Positions 1-64,000 of a stretch of 64,000 nt of DNA are shown piece after piece. The translations under genes were made by a program, and so were the position numbers. Under the pieces are notes generated by a model. That model worked only from the letters and a program-made list of their open reading frames with translations, was not told where the DNA came from and did no database searches. The DNA lies in the NCBI RefSeq assembly GCF_023704175.1, contig NZ_CP084530.1:244501-308500 (forward strand). The letters are read 5' to 3'. Source of the DNA: Paenibacillus sp. YPG26. Its GTDB lineage: Bacteria > Bacillota > Bacilli > Paenibacillales > Paenibacillaceae. Within the stretch, counting starts at the first letter, position 1; the number at the start of each line of letters is the position of its first letter.

Positions 1-314
1 AAATTGCCAAAGATACCGGTTATAGCGTTGTCGTGTACTATATCGGTCTGCAAGACGTTCAAATGCATATAGATCGTGTAGCTTCTCGTGTTGAGCAGGG
101 TGGGCATTGGATTGCAGAAGAGGATATTCGCTTTCGATATGGTCAATCATTGCAAAATCTAAAGCCTGCTTTAGCTATCGCAGACCAAGTTATCATCATT
201 GATAATACATACGAGCCTTCTATTGTGGCTGAAATTATGAATGGGAAGATGATCTATTGTGTTGAGTCGATACCTGCTTGGTCTGAGACTGTTCTCTTGG
301 GATACCCTTCCTAG
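1..314 (+). CDS. Zeta-toxin-like / predicted ABC-type ATPase, C-terminal fragment
   Basis: The reading frame is open to the left edge of the window, so the 5' end lies outside; the first usable in-window codon is at 3. What remains is about 103 codons ending in TAG. The segment with RVASRVEQGGHWI, then RFRYGQSLQNL, then ADQVIIIDNTYEP resembles the C-terminal half of the zeta-toxin / P-loop phosphotransferase family, where a GGH-I-x-x-x-I-x-x-RY pattern is followed by a buried strand and DN. The Walker A part is not in the window. Whether it is a toxin with an antitoxin partner cannot be seen from here; many family members are stand-alone genes of unknown substrate. A hairpin terminator lies about 90 bases downstream. 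Confidence 0.6.
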   Translation, partial: IAKDTGYSVVVYYIGLQDVQMHIDRVASRVEQGGHWIAEEDIRFRYGQSLQNLKPALAIADQVIIIDNTYEPSIVAEIMNGKMIYCVESIPAWSETVLLGYPS

Positions 315-402
315 TGTGACATTAAATCTGTGATTACATCCGTAGAAGCTTATGTGGCGTTGCCTTCGGACAGGGGGGTGGGCTCCCTCGCCTCCATACA
401 TT

Positions 403-431
403 AAATCCACAACCGATCCGGTTGTGGATTT
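403..431. terminator. Rho-independent terminator, probably bidirectional
   Basis: A perfect 13-bp inverted repeat (AAATCCACAACCG / CGGTTGTGGATTT) with a 3-base loop, flanked by A and T runs on the two sides. It sits between the converging ATPase fragment (plus strand) and the frameshifted gene (minus strand), so it can serve both. Confidence 0.85.
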
Positions 432-468
432 TGCATTTCAGGGATATGGGTCACAAAATACCTGACTT

Positions 469-1117
469 TTAGTCCGTCTCCCCGCTCAGTTCCCGCATGA
501 CCGTCTCGTATGGAACGTAGTAGAGCTTATAGTAATAGAACACTCTGTGATTGGGGTATTCCTTCTCCAGTTGTGTGATGATGTGGAACCATTGATTCTG
601 TGCCTCTTCAGGCGGCAGACGGACAAACTCCTCCTCATTTATCGCGCCATCCATAACTTTAAGCATACTTATGATGGTCGCTGCGCGTTCCTTATAACCT
701 GATTGTCTGCTGTATTTAAAATTTGGTTCGGGATATCGTTGTTCACATACTGTCTGACCGCCTCAAAAAAGTGCTCCGCATAATCAAAACCATGATGTCC
801 CCTTGTAATCAGCCCCGGATTGCTGACATGTATATAATTTCACCGTCTCCTAGGACACCTAGAATCCTCTCTTTGTGAAGCTGCATAGCCTCTTGACTTG
901 CTCCGGGTGTGAGGTGTAGTAACTGATTGTCAATTTCATCCCTGGCATTAATAAGTCCCTTCTGTAAGCCAAAGACGGCATAGTGTCTGCTTTGACCCAA
1001 ATAGTCGCTCTGCAGGTTGTGATAACGGAGGTATGTCCAGATACTGGATACTACCAGAACGCTAAAGAGGACATAGCCTACATACTTATATCTTTTTCCC
1101 CGACCAGACTCCTTCAT
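469..1117 (-). pseudogene. Membrane-anchored protein gene with two single-base frameshifts
   Basis: The start is the ATG at 1117, with AAAGGAGG ten bases upstream. The protein begins with a short basic segment and one N-terminal membrane helix (GYVLFSVLVVSSIWTYL). The initial frame stops at 809. Adding one G to the G4 run at about 815-818 reads on as IRGLITRGHHGFDYAEHFF. A second shift, cured by one extra C near the CCC about 60-90 bases further on, joins NDIP to EPNFKYSRQSGYKERAATI. This then continues in the frame ending at 469 (YETVMRELSGETD). The restored protein would be about 216 residues. Both lesions are one-base losses at short homopolymers, so either real decay or sequencing error fits. 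The family is not recognised. Confidence 0.6.
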
Positions 1118-1452
1118 CCAATAAGGTCCTCCTTTATCAATGGGTAGTGAGCTTGTTAACTGGCTGTCCTTGGCAGCAGTTAATGTTGTACACCCTTGAA
1201 TTACTCTTCGGGAATTCTGCAAAGTACTGCATACTCGGTGGATATCATAGCACTGAAAGGTAGTGGTATGCACCCTGCCATCTAATATTACATAGCCAAA
1301 CCCCATGCTTGGCAAGGGTAAATAAGCCCAATAAAACTTCCATAAAACAGGTGGATTCGCGGCCAATGGTCCTGCAATTCAGCCGCTTAGATTAACAAAA
1401 TTGCACTATTGACCGATAACCAAGGCGGTGTTAACCTGAAAAGAGAAAACGA

Positions 1453-1481
1453 TTTACGTAAAATATCCAATTGAGTATATT
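1453..1481 (+). promoter_or_regulatory. Candidate sigma-A promoter for the biosynthetic operon
   Basis: TTTACG (1453-1458) and TATATT (1476-1481) are separated by 17 bases, giving four and five matches to the two consensus hexamers, in an A+T-rich stretch about 95 bases before the first NRPS start. The rest of 1118-1577 carries no convincing gene. An open minus-strand frame reaches to 1366, but it lies upstream of the RBS-supported start at 1117. No operator or riboswitch was recognised. Confidence 0.35.
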
Positions 1482-1577
1482 ATTATGGAAAATGTCACTT
1501 CGTGTAATTATTTGTCGAATTACGTCAGTTTTATCGTCAGTTCAATTCCTAATCGAATAGTAGGGAGATGATGTCTG

Positions 1578-4500
1578 GTGTCATCCAACACGGTAGAAGA
1601 GCGGTTGTCTGAACATGAAGCGTTCGGATTTTGGGACAAGGTGTTGGCTGAATGGGCTGGGGAGCCCCCTATACAGCCAGACGGGATTGAAGGGGAAGTC
1701 CGGAAGACCAGGCTGGAGATGCGAATTCCCGCACAGGTTACGGAGAAGCTGGGCGTTTATGACCGCTTTCGCGACGATCTGCGAATGATTGTATACTTTG
1801 CTGTTTGGGCCGCAACGCTAAGAGCCTATTCCCGCTCGGAGAGCAGGTTCGCAGTGATGCTTCCGCCGCTGGATGATCGTGCTGGCGCCCGGAACGTGCC
1901 TGTACTGATCGGGAAGCCGGACAGAGACAGGAGCTTCAAAGCAGCGCTTGGTGAATGGCGCGAGACATTACGGGAAGCCTATCGGGCTTCGAAAGGATGG
2001 GATACGGGTCCGGGTGATCCGGCATTGCACAATAAGTGGAGAGAACTTGAACAGTTTGCTTATTCATATGAACCGATACATGGGAGGGAATTTGTAAGAT
2101 CGTTCGCGCAGACGAACGAAAGGAAAGTGTTATTACATATCGGGAAAAGCCCGGAAGGGGAAGCTGCGCTTGCCCTGCATTATGACGAGAGCTTGTATGG
2201 AACGAAGCTGATGCAGGCATTGGCGGATAGCTTCATCATCCTGCTGGAGCAAGCCGCTGAGCAGCCTGACTGCGACATGTCTGCACTGGAGCTGAGAACC
2301 GGCGAGGAGATCTCAAGACAGCGCGCATGGAATGATACGCAGGCGTCTTATGCCCGGGACATGACCATCCACGGTTTGTTTGAACGTACTGCGGAGAAGC
2401 TGCAGGACCGGATTGCCGTAGCAGCCGGAGAGGACAGGCTGACTTATCTGGAATTAAGCCAGCGGTCGGATGGCTGGGCCCGGCGGCTGCAGGAGGAAGG
2501 AATCGCTCCAGGTGACCGCGTTGCGGTCATGATGAGCAGATCTGTTGACTGGCCGGCAGCTTTCTTGGCTGTCCTCAAATCGGGTGCTGTCTATGTGCCG
2601 ATCGATCCAGCATATCCGGCAGAGCGGATCGCTTATATGCTGTCCGACAGCATGGCATCTGCAATAATTGTGTCCGACAGCAGCAAATGTAATGAACTCC
2701 AGCAATTTGAAGGCGCTATCATTGACATATCTGGAATTTCTAGATTGAGTGAAGACAACTTATCCGGACCGTTGCCCGTCACATCTGCGGACGATTTGGC
2801 CTATCTATTGTATACGTCTGGTTCAACGGGAATGCCTAAGGGTGTTATGGTTGAGCATCGAGGGGTCAGCAATTTGTTATGTTATTTCGAGAACAGTCTT
2901 GGCGTTAACGCCAATGACCATGTGCTGCAATTTGCCAGTACTTCCTTCGACGCATCCATATGGGAGATGGCGATGGCTCTGCTCACCGGAGGCGAGCTGC
3001 ATATTGCCACACCGGATATTGTGGGTGATCTTCGGCGGTTTGAGCTATGGACGCAGGAACAGGAGATTACGGTGGCTACGCTTCCGCCAACCTATGCGGT
3101 CCATCTGAATCCGGAGAGGATGCCATCCCTTCGGCTTCTCGTAACGGCAGGCTCCGAATCGGGAAAAGAGCTGCTGGATCTATGGCATGATCGGGTGACT
3201 TATGTGAACGCTTACGGACCGACCGAGACAACGGTCTGCGCCACTGCCTGGGACGGCAGTGCTCAGCTGCTGCCTTCCTCGGCGCTTGTGCCTATCGGCG
3301 GACCGCTGCCCAATATGCAAGTACATATCGTGAACGAGCAGCTGCAGCCGCTCCCGGCAGGGGCGGCAGGCGAACTCGTTGTGTCAGGCACCGGTGTAGC
3401 GCGTGGCTACTGGAACAAGCCGGAGATGACGGCCGACCGGTTCGTCCGTCTTCCTTCGGATGGTACAAGAGTATATCGGACGGGCGACTTGGCTCGTTGG
3501 ACACCGGACGGCCAGATTGTATTCTTGGGGCGGGTCGACCGGCAGGTCAAAATACGCGGATTCCGGATTGAAACGGAGGAAGTGCGGCACGCGCTTGTCT
3601 CGCAGGCAGGAATCAAAGAGGCCGTGGTGGCTGTGCGGCCTGATGCGCACGGGGAACCCGCGCTTGCTGCCTTCTATTCGATTCATCCGGATAGCCAGGT
3701 TGATGCCGAGCTGCTCAAGGAGCAGATAGGAAGCCGCTTGCCGGCTTTTATGATACCCGCTTATTGGTTGGAGGTCCCAAGCATCCCGCTTACGCCGAAC
3801 GGCAAGCCGGATCTCGCGGCACTTTACGCTTTACCGCTGCAGTCGGCCGGAGAAGAGTCGCCAGAAGACAGCACACCGCTGAGCGATACCGAAAGCCGGT
3901 TGGCCGCGATTTGGACTTCGCTGCTTGGCATTGAAGCGGTGGGACGAGATGACGACTTCTTCAGAATCGGCGGCCACTCTATGCGAGCCGCGAAGATGTC
4001 CGGTCTGATCTATGAGACTTTTCAGGTTAACTTGCCGCTGGAGCAAGCCTTCCGGTATGCCAGACTGTCGGAAATGGCGGCGCGCATCGATGAGCTTCGG
4101 TTCACGGAAAGTGTAGACGTGATCATGCCGGCTCCCGCGAGGACGGGCTACCGTCTGTCTCCCGCACAGACGAGGGTGTTCACCATCGAGAGCGTAAGGC
4201 CCGGCAGCACGCTGTACGTAATGCCATTTGCTTTCTGGCTGTCTCCCGCGCCAGAATTCGAGCAGCTGGAAGCCGCATTTGTCCGGCTAATTGAACGCCA
4301 CGAGCCGCTGCGAACATCGTTCGGCTGGGAAGGGTCCGAGCCGGTGCAGATCGTGCATCCGTCCGTGACATTCCGCCTGGAGAGGGTTCAGGTATCCCCG
4401 GAACAGCTGACAGAGCTGACCGGAAGATTCGAAGAATCCTTCGCGCTGGACAAGCCGCCGCTGCTTAGGGCTGCGCTGGCGGAATGCACAGATGGCCGCA

Positions 4501-5456
4501 GCCTGCTGCTTCTCCAGCTTCACCATATTATTGCGGACGGTGTATCGCTTGGCCTGCTGCTGGACGACCTGAACGCATTCATGACCGGGCGCGAACCGTC
4601 GGCACTGAAGCTGCAATACAAGGATTACTGCGAATGGCTGCATCAGAGGGAGCCATCCCCTGAGCATGAAGCGTATTGGGCGCACCGGTTCGAGAATTAC
4701 ACGGGAACACCAGACTTGCCGATTGACTTTCCGCGAACCGAGCAGCGCAGTTATGAAGGCGGGACGCTGTCCATCCAATGGGACCTGGAGGCAGCGGAAG
4801 CTGTGCGCAAGCTGGCTGAGCGGTGCGGAGCTACCGTTCACTTAACCATGCTCGCAGCCTACTGTGTCCTTCTGTCGAAGGTGACGGGTTCGGAAGAGGC
4901 GGTCGTCGGTTCGCTGCACGCGGGTAGAGATGTTCCGCACACGCGGGATATGGTCGGCATGTTCGTGCATACCTTGGCCCATCGCTGCCGGGTAGACGGA
5001 GAACTGACGTTTGAGCAGTTCGCCCGGAATGTGAAGGAGGAGGTAGCCGGGGACTACGCGCATGCAGACTATCCGTTCGAGCGTCTTGTCCGCAGCTTGA
5101 AGGTGCACGGGAAATCGCGGAATCCGCTGTTCGATACGATGTTCGTGCTGCAGAATCTGGAGCCGCAGCTCAGCCGGGAAGGGCAGATCGAATGGAGACC
5201 GCACGTCCTGGAGGAGAAATGGTCGCGATTCGATCTTGTGTTCCAGGCATGGGAGCATGCAGAGGGCATGATGCTATGGGTGACCTATGCGAGTGCCCTG
5301 TTCAAAAGAACAACGGTGGAGCGTCTGGCGGAGGACTTCCGGAAGCTGCTGGTCAAGCTTTCGGAGCAGCCGAATGATCCGCTTGCCGAGGTGGACTTGA
5401 CGGAAGGGTACCGGGCTATCCCGGCTTCCAGCCATAAGCTCGATTTTCAATTCTAG
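1578..5456 (+). CDS. NRPS: degenerate C lobe - A(Phe) - T - C
   Basis: A 1292-residue nonribosomal peptide synthetase subunit. The GTG start at 1578 follows GGGAG by about ten bases; the nearer ATGs are out of frame. Residues 1-255 resemble only the C-terminal lobe of a condensation domain and lack HHxxxDG. The A domain (about 260-770) has YTSGSTGMPKG near 410. Reading pocket residues against GrsA gives D-A-W-T-V-A-A-V-C-K, a phenylalanine code. The carrier domain has its phosphopantetheine serine in GGHSM near 800, and a complete C domain follows (HHIIADG near 982). There is no epimerase or thioesterase domain. The terminal C domain is placed to pass the Phe-ending chain to another protein, perhaps the 1150-residue subunit two genes downstream. 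First gene of the operon. Confidence 0.92.
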   Translation: MSSNTVEERLSEHEAFGFWDKVLAEWAGEPPIQPDGIEGEVRKTRLEMRIPAQVTEKLGVYDRFRDDLRMIVYFAVWAATLRAYSRSESRFAVMLPPLDDRAGARNVPVLIGKPDRDRSFKAALGEWRETLREAYRASKGWDTGPGDPALHNKWRELEQFAYSYEPIHGREFVRSFAQTNERKVLLHIGKSPEGEAALALHYDESLYGTKLMQALADSFIILLEQAAEQPDCDMSALELRTGEEISRQRAWNDTQASYARDMTIHGLFERTAEKLQDRIAVAAGEDRLTYLELSQRSDGWARRLQEEGIAPGDRVAVMMSRSVDWPAAFLAVLKSGAVYVPIDPAYPAERIAYMLSDSMASAIIVSDSSKCNELQQFEGAIIDISGISRLSEDNLSGPLPVTSADDLAYLLYTSGSTGMPKGVMVEHRGVSNLLCYFENSLGVNANDHVLQFASTSFDASIWEMAMALLTGGELHIATPDIVGDLRRFELWTQEQEITVATLPPTYAVHLNPERMPSLRLLVTAGSESGKELLDLWHDRVTYVNAYGPTETTVCATAWDGSAQLLPSSALVPIGGPLPNMQVHIVNEQLQPLPAGAAGELVVSGTGVARGYWNKPEMTADRFVRLPSDGTRVYRTGDLARWTPDGQIVFLGRVDRQVKIRGFRIETEEVRHALVSQAGIKEAVVAVRPDAHGEPALAAFYSIHPDSQVDAELLKEQIGSRLPAFMIPAYWLEVPSIPLTPNGKPDLAALYALPLQSAGEESPEDSTPLSDTESRLAAIWTSLLGIEAVGRDDDFFRIGGHSMRAAKMSGLIYETFQVNLPLEQAFRYARLSEMAARIDELRFTESVDVIMPAPARTGYRLSPAQTRVFTIESVRPGSTLYVMPFAFWLSPAPEFEQLEAAFVRLIERHEPLRTSFGWEGSEPVQIVHPSVTFRLERVQVSPEQLTELTGRFEESFALDKPPLLRAALAECTDGRSLLLLQLHHIIADGVSLGLLLDDLNAFMTGREPSALKLQYKDYCEWLHQREPSPEHEAYWAHRFENYTGTPDLPIDFPRTEQRSYEGGTLSIQWDLEAAEAVRKLAERCGATVHLTMLAAYCVLLSKVTGSEEAVVGSLHAGRDVPHTRDMVGMFVHTLAHRCRVDGELTFEQFARNVKEEVAGDYAHADYPFERLVRSLKVHGKSRNPLFDTMFVLQNLEPQLSREGQIEWRPHVLEEKWSRFDLVFQAWEHAEGMMLWVTYASALFKRTTVERLAEDFRKLLVKLSEQPNDPLAEVDLTEGYRAIPASSHKLDFQF

Positions 5457-5479
5457 TCTATTAAATGGAGGAATAGTGG

Positions 5480-6550
5480 ATGTCTAATCGTAAAGTTTTG
5501 CCAATCGCCACCCCGGACCTGACTTCCTACGCGCATTTGTCTTACTTTCTATCGATCATGTATACGGACAAGGATGCGCTGAGATGGGTGTATAGCCACT
5601 ATATCCAGCTGCATGTAAGACACTGGTCCGACACATCCATGGTAGATTATTTCACGCAGAATCCCGACGTTCACCTGGTGCCGACTGTAGGCGGCTCCCC
5701 GCGCTTGAACCGGGGATTTGTCAAGCGGTGGGCCCCGAGCTTTGGCGAGTTCGTCCGCCGAAGCATTGATGACGGTCAATATGTGGTAACTTTCGTAGAC
5801 GACTACTATATTCCCGGAACTGTCGCTTATCAGAATCGTTCCAATCCACATGGCTTGATGATCTATGGTTACGATGACGACAGCCGTATGTTCCATGTCT
5901 CCGCCTATTTGGCGAACCAGAGCTATGGCAATACACTGGTCAGCTATGACGACATGGAGATGGCGTACCAGGGGATCGACCCGGATCCGTTCAACTATAC
6001 GGGATACTTGCACCTGTACCGTCTGAATGAAACCTTCAAATCTCTCTATCCGTTTCAGGTGCCTTGGGTGATGGAGCAAATGGAAGATTACCTGTACGCC
6101 AGACCTTCGAGTCGAAGATTGCTGGCGTTTGAAGAGCCTCACGACATTCCGCCTACTTGGGGAATTGAGACATATGACTGGATGATCCATGAGTCCGAAC
6201 GTCAACTGGCGCGCCAGACCTTTGTGGATCACCGTCCTTTCTATGTGCTGTGGGAGCATAAAAAAATGATGAACCGCCGCTTGGCGTACATGGAGGAGGA
6301 AGGTTACTTCACGTTCTCCGGCGAGGTTGCCGCTGAATACCGCGAAGTCGAACAATCCGCGATGCTCGCCCGCAATCTGAAGCTGAAGCATATGATGAGC
6401 AACGACGACAGGCATATGGTGCAGCTCATCGACCGTTTGAAGGCACTGAAATCGGCGGAATCGCTCGTTATCGAGCGCATGCTGGAGGAATATGAGCGTT
6501 CAATCCGCACCCAGGACGAGAACGCAAGACGATTGGAGCATACCCGCTAG
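5480..6550 (+). CDS. BtrH N-terminal-domain-like protein
   Basis: A 356-residue soluble protein, 23 bases behind the first NRPS gene, with GGAGG before the ATG. The core VDDYYIPGTVAYQ, then HGLMIYGYDDDSRMFHVSAYL, then YDDMEMAYQ matches my memory of the BtrH_N family (butirosin biosynthesis protein H, a papain-like fold that in butirosin moves an acyl chain from a carrier protein to an amine). The C-terminal third is helical and charged, with no known domain visible. Relatives occur inside Firmicute peptide clusters, but to my knowledge their task there is not settled. Since this cluster has no thioesterase domain in cis, a transfer or release role is worth considering; that is inference. No signal peptide or membrane helix. 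Confidence 0.6.
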   Translation: MSNRKVLPIATPDLTSYAHLSYFLSIMYTDKDALRWVYSHYIQLHVRHWSDTSMVDYFTQNPDVHLVPTVGGSPRLNRGFVKRWAPSFGEFVRRSIDDGQYVVTFVDDYYIPGTVAYQNRSNPHGLMIYGYDDDSRMFHVSAYLANQSYGNTLVSYDDMEMAYQGIDPDPFNYTGYLHLYRLNETFKSLYPFQVPWVMEQMEDYLYARPSSRRLLAFEEPHDIPPTWGIETYDWMIHESERQLARQTFVDHRPFYVLWEHKKMMNRRLAYMEEEGYFTFSGEVAAEYREVEQSAMLARNLKLKHMMSNDDRHMVQLIDRLKALKSAESLVIERMLEEYERSIRTQDENARRLEHTR

Positions 6551-6750
6551 GCGAAGGCACGGCCATTCTGCAGGCAATGCTGTTACCTTAAGCTAAGCCA
6601 TTTAACTCACTTATAAAAACACACAGGGATACGTAACGAGGCGAACGACTCCAATGCTGTAGAAGCAGTCACGGACGGCCGTTGCCTCAAGACTTCAATC
6701 GTATAGAGAAGTACTGGAACTACATTGCAGCCAATAGGGAGGAAATTGAA

Positions 6751-9700
6751 ATGGATGCGTTAGAAATTCGCAAGCTGTTATCAAGCGGAAAATGGGATAA
6801 AGAGAGGCAGTTCTGGTCCGAACTGCTTGAAGGAGACCGCGAGCTGACGCGCTTGCCCGAGGATCTCCGGCTCGGCGATCGGGAGCAGCCACAGACCGCG
6901 GAATATCGGACAACGTTCGGGGCTGAGCTGTCCGGCAGAATCCACGCTTTGTCAGGCGGATCGGACATCGCTGCCTTTCTGGTATTGCTAAGCGGCGTTC
7001 AGCTTGTGACCAGATTATACGCTTATGTGCAGGAGGTACTGCTTGTGACTCCCGTCTTCGATGGGCCGGCGCAAGAGGATGCTCAAGTTATCAATCAGCT
7101 GCTTCCATTCCCTTTTACCCTGGATCCGGAGCACTCTGTTCGTGAGAATCTGAACGCACTGAAGAACCGCTTGGCGGAAATTCTGGATCATCAGAACTAC
7201 CCGTTCGCCCAGCTCGCAGCCGATCGGGGCTGGAGCACTCTGGAGGAGGCTGATAGCTTCCCGATTCCCATCGCTGTTGGATGCGAGCGCTTACATAAGA
7301 GCGGGATACTGGAACAGGCGACAGCAGATGTCGTGTTCTGGTTCGCACAGCAGGAAGGGAACTGGACGTTGGAGGTCCGCTTCAACCCGCGGCGCTACTC
7401 AGACATGTTCGCACAACAGGTGGCTTCCCGGGTGCTGCTGGCCCTGAATGGTCTGCTCGGCAATCTGGATGCCCCACTCTCGTCAATCCGGCTGCTGGAT
7501 GAATCCGAGCGGGATGAAGTGATACGGGTGTTCAACGATACAGATGCCCCCTTCCCTAGTGACCGCACGCTTCATCGTTTGTTCATGGAGCAGGCATCTC
7601 AATCCCCGGATGCTGTCGCAGCGATGTATGGCGAGAGTACAATTACGTACCGTGAACTGGACGAGCGGTCGAGCCAACTGGCAAGGCTGTTGCAAAAAGC
7701 GGGCGTCGGCCCGGAGACCCGAGTTGCGCTGCTGTGCAGACGCTCATTCGATATGCTCGTGGGTGCGCTCGGAATTCTGAAAGCCGGCGGGGCTTACGTG
7801 CCAATTGAGACATCCTGGCCGAAACGCCGGGTGCAGACGGTACTGGAGCAGGTTCAAGCTGCCTGTATCGTGACCCAGCGTGATGTGTTCACTTCTTTGG
7901 CAGACCTTCCATGGATGATCTCGCCGCTCCGCCAAGTGGTGCTCCTTGATGATGAAGGGGATACACCGGGCATCTCCCATCCTGAGCGGGAGTCGGTTGT
8001 CCGGATGTTTGATGATCTGGCGGCGAAGGCCCATGACCGGGTGTCAGCAGGCGGCTTCATCAGCTCCTATACCGGGCTGTATTTAACTGAGACGGAAGTG
8101 GACGAATACCGGGATCGGGTTGTCGGATTAACAGCCCCGTTCGCTGGCGAAGGGAAGACGGCGCTGGAAATCGGCTGCGGCTCCGGTCTCATTATGTTCG
8201 AGCTGGCAGAGCGCTTTGCCGGATATACGGGTCTTGACCCGTCTTCGCAGACACAGGACAAGAACCTGAGTCAGCGGGACACACAAGGGTGGGATGCCGG
8301 ACGGCTTCAGCTGCTAACAGGCTTCGCTGATGAGATTTCAGGCATGGCAGACGAGTCTTATGATGTCGTGCTGCTTCCAAGCGCCATTCAGTTTTTCCCG
8401 GACTATATGTATCTTGAACACGTGCTTCGGGAAGCGGTACGGATCGTTCGTCCAGGCGGGGCCATCATTGTGGCGGACGTACCGGACGAGTCGGCGAAGG
8501 AGGAGTTCCGGGCTTCACTGGAAGGCTTCAAGCGCAGCCATGGCACTTATTACAATACCCGCGTCGGATTGGATCAGCATTTATATGTGCATGAGCAGTT
8601 TTTCGCCGGTTTTGCCGGGCGGTTATCCGGCTTGAAGGCAGAAATTCACAAGCGGACGGAAGGGTTCAAGAACGAGCTTCGCTTCAGGTATGACGTCGTG
8701 CTGACGAAGTCTGCTGTGTCTGATTCGAGTATCGCCACACCAGAGGGGTTCGTTCCTGCTGCTGATTTACAGCAAGAAGGCATTATCTACTATACCAAGC
8801 GTCATATAGAGCTGGAGGATGCAGCAGGTCTGCCCGAAGCGGCCGATCCATCGGGAACGGCGTATATCATCTTCACCTCCGGCTCGACAGGAACGCCAAA
8901 AGGCGTCATCGTGTCCCATCGTCCGGTTGTCAACACGATCGACTGGGTGAACAAATCCTTTGGCATAGGTGCTGAAGACAGGCTCTTCTTTATAACCTCG
9001 CTCTGCTTTGACTTGTCTGTGTACGATGTGTTCGGCACGCTTGCGGCAGGTGGAGCGATCGATATTGTACCTGAAGAGGATGTCCGCAGACCGGAGACGT
9101 GGCCTCAGCGAATGGCGGCCCGCGGCATCACGATATGGGACTCCGCTCCGGCGGCGCTTGTTCAGAGCCTTCCCTTCTTCGATAAATACGAAGGCCAGGC
9201 GGCTCCGGTACGCAGGTTCCTGCTAAGCGGGGACTGGATTCCGCTGACACTGCCCGAGCAGCTTCGGCGCTTGTTCCCGGGCAGCCGGGTAGCCGCGCTG
9301 GGCGGTGCGACCGAAGCCTGTATCTGGTCGAACTATTACGAGGTGGAAGAGATCGATCCGCAGTGGCAGAGCATTCCGTACGGCAAGCCGATTCGCAATG
9401 CCAAGTATTACATTCTGGACCGGGAGATGCAGCCTTGTCCGGTCGGGGCCCGCGGAGAACTATTCATTGGCGGGGCGTGTCTTGCGAGCGGTTACCATGA
9501 CGCGGGGCTGACAAGAGAGCGGTTCATAGCTGATCCGTTCGGGCAGGCAGAGGGTGCGCGTATGTATCGCACAGGCGATATGGCCAAATGGATGCCGGAC
9601 GGCAACATAGAGTTCCTTGGCCGTGTGGACCGTCAGGTGAAAATCCGCGGATTCCGGGTCGAGCTCGGGGAGGTTCAGGCGAAGCTGCTCCGGCATCCTG

Positions 9701-10203
9701 ACATTAGCCAGTGCGTCGTTCTTGACTGTCCGGACGGCTCCGGGCAGCGGGCGTTGTGCGCCTATTATGCGGCAGCCGAGGAGCTTCCGTATCGCGCGCT
9801 TCACGATTATCTGAGCCAGGACCTGCCGGGCTACATGATTCCATCTTATTTCGTCCGGCTGGACGCGATACCCGTAACGTCCAACGGCAAGGTGGACGCT
9901 GCCGCGCTGCCGAATCCACTGACAGTTGTCCATTCGGATGCGGAATATGAGCCTCCGGCGAATGAAGTAGAGGCTGAGCTTGTCGAGCTCTGGAAGGCAC
10001 TGCTGGAAGTGGAGACGGTGGGCGTGAACGATAACTTCTTTGAGCTTGGAGGCCATTCTCTGCTCGCGGTCAAGCTTGAAATCGAGATGGAGCAGCGGGG
10101 ACTTCTCATCTCACCTGAAGACTTCCTGAAGTGCTATACCATACGTGAGCTGAGCCAATATACAACAAAAGCGGCAGCTGCCACTGCCGAGACTGCAAGC
10201 TAG
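6751..10203 (+). CDS. NRPS: degenerate C lobe - A(Cys-like) interrupted by methyltransferase - T
   Basis: 1150 residues from the ATG at 6751, which has AGGGAGGA seven bases upstream; the frame also opens from a TTG at 6682 without a good RBS. Residues 1-240 resemble a C-domain C-terminal lobe without HHxxxDG. The A domain starts near 265 and reaches its second core motif (LKAGGAYVPIE, about 342). It is then interrupted by a SAM methyltransferase (ALEIGCGSGL near 471, DVVLLPSAIQFF, RPGGAIIVADVP) and resumes at FTSGSTGTPKG near 706. The pocket reads D-L-Y-D-L-S-L-I-W-K, one residue from the Cys code DLYNLSLIWK. The carrier serine is in GGHSL near 1102. Insertion at this point is known from TioN and KtzH, which methylate side chains of Cys and Ser, so S-methyl-Cys is the likely unit. 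The protein ends in T with no release domain. Confidence 0.9.
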   Translation: MDALEIRKLLSSGKWDKERQFWSELLEGDRELTRLPEDLRLGDREQPQTAEYRTTFGAELSGRIHALSGGSDIAAFLVLLSGVQLVTRLYAYVQEVLLVTPVFDGPAQEDAQVINQLLPFPFTLDPEHSVRENLNALKNRLAEILDHQNYPFAQLAADRGWSTLEEADSFPIPIAVGCERLHKSGILEQATADVVFWFAQQEGNWTLEVRFNPRRYSDMFAQQVASRVLLALNGLLGNLDAPLSSIRLLDESERDEVIRVFNDTDAPFPSDRTLHRLFMEQASQSPDAVAAMYGESTITYRELDERSSQLARLLQKAGVGPETRVALLCRRSFDMLVGALGILKAGGAYVPIETSWPKRRVQTVLEQVQAACIVTQRDVFTSLADLPWMISPLRQVVLLDDEGDTPGISHPERESVVRMFDDLAAKAHDRVSAGGFISSYTGLYLTETEVDEYRDRVVGLTAPFAGEGKTALEIGCGSGLIMFELAERFAGYTGLDPSSQTQDKNLSQRDTQGWDAGRLQLLTGFADEISGMADESYDVVLLPSAIQFFPDYMYLEHVLREAVRIVRPGGAIIVADVPDESAKEEFRASLEGFKRSHGTYYNTRVGLDQHLYVHEQFFAGFAGRLSGLKAEIHKRTEGFKNELRFRYDVVLTKSAVSDSSIATPEGFVPAADLQQEGIIYYTKRHIELEDAAGLPEAADPSGTAYIIFTSGSTGTPKGVIVSHRPVVNTIDWVNKSFGIGAEDRLFFITSLCFDLSVYDVFGTLAAGGAIDIVPEEDVRRPETWPQRMAARGITIWDSAPAALVQSLPFFDKYEGQAAPVRRFLLSGDWIPLTLPEQLRRLFPGSRVAALGGATEACIWSNYYEVEEIDPQWQSIPYGKPIRNAKYYILDREMQPCPVGARGELFIGGACLASGYHDAGLTRERFIADPFGQAEGARMYRTGDMAKWMPDGNIEFLGRVDRQVKIRGFRVELGEVQAKLLRHPDISQCVVLDCPDGSGQRALCAYYAAAEELPYRALHDYLSQDLPGYMIPSYFVRLDAIPVTSNGKVDAAALPNPLTVVHSDAEYEPPANEVEAELVELWKALLEVETVGVNDNFFELGGHSLLAVKLEIEMEQRGLLISPEDFLKCYTIRELSQYTTKAAAATAETAS

Positions 10204-10267
10204 TGCTGGTGTATGGTCTGGCGCCGGATCGGTGCATCTATGGAAATTGGGAAAGGTGGGGCCATTC

Positions 10268-12178
10268 ATGCCGAATGCGGCACTAATCTGGTTAGTCATT
10301 CTGGGAGCAGGGCTGCTCGCTGCCATGGGATCCATTGTTATCGCCCTGGCCGGCATTCGCTCAGGTAAGCGGCAGCGAATAGCGGATGCCCGCGGAGTCA
10401 CAGGCTCCTTATTAATCGGAGCTGGATTCTTCGGCTGGTTCGGGTACTGCGTGTACGATTCTGCCTGGCTGTTCTCTTCATCCGGGCGCTCCGCCGCGAA
10501 GCTCTGGGCAGATGCTTCTCTGACGGAAGTATTCGTTGCGGGATCGGTATTTGCTCTGGGGCTGCTGTTCGGCGTCTATCTGGCTCTGACGTTCCGCTAT
10601 CCCAAAGCAGGAGAGCGGCCCTATGCCGCGCTTCTACTGCTTAGCATCATCAGCGGCGTCGGTAACGCCTCGATGATCTTTGTGCTTAACGCGGCGATAG
10701 CCGCACAAGGAGACGCCCGGCTTCAGCTGCTTCCCTATTTTGTCCTGGGCATGCTTGTGTTCATCTGCGGACAGCGTCTGCTGCGTTCCCGGCTTATCCG
10801 GCTGACGAATGAGATGGTGTACGAGAAACGGATGCAGATTGTGGACACCATTCTAGGCGCCCCTTACGAGAAGATGGAAGCATTGGAGCGCGGGAAAATC
10901 GAGACGAGCCTGAACAACGATACGGAAATCGTCAGTGCTTTTGCGAACAAGCTGGTCAGCATCGGGACCTGGACGGTTACGATTCTAGCGGGATTCGTCT
11001 ACCTGGCGCTTATTAACCTGGCAGGCTTTCTGCTGTCCATCGGCGTTGTAACGTTGGCGTCGGCGGGTTTCTATGCTGTGCTGCGCTCGGCCGACAAGCT
11101 CTGGGGACAAGCAAGAGACATTCAGAACGTATTCTTCAAATTTATTCACGACCTCATTCATGGCTTCAAAGAACTCTATCTTCACCGCAATAAGGCGACA
11201 GCATTCCGGGACGACATGGGGGACACCTGCGGGTCCTATCGGGACAAGCGGATGAAGGCGGAGAGCAAGGTGGCTGGCGTCATTGTCTTCGGCGACATGC
11301 TGTTCGCGGCCGTTATCGGTACTGTTGTGTTCACCTTCCCTCTGCTGTTCATCGGAATCGGGGGCGGCGAGCTGCGCAGCTTCGTGTTCGTCTTCCTCTA
11401 TATGGCGGGACCGCTGACGTCGATTCTCAACTCGATGCCCGAGCTTTTTCAGGCCAGAATCAGCTGGAGCCGGCTACGTAACATCTCCGAGGAGCTGTCG
11501 GCGCTGCAGGAGAAGAGAGCTGTTCCGGATGTGCCGGATCCCGCATTGGGACTCGAGCTGCGTCTGGAAGAAGCCGTCTACGCTTACGGCGGACAAGACG
11601 GAGACAAGTCGTTCGCTGTCGGTCCGGTCGATCTGGCCCTGCGCTCAGGCGAGCTGATATTCATCGTCGGCGGTAACGGCAGCGGCAAATCAACGCTTGC
11701 CAAGCTGCTTGTGGGCCTGTACGAGCCGAAGGGCGGGAGTATGAGACTGAATGGCGTACCGCTGAATGCGGGTGAAATCGGGGATTATGTATCAACGATT
11801 TTCAGTGATGCTTACTTGTTCGACCGCCTCTACGGGATTGATTTCGCGGAGAAGGAAGAGGAAGCGCAAGCTTATTTACAGCTGCTAGGCCTGCAAGAGA
11901 AAGTTACGATTCGCGACGGGCATTTCAGTACGACCCGGCTGTCCACCGGGCAGCGGAAGCGTCTGGCTATGCTGGTCAGTTACCTTGACGATAAGCCGAT
12001 CTGCCTGTTCGATGAGTGGGCGGCGGATCAGGACCCGGAGTACCGCGCCTATTTCTATACCACACTGCTGCCGGATCTGCGGAGCAAGGGCAAATGTGTC
12101 ATCGTCATCACGCATGACGACCGTTATTTCGACATGGCCGACAAACTCATCAAGCTGGAAATGGGGAAGATTGCATGA
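10268..12178 (+). CDS. Cyclic-peptide-type ABC exporter, fused TM and ATPase
   Basis: 636 residues from the ATG at 10268 (AAGGTGG eight bases upstream). The N-terminal half is hydrophobic with about six membrane segments. The C-terminal half is an ABC ATPase with Walker A GGNGSGKST near 468, a signature LSTGQRKRL and Walker B ICLFDEWAADQDP. The unusual DEWAADQDP and the overall layout match the SyrD/PvdE-like cyclic peptide exporter family, which moves nonribosomal peptides across the cytoplasmic membrane. It lies 64 bases after the Cys-module gene, and its stop overlaps the next start (ATGA). It is the best candidate for product export or self-protection. Confidence 0.85.
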   Translation: MPNAALIWLVILGAGLLAAMGSIVIALAGIRSGKRQRIADARGVTGSLLIGAGFFGWFGYCVYDSAWLFSSSGRSAAKLWADASLTEVFVAGSVFALGLLFGVYLALTFRYPKAGERPYAALLLLSIISGVGNASMIFVLNAAIAAQGDARLQLLPYFVLGMLVFICGQRLLRSRLIRLTNEMVYEKRMQIVDTILGAPYEKMEALERGKIETSLNNDTEIVSAFANKLVSIGTWTVTILAGFVYLALINLAGFLLSIGVVTLASAGFYAVLRSADKLWGQARDIQNVFFKFIHDLIHGFKELYLHRNKATAFRDDMGDTCGSYRDKRMKAESKVAGVIVFGDMLFAAVIGTVVFTFPLLFIGIGGGELRSFVFVFLYMAGPLTSILNSMPELFQARISWSRLRNISEELSALQEKRAVPDVPDPALGLELRLEEAVYAYGGQDGDKSFAVGPVDLALRSGELIFIVGGNGSGKSTLAKLLVGLYEPKGGSMRLNGVPLNAGEIGDYVSTIFSDAYLFDRLYGIDFAEKEEEAQAYLQLLGLQEKVTIRDGHFSTTRLSTGQRKRLAMLVSYLDDKPICLFDEWAADQDPEYRAYFYTTLLPDLRSKGKCVIVITHDDRYFDMADKLIKLEMGKIA

Positions 12179-12891
12179 AGTTGATCTGCTTGCCGTATGC
12201 GGGAGCTTCGGCTGCTATTTATATGAAGTGGAAAAGAATCCTCGGTCCACACCTATGCTGTGTCCCTCTCGAGCTGGCAGGACGCGGCGTTCGAATGGGC
12301 GAGCCATTCTACAAGGATATGGCAGAAGCGGCCGAGGACATTGCCGCACGCCTGGTCCAGGAGAGCGGGGGCGCGCCCTACGCCGTCTTCGGCCATTCGA
12401 TGGGCGCCATGATCCTGTTCGAAGCACTCCGCTTGCTGCGGGACCGGGGACTCCCAGCGCCTGACGCGATCTTCTTCTCAGGCAGGCCAGCGCCAGATCT
12501 TGCCCCGCCTGAAGATCCAATCCATGAGCTTCCGGACGATGCATTCGAGAGCCGGATTCTGGAGATGGGAGCAACTTCACCCGAACTATTCGCAAGCAGG
12601 GGGCTGAAGAATGTGTTCATGCCGATCCTGCGCGCGGATTTCAAGCTGGTGGCAACTTACAGGTACGAGGAACGCGAGCCGCTGCCATGGACCTTCACAG
12701 CTTTGGCCGGTGCTGAAGAGAAATGGACGGATGCGGAGATGGCAGGCTGGCAGCGTCATACGGAGGCAGACTGCCGGATTGTACGCATGCCGGGCGGCCA
12801 CTTTTATTGGCAGCAGGGCGAGGGGGCCACATTGCTGCCTGAATATCTTCGCGGTGAACTGCACAGAACGGAATTGCTGGAAGCAAGATAA
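12175..12891 (+). CDS. Type II thioesterase (GrsT-like)
   Basis: A 238-residue alpha/beta hydrolase whose ATG overlaps the exporter stop by four bases. The N-terminal ICLPYAGASA and the nucleophile elbow GHSMG (Ser75), with a late GGHFYW histidine, are typical of type II thioesterases. These hydrolyse misprimed acyl groups from carrier domains, and no membrane or carrier domain is fused. It normally proofreads rather than releases the product. Because no subunit here carries a thioesterase domain in cis, a release role cannot be excluded but would be unusual. Confidence 0.9.
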   Translation: MKLICLPYAGASAAIYMKWKRILGPHLCCVPLELAGRGVRMGEPFYKDMAEAAEDIAARLVQESGGAPYAVFGHSMGAMILFEALRLLRDRGLPAPDAIFFSGRPAPDLAPPEDPIHELPDDAFESRILEMGATSPELFASRGLKNVFMPILRADFKLVATYRYEEREPLPWTFTALAGAEEKWTDAEMAGWQRHTEADCRIVRMPGGHFYWQQGEGATLLPEYLRGELHRTELLEAR

Positions 12892-12959
12892 GTTTAGCTT
12901 TTGCAGGATAGCATGAATGCCGATTGACGGCACTATACCCGCTTGGGAGGAGTTGTACG

Positions 12960-15900
12960 ATGAAGCCGTTCTGCAATTTGACGGAGGTGCTGGCCCATGG
13001 AGCCGGTACCGGGAAGAGCATAGTGTTCATTCAAAAAAAATCCGAAGCCCGTATGACCTACCGCGAGCTGTACGCCCGTAGTCTGCGTGCAGCATCCCGC
13101 TTGCGGGCCCAAGGCTGCCAGATTCAGGATGAGGTCGTCATTCGGGTGGAAGATCCGCGGACCTTCGTTATCGCATTTTGGGGCTGTGTAGTTGGTGGAA
13201 TGGTGCCTGTACCGCTGGCTGCGGGCGGCAGCGAGGAGCATCTTACCAAGCTTCGGCAGGTCTGGGGACGGTTGAACCGTCCTTGGCTGCTGTCGGAGCC
13301 TGACTTCGCCGAGGTTGAAGATGAGCCTTGGGCAGCTGGGCGCAGTCTGGCTCTGGAAGATGTCCTGTATACGGAAGAAGAGATCACGGATGCGGTGGCT
13401 GACGAGCTTTTGGCACAAGGACTGGCCGGCGGGCAGAATGACGAAGACAGGCTTCCTTACCGGCCTGCTTCGGGAGCCACTGCCTTTATTCAATTCTCGT
13501 CGGGCTCTACCGGCGACCCCAAGGGGGTCGTGCTGACCCATGCGAACCTGCTGTCAAATATGGCGGCGATTGTGAACTGCTCGGGAACAACCGAGCATGA
13601 TTCTTCTCTTAGCTGGATGCCCCTGACGCATGACATGGGGTTAATCGGCTTCCACCTGACTCCGATCTATGCAGGCATGGATCAGTATATTATGCGTCCA
13701 TCACAGTTCATGCTGGACCCGATGCTCTGGCTCTCCAAGGCCCATGAGCACCGGATTACGTCGCTCGCCTCGCCGAATTTCGGTTACAGGCATTTTCTTG
13801 CCTCTTATAAATCCAAGCGGGTGGAAGGCTGGGACTTAAGCTGTGTCCGGCTGATCTTCAACGGTGCGGAACCGATATCAGCGGAATGGGCCGAGATGTT
13901 CGTGTCAGAGATGGCGCCGCATGGTCTTTCTCCAGGGGCTATGTTCCCGGTGTATGGGATGGCCGAAGCGACACTGGCAGTTACTTTCCCGCCTGCCGGG
14001 GAACGGCTGACCTCTGTCCGCCTGCATCCGGAATCGCTCCGGATCGGCGGGGAAGTCCGCATGGCCGAGGAGGGAGATGAACGTTCGGTGTCGTTCGTGG
14101 ATGTCGGGAGTCCTGTTCAGGACTGCGAGGTTCGGATCACAGACGAATCGGACAAGCCGCTGCCTGACGGGCGGATCGGTCATATTCTCATTCGCGGACT
14201 GAATGTCACCGCAGGCTATTATAACGCTCCGGAAGCGACCGGGCGGGCAATAAGTCCCGAGGGCTGGCTGCGTACAGGCGATATCGGATATATGTCTGGC
14301 GGCAGGCTGGTTATTACCGGCCGTCACAAGGATATTATTTTTGTTCGGGGCCGCAATGTATATCCGCATGATCTTGAACAGCGGGCTGAAGCGGTCGAGG
14401 GTGTTGGTTATGGAAAAGCGGCCGCGTGCGGTGTTCCGCATCCGTCCAAGGGAGAAGAGGAGGTTATTCTGTTCGTGCAGCATCGCGGCAAGCTTGAGAA
14501 GTTCGCCGCGACGGCCGAACGGCTTCGCCGGCAATTGAACCGCGAGACGGGTCTTGATATCGGACGAGTCGTACCGGTGCGCCAGCTGCCTCGGACAACG
14601 AGCGGCAAAATCCAGCGTTATAAGCTGGCCGAACGGCTGATCGCCGGGGAATGGGATGAGGTGTTAAGTGAGCTGGAATTGCTGCGGTCCGAAGCGGAGG
14701 CAGCTGCGGCTGCGACTGCGGCGCAATCTGGTTCGTCAGCACCGTCCGCTTCAATCGCAGACAGCGAACACCCTGATATGCATCGCCTTGCGGCGTTATG
14801 GCGCGAGACTCTGGGCATGAGCTTTGTGGGAGCGGACGATCATTTTCAAGAGCTTGGGGGGAATTCATTAAAAGCTGCACAAGCGCTGGCGGGCATTCGC
14901 AGGGAATGGGGCGTCGAGCTGTCGTTCCGCGACCTGTACGAATGCCCCACACCGCGGCTGCTACTGGCGCGAATTCAGCGTGAAGTTCACCAGGCGTCTC
15001 CGGGGCCGGACAGCTTGCCGTCCGCAGCACTTCGTGCCGATGGCCGCTACCCGGTGACGGTTGCGCAGCGGCGAATGGCGCTGGCAGAGCAGGCGGAGGA
15101 TATTGGCTGCGCTTATCATATTCCGGTTGCGCTGACGGCTGAAGGGCCGCTTGTGCCGGAACACCTTAGAGAGGCACTTCAAGCGTTAATTGACAGGCAT
15201 GAGATGCTGCGTGCTTCTTATCATTGGGATCAAGGAGAGCTTGTACAGCAGATACACCCTCCTGGAGAGATTGACGCTGACTGGAAGGTGTATGCGTGCG
15301 AAGCGGCGGATTTTCCTGATCCAGGCACACCGGAGCACATCGGGCTTGGTGATTCGCTGGCTCCATTCGATCTGTCCCGTCCACCTATGCTCCGGGCTAG
15401 ATTGTGGACGGACGGGGCGAGCCGCCATCTGCTGCTGCTGAACGTACACCATATTGCGGCTGACGGTATCGGCATGAATGTGCTGATGCAGGAGTTCGCC
15501 GCTCTTCTTGGGAGAGAGTCACTACCGGCTCCGGGCCAATCGTACATTGACTATGCGGTATGGGAGCACAGTCAGGCTCCGTTCTGGAAGCCTGAATCCG
15601 AGTCGTTCTGGAAGGAACAGCTGGGTACGGCATTCCCTGCGCTGCAGTGGCCGGATATGGCGTCCAGGCCTGCCCGGCGCACTTACAAAGGCGGCACAGT
15701 AAGATTGGAAGTACCCGCGGATACGGTACAGGGATGGGAGCGCCAGGCACGGCAGGACTCGGCAACGATGGCTTCGCTGCTGCTGAGCTTGCATGCACTT
15801 ACGGTAAGCAGGTATGCCCGCCAGTCAGAGTTGTCGATTGGCTTGCTTGTAGCAGGACGAACCCTCCCGGGTACGCTTGGGATGGTCGGCATGTTCAACA

Positions 15901-18900
15901 ATTTCATCCCGATCCGGCTGTTGGCGGATGGGAACATGTCCTTCATTGAGCTGCGCCGTCTAGCACAGGACAAGCTGTGGGATGCGCTTAGCCATGCGGA
16001 AGTTCCGTATGAGCGGCTGATTGAACTGTCGGGCGAGCGGACGGAACTGTCACGCAATCCTTTGTTCGATACCATGCTTGTATACCATAATCAGGCGGAG
16101 ACGGCGAATGTCCGGTTCGAAGCGGGAGGCTGCCATTTCGCTCAGCTTCAAGTAGAGACAGGAACGGCGAAGCTGGATCTCAAGCTGGACGTATTCCCGG
16201 AGCCCTCCGGCGCGCTTAGCTGCGTGTGGGAGTACAATGAGCAGCTGTTCCACCGGGAGACGGTCGAGCGGCTGGCGGGTCACTTCGTCCGGCTGGCAGC
16301 AGCGGTGCTGCAGGAGCCGGAAGCGAGATTGGCGGACATCGACCTGATGTCCGAGGAGGAGCGGCAGGTCGTGACGGAGCAGTTCAACGCGACGGAGGCG
16401 GCGTTCCCGGACGAGCTGACGCTGCCGGACATGTTCCGCCAGCAGGCGGAGCGAACGCCGGAGCGGATCGCGGCGGTGTTCGGGGACGGCGAGTCGCTGA
16501 CCTACCGCGAGCTGGACGCGCGGGCGAGCCGGATTGCGCGGACGCTGCTGGATAGCGGCCTCGTGCCGGAGGAGCCCGTGGGCCTGATGGCCGAGCGTTC
16601 ATCGGCCATGCTCGCCGGGATGCTCGGCATCCTGAAGGCAGGCGGCGCGTATGTGCCGCTGCCGCCAGCGTTCCCGGCGGAGCGGCTGCGCTACATGGCG
16701 GACGACTGCGGTCTTCGCATCGTCTGCACGCAGCGGCAGTGGCTGTCCGCGGCAGAGCAAGCGGCACCGGAGGCGCGGTTGCTGGATCTGGATGATGCGG
16801 GTTCGCTGGAAGACGCGACAGAACCGATGGAACAGACGGGTAAGGTGGAATCGAACCAAGCTGCAGCCGGATCAATAGAATCGGCTGGACCAGCCGGGAA
16901 TAAGACGCAAGACAATGATGTCTTGCCGGATCGCCCAGGCTTGGCGGCTTCGTCCGCCAAGAATATCGGCGCAGCTGCCGATCTTCCCGCAGGCTTGGCG
17001 AAGCCGGAGGGACTGGCTTACATCCTGTACACGTCCGGTTCAACAGGACGTCCAAAAGGCGTCATGATCCGCCATCGGTCGGTGATCAACCGCCTGAATT
17101 GGATGCAGAAGGCTTATCCGCTTAGAGCGGAGGACGTCATCCTGCAAAAGACCCCATACAGCTTCGACGTATCCGTATGGGAGCTGTTCTGGTGGATGCT
17201 GGCGGGGGCCAGTGCGGCGTTCCTGGAGCCGGATGCGGAGAAGGATCCGGGAGCGATAGCCGAAGCGATCGCGAAGCATAAGGTAACGACGATGCACTTC
17301 GTGCCGTCGATGCTCGCAGCATTCCTGGAAGCCGTGCAGCAGGAGCCGCAGGAGCAGCTGCGGGAACGTCTCGGAACACTGAAGCACGTGTTCGCGAGCG
17401 GGGAGGCGCTGCACCGGTCGCATGTCGACCGCTTCTACGCGCTGCTTCGCCCGCTCGGCCTGACTGATGTGAAGCTTATCAACCTGTATGGCCCGACCGA
17501 AGCAACCGTTGACGTTACCGTCCACGAATGCGAAGCGGAGAGCGAGCTGGACCTTGTTCCAATAGGCCGCCCGATCGACAACACGTCACTGTATGTCATC
17601 AGTGATGGCGGACAACCGCTGCCGGTCGGCGTGCCAGGTGAGCTCTGCATTGCGGGTGTGCAGCTGGCGGCGGGATATGTGAACCGCCCGGATCTGACGG
17701 AGGAGAGATTCGTACCGCATCCCTATAAGCCGGGTGAAGTGATGTACCGGACGGGTGACTTGGCAAGATGGATGGCGGACGGCCAACTTCAATATCTGGG
17801 CCGGATCGATGATCAGGTGAAAATCCGGGGTTACCGGATTGAACTTGGAGAGATCGAACGGACACTGCTGCTGCATGATGCGGTATCCGAAGCGGTCGCA
17901 GCGGTGCGGGAGGATGGCCGAGGCGGGCAGCGCCTGGTCGGCTACATCGTAGCGGACCGGTCATGCCCGGTTAGTGAACTGCGGAAGCACTGTGGAGACA
18001 GGCTGCCGTCCTACATGATCCCGGAGGCGTTCGTGCAGCTAGAAGCCATGCCGCTGACAGCAAGCGGCAAAGCGGACCGCAAGTCGCTCCCAGAGCCGGA
18101 GCGCGAGCTGTCAGCCGGAACGGCATATGCCGCTCCGACAACGGATACGGAGGCGAAGCTGGCTGATCTGTGGGCCGAGCTGCTCGGCCGTGACAAGGTC
18201 GGCACCCAGGACAATTTCTTCGAGCTGGGCGGTCACTCGTTGACGGCGGCATCGCTGATTGCCGTTATTCATCGTGAGTTCGGTTACTTGTTCGCGCTGC
18301 GTGAGCTGTTCGCGCATCCTACGGTGCGCGAATTGGCACAGCAGCTTGAAGCGCGGCGTGCGGCAGGTCTGGTCAGCGGTTACATGCCAATTCCTAAGGC
18401 ACAGGCGAAGATGAGCTATCCGCTGGCATCCGCGCAGAACCGCTTGTTCATTTTGCAATCGATGGACGAGAACGCTACCGTGTATCATCTGTCCTTTGCA
18501 CTGAGGATCCGTGGTCCGCTAGATCAGGAGCGGCTGCTGGCTGCAATGAAGACAATCTTGCAGCAGCATGATGCGCTGCGGACATCGTTCCAATGGGAAG
18601 ATGGACAGCCGATACAGCGCATTGCGCCGGAGTCAGTCATTGAGATTGAACACGAGGATGTAGCGGCTTTGGACCCGGAAGCCTGCATGCAAGCATTTAT
18701 TCGGCCATTCCGGCTGCAGGAGCCGCCATTATTACGCGTGAAGCTTGTACGGCTCTCGGGTGAGATTGCCGCATCGGCTGTGACACATGCTGCTAACGAA
18801 CATTTGCTGTTGCTGGATGCGCACCATCTCGTAACAGATGGTGTCTCCATGGCTGTACTGGCACGTCAGTTCATCGCCCACTATGAGGGAGCGCCTGCTC

Positions 18901-21900
18901 TATCACTTCCGGTTCAATATCCAGATTACGTGGATTGGCAAGCAAAATGGCTTCAGTCTGATGCCTGCCAGGCACAAGAGCGCTACTGGCTGGATACGTT
19001 GTCCGGGGATATCCCTCTACTTGAGTGGCCGAGCGATTTCCCAAGGCCGCAGCGGATGGATTACGCGGGCGATGAAGTGACGGTGGCTCTGGATGCCTCC
19101 ATGACCCGTGCGTTGACTGATTTCGGCACCCGTTCAGGCGCGACACCGTACATGACCCTGTTAGCCATGTTCTCGGCATTGCTCCATCGGTACACGAGAC
19201 AGACGGACATCTGGATTGGCAGTCCGGTTGCGGGCAGGCCGCATCCTGATCTGGCGGAATTAATCGGTATGTTCGTCAATACCGTCGTCATCCGCAGTGA
19301 GCTTGCGGGGGATTTAACATTTAGCGACCTGGTAGACCATATGAAAGATCGTGTGCTCGGCGCATTGGAGCATGACCGCTATCCGTTCGAGCTGTTGGTG
19401 GACAAGCTTGGAGCGAGCCGGGATGTCGGCCGTAACCCGTTATTTGACGTTATGTTCGTTCTGCAAAATACCGGTATTCCAGAGGTTGCAAGCGGCGATA
19501 CGATATTCGAGCCCTGCACGATCCGCAGCAACACTTCCAAATTCGATCTGCTGCTGGAAGTAACGGAGCAAAAAGGCGAGTTGATCTGCCGTTTTGAATA
19601 CCGTACATCATTATTCCGCCGGGAGACGATCGAGCGGCTTGCGGGTCACTTCATCCGGCTGGCAGCAGCGGTGCTGCAGAAGCCGGAAGCTAGATTAGCC
19701 GACATCGACCTGATGTCCGCAGCGGAGCGGCAGGTCGTGACGGAGCAGTTCAACGCGACGGAGGCGGCGTTCCCGGACAAGCTGACGCTGCCGGACATGT
19801 TCCGCCAGCAGGCGGAACGAACGCCGGAGCGGATCGCGGCGGTGTTCGGGGACGGCGAGTCGCTGACGTACCGCGAGCTGGATGCGCGCGCGAGCCGGAT
19901 TGCGCGGATGCTGCTGGACAGCGGACTCGCGCCGGAGGAGGCCGTAGGCCTGATGGCCGAGCGTTCATCGGCCATGCTCGCCGGGATGCTCGGCATCCTG
20001 AAGGCAGGCGGGGCGTATGTGCCGCTGCCACCAGCGTTCCCGGCGGAGCGGCTGCGCTACATGGCGGACGACTGCGGCCTTCGCATCGTCTGCACACAGC
20101 GGCAGTGGCTGTCCGTGGCGGAGCAAGCGGCACCGGAGGCGCGGTTGCTGGATCTGGATGATGCGGGATCGTCCGCGGAGGACATCGGCGCAGCTGCTGA
20201 TCTTCCCGCAGGCTTGGCGAAGCCGGAGGGACTGGCCTACATCCTGTACACATCCGGCTCAACAGGACGTCCAAAAGGCGTCATGATCCGCCACCGGTCG
20301 GTTATCAACCGGCTGAACTGGATGCAGAAGGCGTATCCGCTCGGGAAGGAGGATGTCGTTCTGCAAAAGACCCCATACAGCTTCGACGTATCCGTCTGGG
20401 AGCTGTTCTGGTGGATGCTGGCAGGAGCCAGTGCGGCGTTCCTCGAGCCGGATGCGGAGAAAGATCCGGGAGCGATAGCCGAAGCGATCGCGAAGCATAA
20501 GATAACGACGATGCACTTTGTGCCGTCGATGCTCGCAGCATTCCTGGAAGCCGCGCAGCAGGAGCCGCAGGAGCAGCTGCGGGAACGTCTCGGAACACTG
20601 AAGCACGTGTTCGCGAGCGGGGAGGCACTGCACCGGTCGCATGTCGACCGCTTCTATGCGCTGCTTCGTCCGCTTGGCCTTGCGGAAGTGAAGCTTATCA
20701 ACCTGTATGGCCCGACTGAGGCAACGGTAGACGTTACCGTCCACGAATGCGAAGCGGAGAGCGAGCTGGACTTTGTCCCGATTGGCCGCCCGATTGACAA
20801 CACATCGCTGTATGTCATCAGTGATGGCGGACAACCGCTGCCGGTCGGTGTACCAGGCGAGCTCTGCATCGCGGGTGTGCAGTTGGCGGCGGGATATGTG
20901 AACCGCCCGGATCTGACGGCGGAGAGATTCGTACCGCATCCCTATAAGCCGGGTGAAGTGATGTACCGGACGGGTGACTTGGCAAGATGGATGGCGGACG
21001 GCCAGCTTCAATACCTGGGCCGGATCGATGATCAGGTGAAAATCCGGGGTTACCGGATTGAGCTTGGAGAGATCGAACGCACACTGCTGCTGCACGATGC
21101 GGTATCCGAAGCGGTCGCAGCGGTGCGGGAGGATGGACGAGGCGGGCAGCGCCTGGTCGGCTACATCGTAGCGGACCGGTCATGCCCGGCTAGTGAACTG
21201 CGGAAGCACTGTGGAGACAGGCTGCCAACGTATATGATCCCGGAAGTGTTCGTGCAGCTTGAAGCCATGCCGCTGACAGCAAGCGGCAAAGCGGACCGTA
21301 AGTCGCTGCCGGAACCAGAGCGCGAGCTGTCAACCGGAACGGCATATGCCGCGCCGACAACGGAGACGGAAGTGAAGCTGGCTGATCTATGGGCCGAGCT
21401 GCTCGGCCGGGACAAGGTCGGCACCCAGGACAATTTCTTCGAGCTCGGCGGCCATTCCTTTCTGTTGGTGCAGCTGCACCAACGGCTGGAAGAAGACGTA
21501 CGCGGAGTGGTCAGCGTAACGGATCTGTTCGCTTATCCAACCGTGGCCAAGCTGGCTGCCCATATCGACCGGACAATTGGAGATCAAGCTCACACAGCTT
21601 CGTCCAAAACGCTGGTTCCGCTCCAAATACCGGATGTACTGCGGCCCGGCGCTGGGCAGCAGCCGCAATCGCGGGCGTACCTGCGTCTCACGCTTGATGA
21701 AGCTACGGTGCGGGAACTGCGCGAAATTGCCGAAGGCGAGCGCATCCAGCCGGCTTCGGCGGTGCTCGGCATCTGGGTCATACTGGTTGCCCGAATGTTC
21801 CGCCAGCCGCGCTTCGATCTGCCGGTCGCCGGTTTCGGCCAGGGCATTCGCCTAGCCGAAATTGATCTGAGTACAATGGACGGGTTCTCGGGGCTGATCG

Positions 21901-22244
21901 ATTACATTCGAACACTGCCAACAGCCCACCCGGAAGGGTCAATTATGATTCCGCCAGGCAATGAAGCTGCCACGCTGCTTCTTTTATACCGAAATGGATT
22001 GTTCGGGGAGCTGCCGCGGGAATGGACGGAAAGGTCAGATCTCATAATCGCTGCTGAGACGGGCGGCAGAGCATGGGCCATAGAACTTGAGTATAACGCC
22101 GGTAAAATCCGCAGTGAGAAGCTGAAGGAGCTGCTGCAGTCATTTCCGGTATGGTGCCGCCGTATGGCACAGGAATCGCAGGCCGGCAGAGTATCGGCAG
22201 CTGCTCAGACGGACACCGCTGAGCCAAGGGAGGGACTGAAATGA
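12960..22244 (+). CDS. Acyl-loading NRPS: AL-ACP-C-A(Ser)-T-C-A(Ser)-T-degenerate C lobe
   Basis: 3094 residues from the ATG at 12960 (GGGAGGAG seven bases upstream; an in-frame TTG at 12924 is weaker). Residues 1-600 are an acyl-AMP ligase with SSGSTGDPKG near 180 and WMPLTHDMGLIGFHL, as in the loading domains of iturin-type synthetases. A carrier follows (GGNSL, Ser near 635). Then come C (HHIAADG near 830), A, T (GGHSL near 1759), C (HHLVTDG near 1955), A, and T (GGHSF near 2832). Both A pockets read D-V-W-H-F-S-L-V-D-K, a serine code. The last 220 residues resemble a C-terminal C-domain lobe without HHxxxDG, just before the hand-over to the KS-starting protein. It should N-acylate Ser and extend to Ser-Ser. 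The first A domain carries a 49-residue insert absent from its two copies. Confidence 0.92.
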   Translation: MKPFCNLTEVLAHGAGTGKSIVFIQKKSEARMTYRELYARSLRAASRLRAQGCQIQDEVVIRVEDPRTFVIAFWGCVVGGMVPVPLAAGGSEEHLTKLRQVWGRLNRPWLLSEPDFAEVEDEPWAAGRSLALEDVLYTEEEITDAVADELLAQGLAGGQNDEDRLPYRPASGATAFIQFSSGSTGDPKGVVLTHANLLSNMAAIVNCSGTTEHDSSLSWMPLTHDMGLIGFHLTPIYAGMDQYIMRPSQFMLDPMLWLSKAHEHRITSLASPNFGYRHFLASYKSKRVEGWDLSCVRLIFNGAEPISAEWAEMFVSEMAPHGLSPGAMFPVYGMAEATLAVTFPPAGERLTSVRLHPESLRIGGEVRMAEEGDERSVSFVDVGSPVQDCEVRITDESDKPLPDGRIGHILIRGLNVTAGYYNAPEATGRAISPEGWLRTGDIGYMSGGRLVITGRHKDIIFVRGRNVYPHDLEQRAEAVEGVGYGKAAACGVPHPSKGEEEVILFVQHRGKLEKFAATAERLRRQLNRETGLDIGRVVPVRQLPRTTSGKIQRYKLAERLIAGEWDEVLSELELLRSEAEAAAAATAAQSGSSAPSASIADSEHPDMHRLAALWRETLGMSFVGADDHFQELGGNSLKAAQALAGIRREWGVELSFRDLYECPTPRLLLARIQREVHQASPGPDSLPSAALRADGRYPVTVAQRRMALAEQAEDIGCAYHIPVALTAEGPLVPEHLREALQALIDRHEMLRASYHWDQGELVQQIHPPGEIDADWKVYACEAADFPDPGTPEHIGLGDSLAPFDLSRPPMLRARLWTDGASRHLLLLNVHHIAADGIGMNVLMQEFAALLGRESLPAPGQSYIDYAVWEHSQAPFWKPESESFWKEQLGTAFPALQWPDMASRPARRTYKGGTVRLEVPADTVQGWERQARQDSATMASLLLSLHALTVSRYARQSELSIGLLVAGRTLPGTLGMVGMFNNFIPIRLLADGNMSFIELRRLAQDKLWDALSHAEVPYERLIELSGERTELSRNPLFDTMLVYHNQAETANVRFEAGGCHFAQLQVETGTAKLDLKLDVFPEPSGALSCVWEYNEQLFHRETVERLAGHFVRLAAAVLQEPEARLADIDLMSEEERQVVTEQFNATEAAFPDELTLPDMFRQQAERTPERIAAVFGDGESLTYRELDARASRIARTLLDSGLVPEEPVGLMAERSSAMLAGMLGILKAGGAYVPLPPAFPAERLRYMADDCGLRIVCTQRQWLSAAEQAAPEARLLDLDDAGSLEDATEPMEQTGKVESNQAAAGSIESAGPAGNKTQDNDVLPDRPGLAASSAKNIGAAADLPAGLAKPEGLAYILYTSGSTGRPKGVMIRHRSVINRLNWMQKAYPLRAEDVILQKTPYSFDVSVWELFWWMLAGASAAFLEPDAEKDPGAIAEAIAKHKVTTMHFVPSMLAAFLEAVQQEPQEQLRERLGTLKHVFASGEALHRSHVDRFYALLRPLGLTDVKLINLYGPTEATVDVTVHECEAESELDLVPIGRPIDNTSLYVISDGGQPLPVGVPGELCIAGVQLAAGYVNRPDLTEERFVPHPYKPGEVMYRTGDLARWMADGQLQYLGRIDDQVKIRGYRIELGEIERTLLLHDAVSEAVAAVREDGRGGQRLVGYIVADRSCPVSELRKHCGDRLPSYMIPEAFVQLEAMPLTASGKADRKSLPEPERELSAGTAYAAPTTDTEAKLADLWAELLGRDKVGTQDNFFELGGHSLTAASLIAVIHREFGYLFALRELFAHPTVRELAQQLEARRAAGLVSGYMPIPKAQAKMSYPLASAQNRLFILQSMDENATVYHLSFALRIRGPLDQERLLAAMKTILQQHDALRTSFQWEDGQPIQRIAPESVIEIEHEDVAALDPEACMQAFIRPFRLQEPPLLRVKLVRLSGEIAASAVTHAANEHLLLLDAHHLVTDGVSMAVLARQFIAHYEGAPALSLPVQYPDYVDWQAKWLQSDACQAQERYWLDTLSGDIPLLEWPSDFPRPQRMDYAGDEVTVALDASMTRALTDFGTRSGATPYMTLLAMFSALLHRYTRQTDIWIGSPVAGRPHPDLAELIGMFVNTVVIRSELAGDLTFSDLVDHMKDRVLGALEHDRYPFELLVDKLGASRDVGRNPLFDVMFVLQNTGIPEVASGDTIFEPCTIRSNTSKFDLLLEVTEQKGELICRFEYRTSLFRRETIERLAGHFIRLAAAVLQKPEARLADIDLMSAAERQVVTEQFNATEAAFPDKLTLPDMFRQQAERTPERIAAVFGDGESLTYRELDARASRIARMLLDSGLAPEEAVGLMAERSSAMLAGMLGILKAGGAYVPLPPAFPAERLRYMADDCGLRIVCTQRQWLSVAEQAAPEARLLDLDDAGSSAEDIGAAADLPAGLAKPEGLAYILYTSGSTGRPKGVMIRHRSVINRLNWMQKAYPLGKEDVVLQKTPYSFDVSVWELFWWMLAGASAAFLEPDAEKDPGAIAEAIAKHKITTMHFVPSMLAAFLEAAQQEPQEQLRERLGTLKHVFASGEALHRSHVDRFYALLRPLGLAEVKLINLYGPTEATVDVTVHECEAESELDFVPIGRPIDNTSLYVISDGGQPLPVGVPGELCIAGVQLAAGYVNRPDLTAERFVPHPYKPGEVMYRTGDLARWMADGQLQYLGRIDDQVKIRGYRIELGEIERTLLLHDAVSEAVAAVREDGRGGQRLVGYIVADRSCPASELRKHCGDRLPTYMIPEVFVQLEAMPLTASGKADRKSLPEPERELSTGTAYAAPTTETEVKLADLWAELLGRDKVGTQDNFFELGGHSFLLVQLHQRLEEDVRGVVSVTDLFAYPTVAKLAAHIDRTIGDQAHTASSKTLVPLQIPDVLRPGAGQQPQSRAYLRLTLDEATVRELREIAEGERIQPASAVLGIWVILVARMFRQPRFDLPVAGFGQGIRLAEIDLSTMDGFSGLIDYIRTLPTAHPEGSIMIPPGNEAATLLLLYRNGLFGELPREWTERSDLIIAAETGGRAWAIELEYNAGKIRSEKLKELLQSFPVWCRRMAQESQAGRVSAAAQTDTAEPREGLK
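16335..18239 (+). repeat. Serine A-T module, copy 1 of 3 (with 147-bp insert)
   Basis: This stretch, from the ADIDLMS motif to the carrier GGHS, is nearly identical in DNA to 19701-21458 and 32817-34574. It is 1905 bases against 1758 in the other two. The difference is 147 bases (49 codons) lying between the second and third A-domain core motifs, after the residues LDDAGS. Confidence 0.9.
19701..21458 (+). repeat. Serine A-T module, copy 2 of 3
   Basis: 1758 bases, the same length as copy 3 at 32817-34574, and nearly identical in sequence to both other copies. The differences are scattered single bases, mostly at third codon positions. The serine pocket is unchanged. Confidence 0.9.
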
Positions 22245-23806
22245 ACGGATTCGCGATGATGTTTCCCGGCCAGGGCTCGCAGTACGTAGGCATGGCCAAA
22301 GGTGTGTCCGCCCGTTCACGAGCCGCGAGGCTGACATTCGAGGAGGCGGGTGACGCGCTTGGATGGGATGTGCAGCATCTGTGTAATGAAGGCGATTTGA
22401 CCCGGCTTACACAGACCGATAACGCCCAGCCGGCTATTCTGACTTGCAGTGTCGCCGCATACCGGGCCTGGATCGAGCTAGGGGGGCCTGAGCCGCTGGT
22501 GGGGGCGGGCCACAGCCTCGGCGAATTCTCGGCGCTCGCCTGCAGCGGCGCCCTTGGCTTCGCGGATGCGGTCAAGCTCGTCCGCGAACGCGGCGGGCTG
22601 ATGCAGGAAGCGTCCCGGACAAGTCCGGGAGGCATGGCTGCCATCGGCGGCATCGGCATCTCCGATGAGCAGCTGGAAGAAGCGCTGGCAAGGGCAAGTG
22701 AGCCGCAGTCGATCGTTGTCATTGCCGGGATCAACTCACAGGAACAACGAGTCGTATCAGGGCATCCGGACGCGCTGCTTCGCCTGAAGCAGATCTTGGC
22801 GAAGCTGGATCCTTCGGCCCGCTTTATTCCGCTGCAGGTTAGCGCGGCTTTCCACAGCCCTTTGATGGGGGAAGCGGCGGAGCGATTTCGGGAGCGCTTG
22901 GAGAGCTGCAGGTTTCACACGCCAAAATGGCCAGTGCTCTCCAACGTAACCGGACAGCCTCATGAGAGCGTGCATGAAAGCTATATCCGGCTGCTGGCTT
23001 CGCAATTGACGGAGCCGGTTCGCTGGGCCGCATGTATGGACGCGATTCGCTCATTCGGCGTTAGGCAAGCGGCCGAGCTGGGTCCCGGCCGCGTTCTGAC
23101 CGGCTTGCTGCGGTCTTATGCGCCGGACCTTACCGTGTGGTCCAGTGATGACGAGCCGGGCCGGCTGCCTTTGGCGTCTGCCTTGCCGAGCCAAGAGCAT
23201 CTCCCCGGCGCGAAGCCGCAGGGGAACACCGGCGCGGCAGCTTCCAAGAGCGGGTCCGGTGTTCAAGACCACGCAGTCACTCGGCCGGAAGCGGAGGGCA
23301 CCGAACCGGTGCTCTCCGCCCAGCGCCGGGAAGACAGCGGTGCCACTGGCCCGGCGCTCTCCGGCCAGCGCCGGGAAGACAGCGGTGCCACTGGCCCGGC
23401 GCTCTCCGGCCAGCGCCGGGAAGACGGCCGTGCCACTGGCCCGGCGATCTCCGCCCAGCGCCGGGAAGGCAGCCCGGCGTCAGGCCCGGCGCTCTTCCTG
23501 CCGCGCTGCCTAGGCATCGCTGTCGCTACGCCAAATGGCTGCGCGGAGCTTGAAGCTTACCGCCTCGGCGTGCTGGAGCCTTACCGTAAGGTGGAGGCGC
23601 TTGTGCAAGAGCTGCGGCGAACGGGTCTTAAGCCGACCGAGGAGCAGCTTCACCTAGGCTGGGAGATGCTGCTCAGCCAGTTTGATACAAAAGGAACGAA
23701 TTTCGAGGAGCGCAGATTGCGGCTGTCCCGTCTGCTGGAGGAGACGGGAACATCGCACCTGTTCGAGGTGCCTCAACTACTAGTTGAAGGAGGCGTTGCA
23801 CAATGA
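22241..23806 (+). CDS. Trans-acting malonyl-CoA:ACP acyltransferase
   Basis: A 521-residue protein whose ATG overlaps the previous stop (ATGA). Residues 1-300 are an FabD-like acyltransferase: MFPGQGSQYVGMA, GHSLGE with nucleophile Ser92, and AAFHSPLM with His205. The AAFH pattern points to malonyl rather than methylmalonyl. Residues about 357-416 are four 15-residue repeats. The last 100 residues (LFLPRCLGIAVATPNG through LLEETGTSHLFEVPQ) recall the C-terminal extension of FenF/ItuD-type transferases. The downstream KS module has no AT domain, so this enzyme should load its carrier in trans with malonyl-CoA. The stop overlaps the next start. Confidence 0.9.
   Translation: MNGFAMMFPGQGSQYVGMAKGVSARSRAARLTFEEAGDALGWDVQHLCNEGDLTRLTQTDNAQPAILTCSVAAYRAWIELGGPEPLVGAGHSLGEFSALACSGALGFADAVKLVRERGGLMQEASRTSPGGMAAIGGIGISDEQLEEALARASEPQSIVVIAGINSQEQRVVSGHPDALLRLKQILAKLDPSARFIPLQVSAAFHSPLMGEAAERFRERLESCRFHTPKWPVLSNVTGQPHESVHESYIRLLASQLTEPVRWAACMDAIRSFGVRQAAELGPGRVLTGLLRSYAPDLTVWSSDDEPGRLPLASALPSQEHLPGAKPQGNTGAAASKSGSGVQDHAVTRPEAEGTEPVLSAQRREDSGATGPALSGQRREDSGATGPALSGQRREDGRATGPAISAQRREGSPASGPALFLPRCLGIAVATPNGCAELEAYRLGVLEPYRKVEALVQELRRTGLKPTEEQLHLGWEMLLSQFDTKGTNFEERRLRLSRLLEETGTSHLFEVPQLLVEGGVAQ
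23309..23488 (+). repeat. Four 45-bp tandem repeats inside the acyltransferase gene
   Basis: Four in-frame 45-base units encode ALSGQRREDSGATGP and close variants. Copies 2 and 3 differ only near REDSG/REDGR; copy 4 is the most diverged. They form a charged, Gly/Ala/Pro-rich linker between the acyltransferase core and its C-terminal domain, and could expand or contract by slippage. Confidence 0.95.
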
Positions 23807-25431
23807 CAACCAAAGTGTTCTCAATTGGCCGGTCGCTGCTATATGCGGCGGTGTATCTGGTTACTTTTTTCGCAATCTATACTTTGCACGAAAAGCTGGT
23901 CATCCAATCGTTCGCCCCTTATCGGGAGTATATGCAGCGTAATATTCCGGTCTTTTTAAGCTTCGTCATGGGTATCGTGTTCGTTGTGTTCCTGATTATC
24001 TCCCGCGTGCATACGGCAATTACCGGCGGAAGGCAGCCGGGCATTATCCGCACAGCGAGATTTACCGCCTTGAACAAGAGTCAGTGGCTGCAAGTCGCAA
24101 TCATGGGGCTCGGAGGTACGTTCCTGTACCTGTCCTTGATGAATCTGGACTTCGTCCGCAGCAACACTCAAGATTTCGAGAATTATGTCAACTTGTTCGG
24201 CACAGCCGACAATTTCCTGTATGTCCTGGCGGGTGTGGGCTTTCTAGCCGTCTTCTTCGAGGAGCTGCTGTTCCGGGGCATTGTGTTCAATGCCTTGAAA
24301 TCCAAGATGCCGGTATGGGTATCCGTGCTGCTGAGCTCAGCCATCTATGGTTATTTTCAGCCAAATTTCTGGGTGTCGGTAACGGCCTTCTTCCTCAGCA
24401 TTCTCTACTGCCTTGTGTATCACCGGATGCAGTCGCTCTGGTCTACGATCGCGATCGGCGCTATCGTCAACTGCCTTATTATGATCGCGGATCGGGCCGG
24501 TATGGTGGATGCGATGGCCAAGCTGCCGACATTTGTGCTTGAAGTTGTGCTCGTGGCCAGCTTGCTGCTCATTGTAGGGACGCTTCTGTACATGTACAAA
24601 GGAGGCGCCTACGTCAAGCCGTACGCAATCATGGTTGGGAATCTCGCGGTATATGTGGTGATTTACTATGGTTTGCTGCAGGTGCTTGTCGAAATCTGGG
24701 AGCGGGCGGTGCTGCCGAAATATCCCGAGCTCAGCAATCACGGCATTATCGGCTTGTATGCGAACGCATTGCTAGCCATGCCGATTTACTATCTGGTACT
24801 GAAGCTGTTTTATAAAAAAGACCTGATCGCGATCGCCCAGTTCAAAAAGACGACCGTCTCCGCTCAGGTGCTCAGCATTCTGCTCGCGGTATGCATGGGA
24901 CTGTGGATTATGAGCGTGTTCACCATTCCCCAGGTCGCGAAGGCCGCGCCTGGATTTGATGGGATTGTAGGCTTCTTCCTTAGGTTGGAACCCTGGGTAT
25001 TTTTCAGCTTTTTTGTAATCAACTCGCTGTATAAGGAAGTGCTCTTCCGCGCATTGATCTTTAACGAACTGCGCCGGGCGGTGCCGCTGCCTGTAGCGAT
25101 GCTTGTGACCGGTATTCTGTATGGCATTCTCTTCTTCTCGGGAGATTTACCCCTTATGCTGTACGGAACGGCGGGCGCGGTCATTTTCGGTCTGCTCTAT
25201 GTCTGGCACCGTTCGATTTGGCTGACGATTGTGAACGAGTATGTGTTGTTCGCGTCTTACTACATCATTTGGAACAGCGGCGGTCTGCCGGATGGAAGTC
25301 TCCGGTATGTCATTATGGCGGCAAGCTCGGTGGGCATTATTGCGCTGATGTATACGCTGTGGAGAATTAGCCGTCCCGCTCCTGCCAGCCAGCAAAAGCA
25401 AGAGCAGCCGAAGATGGGTATCGGCGCCTAA
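23803..25431 (+). CDS. Duplicated CPBP (CAAX protease / bacteriocin-processing) family membrane protein
   Basis: A 542-residue polytopic membrane protein overlapping the acyltransferase stop by four bases (ATGA). It holds two copies of the CPBP core. The first has FEELLFRG (Glu153-Glu154, Arg158) followed by SAIYGYF; the second has YKEVLFRAL (Glu412) followed by TGILYGILFF. In the family EExxxR and later histidines bind metal. The second copy has Lys for the first Glu, and neither copy shows the usual His after the second motif, so catalysis is doubtful. Family members act in prenyl-protein or leader processing and in bacteriocin immunity. Translational coupling to the biosynthetic genes suggests self-resistance or a membrane-bound step on the lipidated product; that is inference. 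Confidence 0.75.
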   Translation: MTTKVFSIGRSLLYAAVYLVTFFAIYTLHEKLVIQSFAPYREYMQRNIPVFLSFVMGIVFVVFLIISRVHTAITGGRQPGIIRTARFTALNKSQWLQVAIMGLGGTFLYLSLMNLDFVRSNTQDFENYVNLFGTADNFLYVLAGVGFLAVFFEELLFRGIVFNALKSKMPVWVSVLLSSAIYGYFQPNFWVSVTAFFLSILYCLVYHRMQSLWSTIAIGAIVNCLIMIADRAGMVDAMAKLPTFVLEVVLVASLLLIVGTLLYMYKGGAYVKPYAIMVGNLAVYVVIYYGLLQVLVEIWERAVLPKYPELSNHGIIGLYANALLAMPIYYLVLKLFYKKDLIAIAQFKKTTVSAQVLSILLAVCMGLWIMSVFTIPQVAKAAPGFDGIVGFFLRLEPWVFFSFFVINSLYKEVLFRALIFNELRRAVPLPVAMLVTGILYGILFFSGDLPLMLYGTAGAVIFGLLYVWHRSIWLTIVNEYVLFASYYIIWNSGGLPDGSLRYVIMAASSVGIIALMYTLWRISRPAPASQQKQEQPKMGIGA

Positions 25432-25481
25432 CTGGAGGCACTGAAGAGAGTAGAATATAGCTAGAACGAGGAGGGTTCCGA

Positions 25482-28400
25482 TTGCAACAAAAAGCTTGGT
25501 GGGAAGAGGATGAAATGCCGTTCGAGCTTGAGGATGCGGCTGTGGAGTCAGCTGGGACTGCGGAGCCTTCAGGCGTCATGGAGGAGACCTCCGGCCGGGA
25601 TATCGCCATTATCGGTATGGCGGCCCATCTGCCGAATGCGGAGGATGTAAGGCAATTTTGGGAGCAGCTGATGTCGTCCTGCGACGCGGTCGGCCCGTTC
25701 CCCGAATCGCGTCGTGGCGATGTGGAGTCGATGCTCGCCGGCACGAAGCTGCCTAAGGGCAAGGTTTCGTACTACGATGGCGCTTATTTGGAGGGGATTG
25801 ACCGGTTCGATCACCGCTTTTTCCGACTCTCGCCCAAAGAGGCGGCTCTGATGAGCCCGAATCAGCGTCTGTGGCTGGAGACGGCATGGAGCGCCATCGA
25901 GGATGCGGGTTACGGCGGGCGCAAGCTCTCCGGCAGCCGAACCGGCGTGTATGTCGGCTATAACGGAGATGCGTTCCACGATTACAAGCGGTTGATCGCG
26001 GAGAGGGACCCGGCTGCGCTGTCAACGGCTATTCCGGGCAACCTGTCGTCAATCGTTGCGGGTAGACTGTCCTATCTGCTCGACCTCAAAGGGCCGGCTA
26101 TGACGGTAGATACCGCATGCTCGTCTTCACTGCTTGCGCTTCACCTTGCAGTGCAGGCGCTGCGCAGCGGCGAGTGCGAGATGGCGCTGGTCGGCGGCGT
26201 CAAAACGTACCTGCTTCCCGTCGATATGGGCATTCGGATCGGCATTGAATCCTCGGACTCCCGCGCACGGACATTCGATAACTCATCGGACGGCACTGGC
26301 GGCGGGGAAGGTGCGGGAGCGGTGCTGCTCAAGCCGCTCGGCCGGGCGCTGCGCGACCGGGATGCGATCTATGCGGTGATCAAAGGCAGCGCGGTGAACC
26401 AGGACGGTGCATCTGTCGGCATTACGGCGCCGAACGTGCTGGCGCAGGAAGAAGTCATTATGCAGGCTTGGCGGGATGCCGCAGTTGAGCCGGGGACGAT
26501 CGGTTATATCGAAGCTCACGGCACCGGGACCCGCCTGGGCGACCCGATTGAGATTGCCGGCATAACGCAGGCTTTCCGCCATTACACGGATCGGAGACAG
26601 TTCTGCGCGGTTGGCTCCATCAAGACGAACTTTGGCCACCTGGATACAGCGGCGGGTATTGTGGGTCTGATCAAGACAGCGTTGACACTTCATCACGGCA
26701 CAATTCCTCCGATGCTGCATTTCCGCGAGCCGAATCAGGCGATTCCGTTCGTTGACTCTCCGGTGTACGTCAACGACCTGCCGCGGGAATGGCACCAGGA
26801 GAACGGCAATCCGCGCCGGGCGGGGATCAGCTCGTTCGGTATGAGCGGGACAAATGTGCACGCGGTGCTGGAGGAGGCACCGGGAGCTGAAGCTCTGTAT
26901 GAAGCGGAGCCCGAAGGTACGGACAGAGACGCGCTGCGGGTGCTGGCGCTGTCCGCGAAGAGCGGGGCGGCTCTGCAGCGTCTGGTAGAGCGGTATGCTC
27001 TGTTCCTGGAGGAGGAGGGACCCGGTCGTATTCGGCTGCGCGATATTTGCTATACGGCGAATACGGGCAGAGGACATTACGACTATCGCGCCGCGCTCAC
27101 GGCGGATTCCGTAGGCGAACTGGCAGGCAAGCTCCGCTCGCTCGCTGAGGTTCTAGCCGCAGCACAAGCATCTGGCGAAAGCGGGTACGCTTGCCGAAGC
27201 GTCTCTTCTGACGTTTGGACCGGGCGGGCTGACGAGCCGGGAGCGGCGGGATATACGGAAGATGAGCTTAAGGGGCTGTCACCCGGGGATCTGTGCCGGG
27301 CTTACGTGTCTGGCGGAAGCTGGGATTGGACGCCGCTGTATCAGGAATCAGACTGCCGAAAAGTCCATCTTCCCACGTATCCGTTCGAGCGGACCCGCTG
27401 CTGGGTGGCAGAGCCGGCAGGGGATGAGGACTACCGCTTGCCGGACGGATGGGCGGACGCCTCTGTATCCGCCTATTCTGCCCAAACCGCAGCGGAGCAG
27501 CCGGAGCAGGACTTCATACGCCTGACCGGCCGTTCCTCGAGCGACGGCGGTTACTCGGATACCGAGCGCATAGTCGCTGAAGTCTGGGGACGCGTGCTGG
27601 GCTTCGCGGAGATCGGCGTACAAGAGCATTACTACGAGCTGGGCGGCGACTCGATTCTGGCGCTGCAGATTGCCGAGCAGCTCTCCCGGCGGCTAAGCAG
27701 GGAAGTCAATGTTGCCGGGCTGCTTGCATATCCGACAATCGAGACGCTGTCCGCTCATCTGGATGAGAGCCTTCTGGCGGCTGAGGCCGTGCTGGATACG
27801 GCTTCAGTCGGCACTGATGCTAATAGTGCGGTGGCCGCATCCCACGAGGGGAGCGGACAGGCGGGAGCGGACCAGGCTGATTGGATTGAGCACCCATTAT
27901 CGCGGTCCCAGCTCCGTATCTATCTGGCGAGCCAGCAAGCGGAAGCCGATCTTCATTTCAATATGCCAATGGCTTATGCCATAGACGGTCCGCTGGACGT
28001 GGAGCGGCTTCGGGCTGCTTTTGTCCGGCTATCCGAGAGGCATGAGAGCCTGCGTACCACATTCGGATGGTCGGACGCCGGTGAACCGGTGCAGCTGATA
28101 CATCCGCTGGCGGTTGCGGAGGTGGAGCAGCAACAGGCGGTATCCGAATCCGATTGGGCCGGCAGTGCAGCGGCCTTTGTCCGGCCGTTCGACGTGTCGC
28201 AGCTTCCGTTATTCCGGGTTGGAGTCGTCTCGGCGTCCGGGGATCGGCATCTGCTGCTGCTGGATACGCATCATCTTATTGCGGACGGAGCTTCTCTCGC
28301 TCTGCTGCTTCAGGAGCTGACTGCTTTGTATGGCGGTCTTGCCCTTCCTTCGAGCACGGCGGATTACCGCGAGTATGTAAGCTGGCAGCGGGAACAAGCA

Positions 28401-31400
28401 GAATCTCCCGCGCTGCTGAAGCAGCGGGACTACTGGCTGGGGGAAGTGCTGACAGGTACGCTTCCACAGCTTCGCCTGCCGCTCGACTATTCCCGTCCGA
28501 AGACGAGAACCATGCAGGGAAGGATGTATCGTTTCACAGTGGGGGCGGAGACGGTGGAGTCGCTTCGGGATTTGGCCAAAAGACAGCATCAATCGCTGCA
28601 CACCGTGCTGTTCTCACTCTATACCCTGCTGCTGAGCCGGTATACCGGTCAGGATGACCTGATCGTCGGCTCGCTTGTGAACGGAAGGGAGCAGGCGGAA
28701 TTCCGGCGTACGATTGGATTGTTCATCAATTTCCTGCCGGTGCGCATCCGCGCGCGGGCCGGGATGACATTTGCCGAACTATTGGAAGAAGTCGGCCGGA
28801 GGACGACCGAAGCCTATACCCATGGCGGATTCCCGTACGATGAGATGGCAGCGGCTCTGAACGCGGTCGCGAACCGGTCGCGCAACCCGCTGTACGACAC
28901 GATGCTCGTGTATCACAATCACGCTGCGGGCAGTGAGCGTTTCGAAGCGGGCGGCCTGACATTTGCCGAATATCCGCTTGAGCGGGACTCCTCCGCACTG
29001 GATGTCAAAATGGATCTGTTCCCCGGAGCCGATGGTACCCTGCGCGGCGTGATTGAGTACGACTCGGCGCTGTTCCAGGAGGCGACCATTGCCCGGATGG
29101 CGGAGCATTATTGCCGCCTTGCGGCGCTTGCGGATTCAGGTACTGGTACGGCGGTTGACCACTTCGAGCTGTTCGAGCCCGAGGAGGCGGATGAGCTGGA
29201 ACGCAGACGCCGATTGAACGACGGGGCAGCTTCCGCTCCAAAGCGTCATCTGGCAGTTCGCGTCGCGTCAACGTTCACGGCAGAACCGGTTGCCAAGCCG
29301 CTGCGGGATTGGCTCGCCTCGTTTGGCTTTGCGCCAGATGTGAGTTTTGCGCCGTATAATCAGGTCTTCCAGCAGTTGATGACCGATGCCGATCCGGAGC
29401 AGTGGCCAGCCGGCGGCGCGAGCGTTGTGCTTGTCCGTCCAGAAGACTGGCTTGCGGCAGGTATAGAGGCGGAGGCTGGGCTGGTACGCCTGGAGGATGA
29501 CTTCGAGCGGCTGTTCACCCTGCTTGGCAGCCGGTCCGGTCAAGGGCCGCAGCTCGTAGCGGTCATGCCTTTTGACCGGAACGGCCCGCTTCGCGGTATC
29601 TCACCGGAGGCAGCCGAGGCCTGGCACAGCCGGCTGCGCACGCTTGCCGCGGCGGCGCCGACCGTGCACCTGCTGGATGTAGAAGATACAGCTGTACGCT
29701 ACCGGGTGCGGGAGATTGAAGATCCGGTGGCGTTCGAAGTGGGGAGGATTCCGTATACGGAGCCGTATTTTGCGGCCGTGGGAACGGAGATTGCCCGGGC
29801 ATTGATCGGGTGGCAAGGCCATCCATTCAAGGTTATTGTCGTTGATGCCGACCACACGCTGTGGCGCGGGGTAGTCGGGGAAGACGGCGTAGCGGGGCTT
29901 GTGGTATCCCCGCCATTCGCCGCATTCCAGCAGCTGCTGCTGCGGAAGCGAAGCGAAGGGCATTTGCTGGCGCTGTGCAGCAAGAACAATGAGGCTGATC
30001 TGTGGGAGGTGTTCGAGCAGCATCCGGATATGGTGCTTCGCAAGGAGCATTTCTCTGCATGGCGGGTCAACTGGCAGTCTAAACCCGTGAACATCCGCGA
30101 GCTGGCGGAGGAGCTGAACCTGGGACTAGACAGCTTCATGTTCATCGATGACAATGCGGCCGAGTGCTTGGCAACGATGTCCGTATGCCCGGAGGTGCTG
30201 ACGCTTAAGCTTCCACAAGAACACGAGATCCCGGCGTTCCTGGAGCATGTGTGGGCTTGGGACCGGCTGCGCGTAACCGAGGAAGACCGGATGCGTGCAA
30301 CTGGCTACGATGCGGAGCGTAAGCGGCAATCGGCGGCTAACGCAGGCGAGACGCTGGAGAACTACCTGCAGAGTCTGGAGCTGAAAGTCGGCATGCGTCC
30401 ACTTGCGCTGGAAGAGACGGAGCGGGCGGCGCAGCTGACGGTGCGGACGAACCAGTTCAACCTGAACGGCATCCGGCGGACGGAAGCGGATATTCGTGGC
30501 TTCCTGCAAGCGGAAGGCTCGCATGTATGGATTGTTGAGGCGGCTGACCGTTATGGCGAGTACGGCCGGATCGGCCTCGTGGCTGCGGAGGTGCAGGGGG
30601 AAGCGCTTGTGCTCAGTCAGTTCCTGCTAAGCTGCCGCGTGCTGGGCCGGGGGGTTGAGCAGGCGGTATCGGCAGGACTGAAGCGGATCGCACTGGAGAA
30701 CGGCTGCACCGAGCTTCGCGCTGCCTTCCGGCGAACCGCCAAGAACAAGCCGTTCGAACGCTTCTTAACAGAAGCAGGCTGGAATCCGATCGGAATCCGG
30801 GCAACTGGCGGAGAAGGGATTGAAGCTGCGGCTTCAGGAGACGGAATTGCGGCTTCTTGCCATATCGTACTGTCCAGTGTGCCTGATGTCCCGGCGCATA
30901 TTGACTTCCTTGAAGGTGTACGGCTTGGCTCAGATGAGGCTTATAGTGAAACGGCGGCTGCGAACGGAGGACCTGCGCCGGGAGCGGCGGTGGCCACGCT
31001 GGAGCACTCGGCTGCGGCTGCCGTTACGGCTACGGAAGCTGCAATGTCCACCGTCGCAGGTACCGCTGTTAGTCTCCCAAGTAACACTGCGGATAGCGAC
31101 AGCCCGTTCAGCGAACAGCCATACGATTGGGTAGTGCCGTATGAGAATGAGGCGCTGCTTCTGCATCAGTCGTACGTGCTGCCGCTGCGCTACGCCGATG
31201 CTTCGGCTATAGTGTCGATGCCGAGCGGAGATAGGGAAGGCTCAGATGCGGGTGGCGTCACGAAGCTTCCATACGAGCCTCCGGCCAACGAGACGGAAGC
31301 CGCGGTTGCCGAGCTGTGGGAACTGCTGCTCAGCGGAGGGCCGTACGGCCGCAGCGACCATTTCTTCGATTGCGGAGGCAACTCGCTGCAGGCTGCATCG

Positions 31401-34400
31401 CTCGTATCGCATTTTGTGCGGACATTCGGTATTCGGGTCTCCTTGGTCGACCTGTTCGAGCATGCGCAGTTGAAGCAGATGGCGAAGCTGGTGGCTGGAC
31501 CGCGTACGCAGGCTAGTCCTGAAGAGGCCGCTATGATTAAGGCGGCACCTCAAGCCGAGTTGTACGGGGTATCCTCGGCCCAGCGGCGTATGTATTTCTT
31601 GCAGCAATTTGATCCGGCAAGCACGGCGTATAACATCCCGGCGGTGCTGCGGCTTCATGGAGCCCTTGACCGGAACCGGCTGCGCCTGGCGTTCCGGCAG
31701 CTTGCGGAGCGGCACGAAGCGCTGCGGACCTGCTTTGTGCTGCAGGACGGCGAGCCGTGCCAACGGATTAACATGGAGGCGGTTGTTCATCTTGAGGAAC
31801 AAGCGGCCTCTGGTGATGAGCAGCTGCAGAGAGCGATTCGCGGCTTCGTTCGGCCCTTTGATCTTGAACGTGGGCCGTTGTTCCGCGCAGGGCTGATCAT
31901 AACGCCGGACGGTGAGCAGACACTTGTGTTCGACATTCATCACATTGTTGCGGATGGCGTGTCTGTGAATGTGCTGCTGGATGACTTCCTGGCACTGTAT
32001 GAGGGAGTGAAGCTGCCTCCGCTGAAACTGCAATATAAGGATTATGCGGTATGGCAGCGGGCTGAGCAGGCGTCCGGCCGTTATGAGGAGCCGCTCCGCG
32101 GCTGGCTGCGGCGGTTCGAAGGCGCGGTTCCGAAGCTGGAACTGCCGGTCGATCGTACAAGACCCGCTGTCAAAAGCCAGGAAGGAGCCCAGCTTGTCAT
32201 CAAGCTGGGCAGGGAACAAGCCGACGGGATCACAAGGCTTGCCCAGCAGGCTGGGGCAACACCGTTCATGGTGCTGCTTGCGGCATATGCGGCCTGGCTG
32301 ATGAGGCTGTCCCGGCAGACCGATGTCGTGATCGGGACGCCGGTTGCAGGCCGCATGCTTCCCGAGACGGAGCGGATGGTGGGTGTGTTCGTCAATCCAC
32401 TGCCGATGCGGTTATCGGCAGAGCCTGAGCATACGTTCGTACAGCTGCTCGCATCTGTGAAGGAAGAGGTGCTGCAGGCGCTTGATCGGCAGGATGCACC
32501 GTTCGAGGAGCTTGTGGATCGACTGGGACTAGCCCGGGATACGAGCCGCAGCCCGCTATTTGACGCGATGTTCTCGATGCTGAACATGGCTCACGGAGGA
32601 TTGTCGTCGGCTAATCTAAGCGCCACTCCTGTTTCCTTCGATTTTGGCGTGACCCAATTTGACATCGGCTTGTCGGCACTGGAGGAAGCGGATGGGCTGA
32701 CATTGACGGTGCAGTATGCAGCGGCCATCTATCGGCCGGATACGATGGAGCGCTGGATAGATGCGTTCCTTGCGATTGTGGACAGCATCCTTCGCGATTC
32801 GGGTGTGAAGCTGGCGGACATCGACCTGATGTCCGAGGCGGAGCGCCAGGTCGTGACGGAGCAGTTCAACGCGACGGAGGCGGCGTTCCCGGCTGAGCTG
32901 ACGCTGCCGGACATGTTCCGCCAGCAGGCGGAGCGAACGCCGGAGAGGATCGCGGCGGTGTTCGGGGACGGCGAGTCGCTGACCTACCGCGAGCTGGACG
33001 CTCGGGCGAGCCGGATTGCGCGGACGCTGCTGGACAGCGGACTCGCGCCGGAGGAGCCCGTGGGCCTGATGGCCGAGCGTTCATCGGCCATGCTCGCCGG
33101 GATGCTCGGCATTCTGAAGGCAGGCGGCGCGTATGTGCCGCTGCCACCAGCGTTCCCGGCGGAGCGGCTGCGCTACATGGCGGACGACTGCGGCCTTCGC
33201 ATCGTCTGCACGCAGCGGCAGTGGCTGTCCGCGGCGGAGCAAGCGGCACCGGAGGCACGGTTGCTGGATCTGGACGATGCGGGTTCGTCCGCCAAGAATA
33301 TCGGCGCAGCTGCCGATATTCCCGCAGGCTTGGCGAAGCCGGAGGGACTAGCCTATATCCTGTACACGTCCGGTTCAACAGGACGTCCAAAGGGCGTTAT
33401 GATCCGCCATCGGTCGGTGATCAACCGGCTGAACTGGATGCAGAAGGCGTATCCGCTCGGGAAGGAGGACGTCATCCTGCAAAAGACCCCATACAGCTTC
33501 GACGTATCCGTATGGGAGCTGTTCTGGTGGGCGCTGGCAGGAGCCAGCGCGGCGTTCCTGGAGCCGGATGCGGAGAAGGATCCGGGAGCGATAGCCGAAG
33601 CGATCGCGAAGCATAAGGTAACGACGATGCACTTTGTGCCGTCGATGCTGGCAGCGTTCCTGGAAGCCGCGCAGCAGGAGCCGCAGGAGCTGCTTCGGGA
33701 GCGTCTCGGAACACTGAAGCACGTGTTCGCGAGCGGGGAGGCACTGCACCGGTCGCATGTTGACCGCTTCTACGCGCTGCTTCGTCCGTTGGGTCTTACT
33801 GATGTGAAGCTTATCAACCTGTATGGCCCGACTGAGGCAACGGTAGACGTCACCGTCCACGAATGCGAAGCGGAGAGCGAGCTGGACTTTGTCCCGATTG
33901 GCCGCCCGATTGACAACACATCGCTGTATGTCATCAGTGATGGCGGACAACCGTTGCCGATTGGCGTGCCGGGCGAGCTCTGCATCGCGGGTGTGCAGTT
34001 GGCGGCGGGATATGTGAACTGTCCGGATCTGACGGCGGAGAAATTCGTGCCGCACCCTTATAAGCCGGGTGAAGTGATGTACCGGACGGGTGACTTGGCA
34101 AGATGGATGGCGGACGGCCAGCTTCAATACCTGGGCCGGATCGATGATCAGGTGAAAATTCGGGGTTACCGGATTGAGCTTGGAGAGATCGAACGAACAC
34201 TGCTGCTGCACGATGCGGTATCCGAAGCGGTCGCAGCGGTGCGGGAGGATGGCCGAGGCGGGCAGCGCCTGATCGGCTACATCGTAGCGGACCGGGATTG
34301 TCCGGCGGTTGAACTGCGGAAGCACTGTGGAGACAGGCTGCCAACGTATATGATCCCGGAGGCATTCGTGCAGCTTGAAGCCATGCCGCTGACAGCCAGT

Positions 34401-36161
34401 GGCAAAGCGGACCGCAAGTCGCTCCCAGAGCCGGAGAGCGAGCTGTCAACCGGAACGGCATATGCCGCGCCGACAACGGAGACGGAAGTGAAGCTGGCTG
34501 ATCTGTGGGCCGAGCTGCTCGGCTGTGACAAGGTAGGCACCAATGACAACTTCTTCGAGCTCGGCGGTCATTCTTTGAAGGCGGCTGCGCTAACCGCGGC
34601 GATCCAGCAGCACTTCGCTGTTCGTCTGCCGCTGAAGGATATGTTCGTGTACCCGACCATCCGCGAGCTGGCTGCCCATATTCAGTCAGGTAGTCTGGAG
34701 GCTGCCACCGCGCCAATTCCGCGAGCTGGATCGAAGCCATATTATCCGGCAATGCCGGCACAGATCCAAATGCTGATGGATGAGGCCCGTACGCCTGGCT
34801 CACTGGTCTACCATATCCCGACAGTACTTGCACTTACGGGCAGACTGGATGCGGACAAGCTGAGAGCTTCGCTTGATAAGCTGATCGAACGCCATGAGGC
34901 GCTTCGCCTCACATTCGTACAGGTGGAGGGAACAATCGCGCAGGTTGTCCGTGACCGCATTGAAGCACCTTTTGAAGTCATTGCGCCTTCGGACTTCTTC
35001 GGTAGCGATACGACCGGGAACGAGGTGGATGCTGTGCTGCGTTGGCTGAAGCCGTTCAATACGGCAGAAGGCCCGCTGTTCCGGGCATGCCTTGTTCCTC
35101 GGGGGGAGGAGCGTTATCTGCTCCTGTTCGATATTCACCATGCTGTCTCTGACGGAACATCGGTTGCACTGCTGATGTCGGAGCTGATCGATCTCTATGA
35201 AGACCGCACGCTGCCGCCTGTGCAGGCTCAGATTACTGATTACAGTGAGTGGCTTGCTCATTCACTGACGGCTCAGGAACGGGAGCGCCAGCGTGCTTAT
35301 TGGCTGCAGCAGTTCGAAGAAGCCGTTCCGGTACTTGCTTGGCCGACAAGGAGAGGACGCGAAGAGCTGGCTGATCCGTCTGCGAGAACGGAAGCCGGGC
35401 GGTATCGCTTCAGCATAACCGGAGAGCGTCTGGGTGCGGTGGAACGCTTGGCGCAAGACTCTGGTGCGACCCTATCCATGGTGTTGTTCGCCGCTTACCA
35501 AGCACTGCTTGGACATTGGAATGGAACAGCAGATGTCGTTACTGGCGTGCCAACGGCAGGGCGTTCGCACCCGGATTTGGCAAGAACATCCGGTCTGCTG
35601 CTTCAGACGTTCGCTGTTCGGAACCGGCCGCAAGTAGCGCTTGCTTTTGCCGATTGGTTGAAGGAAGTGAAGGAAAGCATGCTTCAGGCATTCGATCATG
35701 CGGGGCTGACGACGGAAGAACTGATCGGGCTGCTGGATGAACGGGGACAGATTACTTGGGACCCGACCCGTCATCCGCTGTTCGATACAATGTTCGTGAT
35801 GCAGAATATGGACACTCCGCCGGCACAGAGCGGCGATATGTTATGGGAGACGCTGGATTATCGCTTCACCGGGGCGAAGCTGGATCTTGTGCTGGAAGCC
35901 GTGGAACGCGGCGGGCGGCTTGAGCTTGTCTTCGAATATCGCAGCCGATTGTTCCCGGAGGAGACGATCATCCGTATGGCCGAGAACTTCCTGCAGCTTC
36001 TGGAGCATGCAGCATCAGAACCTCAGATGACGCTAGAATCACTGGCGGGGATGCTTCCGAGCGTTCTTCCAGAAGGTACGAAGCCTACGGATTCGTCAGC
36101 GGCTGTACATGATGGAGGGCAAGAAGAGCTGGATTTATTTGCGGAGGATTTTTCGTTCTAA
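25482..36161 (+). CDS. Hybrid PKS/NRPS: KS-ACP-C-FkbH-T-C-A(Ser)-T-C
   Basis: 3559 residues from the TTG at 25482 (GGAGG seven bases upstream; ATG 25515 is an alternative). KS: Cys213 in DTACSSS, His346 in HGTGT, and KTNFGH. A shrunken linker ending LPTYPFERTRCW shows the AT is absent. ACP GGDSI near 724; C with HHLIADG near 930. An FkbH-like region follows (about 1280-1790): HAD motif VDADHTLWRG near 1454, SKNNEADL, FIDDN, and a GNAT-like end with RTNQFNLNG. Then T (GGNSL, Ser1967), C (HHIVADG near 2153), A (serine code DVWHFSLVDK), T (Ser3030) and C (HHAVSDG near 3219). FkbH proteins load 1,3-bisphosphoglycerate onto carriers as glyceryl with loss of phosphate, so this domain appears to replace an A domain. 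Last gene of the operon. Confidence 0.92.
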   Translation: MQQKAWWEEDEMPFELEDAAVESAGTAEPSGVMEETSGRDIAIIGMAAHLPNAEDVRQFWEQLMSSCDAVGPFPESRRGDVESMLAGTKLPKGKVSYYDGAYLEGIDRFDHRFFRLSPKEAALMSPNQRLWLETAWSAIEDAGYGGRKLSGSRTGVYVGYNGDAFHDYKRLIAERDPAALSTAIPGNLSSIVAGRLSYLLDLKGPAMTVDTACSSSLLALHLAVQALRSGECEMALVGGVKTYLLPVDMGIRIGIESSDSRARTFDNSSDGTGGGEGAGAVLLKPLGRALRDRDAIYAVIKGSAVNQDGASVGITAPNVLAQEEVIMQAWRDAAVEPGTIGYIEAHGTGTRLGDPIEIAGITQAFRHYTDRRQFCAVGSIKTNFGHLDTAAGIVGLIKTALTLHHGTIPPMLHFREPNQAIPFVDSPVYVNDLPREWHQENGNPRRAGISSFGMSGTNVHAVLEEAPGAEALYEAEPEGTDRDALRVLALSAKSGAALQRLVERYALFLEEEGPGRIRLRDICYTANTGRGHYDYRAALTADSVGELAGKLRSLAEVLAAAQASGESGYACRSVSSDVWTGRADEPGAAGYTEDELKGLSPGDLCRAYVSGGSWDWTPLYQESDCRKVHLPTYPFERTRCWVAEPAGDEDYRLPDGWADASVSAYSAQTAAEQPEQDFIRLTGRSSSDGGYSDTERIVAEVWGRVLGFAEIGVQEHYYELGGDSILALQIAEQLSRRLSREVNVAGLLAYPTIETLSAHLDESLLAAEAVLDTASVGTDANSAVAASHEGSGQAGADQADWIEHPLSRSQLRIYLASQQAEADLHFNMPMAYAIDGPLDVERLRAAFVRLSERHESLRTTFGWSDAGEPVQLIHPLAVAEVEQQQAVSESDWAGSAAAFVRPFDVSQLPLFRVGVVSASGDRHLLLLDTHHLIADGASLALLLQELTALYGGLALPSSTADYREYVSWQREQAESPALLKQRDYWLGEVLTGTLPQLRLPLDYSRPKTRTMQGRMYRFTVGAETVESLRDLAKRQHQSLHTVLFSLYTLLLSRYTGQDDLIVGSLVNGREQAEFRRTIGLFINFLPVRIRARAGMTFAELLEEVGRRTTEAYTHGGFPYDEMAAALNAVANRSRNPLYDTMLVYHNHAAGSERFEAGGLTFAEYPLERDSSALDVKMDLFPGADGTLRGVIEYDSALFQEATIARMAEHYCRLAALADSGTGTAVDHFELFEPEEADELERRRRLNDGAASAPKRHLAVRVASTFTAEPVAKPLRDWLASFGFAPDVSFAPYNQVFQQLMTDADPEQWPAGGASVVLVRPEDWLAAGIEAEAGLVRLEDDFERLFTLLGSRSGQGPQLVAVMPFDRNGPLRGISPEAAEAWHSRLRTLAAAAPTVHLLDVEDTAVRYRVREIEDPVAFEVGRIPYTEPYFAAVGTEIARALIGWQGHPFKVIVVDADHTLWRGVVGEDGVAGLVVSPPFAAFQQLLLRKRSEGHLLALCSKNNEADLWEVFEQHPDMVLRKEHFSAWRVNWQSKPVNIRELAEELNLGLDSFMFIDDNAAECLATMSVCPEVLTLKLPQEHEIPAFLEHVWAWDRLRVTEEDRMRATGYDAERKRQSAANAGETLENYLQSLELKVGMRPLALEETERAAQLTVRTNQFNLNGIRRTEADIRGFLQAEGSHVWIVEAADRYGEYGRIGLVAAEVQGEALVLSQFLLSCRVLGRGVEQAVSAGLKRIALENGCTELRAAFRRTAKNKPFERFLTEAGWNPIGIRATGGEGIEAAASGDGIAASCHIVLSSVPDVPAHIDFLEGVRLGSDEAYSETAAANGGPAPGAAVATLEHSAAAAVTATEAAMSTVAGTAVSLPSNTADSDSPFSEQPYDWVVPYENEALLLHQSYVLPLRYADASAIVSMPSGDREGSDAGGVTKLPYEPPANETEAAVAELWELLLSGGPYGRSDHFFDCGGNSLQAASLVSHFVRTFGIRVSLVDLFEHAQLKQMAKLVAGPRTQASPEEAAMIKAAPQAELYGVSSAQRRMYFLQQFDPASTAYNIPAVLRLHGALDRNRLRLAFRQLAERHEALRTCFVLQDGEPCQRINMEAVVHLEEQAASGDEQLQRAIRGFVRPFDLERGPLFRAGLIITPDGEQTLVFDIHHIVADGVSVNVLLDDFLALYEGVKLPPLKLQYKDYAVWQRAEQASGRYEEPLRGWLRRFEGAVPKLELPVDRTRPAVKSQEGAQLVIKLGREQADGITRLAQQAGATPFMVLLAAYAAWLMRLSRQTDVVIGTPVAGRMLPETERMVGVFVNPLPMRLSAEPEHTFVQLLASVKEEVLQALDRQDAPFEELVDRLGLARDTSRSPLFDAMFSMLNMAHGGLSSANLSATPVSFDFGVTQFDIGLSALEEADGLTLTVQYAAAIYRPDTMERWIDAFLAIVDSILRDSGVKLADIDLMSEAERQVVTEQFNATEAAFPAELTLPDMFRQQAERTPERIAAVFGDGESLTYRELDARASRIARTLLDSGLAPEEPVGLMAERSSAMLAGMLGILKAGGAYVPLPPAFPAERLRYMADDCGLRIVCTQRQWLSAAEQAAPEARLLDLDDAGSSAKNIGAAADIPAGLAKPEGLAYILYTSGSTGRPKGVMIRHRSVINRLNWMQKAYPLGKEDVILQKTPYSFDVSVWELFWWALAGASAAFLEPDAEKDPGAIAEAIAKHKVTTMHFVPSMLAAFLEAAQQEPQELLRERLGTLKHVFASGEALHRSHVDRFYALLRPLGLTDVKLINLYGPTEATVDVTVHECEAESELDFVPIGRPIDNTSLYVISDGGQPLPIGVPGELCIAGVQLAAGYVNCPDLTAEKFVPHPYKPGEVMYRTGDLARWMADGQLQYLGRIDDQVKIRGYRIELGEIERTLLLHDAVSEAVAAVREDGRGGQRLIGYIVADRDCPAVELRKHCGDRLPTYMIPEAFVQLEAMPLTASGKADRKSLPEPESELSTGTAYAAPTTETEVKLADLWAELLGCDKVGTNDNFFELGGHSLKAAALTAAIQQHFAVRLPLKDMFVYPTIRELAAHIQSGSLEAATAPIPRAGSKPYYPAMPAQIQMLMDEARTPGSLVYHIPTVLALTGRLDADKLRASLDKLIERHEALRLTFVQVEGTIAQVVRDRIEAPFEVIAPSDFFGSDTTGNEVDAVLRWLKPFNTAEGPLFRACLVPRGEERYLLLFDIHHAVSDGTSVALLMSELIDLYEDRTLPPVQAQITDYSEWLAHSLTAQERERQRAYWLQQFEEAVPVLAWPTRRGREELADPSARTEAGRYRFSITGERLGAVERLAQDSGATLSMVLFAAYQALLGHWNGTADVVTGVPTAGRSHPDLARTSGLLLQTFAVRNRPQVALAFADWLKEVKESMLQAFDHAGLTTEELIGLLDERGQITWDPTRHPLFDTMFVMQNMDTPPAQSGDMLWETLDYRFTGAKLDLVLEAVERGGRLELVFEYRSRLFPEETIIRMAENFLQLLEHAASEPQMTLESLAGMLPSVLPEGTKPTDSSAAVHDGGQEELDLFAEDFSF
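32817..34574 (+). repeat. Serine A-T module, copy 3 of 3
   Basis: Nearly identical over 1758 bases to the module at 19701-21458, and over the shared parts to 16335-18239, although it lies in a different gene more than 11 kb away. This suggests recent duplication or gene conversion. The serine pocket is unchanged. Confidence 0.9.
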
Positions 36162-36175
36162 CAAGCTATTATATC

Positions 36176-36216
36176 GGGAGAGGATGAGCGGCAGCCGCTC
36201 ATCCCCTCCCTTTCTC
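36176..36216 (+). terminator. Operon terminator
   Basis: A 16-bp stem with one A.C mismatch and a CAG loop (GGATGAGCGG / CCGCTCATCC at its core), followed by TTTCT. It lies 15 bases after the stop of the 3559-residue synthetase and closes the biosynthetic operon. Confidence 0.85.
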
Positions 36217-36248
36217 ATTATGCAGGCGGGCTAACATTCAGTGCCGAT

Positions 36249-36767
36249 TCAGATCAAACCGTTCTTGTGCAGAACGCCTAAATAAGCTTCATATGACTTG
36301 TTCCCTATGTAACCTTTCTCTGGCGGAATACCCTTAAGTATGATTAACTCGTGTAATAGCTTTTCGCTTATGCCTTGTAAAGTAAATGAAGAAACATGCT
36401 CTCCATCCGCACTTTCGAGTACTAGTTGAAGGAGCCTTCCCTCTTGAATATCTCTCCAGAACAACTCCGATTCCGTAATTCCGGATTTAGAAATGGACTT
36501 ATCAGCATTCAACTGTCGAAGCTCGGCATGCATACTCCGGTCGCTATCATTAAAGAGAGTGGACAGCACATTACTATCATTTACCCTATAGCATTTAGTA
36601 ATGTGGTCATAGTTAACAAGGGGGTCTTTCATCAAATCGGCTACGACTTCCTTATCAATCTCGATAACATTGTATTTATCTCTAAGTCTTCTATCCGCCT
36701 CTTCGACTGAATACCTGAACGGCAGTGTGGACTTCTTAAAAAGCATATCAAGCTCATTTATCCGCAT
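36249..36767 (-). CDS. Hypothetical protein, 172 aa
   Basis: A soluble, charged 172-residue protein with no signal peptide or membrane helix and no family I recognise. The ATG at 36767 has GGAGG five bases upstream, a strong initiation site. Base composition is lower in G+C than the adjacent NRPS gene. It faces the operon terminator and lies downstream of the uracil-DNA glycosylase gene on the same strand, 76 bases apart. Confidence 0.7.
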   Translation of the reverse strand: MRINELDMLFKKSTLPFRYSVEEADRRLRDKYNVIEIDKEVVADLMKDPLVNYDHITKCYRVNDSNVLSTLFNDSDRSMHAELRQLNADKSISKSGITESELFWRDIQEGRLLQLVLESADGEHVSSFTLQGISEKLLHELIILKGIPPEKGYIGNKSYEAYLGVLHKNGLI

Positions 36768-36843
36768 TAGAACCTCCTGCTAGGGGTTGGTAAATTGTGG
36801 TATAAAATCATTTTAAATGATTCATTACCTCTCTGCAAAATGA

Positions 36844-37437
36844 TCAGCTTAATCTGCTTTTTTCTTCAAGTTTCTCCCATTTCTTCTTCAGACTTATCAA
36901 GTCTTCCACAAAGAACCGAAGTAGATTAGGTCGTCTCCTTACTGCAAGCGGATGATAGGTGAAGCCAATGGGTGTAGCCTGGAACTCCTGCCAGCTGCCC
37001 CGTAATTCCTTGACACTGACACCTTCCCGGCCTGGGAGCAGTGCTTCCGCTACAACATTGCCAAATCCGAACAATACCAGTGGCTCCTTCTGAGAAATCT
37101 GAGAATTTAAATGCGGGAGACACGCCGCTCTAGCCTCGGGTTTATGGTAAGCACGGAGAGGCCTGCATTTCAGCAAATAGGTGACATACACATCATGTAC
37201 TTCAATTCCGGCTTCCCGCAAGCCGAGTTGGAGGGTCTCCCGGGTCCCGCATAAAAAAGAGTTCCCTTCCCGGTCCTCCCGGGCTCCGGGATTGTCCAGA
37301 ATCAACATCAACGGGGCAGCCGGATTCCCTTCACCCCAAATGACACGGCTCCGCTGCTTGGATAATTCACAGCTTTCACAATGCTCTATACCCTGGGGCG
37401 CTGGCTCCTCAGGCAAAATTACATAGGAATGCTCCAT
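36844..37437 (-). CDS. Uracil-DNA glycosylase, family 4/5-like
   Basis: A 197-residue protein expected to remove uracil from DNA as the first step of base-excision repair. The paired cysteines CESC near residue 20, GEGNPAAPLMLILDNPG with EDREG, then VYVTYLLKCRP and ACLPHL follow the order seen in Fe-S-type uracil-DNA glycosylases, whose four Cys hold a 4Fe-4S cluster. The late YHPLAVRRRPNL is the loop carrying the conserved His. It differs from the textbook GEAPG in having LDNPG. The ATG at 37437 has AAGGAG about 15 bases upstream, rather far. Confidence 0.8.
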   Translation of the reverse strand: MEHSYVILPEEPAPQGIEHCESCELSKQRSRVIWGEGNPAAPLMLILDNPGAREDREGNSFLCGTRETLQLGLREAGIEVHDVYVTYLLKCRPLRAYHKPEARAACLPHLNSQISQKEPLVLFGFGNVVAEALLPGREGVSVKELRGSWQEFQATPIGFTYHPLAVRRRPNLLRFFVEDLISLKKKWEKLEEKSRLS

Positions 37438-37546
37438 CGTCTTGTTCTTGCAGCTCCTTCCCTTTCACAGTCAATGAATCTATTATGCCCATCCGAGGCA
37501 ATAATTTGTCCCCGAAGAGAAGAAGCGCTTGCCCACTATGAAATCG

Positions 37547-37586
37547 AAGCAGCAGCTTAAGATAATGGAACTTAAGCATGCTGCTT
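37547..37586. repeat. 15-bp inverted repeat with one bulged base
   Basis: AAGCAGCAGCTTAAG pairs with CTTAAGCATGCTGCTT apart from one bulged A, with a 9-base loop. No T tract follows on either strand, so it is not a classical terminator. It sits in the 266-base gap between two minus-strand genes; nothing else was recognised there. Confidence 0.6.
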
Positions 37587-37703
37587 CAGGATAGAAAAGT
37601 AGAACTGCCTGCAACTGCAGCCGGGTTAGGATAAAGGCTGGGGTACGGACAGCCTCCGGGAGAGTTTGTCTGCGGCATTCCGCATAACTGATCAGAGCTG
37701 AAT

Positions 37704-38198
37704 TCAGGATGAACCCTTGATCCGCTGAATCCCTTGCACGAGATGTACCTTCTCACACTCATTCAGCGAATAAAGCACAGGTGCCGACGGAATATCAAAC
37801 TTCAGATGGGAATGAGGCAGCTCCGTTATTAAAGTTCCAATGGGCTGCTGAGTACTTTTGATGCGGATTACATTCCAGAATATTCTCGATCTATTATCCT
37901 CAGCACCCCATTTTTCAAGTGAGTTGCGGAAGAGTAGATTTTTCCCGATTATGAAGTCTTGCTCCTGAGGCGGCTCTGCCGCTTCGAATCCGGCATCATC
38001 AAGGGCATCGAATAGCGGGGGCATAAGCTGATCCAGATAGTGCCCATAGGCGGCATCCTCGATTTCACGAAAAGCTGCCGTCAGCTCATCAAGCATCGAA
38101 TCATATAAAGTCTTCCATACTGATTGGATATACGCGTTACCTGCTTCGCCGATTTCCTGGATGGTCATGCCTTGATGAAATAGGGGTTTCTGTGTCAT
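37704..38198 (-). CDS. Hypothetical protein, 164 aa
   Basis: The start is the ATG at 38198 with AGGAGG seven bases upstream; the frame stays open to 38372, but that region is the divergent promoter area. It is a soluble acidic protein with a helical N-terminal half (IQEIGEAGNAYIQSVWKTL). It ends in a beta-rich part (FWNVIRIKSTQQPIG, LITELPHSHLKFDIP). No family recognised. It is divergent from the MerR-type gene, 174 bases apart, so the two may share control. Confidence 0.65.
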   Translation of the reverse strand: MTQKPLFHQGMTIQEIGEAGNAYIQSVWKTLYDSMLDELTAAFREIEDAAYGHYLDQLMPPLFDALDDAGFEAAEPPQEQDFIIGKNLLFRNSLEKWGAEDNRSRIFWNVIRIKSTQQPIGTLITELPHSHLKFDIPSAPVLYSLNECEKVHLVQGIQRIKGSS

Positions 38199-38314
38199 AT
38201 ATATTCCTCCTTGAATTGGACTGTCTCCATCATATAACATGGAGGCAAATGGAAGGGTTAATCGAATATTATTGAGGTGTATCAAGGGAAGATAGCGGAT
38301 AACATTACATCGAG

Positions 38315-38344
38315 TTGAATGTTTTTGGCATTGGATTGAATGTT
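38315..38344 (+). promoter_or_regulatory. Direct repeat TTGAATGTT x2, 21 bases apart
   Basis: Two exact 9-base copies (38315-38323 and 38336-38344) are spaced by two helical turns, just ahead of a regulator gene that itself has two DNA-binding domains. This is a candidate binding site, but unproven; MerR sites are usually inverted repeats. Confidence 0.35.
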
Positions 38345-38372
38345 CACGTACTTCTTCTAAGGGTGGGATCAC

Positions 38373-39077
38373 ATGAGCTTCCGGTCAAAAGAATTAGCAG
38401 AGAAATACGGGTTAAGCGCCAGCACCTTGCGTAACTACGAAGCAAAGGGGCTGCTTCCCCCCGCGGAACGGTCGGCAGGTGGATACCGGATCTACACAGA
38501 GCGGCACGAGGCTTACCTGGCATGTATTCATGCCATGGCGGCTGCGTTCGGTATCGAAATAACGGGCGGGGTGATGCACTGCCTCAGGCGAAATGAGCTG
38601 GGTGAAGCACTGTGGATCGTTAGGGACAGGGAGGTTAAGTTTCACCAGGAGAAAGAGAAGCTGGACCAGCTGATAGGGGAGTTGAGATTGTATTCTGAAG
38701 GGGGCCAAGCTTACGACTTGAACCAGCAATTCAGCATTCATGAGGCTTCCAGACGGACAGGGGCTCCCAAATCGGCAATCCGGTACTGGGAGGAATGTGG
38801 TCTGCTCACAACAGATCGGAACCCTGAGAACAGATACCGACTTTATGGTGAAGCCCATCTTTTTAAAATTGGACTGATCCAGACGCTGCAAAGCGCTCTC
38901 TATTCCAATGACACTATAAGCTTGAAGCAGTCCATTGCAAGCCTGGACTTAGAGGACACCCAGCGTACAATACAGCTCGCGGACAATATCCATGCTTATC
39001 TGAACAGAACGATCAAGCTTCAGGTGAAGGCCCTATACTTTCTACATCGATTGGTTGATTTGGAAAATATTGATTGA
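38373..39077 (+). CDS. MerR-family regulator with two HTH domains
   Basis: 234 residues. The N-terminal segment (KELAEKYGLSASTLRNYEAKGLLPP with GYRIY) is a MerR winged helix-turn-helix. A second one starts near residue 120 (FSIHEASRRTGAPKSAIRYWEECGLL with NRYRLY). Such double-HTH MerR proteins can bind as one chain using both halves. No cysteine pair for metal sensing and no drug-binding domain is evident; the C-terminal part is helical. The ATG at 38373 follows AGGGTGGG. The stop overlaps the -35 box of the next gene. Confidence 0.85.
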   Translation: MSFRSKELAEKYGLSASTLRNYEAKGLLPPAERSAGGYRIYTERHEAYLACIHAMAAAFGIEITGGVMHCLRRNELGEALWIVRDREVKFHQEKEKLDQLIGELRLYSEGGQAYDLNQQFSIHEASRRTGAPKSAIRYWEECGLLTTDRNPENRYRLYGEAHLFKIGLIQTLQSALYSNDTISLKQSIASLDLEDTQRTIQLADNIHAYLNRTIKLQVKALYFLHRLVDLENID

Positions 39078-39124
39078 CAGGCAATATATTAATCCCGCAG
39101 AATATGGACAGAGCGTTGCTCTGT
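39074..39124 (+). promoter_or_regulatory. Promoter and operator of the tetR-lgt pair
   Basis: A consensus TTGACA (39074-39079) is 18 bases from CAGAAT. The palindrome ACAGAG-N5-CTCTGT (39108-39124) lies at the expected start of transcription, about 15 bases before the TetR start. The 17-bp size and placement fit a self-regulated TetR operator. Confidence 0.55.
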
Positions 39125-39139
39125 TAAGGGGGGTTCCCG

Positions 39140-39748
39140 GTGACAAGAGTCGTTAAACAACCCGAGGAAAGAAAAGAGGAATTACTGGGCGTTGCGATCA
39201 AGCTATTCCTGGAGAAGGGCTATGTCCATACGTCGGTCAAGGACATTTACACCGCGGTAGGTGGCTCTTTCGGGATGTTTTATCACCATTTCAAGTCGAA
39301 GGAGGAGATCTTTGAGGCAGCGATGAATAGGTACACAGACCAGTTCGTTAAGGGAATATCGGATATTTTGCAAAACGCAGAAATTCCCTTTGAGCAGCGG
39401 TATCAGCTTGTTTTTTCGCATTGGCTGGGGTTAATTCGCGGGCGTGATCAAGTGCGCGGTACGCAGCATGATGTGGACGTCTTTCGAGCCTTGTCGGGGA
39501 AAATGTTAAGTGGAGCCATCCACCCAGTTACACTTTATATAGATGAAGGTGTAGAGAGGGGATTGATGAGCACCGATAACAGCCGTCAGTCTGCCATTGT
39601 ATTGGTCTATGGCCTGTTCGGGTTGACCCAGGAGGAACGGAACCGCCTGGCATGCAGTGCCAATGCCTCTCACATTTTCGCTCAGGCATCAAGGCTCGTC
39701 TCTCTGCTGCTTGGCGCCAATGAGGACACTTTCGCTTTTACACAATGA
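39140..39748 (+). CDS. TetR-family regulator
   Basis: 202 residues with a GTG start at 39140 after AAGGGGGG. The N-terminal helix-turn-helix is typical (AIKLFLEKGYVHTSVKDI, then FGMFYHHFKSKEEIFEAA). The C-terminal ligand-binding part is unassigned. It ends 23 bases before an lgt-like gene and is probably co-transcribed with it, so control of prolipoprotein modification or of itself is likely. The palindrome just upstream is the natural target. Confidence 0.88.
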   Translation: MTRVVKQPEERKEELLGVAIKLFLEKGYVHTSVKDIYTAVGGSFGMFYHHFKSKEEIFEAAMNRYTDQFVKGISDILQNAEIPFEQRYQLVFSHWLGLIRGRDQVRGTQHDVDVFRALSGKMLSGAIHPVTLYIDEGVERGLMSTDNSRQSAIVLVYGLFGLTQEERNRLACSANASHIFAQASRLVSLLLGANEDTFAFTQ

Positions 39749-39771
39749 GGATATAGGAAGGGGTAGAACGT

Positions 39772-40536
39772 GTGCATAATGACTTGTTAACCATTGGTCC
39801 GCTCACGATTCACGGTTATGGATTGATGATTGCGCTGGGTATCCTTGCAGCTTATTCCGTCGCTGTATACCGGGCCAAGCGTCATCAGCTCGAGGGCGAT
39901 CATATATCATCGCTGACTATCTGGTGCCTGATGGGTGGAATATTTGGTGCCAAGCTGTTGTACTGGTTGACTCAAATTAACAGCATCATTCAAGATCCAT
40001 CGTTATTGCTAAACTTCGCAGATGGTTTTGTCGTATATGGAGGTATTATCGGGGGAATCCTGGCAGGATATTTATACTGCCGCAGGACTAAGCTTCCTTT
40101 CATGCAGTATTTCGATCTGATCATTCCATCGGTTGCGCTCGCGCAAGGATTTGGACGAATCGGATGCTTTCTCGCGGGCTGCTGTTATGGTCTGGAGACA
40201 TCGAGCTGGTATGGGGTTGTTTTTCCAGAGGACTCTTTTGCCCCGGGCGGCGTCGCATTGATTCCTACCCAATTGATTGCAAGCGGCCTTGATTTTCTTC
40301 TCTTCTTCGTATTAGTGCTCTTTGCTAGAAAGAAGAAAGTTCATGGACAAGTCGCCGCATTGTACCTGTTGTTATATAGCGCTGGGAGATTCGTTCTCGA
40401 GTTTTATAGGGGGGATCTCATTCGCGGCAATGTGGGCGCGCTGTCCACGTCTCAATTTATAGCCATCATTCTATTTGTGATTAGCATCGGGATGCTGGTG
40501 ATCTCCTCGAAGGGACAGAAGCTGAAGACGCCTTAA
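39772..40536 (+). CDS. lgt: Prolipoprotein diacylglyceryl transferase (Lgt)
   Basis: A 254-residue polytopic membrane enzyme that transfers diacylglycerol from phosphatidylglycerol to the lipobox Cys of prolipoproteins. Hallmarks are HGYGLMIALG at the N-terminus, GFVVYGGIIGG, the signature GFGRIGCFLAGCCYG, and GRFVLEFYRGD near the end. The GTG start at 39772 follows AGGAAGGGG. Length is slightly short for the family. Pairing with a TetR regulator, rather than with hprK as in the usual housekeeping locus of Firmicutes, suggests a second, inducible copy; only the rest of the genome can show that. Confidence 0.9.
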   Translation: MHNDLLTIGPLTIHGYGLMIALGILAAYSVAVYRAKRHQLEGDHISSLTIWCLMGGIFGAKLLYWLTQINSIIQDPSLLLNFADGFVVYGGIIGGILAGYLYCRRTKLPFMQYFDLIIPSVALAQGFGRIGCFLAGCCYGLETSSWYGVVFPEDSFAPGGVALIPTQLIASGLDFLLFFVLVLFARKKKVHGQVAALYLLLYSAGRFVLEFYRGDLIRGNVGALSTSQFIAIILFVISIGMLVISSKGQKLKTP

Positions 40537-40560
40537 GCGTCCTCTAGATTAAATGGTAAT

Positions 40561-40608
40561 AAGGATAGATAAGATCAGATATTCTGATCCTTCTATCCTT
40601 TTTCTTTT
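40561..40608 (+). terminator. Terminator after lgt
   Basis: An imperfect hairpin (AGGATAGA...GATCAG / CTGATC...TCTATCCT) with an ATATT loop, ending in TTTTTCTTTT. Confidence 0.8.
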
Positions 40609-40639
40609 GCCGCGATCAAAATAAAGGAATGGGCATTAA

Positions 40640-40676
40640 ATAATCGATTGATTATATAAGTGGATCATTATATATT
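40640..40676 (+). promoter_or_regulatory. ars promoter with ArsR-type operator
   Basis: TTGATT (40648-40653), 17 bases, TATATT (40671-40676). The palindrome ATAATC-GATT-GATTAT (40640-40655) overlaps the -35 box, where a metalloid-responsive repressor would block polymerase. Confidence 0.6.
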
Positions 40677-40724
40677 TATCAAGGAACAACAGACTCCTGC
40701 CTGCTTAAGAGAGGAGAAATAGCA

Positions 40725-41051
40725 ATGACCATGGAGATTGAAAGGATGGCCGACATCCTGAAGCTGCTTGGAGATAAGACCAGACTGACGATTATGGCTT
40801 TACTTTATGAAAAAGAGCTTTGCGTATGTGAGATCGTTGATTTCCTTAAGACAAGCCAGCCCAACATCAGCCAGCATATGCGGAAATTGAAGAACGGCGG
40901 GTTGGTCAAAGAGGCGAAGAGAGGCCAGTGGGTATACTATTCACTGGATATCGAAGATAAGCCTTTTATCCGTGAAATTCTAAGGCATGTCCCTTCCCAG
41001 AAGGGGATGATTCAGCAGGCAAATTGTGAAGACAATGACTGCTGTATCTGA
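40725..41051 (+). CDS. arsR: ArsR-family arsenic-responsive repressor
   Basis: A 108-residue winged-helix repressor. ELCVCEIVDFL carries the Cys-x-Cys metalloid site in the recognition region, and QPNISQHMRKLKNGGLV is the DNA-reading helix. A further cysteine cluster ends the protein (ANCEDNDCCI). GAGAGGAG precedes the ATG. It is first in an arsRBC operon and should release its promoter when arsenite or antimonite binds. Confidence 0.93.
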   Translation: MTMEIERMADILKLLGDKTRLTIMALLYEKELCVCEIVDFLKTSQPNISQHMRKLKNGGLVKEAKRGQWVYYSLDIEDKPFIREILRHVPSQKGMIQQANCEDNDCCI

Positions 41052-41072
41052 TGATAACAACAGGAGGTTCAT

Positions 41073-42365
41073 ATGGTTTATGCTGCAGTTCTAATATTTC
41101 TGATTACCCTTGTGTTTGTTATTTGGCAGCCCAGAGGGCTGAACATTGGATGGTCGGCGCTTGGCGGGGCCGTGGTGGCCTTGATATGCGGGGTAGTTAC
41201 ACTCGGGGATGTGGCGGATGTCACGATGATCGTCTGGAATGCCACCTTGACCTTCGTTGCCATTATCCTGATCTCACTTATTCTGGAGGAGATCGGGTTC
41301 TTTGAGTGGGCGGCACTGCACATGGCGCGGGCGGCTAAGGGAAATGGGATTAGCATGTTCATCTACGTCATCCTTTTAGGCGCGGTGGTGTCTGCCTTAT
41401 TTGCCAATGATGGGGCGGCCTTGATTCTGACACCGATTGTGCTGGCCATGGTTCGGGCGCTTAAATTTGATACCCGGATGGTCCTGCCTTTCATTATGGC
41501 ATGCGGATTTATCGCGGATACAACCTCGCTGCCTTTCGTGATTAGCAATCTGGTCAATATCGTGTCGGCAGACTATTTTGACATTGGATTTATGGAGTAT
41601 ACGGTCCATATGTTCGTTCCCAATCTATTCTCGTTAGCTGCTAGTATTCTGGTACTCTATCTATTATTCCGTAAGAGTATTCCAAGACATTACCAGGTTG
41701 AACAGCTGAAAAAGCCCCGGGAAGCGATTAAAGACTTGCGTATGTTTCGATTCGCCTGGGTCATTCTAGGGGTGCTCTTAGCTGCTTACTTTCTAAGTGA
41801 ATTCGTAGCGCTGCCCGTTTCGCTCTTCGCCGGAATTGCTGCGATAGCCTTTATATCAGCGGCTGGTTCAAGTAAGGCAGTGAATTTAAAGACCGTGATC
41901 CAGGGCGCGCCTTGGAATGTGGTGGTCTTTTCGATTGGCATGTATGTCGTAGTATACGGATTGCGCAATGTGGGGTTAACGGATCAACTGGGGAACTTGA
42001 TTGAGTGGATTGCTGAGCAGGGGCTGTATGCGTCAACGATCGGGATGGGCTTCCTGGCAGCAGTGCTGTCATCTATCATGAACAATATGCCTACGGTGAT
42101 GATCGATGCTCTCGCAATCAAGGGAACGCACACAGAAGGTGCGATTCGGGAAGCTCTTATTTATGCGAATGTGATCGGTTCAGATCTTGGGCCCAAAATC
42201 ACGCCGATCGGGTCCTTGGCGACCTTGTTATGGCTTCACGTGTTGTCCGGCAAGGGCGTGAAAATCACGTGGGGTTATTACCTCAAAGTCGGACTTATTC
42301 TGACCGTGCCAACCTTATTCGTTGCATTAACCGGGCTGTATGTATGGCTGCGGTTAATTTCATAG
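41073..42365 (+). CDS. arsB: Arsenite efflux pump ArsB
   Basis: A 430-residue inner-membrane antiporter with about twelve helices. [40 protein letters not shown] and [19 protein letters not shown] are family signatures. It exports arsenite (and antimonite) and can use proton motive force alone; no arsA is present here. CAGGAGG lies just before the ATG, 21 bases after arsR. Confidence 0.93.
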
Positions 42366-42396
42366 ATAACTAAGATGAAGAGAGGGTATGATGATC

Positions 42397-42819
42397 ATGG
42401 ATAAAAAACTAGTATATTTTCTGTGCACAGGGAACTCCTGTCGGAGTCAGATTGCTGACGGCTTCTTGAGCAGGCTTGGCAGCGAACGTTATGAAGTTCA
42501 TAGCGCGGGACTTGAAGCTCATGGATTGAACCCGCGGGCTGTACAGGTTATGAAGGAAGCAGGCGTAGATATCAGCAGCAATACGTCTAACGTAATTGAT
42601 CCTGAGCTTCTAAATCGTGCCGACTATGTAATTACGCTGTGCGGCCATGCCGATGAGCATTGTCCTGTTATCGCTAATCCGAGTGTAACGAAGTGGCACT
42701 GGGGATTCGACGACCCGGCCAAAGCTACAGGGACCGAAGAAGAGATCATGGCACAGTTCCGGAAGGTTCGCGATGAAATTAAGGGCCGGGTGGAGAAGTT
42801 CCTGGTGGAAGGTAGATAA
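42397..42819 (+). CDS. arsC: Arsenate reductase, thioredoxin-dependent (ArsC)
   Basis: 140 residues when started at the third of three nearby in-frame ATGs (42388, 42391, 42397). The third has the best distance to AGAGAGGG and puts the catalytic cysteines at 10, 82 and 89, exactly as in the pI258/Bacillus enzyme. CTGNSCRS is the phosphate-type loop, and [10 protein letters not shown] holds the two relay cysteines. It reduces arsenate to arsenite for export by ArsB, using thioredoxin. Confidence 0.93.
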
Positions 42820-42861
42820 ACCTCCAGGGATAAGAGTGAATTATCGCCAACAAATCATATG

Positions 42862-42900
42862 CTGCTTGGACAGACAAGTGCTGTTTAGGCAGCCTTTTTT
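42862..42900 (+). terminator. Terminator of the ars operon
   Basis: A 12-bp stem containing G.U pairs (CTGCTTGGACAG / CTGTTTAGGCAG) with a 7-base loop, followed by CCTTTTTT. Confidence 0.75.
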
Positions 42901-43050
42901 GATATAATCCACAACCCATACTGTCCCAATAATTTTCTGTTCATTAGATATGACAACAACAGTTCCAACAGTAGGGGTATACGGACTAGCCAACTATTCG
43001 AAAAAAATGAAAATCCACCCCTCTTGACTTCCAATATTTCCATGTTACCA

Positions 43051-43071
43051 TATAACCGACAGGCAGTCGGT
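43051..43071 (+). promoter_or_regulatory. TetR-type operator overlapping a -10 box
   Basis: The palindrome ACCGAC-AGGCA-GTCGGT (43055-43071) runs directly on from TATAAC (43051-43056) and lies 26 bases before the TetR start. A partial repeat CGGTCGGTA follows. The 17-bp length suits autorepression by the adjacent regulator. Confidence 0.6.
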
Positions 43072-43096
43072 CGGTATAGAAAGGAGTTGATACATT

Positions 43097-43747
43097 ATGA
43101 GAGTTAAAAAAGAAGCGGAAGAGCGCAGGAATGAAATTCTGGATGCGGCGGATGAGCTGTTTGGTAAGAAGGGCTTTGACAGCACGAGTACCAATGACCT
43201 TCTTGAAAAGGTCGGTATTGCCCGGGGGACGTTGTATCACCACTTCAAATCGAAGGAGGATATTATGGATGCGCTGATTGAGCGGTATAATATCCGCATT
43301 CTTACAGCGGCCCGGGAAATTGCTCTGGATACAAGCATCCCTGTCATCGAGCGTCTGATTCGCGCTGTGATGGCACTGAATCTTGGCGGCGGGAGCAGCA
43401 GTAAGGAAATTATGGAGCACATTCATAAGCCACAGAACGCGCTTATGCACCAGAAGATCCAGAAGAGCATCATTAATGGCGTTACGCCGATCCTGGCAGG
43501 AATTATCCGCGAAGGTACCGGGCAGGGACTATTCAGCACCCCGTATCCGTATGAATCCATGGAGATGATCGTGATCTATGCGAATACTATTTTTGATGGA
43601 GATATGGTGCCGATGACAGGCGAGGAGCGCACTTCGCGAATAGGGGCTTTTATATGCAATGTTGAAAGGTTGCTCGGTGCCCAGAGGGGAAGTCTTATGG
43701 AGGTTGTGCGGATGTTTGGCGGAGGTGATGAAGAGGGCCATGAGTAA
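43097..43747 (+). CDS. TetR-family regulator of the efflux operon
   Basis: 216 residues, ATG after AAAGGAG. The helix-turn-helix is ADELFGKKGFDSTSTNDLL and GIARGTLYHHFKSKEDIMDAL. The C-terminal part would bind an unknown ligand. It is the first gene of an operon with an MFS exporter and an FtsX-type ABC transporter and overlaps the MFS start, so it probably represses all four genes. Confidence 0.9.
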   Translation: MRVKKEAEERRNEILDAADELFGKKGFDSTSTNDLLEKVGIARGTLYHHFKSKEDIMDALIERYNIRILTAAREIALDTSIPVIERLIRAVMALNLGGGSSSKEIMEHIHKPQNALMHQKIQKSIINGVTPILAGIIREGTGQGLFSTPYPYESMEMIVIYANTIFDGDMVPMTGEERTSRIGAFICNVERLLGAQRGSLMEVVRMFGGGDEEGHE

Positions 43748-45011
43748 GCCGGATAAATCCTTCAGGAGGTTTCTTCTGTTGTGGTCGGGACAATTGGTGT
43801 CGGCGATAGGAAGCGGGCTTACTTCATTCGGACTTGGGGTTTATGTATTCCAGCAGACGGGCATGGCCTCGGCTATGGCGCTTGTGACTTTGCTTGCATT
43901 TAGCCCATCGCTTCTCTTGAGCGCATTTGCAGGTGTGCTGGCAGACCGTTATGACCGCAGGCTTCTCATGGTTCTGGGCGATAGTCTTTCGGCACTCGGA
44001 CTCGTATTCATCCTCGTATGCATGCTGAGCGGAGAAGCTATGTTATGGCAGATCTGTGTGGGGGTCACCATTAGCTCGGTGTTCTCGTCACTGCTTGAGC
44101 CCGCATACAAAGCTACGGTGACGGATTTGCTTACGGAAGAGGAGTACACGAAGGCAAGCGGCCTTGTACAAGTAGCAGGCTCGGCCAAGTTCCTGATATC
44201 TCCCGTCATTGCGGGCTTACTGCTCACTTGGGCGGATATCAAGCTGCTGCTTGTTATAGACATTGCTACAGTTATTATCACCGTATTGACGACTCTTGCC
44301 GTACGCAGCGGTCTGGCTTCCAAGACCCGCGAGCAGACCTCATCGTTCATCCGTGAATTCAGGGAGGGCTGGAACGCAGTCTCGGGAAATCGGGGTGTGC
44401 TTGTACTGGTGCTCATCACCTCGGTGCTGACTTTTTTCCTCGGATTTATTGAGACGCTCTCGATACCCATGCTGCTTAGCTTCACGACCAGCTCTTTGGC
44501 AGGTACGATTGTTACCGTCATCGCTTCAGGAATGCTTGTGTCCAGCGCGGTAATAGGGTTCATTCCCATCAAGAGGAACTTTGTGAGAATTCTCTCTATT
44601 TCGCTGTTCGGTATCGGTATAGGTATGGCGGGATTCGGACTGCGTGAGAACCTGATTATGGTCGGTATTTCTGGATTCTTCTTTTTTGCCATGCTGCCAT
44701 TCGCCAATATGAGTCTGGATTACTTGGTACGCACCAACCTTGATCAGGCTGTTCAGGGCCGGGCGTGGGCATTGGTCGGAGTTCTATCACAGCTTGGATT
44801 CGTCGCGGCTTACGCACTTTCCGGAGTGTTGGCCGACTATGTGTTCACTCCATTATTAGTTGAAGGCGGAGCGCTTGCAGACAGTGTGGGCAGGATTATC
44901 GGCACAGGCGGCGGCAGGGGAACCGGATTTCTCATTATCATCGCCGGACTGCTGCTGTGCGTAACCTCGGTCCTTCTGCGCCGATTGAAATCGGTCGCGA
45001 AGCTCGAATAA
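43740..45011 (+). CDS. MFS transporter, probable drug efflux
   Basis: About 423 residues from the ATG at 43740, which overlaps the TetR stop; ATG 43728 is also possible but sits only two bases after GGAGG. There are about 12 membrane segments with the loop 2-3 motif GVLADRYDRRLLM. The layout (RRFLLLWSGQLVSAIGSGL at the start) is that of the MdfA/MefA-like efflux group. Substrate unknown. It is translationally coupled to its regulator. Confidence 0.85.
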   Translation: MSKPDKSFRRFLLLWSGQLVSAIGSGLTSFGLGVYVFQQTGMASAMALVTLLAFSPSLLLSAFAGVLADRYDRRLLMVLGDSLSALGLVFILVCMLSGEAMLWQICVGVTISSVFSSLLEPAYKATVTDLLTEEEYTKASGLVQVAGSAKFLISPVIAGLLLTWADIKLLLVIDIATVIITVLTTLAVRSGLASKTREQTSSFIREFREGWNAVSGNRGVLVLVLITSVLTFFLGFIETLSIPMLLSFTTSSLAGTIVTVIASGMLVSSAVIGFIPIKRNFVRILSISLFGIGIGMAGFGLRENLIMVGISGFFFFAMLPFANMSLDYLVRTNLDQAVQGRAWALVGVLSQLGFVAAYALSGVLADYVFTPLLVEGGALADSVGRIIGTGGGRGTGFLIIIAGLLLCVTSVLLRRLKSVAKLE

Positions 45012-45027
45012 GGAGGCGACTTATGTT

Positions 45028-47346
45028 ATGTACCTCAGAATCATCCGCAACGATATAGTCAAGAGCAAGCTGATCACAGGGATAACCATAACCTTTGTGG
45101 CTGCCGCGGCTATGCTGGTTGCTCTGGCCGTGATTCTCACTGTAAATCTTGCCGGCGCAATAGATACGCTTATGACAAAAGCGAGAACACCGCATTTCAT
45201 GCAGATGCATACAGGAGACCTAAATACAGCCCGGCTTGCTGAATTCGCGAAGCGGAGCAGTCATGTTGATCAGTTCCAGGTCCTCGAATTCCTCAATATG
45301 GACGGTGCTCAGATCAGATTAGGCGACCGTACGCTTGTGAACAGTGTCCAGGATCATGGACTCAGCACTCAGAGCGGACAATTTGACTATCTTCTCGATC
45401 TGGACGGAAAAGTCATTCATGCATCCGATGGAGAGCTGTATGTCCCGCTAAGTTATATGAAGGACGGTACCACGAAGGTTGGCGACAGGGCCCTTATAGG
45501 CGGGAAGGCATTCACTGTTGCGGGATTTCTCCGGGATTCCCAGATGAATTCCTCGCTCTCCTCTTCCAAGAGGTTCCTTGTCAGCAGACAGGATTTCGCG
45601 GACATCACAGAACTCGGCCATACCGAGTATCTGATCGAGTTCAGACTCAAGGATCTATCGGCGCTCGGCGCCTTCGAAGCCGCTTATGCCTCCGCGGGGC
45701 TTGAAGCGAACGGACCAACAATGACCTATCCGCTCTTCAAAATGATCAATGCCATCTCCGACGGAATCATGATTGGAGTAATCCTGCTGATTGGTGCGCT
45801 TGTCGTTCTCATCGCCCTGCTGTGCATCCGCTTCACGCTCTTGGCAAGAATCGAAGAGGATTACCGTGAACTCGGAGTGATGAAGGCTATAGGGCTGCGT
45901 GGATCTGATATTAGGAGGATTTACCTTGCCAAATATGCGGCCATTGCGGCGGGAGGCAGCCTGCTTGGCTTTGCGCTCTCAATCCTGCTTAAGGGAACGC
46001 TTCTGGAGAATATACGGCTGTACATGGGTGAAAGTGAGCATTCTTCTGTGGCGACAGCCTTGGGAATTATCGGCGCCTTGCTTGTCTTCCTTGCCATCAT
46101 GGTCTTTGTCAGCAGAGTGCTTAGACGATTACGGGGAATATCACCAGCGGAAGCGATCCGCTTTGGCATTTCACAGGAACAGGCTTTGGGCACAAAGCGT
46201 ATGAATCTGAGCGGCAGCAGGCTGCTTAACACGAATATTTTTCTCGGTGTAAGAGATGTTCTTGCCAGGAGGAAGCTGTATCTTACCATGCTGTCCGTGT
46301 TGATCATCTCTTCATTTATCCTGCTGGTACCGCAGAATTTGTACCACACAATTTCTTCAAGAGATTTCATCGAATACATGGGTGTGGCTAACGCCGACAT
46401 GCGCATAGATCTTCAGCAGACAGACGGCATCTCCACGAAGGCAGCTGAAATTACACAAGTGATGAACAGTGACCCTGCTATCTCAAGGTCTGCTGTCCTT
46501 ACGAACAGGAAATTTCAAGCGAAGTTGGAGAGCGGAAGGGGAGAAAGGTTGAGCATTGAGCTCGGCGATCACTCGCTCTTCCCCGTGAGATACTCCGAGG
46601 GGCGAGCGCCCGCCGCGGTGAATGAAATTGCGCTGTCAGCCATGAATGCCAAGGAGCTGGGTAAGAAGGTGGGCGATGTCATTACCCTAGTCATCCGAGG
46701 GGGCAGCCACAATCTTAAGGTAAGCGGAGTTTACCCCGACATTACCAACGGCGGCCGAACCGCAAAGGCTGTATTCACGGATACATCGGCAGACGTCATG
46801 GGCTACGTGATCTATGCCAAGCTTGCAGAGCCTTCTCTGATCGGCAGCAAGGTTGCGGAGTATGCGGACAGGTTCGAGGCGGCAAAGGTCTCGGATCTTG
46901 ATGAATATATCGCCCAGACCTTTGGGTCAGCTATTAGCTCGGTCGGAAAAGCCGCGAAGTCCGCGCTGATCGCCGCGCTGCTGATTACGGCACTTGTCAC
47001 ACTCCTATTCATGAAGATGCTTGTCGCCAAGGACAGATATTCTATCGCGGTTATGAAAGCGTTCGGCTTCACCAGCTCAGATATCAGGACGCAGTATGCA
47101 GCGCGTTCCGTGTTCGTTCTAATGGCCGGGATCGTGCTCGGCACGCTTCTGGCCAACACGGTTGGGGAGAAGCTTGCCGGCGCGGTGATCTCTTCCTTTG
47201 GAGCGTCAGCGTTCCATTTTACGATCAATCCACTGACCGTGTATCTGCTTAGCCCATTGATGATGACAGGTTCAGTGCTAATCGCTACTATACTCGGCAC
47301 TTCGGGTGCCAGACATATCCGAATTTCCGGAAATATAAAGGAGTAG
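45028..47346 (+). CDS. FtsX-type ABC transporter permease
   Basis: 772 residues: an N-terminal helix (ITGITITFVAAAAMLVALAV), a large extracytoplasmic region, three helices near 245-370, then a second similar half ending in three helices. This is the double FtsX/MacB-like layout, in which the protein couples ATP hydrolysis to events outside the membrane, often antibiotic sensing or peptide removal. AGGAGG lies 11 bases before the ATG; an ATG at 45023 is out of frame. It forms a unit with the ATPase five bases downstream. Confidence 0.88.
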   Translation: MYLRIIRNDIVKSKLITGITITFVAAAAMLVALAVILTVNLAGAIDTLMTKARTPHFMQMHTGDLNTARLAEFAKRSSHVDQFQVLEFLNMDGAQIRLGDRTLVNSVQDHGLSTQSGQFDYLLDLDGKVIHASDGELYVPLSYMKDGTTKVGDRALIGGKAFTVAGFLRDSQMNSSLSSSKRFLVSRQDFADITELGHTEYLIEFRLKDLSALGAFEAAYASAGLEANGPTMTYPLFKMINAISDGIMIGVILLIGALVVLIALLCIRFTLLARIEEDYRELGVMKAIGLRGSDIRRIYLAKYAAIAAGGSLLGFALSILLKGTLLENIRLYMGESEHSSVATALGIIGALLVFLAIMVFVSRVLRRLRGISPAEAIRFGISQEQALGTKRMNLSGSRLLNTNIFLGVRDVLARRKLYLTMLSVLIISSFILLVPQNLYHTISSRDFIEYMGVANADMRIDLQQTDGISTKAAEITQVMNSDPAISRSAVLTNRKFQAKLESGRGERLSIELGDHSLFPVRYSEGRAPAAVNEIALSAMNAKELGKKVGDVITLVIRGGSHNLKVSGVYPDITNGGRTAKAVFTDTSADVMGYVIYAKLAEPSLIGSKVAEYADRFEAAKVSDLDEYIAQTFGSAISSVGKAAKSALIAALLITALVTLLFMKMLVAKDRYSIAVMKAFGFTSSDIRTQYAARSVFVLMAGIVLGTLLANTVGEKLAGAVISSFGASAFHFTINPLTVYLLSPLMMTGSVLIATILGTSGARHIRISGNIKE

Positions 47347-47351
47347 GCCCT

Positions 47352-48110
47352 ATGAAGAAGATCATTATTGCTGATCAAATCGTGAAATCCTATGGTGAGG
47401 GTGATGAGAAGCGCGATGTTCTTAGCAGTGTGTCTGCCTGTGTTCATGAGGGCGAGTTCGTTGCTGTCATGGGGCCATCGGGTTCGGGGAAATCCACACT
47501 GATGTATGCGCTGAGCGGGATGGATAGCGTGAATAGCGGGACAATCGTGGTTGACGGCAAGGATTTAGCGGGAATGGGGGAGAATGAGTTATCGGATCTG
47601 CGCAGAACCGGAATGGGATTCGTGTTCCAGCAGCCAACGATGCTAAGGAATCTGAATATCCTCGATAACATCATTCTTCCATCCATGCGGGATAACCGAA
47701 GAAATATTGCGGCAGTTACGGAGAAAGCAAGAAGGCTCATGAGGAGGCTCGGCATTTCCGGGTTGGAGAAGCGGGATATCACCGAAGTCTCGGGAGGACA
47801 GCTTCAGCGTGCGGGAATATGCCGTGCTCTTATGAATGGCCCCAGAATTATTTTTGGCGACGAGCCTACAGGAGCACTGAACTCCCAGACCTCGCAGGAG
47901 ATTCTGGACTTATTCTCCGAGATCAACGCGGAAGGTACTGCGGTTATGCTTGTAACCCACGACGCCAGGGTGGCGTCGCGGACAGAGCGCGTCATGTTCA
48001 TGTGTGACGGCAGCATTGTAAGCGAGTTGACACTGCCGAAGTACAGCGGAGTGAATCTGGATGACAGGACCCGAAAGATAACGGCCAAGATGCGGGAAAT
48101 GGGAATATGA
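47352..48110 (+). CDS. ABC transporter ATP-binding protein (MacB/LolD type)
   Basis: 252 residues with Walker A GPSGSGKST, Q-loop FVFQQPTML, signature VSGGQLQRAGI, Walker B IIFGDEPTGAL and switch His in VTHD. It supplies energy to the FtsX-type permease encoded five bases upstream. The gene converges with the DUF2306 gene, leaving only four bases between them; a short hairpin (ACAGTTCAC / GTGGACTGT) spans the junction but has no T tract. Confidence 0.93.
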   Translation: MKKIIIADQIVKSYGEGDEKRDVLSSVSACVHEGEFVAVMGPSGSGKSTLMYALSGMDSVNSGTIVVDGKDLAGMGENELSDLRRTGMGFVFQQPTMLRNLNILDNIILPSMRDNRRNIAAVTEKARRLMRRLGISGLEKRDITEVSGGQLQRAGICRALMNGPRIIFGDEPTGALNSQTSQEILDLFSEINAEGTAVMLVTHDARVASRTERVMFMCDGSIVSELTLPKYSGVNLDDRTRKITAKMREMGI

Positions 48111-48114
48111 CAGT

Positions 48115-48786
48115 TCACTTGTGGACTGTGCTATAAGAGCGGGACCACCTTGATGGAATGCGCCCAATAATCCATTCGGCGAAGATCAGATTGGGAATCC
48201 AGCAAATCCAGGCAATAACGCGGTAATATACGTTAAAGTGTTCCAATCCAAATAGGAGCATGCTTATGGGCAGGTATATGCGAAGGGTAACCGCCGCAAG
48301 GGTCAGAGCATAGTTGCGGAGCATCCAGTTTTTATGCTTACGCGGATCTTGTTCAACTATGATCGCGCGAAGGCCTTTAGTCAGCGTGAAGAGCCAGGAC
48401 AGAGAGAGAAGCAGAAACGCGGCCGTAGACACCCATCCGCCAGTAGCTTTGAACGCAATAAATATTCCAGATGCCCCTGAGAAAATAACACAGCCGCTAT
48501 AAATAATGCCGAGGGTCCGGTGCAGGCCGCGGTATTTCTCCCTGATGGAGTCGATAAATTGAATCCAGCCGATGGAAATGGCGATGATTCCTGCTGCTAT
48601 ATGAATGTAGAGAACTAAGAAATAGAGATCGGATAATGTCAGGTGCTGGTTGTTGACCTTATCTTGAATCAAACCTGATGAGGCTGCCCCGAAGCCAAAA
48701 TATTGCACCCCTAAATATATGCTGACTCCTAAAGCAAGAATGGCGATCACTGCGCCCCATATCCGTTTCGTACGCTGCTGGAACAT
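48115..48786 (-). CDS. DUF2306 membrane protein
   Basis: 223 residues from the ATG at 48786 (AGGAGGGA seven bases upstream). It has about seven membrane helices with HIAAGIIAISIGWIQF, REKYRGLHRTLGIIYSG, and KHKNWMLRNYALTLAAVTLRIYLP, a pattern of conserved His/Arg typical of DUF2306. Function unknown; relatives resemble cytochrome-like membrane proteins. It appears monocistronic. Confidence 0.8.
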   Translation of the reverse strand: MFQQRTKRIWGAVIAILALGVSIYLGVQYFGFGAASSGLIQDKVNNQHLTLSDLYFLVLYIHIAAGIIAISIGWIQFIDSIREKYRGLHRTLGIIYSGCVIFSGASGIFIAFKATGGWVSTAAFLLLSLSWLFTLTKGLRAIIVEQDPRKHKNWMLRNYALTLAAVTLRIYLPISMLLFGLEHFNVYYRVIAWICWIPNLIFAEWIIGRIPSRWSRSYSTVHK

Positions 48787-48992
48787 GAAATCCCTCCTGA
48801 ACATGACAGATTAGCTACTCTGTTATTTTACATTAGTCCGGTAATTAGTCCGTTGGGCTGCAGATGGATTTAGGATCGGTCGGAGGACTGATGCGGGGGA
48901 ATGCTAACGGGCAAAATTGGGGCGGGAGGGTTTGTATTCTAGTATTCAATAGTTTAACAAGGGCAGGACGCATAGTGCTCGAACGGTAAGCG

Positions 48993-49031
48993 AAAACCCA
49001 AGGAAGGCAAGGGACTTCTTGGGTTTTGTTA
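48993..49031 (+). terminator. Terminator-like hairpin
   Basis: AAAACCCAA pairs with TTGGGTTTT (9 bp), with an inner GAAG/CTTC pair and a 9-base loop, followed by GTTATTT. No gene clearly ends here on the plus strand. Confidence 0.5.
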
Positions 49032-49135
49032 TTTATATTTCTATCAATCATCTGCTCAAGTGCTTGCTTGTCCATGTAAATATTGTTCAAAAGCAGCACC
49101 CTGTTTTTCTTTGTTGTGCCGAATGAGACCTGACT

Positions 49136-49327
49136 TCATAGCATTGCGCATGTTATGCGGGCGATATAGTTATGCGCTTTTTGTTCGGCGGCTGATCTGT
49201 TTTGAGTGCGGGACATCGACCATCCGGTTTCTCTCCAATATTCGTGGAACTTGGCGACTGCAAGAGGGATGAATGCTCCGTTCGCTGATACTATGAACTG
49301 AATATTTTTAAGTGTCATCTTTCTCAT
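49136..49327 (-). CDS. Small open reading frame, doubtful
   Basis: 63 codons from the ATG at 49327, which has GGGAGAG eight bases upstream. The translation (MTLKNIQFIVSANGAFIPL, then FHEYWRETGW) has a protein-like look but no family I know. It is reported only because of the ribosome binding site. Confidence 0.25.
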   Translation of the reverse strand: MRKMTLKNIQFIVSANGAFIPLAVAKFHEYWRETGWSMSRTQNRSAAEQKAHNYIARITCAML

Positions 49328-49433
49328 ATCGCTACTCTCCCTAATTGCCCTAAAATTCATCATATACGGGGACATGATGAATTTTACAGTGGAGTACTTA
49401 ATCTCGCATCATAGAGAATGAATGCAGAAAAAA

Positions 49434-49514
49434 ACCCAACTCTGCTAACGAAGCGGAGAAGGGTCTTTATTGAGTATAGTCAGCTCTAGCTAACAAAGCG
49501 GAGAAGACTGTACT
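49434..49514. repeat. Two related hairpins with a shared 20-base core
   Basis: GCTAACGAAGCGGAGAAG and GCTAACAAAGCGGAGAAG lie about 45 bases apart, each in the 3' half of a stem-loop (49434-49464 and 49478-49509, the latter extending to 49514). On the minus strand the first ends in TTTTTTT and looks like a working terminator. Flanking stem bases differ in compensating ways (ACCC/GGGT versus AGTC/GACT). Confidence 0.6.
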
Positions 49515-49922
49515 CATCCGTATTATTTATTCATCATCATGATATTATGTATGTGGGTGAAAGTAAAGTCGATATCAATTTGGCTATTGGGATGTATGCA
49601 ATGATTTATAATATCTATTTCGATGAAGCGAATAAAATTGACCAGCCGGGAAAATCGAATTCTTATTATGGTGCGCATATATAAGGCTCGTTACGATGTT
49701 TCAGAAATAACCAAGCTTCAGGCCATCATGTTGAAAAATCCAGGTTTACTCGCAAAAAAATATCGCAAGCTAATGGAATATCCTAATACGCTGGCACGTA
49801 TGTTACTCGGCTACAAGGATGAAGTCGAGGGTAAAGGAAGAAACTTTTCACTGGTGTAGTAAATTAATGACCACTGTTGCGTGATTAGATAATTGAGAGG
49901 TATTTGATCTGGAGGTGCTTTT

Positions 49923-50018
49923 ATGAGCGGGAAAAAAGGTGTGCTTATATTATTGTGTGCATGTTTGCTTGTGTTACTGCCTTGTATGTGGTTTTTTTGG
50001 GTCTTCGTTAATTTATAA
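49923..50018 (+). CDS. 31-residue single-helix membrane peptide
   Basis: The ATG at 49923 has GGAGGTG six bases upstream, one of the best initiation sites in the area. The peptide is MSGKKG, followed by a continuous hydrophobic helix containing three Cys and ending FFWVFVNL. It is 43 bases ahead of the broken DUF3267 gene and may be co-transcribed with it. Function unknown; size and topology suit a small membrane regulator or toxin-like peptide, but no such family is recognised. Confidence 0.5.
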   Translation: MSGKKGVLILLCACLLVLLPCMWFFWVFVNL

Positions 50019-50061
50019 TTGGCCACCGGCAAGCCGGGGTTACCAGGAAGGTGGAGATTTA

Positions 50062-50592
50062 ATGATTTTATGGTTCCGGCATCTGCCGCAGGCAGAGTTA
50101 AATATGTCAGAATGGAAGCCTTTTATTCAAAGTACCTGGTTTCGAGATCACTATATGAAGTTTGTCTACCTCTTGATGCTTATATTTATCGCCATACCAA
50201 TCTGGCTTGGAGGACGGTCTTTATTTCCTGTACATGTTCCCCTACTGCTAGTCGGCGCACTTGTCTTTATCACACATGAAGCCCTACATATTCTCGTAAT
50301 CTACAATAAAGGCGATATTAGCCTAACGTTGAGAGGAATATTCTTCTGACTTAATACGGATGCAGTTCTATCCAAAAGACGGTTCTGGGTGTTTATGAGT
50401 TTGCCGTTTATCGGATGTACCGTTGTCCCAGCTATAGCTTCGTTATTTGTAGCAGGGAATATCCAAGCCCTTCTCCTATTCATTAGTTGGGTGAATTTAA
50501 TTTTCTCTTCCTCCGATATCGTGAATTCGTTCTTAATTCTTCTCAAGCCAGCTCAATCTGAATTTTGCAGAGGTTATTATCGGATTAAATAG
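50062..50592 (+). pseudogene. DUF3267 membrane protein with internal TGA
   Basis: The ATG at 50062 follows GGTGGAG. The frame runs 95 codons to a TGA at 50347-50349, then continues in the same frame without a gap to a TAA at 50590. The whole would be 176 residues. The upstream part has two membrane helices and the zinc-binding HEALH of this zincin-like family. The downstream part (FMSLPFIGCTVVPAIASLF, then SSSDIVNSFLILLKP and FCRGYYRI) is its usual C-terminal half. A TGG to TGA change at a Trp position would explain it. Nonsense mutation, sequencing error and readthrough cannot be separated here. Confidence 0.75.
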
Positions 50593-50667
50593 TGTCACTA
50601 CATAATTGCAGCAACAGTTGGTTTACTTCAATCCTCAATCTGTTCATGTGGCTGAGAAGCCCCCGCC

Positions 50668-51489
50668 TCAGAACCCACCTCCCCCCCGGTAATGCTTAGG
50701 AGACAGTCCCTTCAGCTTCTTGAACACCTTGGAGAAGAGCAGCGGGTCGCTGTAGCCGACGGAGCGGGAGATGTCGCCGATCGAGAGCTCGGCGTTGTCC
50801 ATCATTTCACATGCTTTATTGATCCTGTAGCGCACCAGGTATTCCTGAATGCTGGTGTTCATTCGTTGTTTGAATAAGGAGCCCAAGTAGCTTCGGTTCA
50901 ATCCAATAAAGTGCGCGATATCCTCGATCGTAATTTTCTGGGCGTAGTTCATTTCGATGAAATCCGTCACTTTCTCCACGTACATCTCCGTTAGGCTGTC
51001 CCCCTCGCTGGGGGAGACCACGGGACCGAACTCCACGATAAGCGACAGCATCGAGTACAAAAGTCCGGTCAGTCTGGCTTCCCGGGCTTTGAGGTAATCT
51101 TTCGACTCAGCCATCCAACGTACATATTGGTAGATCATGTCGTCTCTATCATACTGAAGGATCGGCGATCCCATCGTTAACCCCGCCTGCTTAAGGAGCA
51201 GTTCAGCCTGCGTTCCGCTAAAACCAACCCAGCAATAAGACCAGGGGGCCGCGGCGTCGGCCTCATAATACGTAACTACATTAGGGCAGATCAGGAAACC
51301 TTGACCCCTCCGCAGATGATATCTGCTGCCGCCCACCTCGAAGATTCCTTCCCCATCCAAAATATAATGCAGCAAATAATGCTCCCTTACAGCCGGCCCA
51401 TAATAATGTCCAGGTATGCAGTCCTCCACGCCAAATTGAGTCAGATAGAGCTCTGAGCGGTGCTTGCTGCGCGGTAAATACTCAATCAT
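50668..51489 (-). CDS. AraC-family regulator, likely of the alpha-galactoside genes
   Basis: 273 residues. An N-terminal cupin sugar-binding domain (HYLLHYILDGEGIFEVGG, GQGFLICPNVVTYYEAD) is followed by a double HTH (ITIEDIAHFIGLNRSYLGSLFK and LSIGDISRSVGYSDPLLFSKVFK). The ATG at 51489 has GGGAGA upstream. It is divergent from the alpha-galactosidase gene with 220 bases between, a layout typical of MsmR/RafR-type activators. Confidence 0.88.
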   Translation of the reverse strand: MIEYLPRSKHRSELYLTQFGVEDCIPGHYYGPAVREHYLLHYILDGEGIFEVGGSRYHLRRGQGFLICPNVVTYYEADAAAPWSYCWVGFSGTQAELLLKQAGLTMGSPILQYDRDDMIYQYVRWMAESKDYLKAREARLTGLLYSMLSLIVEFGPVVSPSEGDSLTEMYVEKVTDFIEMNYAQKITIEDIAHFIGLNRSYLGSLFKQRMNTSIQEYLVRYRINKACEMMDNAELSIGDISRSVGYSDPLLFSKVFKKLKGLSPKHYRGGGGF

Positions 51490-51666
51490 GACATATCTCC
51501 CTCTCGTTAAGTATCTAGCATTATACCATGTTAATTAAGCATCATGCCATGTACTGAGTATCCAAAATAATATATATTGTAATCGAATACATTACCATTA
51601 TACAGTGACATACAAAACAAGCTTTAAGACATATTTGGATTAGCAAATAGTTAATTTTTAGGGAAG

Positions 51667-51685
51667 GATATCCGCCTCGGATATC
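51667..51685 (+). promoter_or_regulatory. Perfect inverted repeat before the alpha-galactosidase RBS
   Basis: GATATCC-GCCTC-GGATATC lies 24 bases before the GTG start in the leader of the gene. It could be an operator or an RNA hairpin affecting translation. A weak promoter (TTGTAA at 51577, TATACA at 51599, spacer 16) lies upstream. No clear catabolite-response element was seen. Confidence 0.4.
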
Positions 51686-51709
51686 ACTTCTAGAGAGAGG
51701 ATGTTAATA

Positions 51710-53884
51710 GTGGGCGTAATTGTACAAGAACACACCGGGCTGTTTCACCTACAGTCTTCCGGCATGAGTTATATGATTCAGATCGTGGACGGGTACCCCC
51801 TGCACGTATACTGGGGAGGCAGGCTGAAGCACCGGGAATCCTTAGCTGATCTGCTGATTCATACCCCGGCGAATGCCGGCCTTGACCGGTTACCTCAGGA
51901 ATATCCGCAGTATGGAAGCGGGGACTTCCGCAATCCGGCATACCAATCAGAGCTTGAGGATGGAACCCGTGTGACGGAGCTGAAATATGAGGGATACCGG
52001 ATTATCAAGGGCAAGCCAGCCTTGTCCGGGCTTCCTTCCGTATATACAGAGGATGACGCCGAAGCGGAGACGCTGGAGCTGGAACTGAAGGATGCCTATT
52101 CAGGCCTCCAGGTTGTTCTTAGCTATACGATCTATGCGGATCGGAATGTCATCGCCCGCTCAGCCAGGCTGAATAATGCGGGAGAGCACAATCTTCGGCT
52201 TCGCCGCGCGCTAAGCGCCAGTGTCGATTTCCTCGGCAAGGATGATCTGGAGATCATGTACCTGTCGGGAGCATGGGCACGGGAAGCGAACATTATCCGT
52301 AAGCCGATTCATCAGGGTGAGACCCGGATCGATAGCAAAAGAGGCATGAGCAGCCACCAGTTCAACCCGTTCACCGCCTTGGTCACCCCGGAGACAACAG
52401 AGGACCATGGCGATGCGTACGGCTTCAGCCTCGTGTACAGCGGCAGCTTTGAAGCGGGGGCGGAGGTGGATTCCTTCGGTTCCACACGGGTAAGCATCGG
52501 ACTGAACTCCTTCGATTTCGCCTGGCAGCTCAGTCCGGGAGAGAGCTTCCAGACGCCGGAGGCCGTTATGGTCTACTCCGGACAGGGACTTGGAGATATG
52601 TCGCGGACCTATCATCGATTGTACCGGACCCGGCTGTGCCGGGGGAAATACCGGGATGAAGAGCGTCCAATTCTGGTCAATAACTGGGAAGCCACTTATT
52701 TTGACTTCAATGCGGACAAGCTGGTATCCATCGCGGAAGAGGGCGTGAAGCTGGGGATTGAGCTGTTCGTGCTGGATGACGGTTGGTTCGGCAAAAGAGA
52801 CTCCGACAATTCCTCCCTTGGAGATTGGTACGAGGATCGTCGGAAGCTGCCGGACGGGCTTGCGGATGTCGCGCGGCGCGTGAACGAACAGGGTCTGAAG
52901 TTCGGCCTCTGGTTCGAGCCCGAGATGATCTCGCCGGACAGCGAGCTGTACCGGAGGCATCCGGACTGGTGTCTGCATGTTCCGGGGAGAAGACGCAGTG
53001 AAGCCAGATGGCAGCTGGTGCTTGACTATACCCGTCAGGAAGTGCGCGATTACATCTATGACTCGCTGTCCGCTATTTTCACAAGTGTGCCGGTCGCTTA
53101 CGTGAAGTGGGATATGAACCGCGCTCTGACGGAGATTGGTTCCGTGGCTCTGCCGCCGGAGCGCCAAGCCGAGACGGCCCATCGTTATGTGCTTGGCTTG
53201 TATGAACTGCTGGACCGCATCACTACCGCATTCCCGGATATTCTGTTCGAGAGCTGCTCAAGCGGCGGCGGACGCTTCGATCCCGGCATGCTGCATTATA
53301 TGCCGCAGACCTGGACGAGCGATAATACCGACGCGGTGGAGCGTCTCAAGATTCAATACGGCACCAGCCTGGTGTATCCGGTTAGCGCCATTGGGGCGCA
53401 CGTGTCGGCTGTGCCGAACCACCAGGTTGGTCGGATAACCCCTCTGGAATTCCGGGGAGATGTCGCCATGTCCGGGAACTTTGGCTATGAGCTGGATCTG
53501 ACGAAATTCACCGAGGAGGAGAAAGAAACGGTCAAGCGCCAGGTCTCTGCCTACAAGGAGATTCGCGGTTTGGTTCAGAAGGGGGACTTGTACCGGCTTA
53601 AGAGTCCGTTCGAGGGGAATGAGTCGGCCTGGATGATTGTGTCGGAGAATCAAGAGGAGGCGATCGCCTACTATTTCCAAGTGATGGCCGTGCCGAACGC
53701 GCCTAAGCGCAGCCTGCGCCTTGCGGGACTGAATCCGGAGCTTGAATACGAGGTTCAGTCGGGTCATAGTGGCGAGACCTCAATTCATGGAGGAGACAGA
53801 CTCATGCAGCTGGGTCTGCCCCTTGCCTATGAGCAGAAAGACTATGAGAGCGGATGGTTCAGACTTCGGGCTGTAACGCATTAA
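51710..53884 (+). CDS. Alpha-galactosidase, GH36
   Basis: 724 residues from the GTG at 51710, nine bases after GAGAGAGG; the ATG at 51701 abuts that RBS. It hydrolyses terminal alpha-1,6-galactose from raffinose, melibiose and similar sugars. The beta-sandwich N-terminal domain is followed by the TIM barrel, with LFVLDDGWFG, LKFGLWFEPEMI, nucleophile Asp468 in YVKWDMNR, ESCSSGGGRFD, and acid/base Asp538 in TWTSDNTDA. No signal peptide, so it is cytoplasmic and needs sugar uptake, which the downstream permease genes may provide. Confidence 0.93.
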   Translation: MGVIVQEHTGLFHLQSSGMSYMIQIVDGYPLHVYWGGRLKHRESLADLLIHTPANAGLDRLPQEYPQYGSGDFRNPAYQSELEDGTRVTELKYEGYRIIKGKPALSGLPSVYTEDDAEAETLELELKDAYSGLQVVLSYTIYADRNVIARSARLNNAGEHNLRLRRALSASVDFLGKDDLEIMYLSGAWAREANIIRKPIHQGETRIDSKRGMSSHQFNPFTALVTPETTEDHGDAYGFSLVYSGSFEAGAEVDSFGSTRVSIGLNSFDFAWQLSPGESFQTPEAVMVYSGQGLGDMSRTYHRLYRTRLCRGKYRDEERPILVNNWEATYFDFNADKLVSIAEEGVKLGIELFVLDDGWFGKRDSDNSSLGDWYEDRRKLPDGLADVARRVNEQGLKFGLWFEPEMISPDSELYRRHPDWCLHVPGRRRSEARWQLVLDYTRQEVRDYIYDSLSAIFTSVPVAYVKWDMNRALTEIGSVALPPERQAETAHRYVLGLYELLDRITTAFPDILFESCSSGGGRFDPGMLHYMPQTWTSDNTDAVERLKIQYGTSLVYPVSAIGAHVSAVPNHQVGRITPLEFRGDVAMSGNFGYELDLTKFTEEEKETVKRQVSAYKEIRGLVQKGDLYRLKSPFEGNESAWMIVSENQEEAIAYYFQVMAVPNAPKRSLRLAGLNPELEYEVQSGHSGETSIHGGDRLMQLGLPLAYEQKDYESGWFRLRAVTH

Positions 53885-53948
53885 GGTACCCGAGCCGAGG
53901 TCCAGGAACAGGCAGTTCCTGAACATTCAATTGATTGAGCTATACACG

Positions 53949-53974
53949 GCCCCTTTGCATTCAAAGGGGCTTTT
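53949..53974 (+). terminator. Terminator after alpha-galactosidase
   Basis: GCCCCTTTG / CAAAGGGGC, a 9-bp perfect stem with a 4-base loop, then TTTT. It lies 65 bases after the stop and before the sensor-kinase start at 54009, separating the two units. Confidence 0.85.
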
Positions 53975-54008
53975 GCGCGTAGCCGCTGACGGAAGGGGAG
54001 GGTCCACC

Positions 54009-55799
54009 ATGTTTTTTGTCCGAATGATGAATGACATGAAAATGAAGAAGAAGCTTGCGTTCACATTCATTACAGTCGCCGTTCTACCCCTGCTACTGAG
54101 CGGTCTGTTCCTAATGGGGAAGCTTCGCGGGATCGTCATTAACGATGCATTCAAGCAGGTCTCGGCCAATGTGGAACGAGTTCAGAAGCGTACGGAGGAG
54201 CTGATTAATGTACCGCTTGATATTTCCTACCGGCTGACGAATGACAACCGGATGAAGCGGGTCGCCAGCCAGCATTACAGCGATTATACGGAGGTGATAA
54301 AGACCTACCGGGAGTATACGGATATCCGCGACTATCTGCAGTTATACAAAGAGATCTCGGGCATCCGTGTCTACGTGGATAATCCGGGTGCTCTTAACAA
54401 CTGGGAGTTCATTCAGCCTGGCCCCAATATCACAACCGCCAAATGGTACAAGGAAGCCATCCAGCAGAAGGGTCTTGCAGGCTGGAACCTTATCGAGGAC
54501 GAGCGCAGCGGCGCCGATCACCTAAGTCTGATTCGTTCTTTTTCAGTGGATTCCTTAGGACGGGAGGGAGTTCTCGTTATTAATGTAGCCAGGCAGCAGC
54601 TGAGTTCAATTCTGGATCAGGAGTCATTTCCCACCTTGCTTGTGGACACCCGGAACCGGATCGTCGCGGCTAATGAGCCCGGCTTGTACGGGAAGGATCT
54701 GTCTGAGATCCATGCTGACGAAAATATACTTTTCCGGAAGGAGGGAAGTTACGACACGCTGCTGGATGGCCGAGCGTCCAAGGTGGTGATCGCGGATCTG
54801 AATCCACAGAACAGCTGGAATGGGCTTCGCATCATCTCGATCTTCTCTGTGTCTGACATTACCCGCGATGCCAACCAGGTGATCCGGCTTGGCGTTGTCG
54901 TCATTACGGGCAGCTTGATCTTTGCCATCGTACTGATCTATGCATCTGCTTCGCTGTTATCCAGAAGGCTTCTTCGTCTAAGCCGGCATATGTCCAAAGT
55001 AGGGGCGGGCTCATGGGATACTTTCCTTCATATTGATGCCAAGGATGAGATCGGCGTGCTGTCCAGGCAGTTCAATGCGCTGGTCAGGAACGTGACCCAG
55101 CTGGTGGAGGAAGTTCAGGAGACCAATCGTCAGAAGAGCCTGGCCCAGCAAAGACAGAATGAGATGAAGTTCAAAATGCTGGTCAGCCAGATTAATCCCC
55201 ATTTCCTCTTCAACTCGCTGGAATCGATCCGGATGGAGGCTCATATCCGCAGACAGGATGATATTGCGGAAGCGGTATGGCTGCTCAGCAAGCTGCTGCG
55301 CAGCAGTCTGGAGGCGGGCAACAGCAAGATTCCCTTACGCGAAGAGCTTGAGCTCGTGCGCTGTTATCTCGACATTCAGAAGTTCCGGTATGAAGAGCGC
55401 CTAAGGTACCATTTGGAGGTCGATCCGAAGCTTGCGGAGATGCTTGTTCCCTCCATGATCATTCAGCCTTTGGTGGAGAATGCCATCATTCACGGTCTGG
55501 ATCACCGCGCGGAAGGAGGCCTGATTATCGTGGAGGTGAAGGAAGTGCAGGAAGGAGTCCGGATCAAGGTATGTGACAACGGTGCCGGCTTCCCGTCTGA
55601 ACGCCTTGCCCAGGTGCGGAAGGAACTTGTCTCACCCGTTAGACAGCATGAAGACAGAAGTATCGGACTGCGGAACGTGAATGATCGGCTTGTTCTGCTC
55701 TACGGGGAACCGAGCGCCTTGGTTATCACAAGCGAGTTCGGTTCCGGAGCTTGTATTACGTTTGTTATTCCAGGAGGTGAGCTCCATTGCTCAAAGTAG
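54009..55799 (+). CDS. YesM-type sensor histidine kinase
   Basis: 596 residues from the ATG at 54009 (GGAAGGGGAGGG upstream; the frame also opens at 53931, but there it runs through the terminator). Two membrane helices flank a dCache-like extracellular sensor region. A HAMP segment follows, then the His_kinase domain with INPHFLFNSLES (His398) and an ATPase part with NAIIHGLDH, VCDNGAGFP and IGLRNVNDRL. It probably senses an extracellular sugar and phosphorylates the regulator encoded just downstream, whose start lies inside this gene. Confidence 0.92.
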   Translation: MFFVRMMNDMKMKKKLAFTFITVAVLPLLLSGLFLMGKLRGIVINDAFKQVSANVERVQKRTEELINVPLDISYRLTNDNRMKRVASQHYSDYTEVIKTYREYTDIRDYLQLYKEISGIRVYVDNPGALNNWEFIQPGPNITTAKWYKEAIQQKGLAGWNLIEDERSGADHLSLIRSFSVDSLGREGVLVINVARQQLSSILDQESFPTLLVDTRNRIVAANEPGLYGKDLSEIHADENILFRKEGSYDTLLDGRASKVVIADLNPQNSWNGLRIISIFSVSDITRDANQVIRLGVVVITGSLIFAIVLIYASASLLSRRLLRLSRHMSKVGAGSWDTFLHIDAKDEIGVLSRQFNALVRNVTQLVEEVQETNRQKSLAQQRQNEMKFKMLVSQINPHFLFNSLESIRMEAHIRRQDDIAEAVWLLSKLLRSSLEAGNSKIPLREELELVRCYLDIQKFRYEERLRYHLEVDPKLAEMLVPSMIIQPLVENAIIHGLDHRAEGGLIIVEVKEVQEGVRIKVCDNGAGFPSERLAQVRKELVSPVRQHEDRSIGLRNVNDRLVLLYGEPSALVITSEFGSGACITFVIPGGELHCSK

Positions 55800-57343
55800 T
55801 CATTGTCGACGACGAGCCTAAGCTCCGTCAAGGTCTTCAGACGCTGATTCCGTGGGGACAGCTTGGCTTCGCCGTTGCAGCTGCGGCAGCCAATGGACAA
55901 GAAGCGCTTACGGTGATTGAGGAAGAGGATCCCGATCTTGTTATTGCCGATATCCGTATGCCGGTCATGGATGGGCTGCAGTTGATTCAGCACCTGACAG
56001 CCGCCCGGCACCGGACCCAGTTCATCATACTCAGCGGTTATGCCGACTTCGAGTACGCCAAGCAGGCCATCAACTACGGGGTTGCCGGTTACCTGCTTAA
56101 GCCGGTGGACACCAAAGAGATGGTGGCAAGGGTAAAAGGAGTGCGCGAACGCATTGAAGCGGAGCAGCTTCAGCGGGAGCGGCATCAGGCAGAGATCAGG
56201 GACCGGGACTGGCTTCTACACCGTCTGCTCGTTCCTCAGGATAGAGCCGGCGACCCGGCAAGGCTCAGGAGCATGGCGGCAGAAGCAGGTCTGCTCTGGA
56301 GCAGCTATGAGGTCATTGCCGCTCTCCCGCAGGCAGCGGGACCGGGCCATTCTGATGTGCTGCGCCAGCTTGCAGATGCATGGAGGCCCATTATTGAGGG
56401 AGAGTACAGAGGAGTTATCACCCTACATCCCCCGTATGTGGTCCTGCTTCTACAGGAGCCGCTGCGAGGAAGGCAGCGCCGGGAGAAGCTGTATCTGGAG
56501 CTGAAGAGCGCCGCGAACGGGCTCAGGTTCACAGCAGCAACCGGAGGAGGGACCGCGGCTGCGCCTGACAAGCTTAGTCCTTGTTATCTGAAAGCCCGGG
56601 AGTCCATAGAACAAGCCTTCTTCGGCGAGAAGGGCCGGCTGCTGGGGCCGAACCCTCCGGTGTATCCGGTGCCGGATCCGGAATGGCTGTCTGGCGGCAG
56701 CAGTGCCGGAGAGAGAATGGAGCAGCTTATCTTCCGCCTGTATTACAGCCTGGATGCCGGCAATCATGCGGGGGTGCGCCCCTTGATAGGCGAGGCGGCA
56801 GCAACCTTTTTGCTCCAGGGACAGGATGAGAGGGGGGTGAAGGAGTCCTTCTTCTTTCTCTCGAATGCCGTTATTCACAAACAGATCGGGAACTCCTCCA
56901 GAAAAGGGATAGGGACAGAGGCGGTATCGCGCTTCTTGAATGGAATCTATCAATACGAATATTTGGTCGATCTGCTGGAGGAGACCCACCAGTTCCTGCT
57001 CGCCTTGGCAGAAGACGGCGAACCCGGAGGGAAGGAGCAGGAACTGAAGAAGATGATCAGCTTCATCCACAGGCATTATGCCGAGAATCTGCGACTTGAT
57101 ACGCTGGCTGGACTGCTTAATTACAGCACGGCGTATCTGGGACAGCTGTTCAAGAATAAGACAGGGGAGTACTTTAACACGTATCTGGACAAGGTCCGGA
57201 TCGAGAAAGCCAAGGAGCTGCTGGGACAGGGAATGAAGGTATATGAGGTAGCTGAACGTGTCGGCTACGCGAACGTCAATTATTTTCACAGCAAGTTCAA
57301 GAAGTATGAGGGCCGTTCCCCGTCTGATTATAAGAATCCGTAA
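55787..57343 (+). CDS. YesN-type response regulator, AraC output
   Basis: 518 residues from a TTG at 55787, with AGGAGGTGA upstream and a 13-base overlap with the kinase. The receiver domain (VVIVDDEP, IADIRMPVMDG with phospho-acceptor Asp55, YLLKPV) is followed by a long middle region and a C-terminal AraC double HTH (LRLDTLAGLLNYSTAYLGQLFK; VYEVAERVGYANVNYFHSKFK). It is expected to activate the permease and lipoprotein genes that follow. Confidence 0.93.
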   Translation: MLKVVIVDDEPKLRQGLQTLIPWGQLGFAVAAAAANGQEALTVIEEEDPDLVIADIRMPVMDGLQLIQHLTAARHRTQFIILSGYADFEYAKQAINYGVAGYLLKPVDTKEMVARVKGVRERIEAEQLQRERHQAEIRDRDWLLHRLLVPQDRAGDPARLRSMAAEAGLLWSSYEVIAALPQAAGPGHSDVLRQLADAWRPIIEGEYRGVITLHPPYVVLLLQEPLRGRQRREKLYLELKSAANGLRFTAATGGGTAAAPDKLSPCYLKARESIEQAFFGEKGRLLGPNPPVYPVPDPEWLSGGSSAGERMEQLIFRLYYSLDAGNHAGVRPLIGEAAATFLLQGQDERGVKESFFFLSNAVIHKQIGNSSRKGIGTEAVSRFLNGIYQYEYLVDLLEETHQFLLALAEDGEPGGKEQELKKMISFIHRHYAENLRLDTLAGLLNYSTAYLGQLFKNKTGEYFNTYLDKVRIEKAKELLGQGMKVYEVAERVGYANVNYFHSKFKKYEGRSPSDYKNP

Positions 57344-57428
57344 TTTGTAGATGATTTTCTCCGAAATCTGTTGTATGGGCTGCGTGTGCTCCCTGATCTA
57401 TGATGGAAACCAAGGGAGGGGAGAAATT

Positions 57429-58385
57429 ATGAAAGCGATATCAGTTAGAAAGGAAGGCGCTTACAGAGAGAGAAAGAAGAAGGCCTGGAAGGTATTTAAA
57501 AATCAGAAGTACCTGTACTTCATGTCCGTTCCGTTCGTTCTCTGGGTCTTCGTCTTCCAGTACCTGCCCTTGTGGGGCTGGACCATGGCCTTCCAGAAGT
57601 ATAAGCCTGGCGTAGGCTTTTTCGATCAGAAGTGGGTAGGATTCGAGCACTTTCGCGCCTTGTTCCAGGATGAGCATTTCTACCAGGTGTTAAGAAATAC
57701 GCTTGCCATGAGCTTCATGGGCCTGATCGCCGGCTTCATAGTCCCTGTTGTCTTCGCGCTCCTGCTCAATGAGGTTCGGATTCAGGTGATGAAGCGGTTC
57801 GTACAGACCATTTCTTATTTGCCCCACTTCGTATCCTGGGTGGTTGCGGCAGGGATTGTCACCAAGATGCTCTCGACCGACGGCGGGGTTGTGAATGATA
57901 TCCTCATGGGCCTGCACCTTATTGATCAGCCTATCCAGTTCATGGCACAGGGACATTGGTTCTGGGGCATAGTAACCGGCGCTGACATCTGGAAGGAGAC
58001 AGGCTGGAACGCGATAATCTATCTGGCTGCGATCTCCGGAATTGGTCCTGAGCTGTACGAAGCCGCCCGGGTAGACGGGGCAAGCCGGCTTAGACAAATG
58101 TGGCATATCACCCTGCCGGGGATTCGTCCAACCATCATCGTTCTGTTAATTATGTCCATCGGCCATCTGCTTGGAACGGGCTTCGAGAAGCAGTTCCTGC
58201 TGGGCAATCATATGGTCATCGATTACTCCGAAGTGCTTGATTTGTATGCGCTTAACTATGGTCTGGGGATGGCACGCTACTCCTTCGGGACGGCGATCAA
58301 TATCTTCAATTCGGTGATCAGCCTGATCCTGTTGTTCGCGGCTAACGGTATCTTTAAGCGCTTCACCAAAGAAAGCATTATGTAA
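57429..58385 (+). CDS. LplB-type sugar ABC transporter permease
   Basis: 318 residues from the ATG at 57429 (GGGAGGGGAG upstream). Six membrane helices with the EAA-type loop YEAARVDGASRLRQMWHITLPGI that contacts the ATPase. It begins the uptake genes behind YesM/YesN. No ATPase gene is in the window; such systems usually share an MsmX-like ATPase encoded elsewhere. Confidence 0.92.
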   Translation: MKAISVRKEGAYRERKKKAWKVFKNQKYLYFMSVPFVLWVFVFQYLPLWGWTMAFQKYKPGVGFFDQKWVGFEHFRALFQDEHFYQVLRNTLAMSFMGLIAGFIVPVVFALLLNEVRIQVMKRFVQTISYLPHFVSWVVAAGIVTKMLSTDGGVVNDILMGLHLIDQPIQFMAQGHWFWGIVTGADIWKETGWNAIIYLAAISGIGPELYEAARVDGASRLRQMWHITLPGIRPTIIVLLIMSIGHLLGTGFEKQFLLGNHMVIDYSEVLDLYALNYGLGMARYSFGTAINIFNSVISLILLFAANGIFKRFTKESIM

Positions 58386-58399
58386 GGAGGAAGGATGAT

Positions 58400-59338
58400 A
58401 TGGAGGCTGTCAAAAGCACCAAGCCTGTCGGCGGATTGAAGGCCAAGCTTCAGTCCAAATCACCGCAAGACCGCATCCTGGAAGTATTCGTGTATTTCTC
58501 CATGACGGTCGTCACTGTTCTAACCATCTATCCGTTCTTGAACGTGCTGGCCATTTCCTTTAACGATTCGGTGGATACCGTTCGAGGTGGAATCACCATC
58601 TGGCCAAGGGAATTCACGCTCAAGAATTACGAATTGATCTTCAACTACGGAGGACTCATCACCGGATTCAAAATATCTGTCCTGCGGACCCTCATTGGTA
58701 CGGTGCTAGGCTTGATCAGCGGTTCGATGCTGGCTTATGTGCTTGCGCGAGCCGACTTTCAAGGAAGAAGATTCATCTCTGTCTTCCTGGCCATCACCAT
58801 GTATGTGTCCGGGGGCCTTATTCCGGGATTCATCCTGATGAAGGATCTTCATTTGATTAACACATTTGCCGTGTATGTTCTGCCTGGACTCGTAAGCGCG
58901 TTCAACGTCTTCGTGATTCGATCCTTCATCGACGGTCTTCCCTATGCTCTGCAGGAATCAGCCAAGCTTGACGGGGCTAACGACTTTACCATCTATTGGC
59001 GAGTCATCCTGCCTCTGTGCAAGCCGGCGCTTGCCACCGTGGCGCTATTTCTGGCGGTAGGACAATGGAACTCCTGGTTCGACACCTATCTGTTCAACGG
59101 GTCTAATGAAGCGCTGACGACTCTGCAATATGAGCTGATGAAGATTCTGCAAAGTACAACCACGAGCGCGACCAACGCCCAGGATGCGGCCAATATGGCA
59201 GAGCGGATGGCACAGGTCTCGCCGGAATCGGTCAAAATGGCCATCACGATCATCGTAACGGTGCCGATCCTTATCGTGTATCCGTTCTTGCAGAAATATT
59301 TCGTTAAAGGTATGACGCTAGGCGCAGTCAAGAGTTAA
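58400..59338 (+). CDS. YtcP-type sugar ABC transporter permease
   Basis: 312 residues, 14 bases after the partner permease, with AAGGAGGAAG before the ATG. Six helices and the EAA loop QESAKLDGANDFTIYWRVILPLC. It ends in the family's FLQKYFVKGMTLGAVKS, and pairs with the LplB-type subunit to form the channel. Confidence 0.93.
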   Translation: MEAVKSTKPVGGLKAKLQSKSPQDRILEVFVYFSMTVVTVLTIYPFLNVLAISFNDSVDTVRGGITIWPREFTLKNYELIFNYGGLITGFKISVLRTLIGTVLGLISGSMLAYVLARADFQGRRFISVFLAITMYVSGGLIPGFILMKDLHLINTFAVYVLPGLVSAFNVFVIRSFIDGLPYALQESAKLDGANDFTIYWRVILPLCKPALATVALFLAVGQWNSWFDTYLFNGSNEALTTLQYELMKILQSTTTSATNAQDAANMAERMAQVSPESVKMAITIIVTVPILIVYPFLQKYFVKGMTLGAVKS

Positions 59339-59411
59339 ACGAATGCAGGGCTGGTATTCATATGTACCGGCCTGTATTATACAAAATCAGCTATTATGGG
59401 AGGTTTTCTTC

Positions 59412-61106
59412 ATGAAGTCTCGTAAAAAAAGAATGTTTACGTCTCTACTGGTGTCGCTGACTTTGGTGGGTGCTCTTGCTGGATGTAGTGGAAATGAGAG
59501 TTCGCCTGCGGCTGGGGGGACTACTACAAGCGGGGACAGTCTGGAGCCGATTACACTGACTTATTTCTCTGAAGATCCCAGCACCAACTGGAATAACATG
59601 AAGGACGAGGTCGGTAAGCTTATTACTCAAAAGACCGGCGTGACACTGGATGCCGAATTCGCGGTTGGGGACCCGGTTCAGAAAATCTCCCTTATTGCCG
59701 CAACAGGGAACTATCCGGATTTGATCGCCGCGAAGGCGGATGTCGGCAAGCTGGTGGACGCCGGGGCGGTCATCGACCTTACGGAGCTCATCGACAAGCA
59801 TGCGCCAAACATCAAGAAGATGCTGGGGGACAAGATTGTAAGAACCAAATACAGCCTGGACGATCCGTCCATCTATGCGATTCCGACCTGGTCCGCTGTC
59901 GATGAGAAGAAGATCAAAGCGGATGAGGGCTTCGAGCTTCAGCACCGTGTTGTGAAGGAAGCGGGATACCCGGAGATCCGTACGGTACAGGATTATGAGA
60001 AAGTGATTAAGGATTATATCACGAAGCACCCGACCGATGAGAACGGGAACAAAAATATCGGCATGTCCCTGAACGCCGACGATTGGCATATGTATCAGGT
60101 AACGAACTCGGCATTTCTGACAACCGGAGGACCCAACGACGGGGAATACTTCATTGATCAGAACACACACCAGGCTACCTATCATTTCCGTCGTCCCGAA
60201 GAGAGAGAATACTTCCGCTGGCTGAACCACATGAACGCGGAAGGACTGCTCGATCCTGAGAGCTTCGTGCAGAAGACGGATCAGTTCAAGGCCAAGATCG
60301 CTTCAGGCAGAGTGCTCGGTCTGGCAGACCCTGAATGGGACTATGGCGACGGGCAGAATGCACTGAAGGCAGCTGGCAAATTCGATCAGACTTATGGTCA
60401 TTATCCGGTTACTATGAGCAAGGAGTATAAGGACACCAGCTTCTGGCCAGCCGGCTTTGATGGCGGGTATGGTATATCGATCTCCAGCAAGTGTAAGGAT
60501 CCGGTACGCGCGATCAAGTTCCTTGATTTTCTGGCATCAGAAGAAGGACAGATCCTGAACAACTGGGGAATTGAAGGCAAGCACTACACGGTGGAGAATG
60601 GCAAGCGCAAGATCATTCCTGCTGTACAGGAACGGATGGACAACGACAATGCAGCGTTCACCAAAGAGTCTGGTATGGGTCTGTACTGGAACATGATGGT
60701 CCACTACGGCGATGGTATCAAGGACTCAACTGGCAATTACTTCACCCGCAACTATCCGGAACTGCTGGCTACAACTTACAACAAGGCAGAGAAGGAGACT
60801 TTGAAGGCCTATAAGGCTGAGCATTGGAAGGACCTGTTCCCTAAAGAAGAAGAATTCACACCAAGAGCTTATGGAGCTGCTTACACCATGTCTCTGCCTA
60901 ACGACGATCCTGCTGTTATTCTGGGCGCCAAGATGAAGGACATTACATGGAAGCGCATTCCTGAGGCGGTTATGGCCAAGCCGGAGAACTTCGACAAGAT
61001 TTGGGACGCATATATGGCTGACCTCGAGAAGGCTGGAGTTAAAGAGATGGAAGAAGCCTATACCAAGCATATTCAGGACCGGATCAAGCTGTGGTCGACA
61101 AACTAA
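59412..61106 (+). CDS. LipO-type extracellular solute-binding lipoprotein
   Basis: 564 residues from the ATG at 59412 (GGGAGG eight bases upstream). A lipoprotein signal with basic start MKSRKKR, hydrophobic core and lipobox LAGC places it on the outer face of the membrane. A large two-lobed binding domain follows (YFSEDPSTNWN, SRPEER-like loops, TLKAYKAEHWKDLFP). It should deliver an oligosaccharide to the two permeases. The binding specificity cannot be read; the neighbouring alpha-galactosidase only hints at alpha-galactosides. Confidence 0.92.
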   Translation: MKSRKKRMFTSLLVSLTLVGALAGCSGNESSPAAGGTTTSGDSLEPITLTYFSEDPSTNWNNMKDEVGKLITQKTGVTLDAEFAVGDPVQKISLIAATGNYPDLIAAKADVGKLVDAGAVIDLTELIDKHAPNIKKMLGDKIVRTKYSLDDPSIYAIPTWSAVDEKKIKADEGFELQHRVVKEAGYPEIRTVQDYEKVIKDYITKHPTDENGNKNIGMSLNADDWHMYQVTNSAFLTTGGPNDGEYFIDQNTHQATYHFRRPEEREYFRWLNHMNAEGLLDPESFVQKTDQFKAKIASGRVLGLADPEWDYGDGQNALKAAGKFDQTYGHYPVTMSKEYKDTSFWPAGFDGGYGISISSKCKDPVRAIKFLDFLASEEGQILNNWGIEGKHYTVENGKRKIIPAVQERMDNDNAAFTKESGMGLYWNMMVHYGDGIKDSTGNYFTRNYPELLATTYNKAEKETLKAYKAEHWKDLFPKEEEFTPRAYGAAYTMSLPNDDPAVILGAKMKDITWKRIPEAVMAKPENFDKIWDAYMADLEKAGVKEMEEAYTKHIQDRIKLWSTN

Positions 61107-61234
61107 GATTGATTAGCGAGGGTAAGTAGAGTTGAGGGATAAGTTGTCTTAAAGCTCTAAGCACGCCGAAGATCGGTTAGATACCTGTATAGAGCCGGCC
61201 TGGCCATTTGTGAATTCCAGTTATATGTAAAATT

Positions 61235-61266
61235 GAACCGCTCTTTCCCTACGGGAAGAGCGGTTC
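61235..61266 (+). terminator. Terminator of the sugar uptake operon
   Basis: GAACCGCTCTT(T)CCC / GGGAAGAGCGGTTC, a 14-bp stem with one bulged T and a 3-base loop. The T tract is short (TTCTTG). Confidence 0.7.
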
Positions 61267-61347
61267 TTGATGCTATGGCTATAAAATTTCCCATGCTTGG
61301 AGCGCTCGCTATTTCGCATTTTTATCCGGCTGAATATAAGTCAAACG

Positions 61348-61521
61348 TTAAGCCGCTATCGTTCGATTTTTGCCGCTTCTCTTTGCCTCGTACAGCAATT
61401 TGTCCGCTTGAATGAACAGCTCTTCCTTCGAAACCGCAAAATCATATGCCTTTAATCCAAGGCCTTCACTTTTTGGGCATATGAGGTGCTCATATTCAGC
61501 GGTACGAGTCGCAGTCCGCGG
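61348..61521 (-). pseudogene. C-terminal relic of a GGDEF domain
   Basis: Directly downstream of the sensor kinase's TAG, and in the same frame, 57 codons remain open to TAA at 61348. The last 30 residues (KEELFIQADKLLYEAKRSG, then KNRT) are the closing helix of diguanylate cyclases, whose consensus is AD-x-x-LY-x-AK-x-x-G-x-N. The GGDEF motif itself is missing, so no cyclase activity is possible. It looks like the stump of a deleted gene. Confidence 0.7.
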
Positions 61522-63693
61522 CTAATGAACGTTTATGCCAAACTGTTCATCTGCTCGCTCGATGGGGAAGGTGATTGTGACCGATGTGCCAACGTTGACT
61601 GTGCTGGTGACCGAGAAGGTGCCGCCGTGGCTTTGGATAATGCGGCGGCTGACCATAAGCCCGAGTCCGGTGCCTTTTTCTTTGGTGGTATAAAACGGCT
61701 CGCCGAGCCTTGCCAGCCGGTCCTTTGAGATCCCGCACCCCGTATCGCGAATCACGATCTCGACTGCCGCAGGGTCTAATCTGCGGACGCTGACTTCAAT
61801 GACGCCTCCGCTTGTGGTCGCTTCGAGCGCATTTTTAATAAAATTGATCATCACTTGCTTGATTTGATTCTCGTCACACAAGAGCAGCGGCAGTTCGTTG
61901 TCAGTCAAAACCTTGACCTCGATGCTGTTCAAAATCGCCTGCGTACTGAGTAGAGTGACGGTTTGCTGGATTAATTGCCCGATATCCTTGGGCGTACGCT
62001 TTGAAATCTGCGGTTTAGCGAGCACAAGCAGCTCGGATAAAATCCCTTCGATCCGGCTCATTTCTTCCGAAATAATCTGGAGATACTCCTGCTTGGCTGG
62101 CTGCCCGGACTTCATGAGCTGCAAAAATCCTTTGATCGCGGCGAGCGGATTGCGGATTTCATGTGCGATCCCGGCAGCAAGCTGGCCCGAAACGGACAAC
62201 TTCTCCGAGTTGATCAGCAGATCCTGTGTCTTTTTACGCTCTGTGATATCACGTATGACCGTGTAAATGGCAGCTTCTCCTTTAAAGACAGTCGGCATTG
62301 ATTTCGATTCTACATGGATAACTTTCCCGTCCGCACGAATTAGATTATGTTCAATCAACTCGACGGTTTGGCCGCCGGCCACCTCAAGCAGTCTCGCTTC
62401 GATCAAATCCCGATACTTCGGGGCTATGTATTGGATGAACGGTTTTTGCATGACCTCGGACTTATCGTTGCAGCCAATCAGTGCTGTGCCGGCTTCATTA
62501 ATAAACAGCCATTGCTGCCCGCGGGTTATGATGACCATATCCGGGGAGTCTTCGACAATTCGCCGGTATCCTTCTTCTGCTGCCAGCCGTTCTGTAATAT
62601 CGCGGGCGATCGCAAGAAATTGAACGATCTCCCCCTGCTCATTGCAGATCGCTCGTATTTTGTTCTCCATATATACGATATGACCGTCTTTATGCAAGTT
62701 CGGGGCGGTTACGAGTACCTCAAGCGAGTCTTGGAAAGGTGACGAATTTTCAAATTCCCGTACTTCGTTTTGCTCCCATTGATTTCCGCCGTAAAGACCG
62801 ATCACTTCTTCCGGCTTATAGCCAAGCACTCTCGTAATCGCGGGCGAAGTGTACTGGACGATTCCGGACTTGTCGGTAATTGTAATAATATCTTGCGAGT
62901 TCTCCGAAATCAGGTGATACAAATTTTCTGCCCTTTCCAGCTGTTCGCTCTTCAACTTCTCGTTCGTAATGTCTTTCACGATACAGAACAATGATTCAAT
63001 CTTGCCGCCACACATAATCGGAACAGATGTAACATTAACGTACAACGTACGCTCGTCTCTGTGAAAATAAGACATTTCGAAGCTGAGCGGCTCTCCTCGT
63101 AATGCCCATTCAAACTGCTGTTCAATAGAAGGTAAGTTGTGCACCTGGATCGCGTAAGGATTCGAGAGCAGCTCGTCCGCCGTATATCCGGTTAATTTCT
63201 CGCATGCCGGACTGATATACACGAGCCCGTCCGATTCAGAATATAAGAGGACGAGTTCGGGATGATTCTCAAGGATCGAATGGAATCGTTCTTCATATTC
63301 GCGCAACTGCTGTTCCAGCCGTCTCTGTTCCGAAATTTCGTGCATCTCAACGAGAAAATGCTGCGTAACGCTATCTGCGATAGTGATATGCAGCTGCATC
63401 CATACCATTCGGCCGTCTTTGCGGACGAACGGGTGCTCCAGGCGTTGCGGCTGCTGTCCATCTTGTTTGATTTGGGCAAGCAGCTCGCTTGCTGCGGCCG
63501 CTTCACCGAATCGCATAATCTTATGAAAAGACAGTCGCTGCAGTTCATTCTCCGCATAACCGAGCATCCGGCAAAAAGATTCGTTAACCATTAGAAAAGC
63601 GCCCTCGTTGGTAACGACCGCCAAACCGGCCCCGGCATGTTGGAACCAATGGGCGAATAAGACTTCCCTATGTATCTTTTGGTCTGCGGACAT
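61522..63693 (-). CDS. Four-PAS soluble sensor histidine kinase
   Basis: 723 residues from the ATG at 63693 (AGGGGGG about ten bases upstream); a GTG at 63714 is also in frame. Four successive PAS units (about 20-130, 140-260, 270-390, 395-505; for example MVNESFCRMLGY, YISPACEKLTGY, YTSPAITRVLGY) lead to HisKA with His511 in AHEIRNPLAAIKG. The ATPase domain has NALEA, DTGCGI and KGTGLGLMVSRRI. No membrane helix, so it senses internal cues. The layout resembles sporulation kinases of the KinA/KinE type, but no partner regulator is adjacent. Confidence 0.92.
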   Translation of the reverse strand: MSADQKIHREVLFAHWFQHAGAGLAVVTNEGAFLMVNESFCRMLGYAENELQRLSFHKIMRFGEAAAASELLAQIKQDGQQPQRLEHPFVRKDGRMVWMQLHITIADSVTQHFLVEMHEISEQRRLEQQLREYEERFHSILENHPELVLLYSESDGLVYISPACEKLTGYTADELLSNPYAIQVHNLPSIEQQFEWALRGEPLSFEMSYFHRDERTLYVNVTSVPIMCGGKIESLFCIVKDITNEKLKSEQLERAENLYHLISENSQDIITITDKSGIVQYTSPAITRVLGYKPEEVIGLYGGNQWEQNEVREFENSSPFQDSLEVLVTAPNLHKDGHIVYMENKIRAICNEQGEIVQFLAIARDITERLAAEEGYRRIVEDSPDMVIITRGQQWLFINEAGTALIGCNDKSEVMQKPFIQYIAPKYRDLIEARLLEVAGGQTVELIEHNLIRADGKVIHVESKSMPTVFKGEAAIYTVIRDITERKKTQDLLINSEKLSVSGQLAAGIAHEIRNPLAAIKGFLQLMKSGQPAKQEYLQIISEEMSRIEGILSELLVLAKPQISKRTPKDIGQLIQQTVTLLSTQAILNSIEVKVLTDNELPLLLCDENQIKQVMINFIKNALEATTSGGVIEVSVRRLDPAAVEIVIRDTGCGISKDRLARLGEPFYTTKEKGTGLGLMVSRRIIQSHGGTFSVTSTVNVGTSVTITFPIERADEQFGINVH

Positions 63694-63714
63694 GACGTAC
63701 GTGACCCCCCTCAC

Positions 63715-64000
63715 TTAAGCTTCATCTTTGAGGCTCATCGTCACTTCGAAAGCGGTAATCGTCGATTCTCCTGAGGCTATAACCGATGTGGGATCACAAT
63801 GCGCTGCAGCCCATCTGAATATAAGCCGAGATCAACTGAACAGAGAGGAGACGTAAGTTTCGAAGGACGATGTTATTAAATCTGATTACGGCAAGATCTT
63901 GTGGAATAAGGCAGCCGAGCTTGGGCATTTGACTCATGACATAGAGAGCGCTACCATATCAACGGTCACGATCAGCGCCGTCGGCTGCTCGGGCAAGCTC
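63715..64000 (+). other. Window edge with an open frame lacking a normal start
   Basis: From 63857 a plus-strand frame stays open to the end of the window (48 codons, including SDYGKILWNKAAELGHLTHD). It follows AGAGGAG and TAA but has no ATG, GTG or TTG near a ribosome binding site; an ATT at 63875 lies seven bases after AAGGA. It may be a truncated gene. The family is not recognised and nothing else was found here. Confidence 0.25.

Follow-up and report, generated by a model that had tools for sequence, protein, structure and literature searches.

The window analysed here, a 64,000-nucleotide stretch of the genome of Paenibacillus sp. YPG26, carried nine tightly packed genes on the forward strand between 1578 and 36161, with reading frames open throughout (Table 1). 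Domains were called by Pfam and NCBIfam scans plus domain-by-domain comparison. The genes appear to make up an intact hybrid NRPS/trans-AT PKS line for a lipopeptide, which is probably in working order and would make the product predicted below. The domain set proposed in the initial annotation was recovered in place by the profile scans and motifs, and chance is countered by the same layout in eight other genomes and a closely similar one in two further clusters.

Table 1. Features of the window, with domain coordinates in brackets
Feature	Coordinates	Strand	Content
Partial copy of tmRNA gene 3' end	316..398	+	outside the assembly line
P0003	1578..5456	+	half-C (1578-2297), A Phe (2379-3827), T (3888-4091), C (4149-5402)
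P0005	5480..6550	+	stand-alone, predicted BtrH/CcbD fold, zero cysteine residues
P0004	6682..10203	+	half-C (about 6742-7536), interrupted A domain, T (9970-10161); Cys-like code
P0004 A domain	7588-7959 + 8821-9918	+	methyltransferase (8002-8751) inserted between a2 and a3
P0008	10232..12178	+	cyclic-peptide-export type ABC transporter; TIGR01194 382.4 bits vs cut-off 286.2
P0009	12175..12891	+	free-standing (type II-like) thioesterase, GHSMG
P0002, loading and first module	12924..22244	+	FAAL (12960-14663), ACP (14784-14978), C (15024-16343), A Ser (16437-18101), T (18147-18350)
P0002, second module and tail		+	C (18417-19736), A Ser (19803-21320), T (21366-21569), half-C (21639-22193)
P0007	22241..23806	+	discrete malonyl-type acyltransferase; FabD model 284.1 bits vs cut-off 260.9; GHSLG
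P0006	23803..25431	+	double CPBP/Rce1-like membrane protein
P0001, first half	25482..36161	+	KS (25596-27149), ACP (27552-27776), C (27900-29216), FkbH (29277-30881), T (31293-31487)
P0001, second half		+	C (31557-32852), A Ser (32919-34436), T (34482-34691), C (34752-36041)

Within the operon, the KS triad motifs, six HHxxxDG motifs, the FkbH motifs DADHTLW and CSKN and the methyltransferase (MT) motif EIGCGSG were all intact, as were the motifs of those carrier proteins that the search pattern covered. P0002 probably starts at 12960, and P0004 at an ATG at 6751, which matches a 1150-aa database protein. The KS of P0001 has no cis acyltransferase (AT) and a discrete AT is encoded in the same operon; the trans-AT assignment of the KS-ACP made from the first look at the sequence was thus upheld, with P0007 as the presumed partner of the AT-less KS. 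The loading domain of P0002, initially called an acyl ligase, proved to be one and could be refined to a fatty-acyl-AMP ligase (FAAL), whose models matched best, yet below their curated cut-off (529.6 vs 600 bits). The initial part list was right in its domains and lacked the half-C fragments, the BtrH-like protein, the thioesterase (TE), the ABC exporter and the double CPBP protein. In P0006, one EExxxR motif was seen, the second copy being altered to KExxFR, and the protein is kept across clusters. Neither a cis TE nor a KR was called in the operon, no RNA element reached the gathering threshold, and a simple motif search, which counts as weak evidence, found no dual E/C domain among the six C domains.

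The A-domain code DVWHFSLVD was read in all three Ser domains, DAWTVAAVC in P0003 and DLYDLSLIW in the MT-interrupted domain of P0004; by the usual code tables, we take these to specify Ser, Phe and a Cys-like residue, respectively. Across eight clusters (g245 excluded, three repeated partial G097 rows dropped, and A domains past contig or stretch ends uncounted) the Ser code was the same in 20/20 domains, the Phe code in 7/7 with V or I at one position, and the Cys-like code in 8/8 with one L to M change. Together with the FkbH domain call, the codes bore out the building blocks Ser, Phe and glycerate that had been named from the sequence at the outset, and for the Cys named there they gave a Cys-like residue. 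The P0004 code lies one position away from the Cys code, which would allow a last residue other than Cys, although it is otherwise Cys-like and conserved across clusters.

The MT of P0004 is inserted between a2 and a3, as in TioN (thiocoraline) and MarQ (maremycin), for which the available part of the source gives S-methylation (PMC11355689). P0004 differs from these two in that it closes a lipopeptide line and has a half-C in front, and its S-methylation is predicted. The same source, in the part available, tabulates the a2-a3 MT of thalassospiramide TtcC/TtmB as N-methylating (PMC11355689), and methylation of the amide nitrogen would give the product a different end, just as a residue other than Cys would. 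With TioN and MarQ sharing the insertion site and S-methylating, we regard an end other than S-methyl-Cys as possible but rather unlikely.

In P0001, an FkbH domain (296.9 bits vs a cut-off of 146.65) takes the place of an A domain between C and T, which is the arrangement of an FkbH-type glyceryl-loading module, and it carries both DxDxT and CSKN, which we take to be the HAD motifs of FkbH. Since glycerate has no amine, the bond made before FkbH-T is predicted to be an ester, provided that the C domain is active. Ester formation by the C domain before FkbH-T is described for vioprolide in the part of the source at hand (PMC8949500). Vioprolide and corramycin, both myxobacterial, also furnish the FAAL-ACP-C-FkbH-T precedent and, as far as the available parts of the sources go, resemble the window in the FAAL start and in the glycerate-loading C-FkbH-T within an NRPS (PMC8949500, PMC10099666); in them, however, FkbH is module 2, right after FAAL-ACP, whereas here Ser-Ser and the KS extension precede it. 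Cystomanamide is alike in having C-FkbH-PCP mid-line in a lipopeptide assembly, and differs in that its table row, within the portion available, gives Asn-Asn-Phe-glycerate-Tyr, includes E domains as well as a cis TE, and lists no Ser-Ser or Cys(MT) (PMC9581180).

The C domains were also placed in two trees, from both of which C domains with less than 85% model coverage were dropped. In the first, with FkbH proteins taken as the best-listed 120 of 1092 matches, one clade contained 93/112 pre-FkbH C domains and 5/157 others, and at that stage seemed to mark an ester-forming type. Two of these five, from P0059 and P0060, are followed by what seems to be a truncated FkbH, with the N-terminal region only. 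In the larger tree (proteins identical over residues 200-800 dropped; g093, g245 and g097c24 left out) a clade with support 1.0 contained 101/121 pre-FkbH C domains and 14/200 others, giving a score of 87 against at most 9 in 100 label shuffles. Nine C domains following FAAL-ACP are also included in this clade, and the C domains of two myxobacterial FAAL-ACP-C-FkbH-T lines (L151 and L152) fall outside it, that is, the pre-FkbH C domain of the window was not grouped with theirs; the likeness of L151 and L152 to the vioprolide and corramycin lines is one of layout. They were obtained from a myxobacterial search with matches in 8/96 genomes, two of the five regions examined having this layout, and the myxobacterial genomes reached via loci L062, L094 and L104 gave no FkbH match. 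As the clade holds the nine post-FAAL-ACP domains and excludes L151/L152, C-domain phylogeny was rejected as proof of ester function.

Clusters of the window-type layout occur in eight further genomes of the Paenibacillaceae, and in three of these a contig end cuts the cluster. It was read in P. methanolicus, C. cholangitidis, P. plantiphilus, C. panacarvi, Paenibacillus sp. PR3, C. mopanensis (P0001 end cut by the contig), and Cohnella sp. CFH 77786 and C. silvisoli (both cut within P0002). The P. methanolicus cluster has the same order, with 72-85% protein identity in the best aligned pieces, one lesser P0007 piece at 65% and P0005 at 75%; no match to the ABC protein was present in its 60-kb region. 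The MT segment was found in 26/295 sampled genomes of the family (E up to 1e-20), and nine of those 26, including the host's own, are of window type (at least 56% identity). The carriers of the window-type cluster are scattered among Paenibacillus and Cohnella. With the limit set at E 1e-45, the segment was found in 5/392 sampled genomes of the order, all of the same family, and the phylum sample gave 1/398, which was the host genome itself; both are sample figures, and the order sample missed relatives found in the 295-genome family sample. A scan of genome contigs (80 loci) listed the Fontibacillus locus and none of the close relatives. In P. methanolicus, a separate 6716-aa NRPS with two consecutive FkbH modules and a terminal BtrH domain with YYYPC was observed (L139-L140, G160 C3).

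Counted over testable clusters only, the window included, the CPBP protein was present in 7/7 clusters not cut before its gene, the TE in 9/9 (g028 by direct reading), the ABC exporter in 6/9, three clusters being without it, and the discrete AT gene in 5/7, two being without. A P0005-type protein was encoded in 8/9 clusters, in one or two copies; in the g245 cluster, none was seen between the two NRPS genes.

Two further related clusters share about 36-44% identity with the large proteins of the window. With slashes for gene boundaries, the F. panacisegetis cluster reads FAAL-ACP-C-Ser-T-C-Ser-T / AT / CPBP / KS-ACP-C-FkbH-T-C / half-C-Phe-T-C / half-C-A-MT-A-T-BtrH, and that of genome G152, its start cut by a contig end, has the same gene order. 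A second P. methanolicus cluster reads FAAL-Ser-Ser-half-C / KS-ACP-C-FkbH-T-C-Phe-T-C / half-C-A-T-C-A-MT-A-T, followed by a tail with weak matches to C39-peptidase, DUF4872 and BtrH models; its MT module shares one protein with the preceding module. Because the genes of all three run in that order, the protein order P0002, P0001, P0003, P0004 is supported, as the initial annotation had inferred. The Ser after glycerate belongs to the window type only, as the related layouts have no such module, and the predicted shared core is acyl-Ser-Ser-C2-glycerate-Phe-Cys(MT), to which the second P. methanolicus cluster would add one residue, X.

Half-C fragments, which cover the second C lobe only and lack HHxxxDG, were observed wherever the window line passes from one protein to the next, at the start of P0003, the start of P0004 and the end of P0002. 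The two N-terminal ones were recognised with hhalign probabilities of 98.0 and 99.0, and the C-terminal one of P0002 with 28.6 (E 0.0006). Half-Cs stand at the P0003 and P0004 starts in 9/9 clusters (the g057 P0003 start in part only) and at the P0002 end in 7/7 complete clusters. The joined protein of P. methanolicus has no half-C at its internal C-A junction, and the P0002-like protein of F. panacisegetis has no half-C match at its end, yet the pairwise alignment extends across that part. Half-C domains most likely replace the missing C lobe beside the A domain where the line is split between proteins, and they may act as a platform or docking element at the junctions.

A structure model of P0005 built with 24 sequences (mean pLDDT 90.0) matched CcbD, AziU3 and CtaG well above unrelated rows, which places the protein in the BtrH/CcbD fold by predicted structure. 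The P. methanolicus relative shares with P0005 the lack of any Cys in the whole protein, and among 24 family members no alignment column holds Cys in more than eight. In three of the 24, position 22 is a Cys, which lies shortly after the expected nucleophile site (about residues 16-18, judged from structural-alignment end points alone), and His124 is invariant in 24/24. Relatives of P0005 were found in 141/295 family genomes (E up to 0.001, own genome included), and those N-terminal stretches that were examined had no Cys at the expected site. CcbD works through Cys-His-Glu according to the part of the source available (PMC12945683). The solved relatives CcbD (lincosamide) and CtaG (closthioamide) possess the key Cys whereas P0005 does not; AziU3 (azinomycin) and BtrH are grouped with them as the closest known systems. 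A canonical cysteine acyltransferase was rejected for P0005 because it has no Cys at all, and this absence speaks against ordinary acyl transfer.

The related clusters have a BtrH-type domain, its Cys, His and Asp conserved, joined to the C-terminal side of the last T domain, and this position suggests that P0005 likewise acts at the end of the assembly line. Profiles of P0005 relatives and fused BtrH domains gave no alignment (hhalign probability 0.7). Matches to PF14399 were weak, with 6/24 P0005-family members at E 0.001, P0209 exactly at the cut-off and P0198 far below it; it is from these weak matches and the P0005 fold that kinship between the two groups is drawn.

The host genome is closed (3.97 Mb), and all seven places with PF00668 condensation domains lie inside the cluster, which is the only NRPS found in the genome. 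PF01648 occurs at two places, one of them a 278-aa frame, which has the size of an Sfp-type enzyme and may serve to activate the line. The tmRNA gene sits just ahead of the window, at roughly -1225 to -864 (L116 10775-11136). Positions 316-376 (61 bp) repeat part of its 3' end with 95% identity, and another match, of 14 bp, follows at 385-398; a right-hand copy of the tmRNA end was not found. The flanking genes, which stand about 38.3 kb apart here, are separated by about 6.2 kb in the near relative G238, where the cluster is absent. Taken together, the cluster probably occupies an insertion site beside ssrA, with 316-398 as the insertion scar. Between the two tmRNA-end copies is an ORF that, judged by eye, looks like a zeta-toxin-type kinase, and ssrA here is a probable hot spot of insertion. 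At 41073-42819 of the window an ArsB-type arsenical pump and a low-molecular-weight phosphatase-like protein represent ordinary arsenic resistance genes.

The cluster has a GC content of 0.589; the preceding 12 kb have 0.499, the first 1.5 kb of the window 0.439 and the downstream sequence 0.50. Such a contrast, along with the probable insertion site at ssrA that is empty in G238, would suit a decaying or silent acquisition with no product. GC alone proves little, however, as the P. methanolicus copy is likewise above its flanks (0.614 vs 0.534 and 0.556), and the open frames, the intact motifs among those searched and the Sfp-sized gene in the genome all argue for a functional line; we consider a silent cluster highly improbable.

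For the functional line, the product plan would be acyl-Ser-Ser-(C2)-glycerate-Ser-Phe-Cys(Me). The FAAL would put a fatty acid onto the ACP, and the two modules of P0002 would append Ser-Ser. The KS of P0001, with malonyl from P0007, would then add a C2 unit whose beta-ketone is presumably kept, as no KR was called in the operon. FkbH would charge its T domain with glycerate, and the preceding C domain would pass the ketoacyl chain to the glycerate hydroxyl, giving the ester. Ser, then Phe from P0003 and a methylated Cys-like residue from P0004, most likely S-methyl-Cys, would follow, and the chain would leave the last T domain through the BtrH-fold protein or the free TE and be exported by the ABC transporter. 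These chemical steps are read from domains, motifs, codes, conservation and the gene order of relatives, and we judge the route as a whole fairly likely to be right. Counting against it are the pre-FkbH C domain outside the L151/L152 branch, the ability of a2-a3 MTs to N-methylate, the lack of a cis TE, the Cys-free P0005, the absence of AT, ABC or P0005 genes from some clusters and the FAAL score below cut-off.

FAAL-Ser-Ser is present in every cluster complete enough to judge, and a conserved membrane protein of a protease-like family, P0006, is encoded between the two halves of the line; a role of P0006 in self-protection or in processing is possible. Both features would suit a prodrug logic in which acyl-Ser-Ser is a removable leader and hydrolysis after export frees ketide-glycerate-Ser-Phe-Cys(Me). 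Given the single unaltered EExxxR of the CPBP protein, and with no beta-lactamase-like leader peptidase called in the operon, we find such a leader unlikely.

Adjacent beta-ketoacyl and glyceryl units, as found here, are the makings of a tetronate, so the beta-ketoacyl glyceryl thioester might leave at the FkbH module as an acyl-tetronate, the later modules serving another chain. Against this, P0001 continues beyond FkbH-T with C-A-T-C, whose motifs are intact, and every cluster that was read far enough has Phe and Cys(MT) modules as well. Nor did the operon give a call for a separate KAS-III-like protein of the tetronate-forming kind, and we consider this exit very unlikely. The ester-linked lipopeptide remains our preferred product; no described product of this kind was found in the literature searched, mostly outside subscription journals, in keeping with the label "unrecognised" that the cluster had first been given.

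Read jointly, the clusters may encode Paenibacillaceae lipo-depsipeptides that have acyl-Ser-Ser-C2-glycerate-(Ser)-Phe-(X)-Cys(Me) as their common core. A Cys-free BtrH-fold protein would serve the last carrier protein through a Cys-independent route (release or ring closure), and split-off C lobes would form a new junction platform between NRPS proteins; as one combined statement we offer this only tentatively. The cluster defines a testable natural-product family in which order and building blocks are kept over wide divergence. Since no second NRPS was found in the host, a single knockout would give a clean before/after comparison, and the related clusters, whose genes stand in the order of work, provide a building plan for chemists to test. 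The family is also natural test material for the function of Cys-free BtrH-fold proteins and for the pairing of C and A domains that sit on separate proteins.
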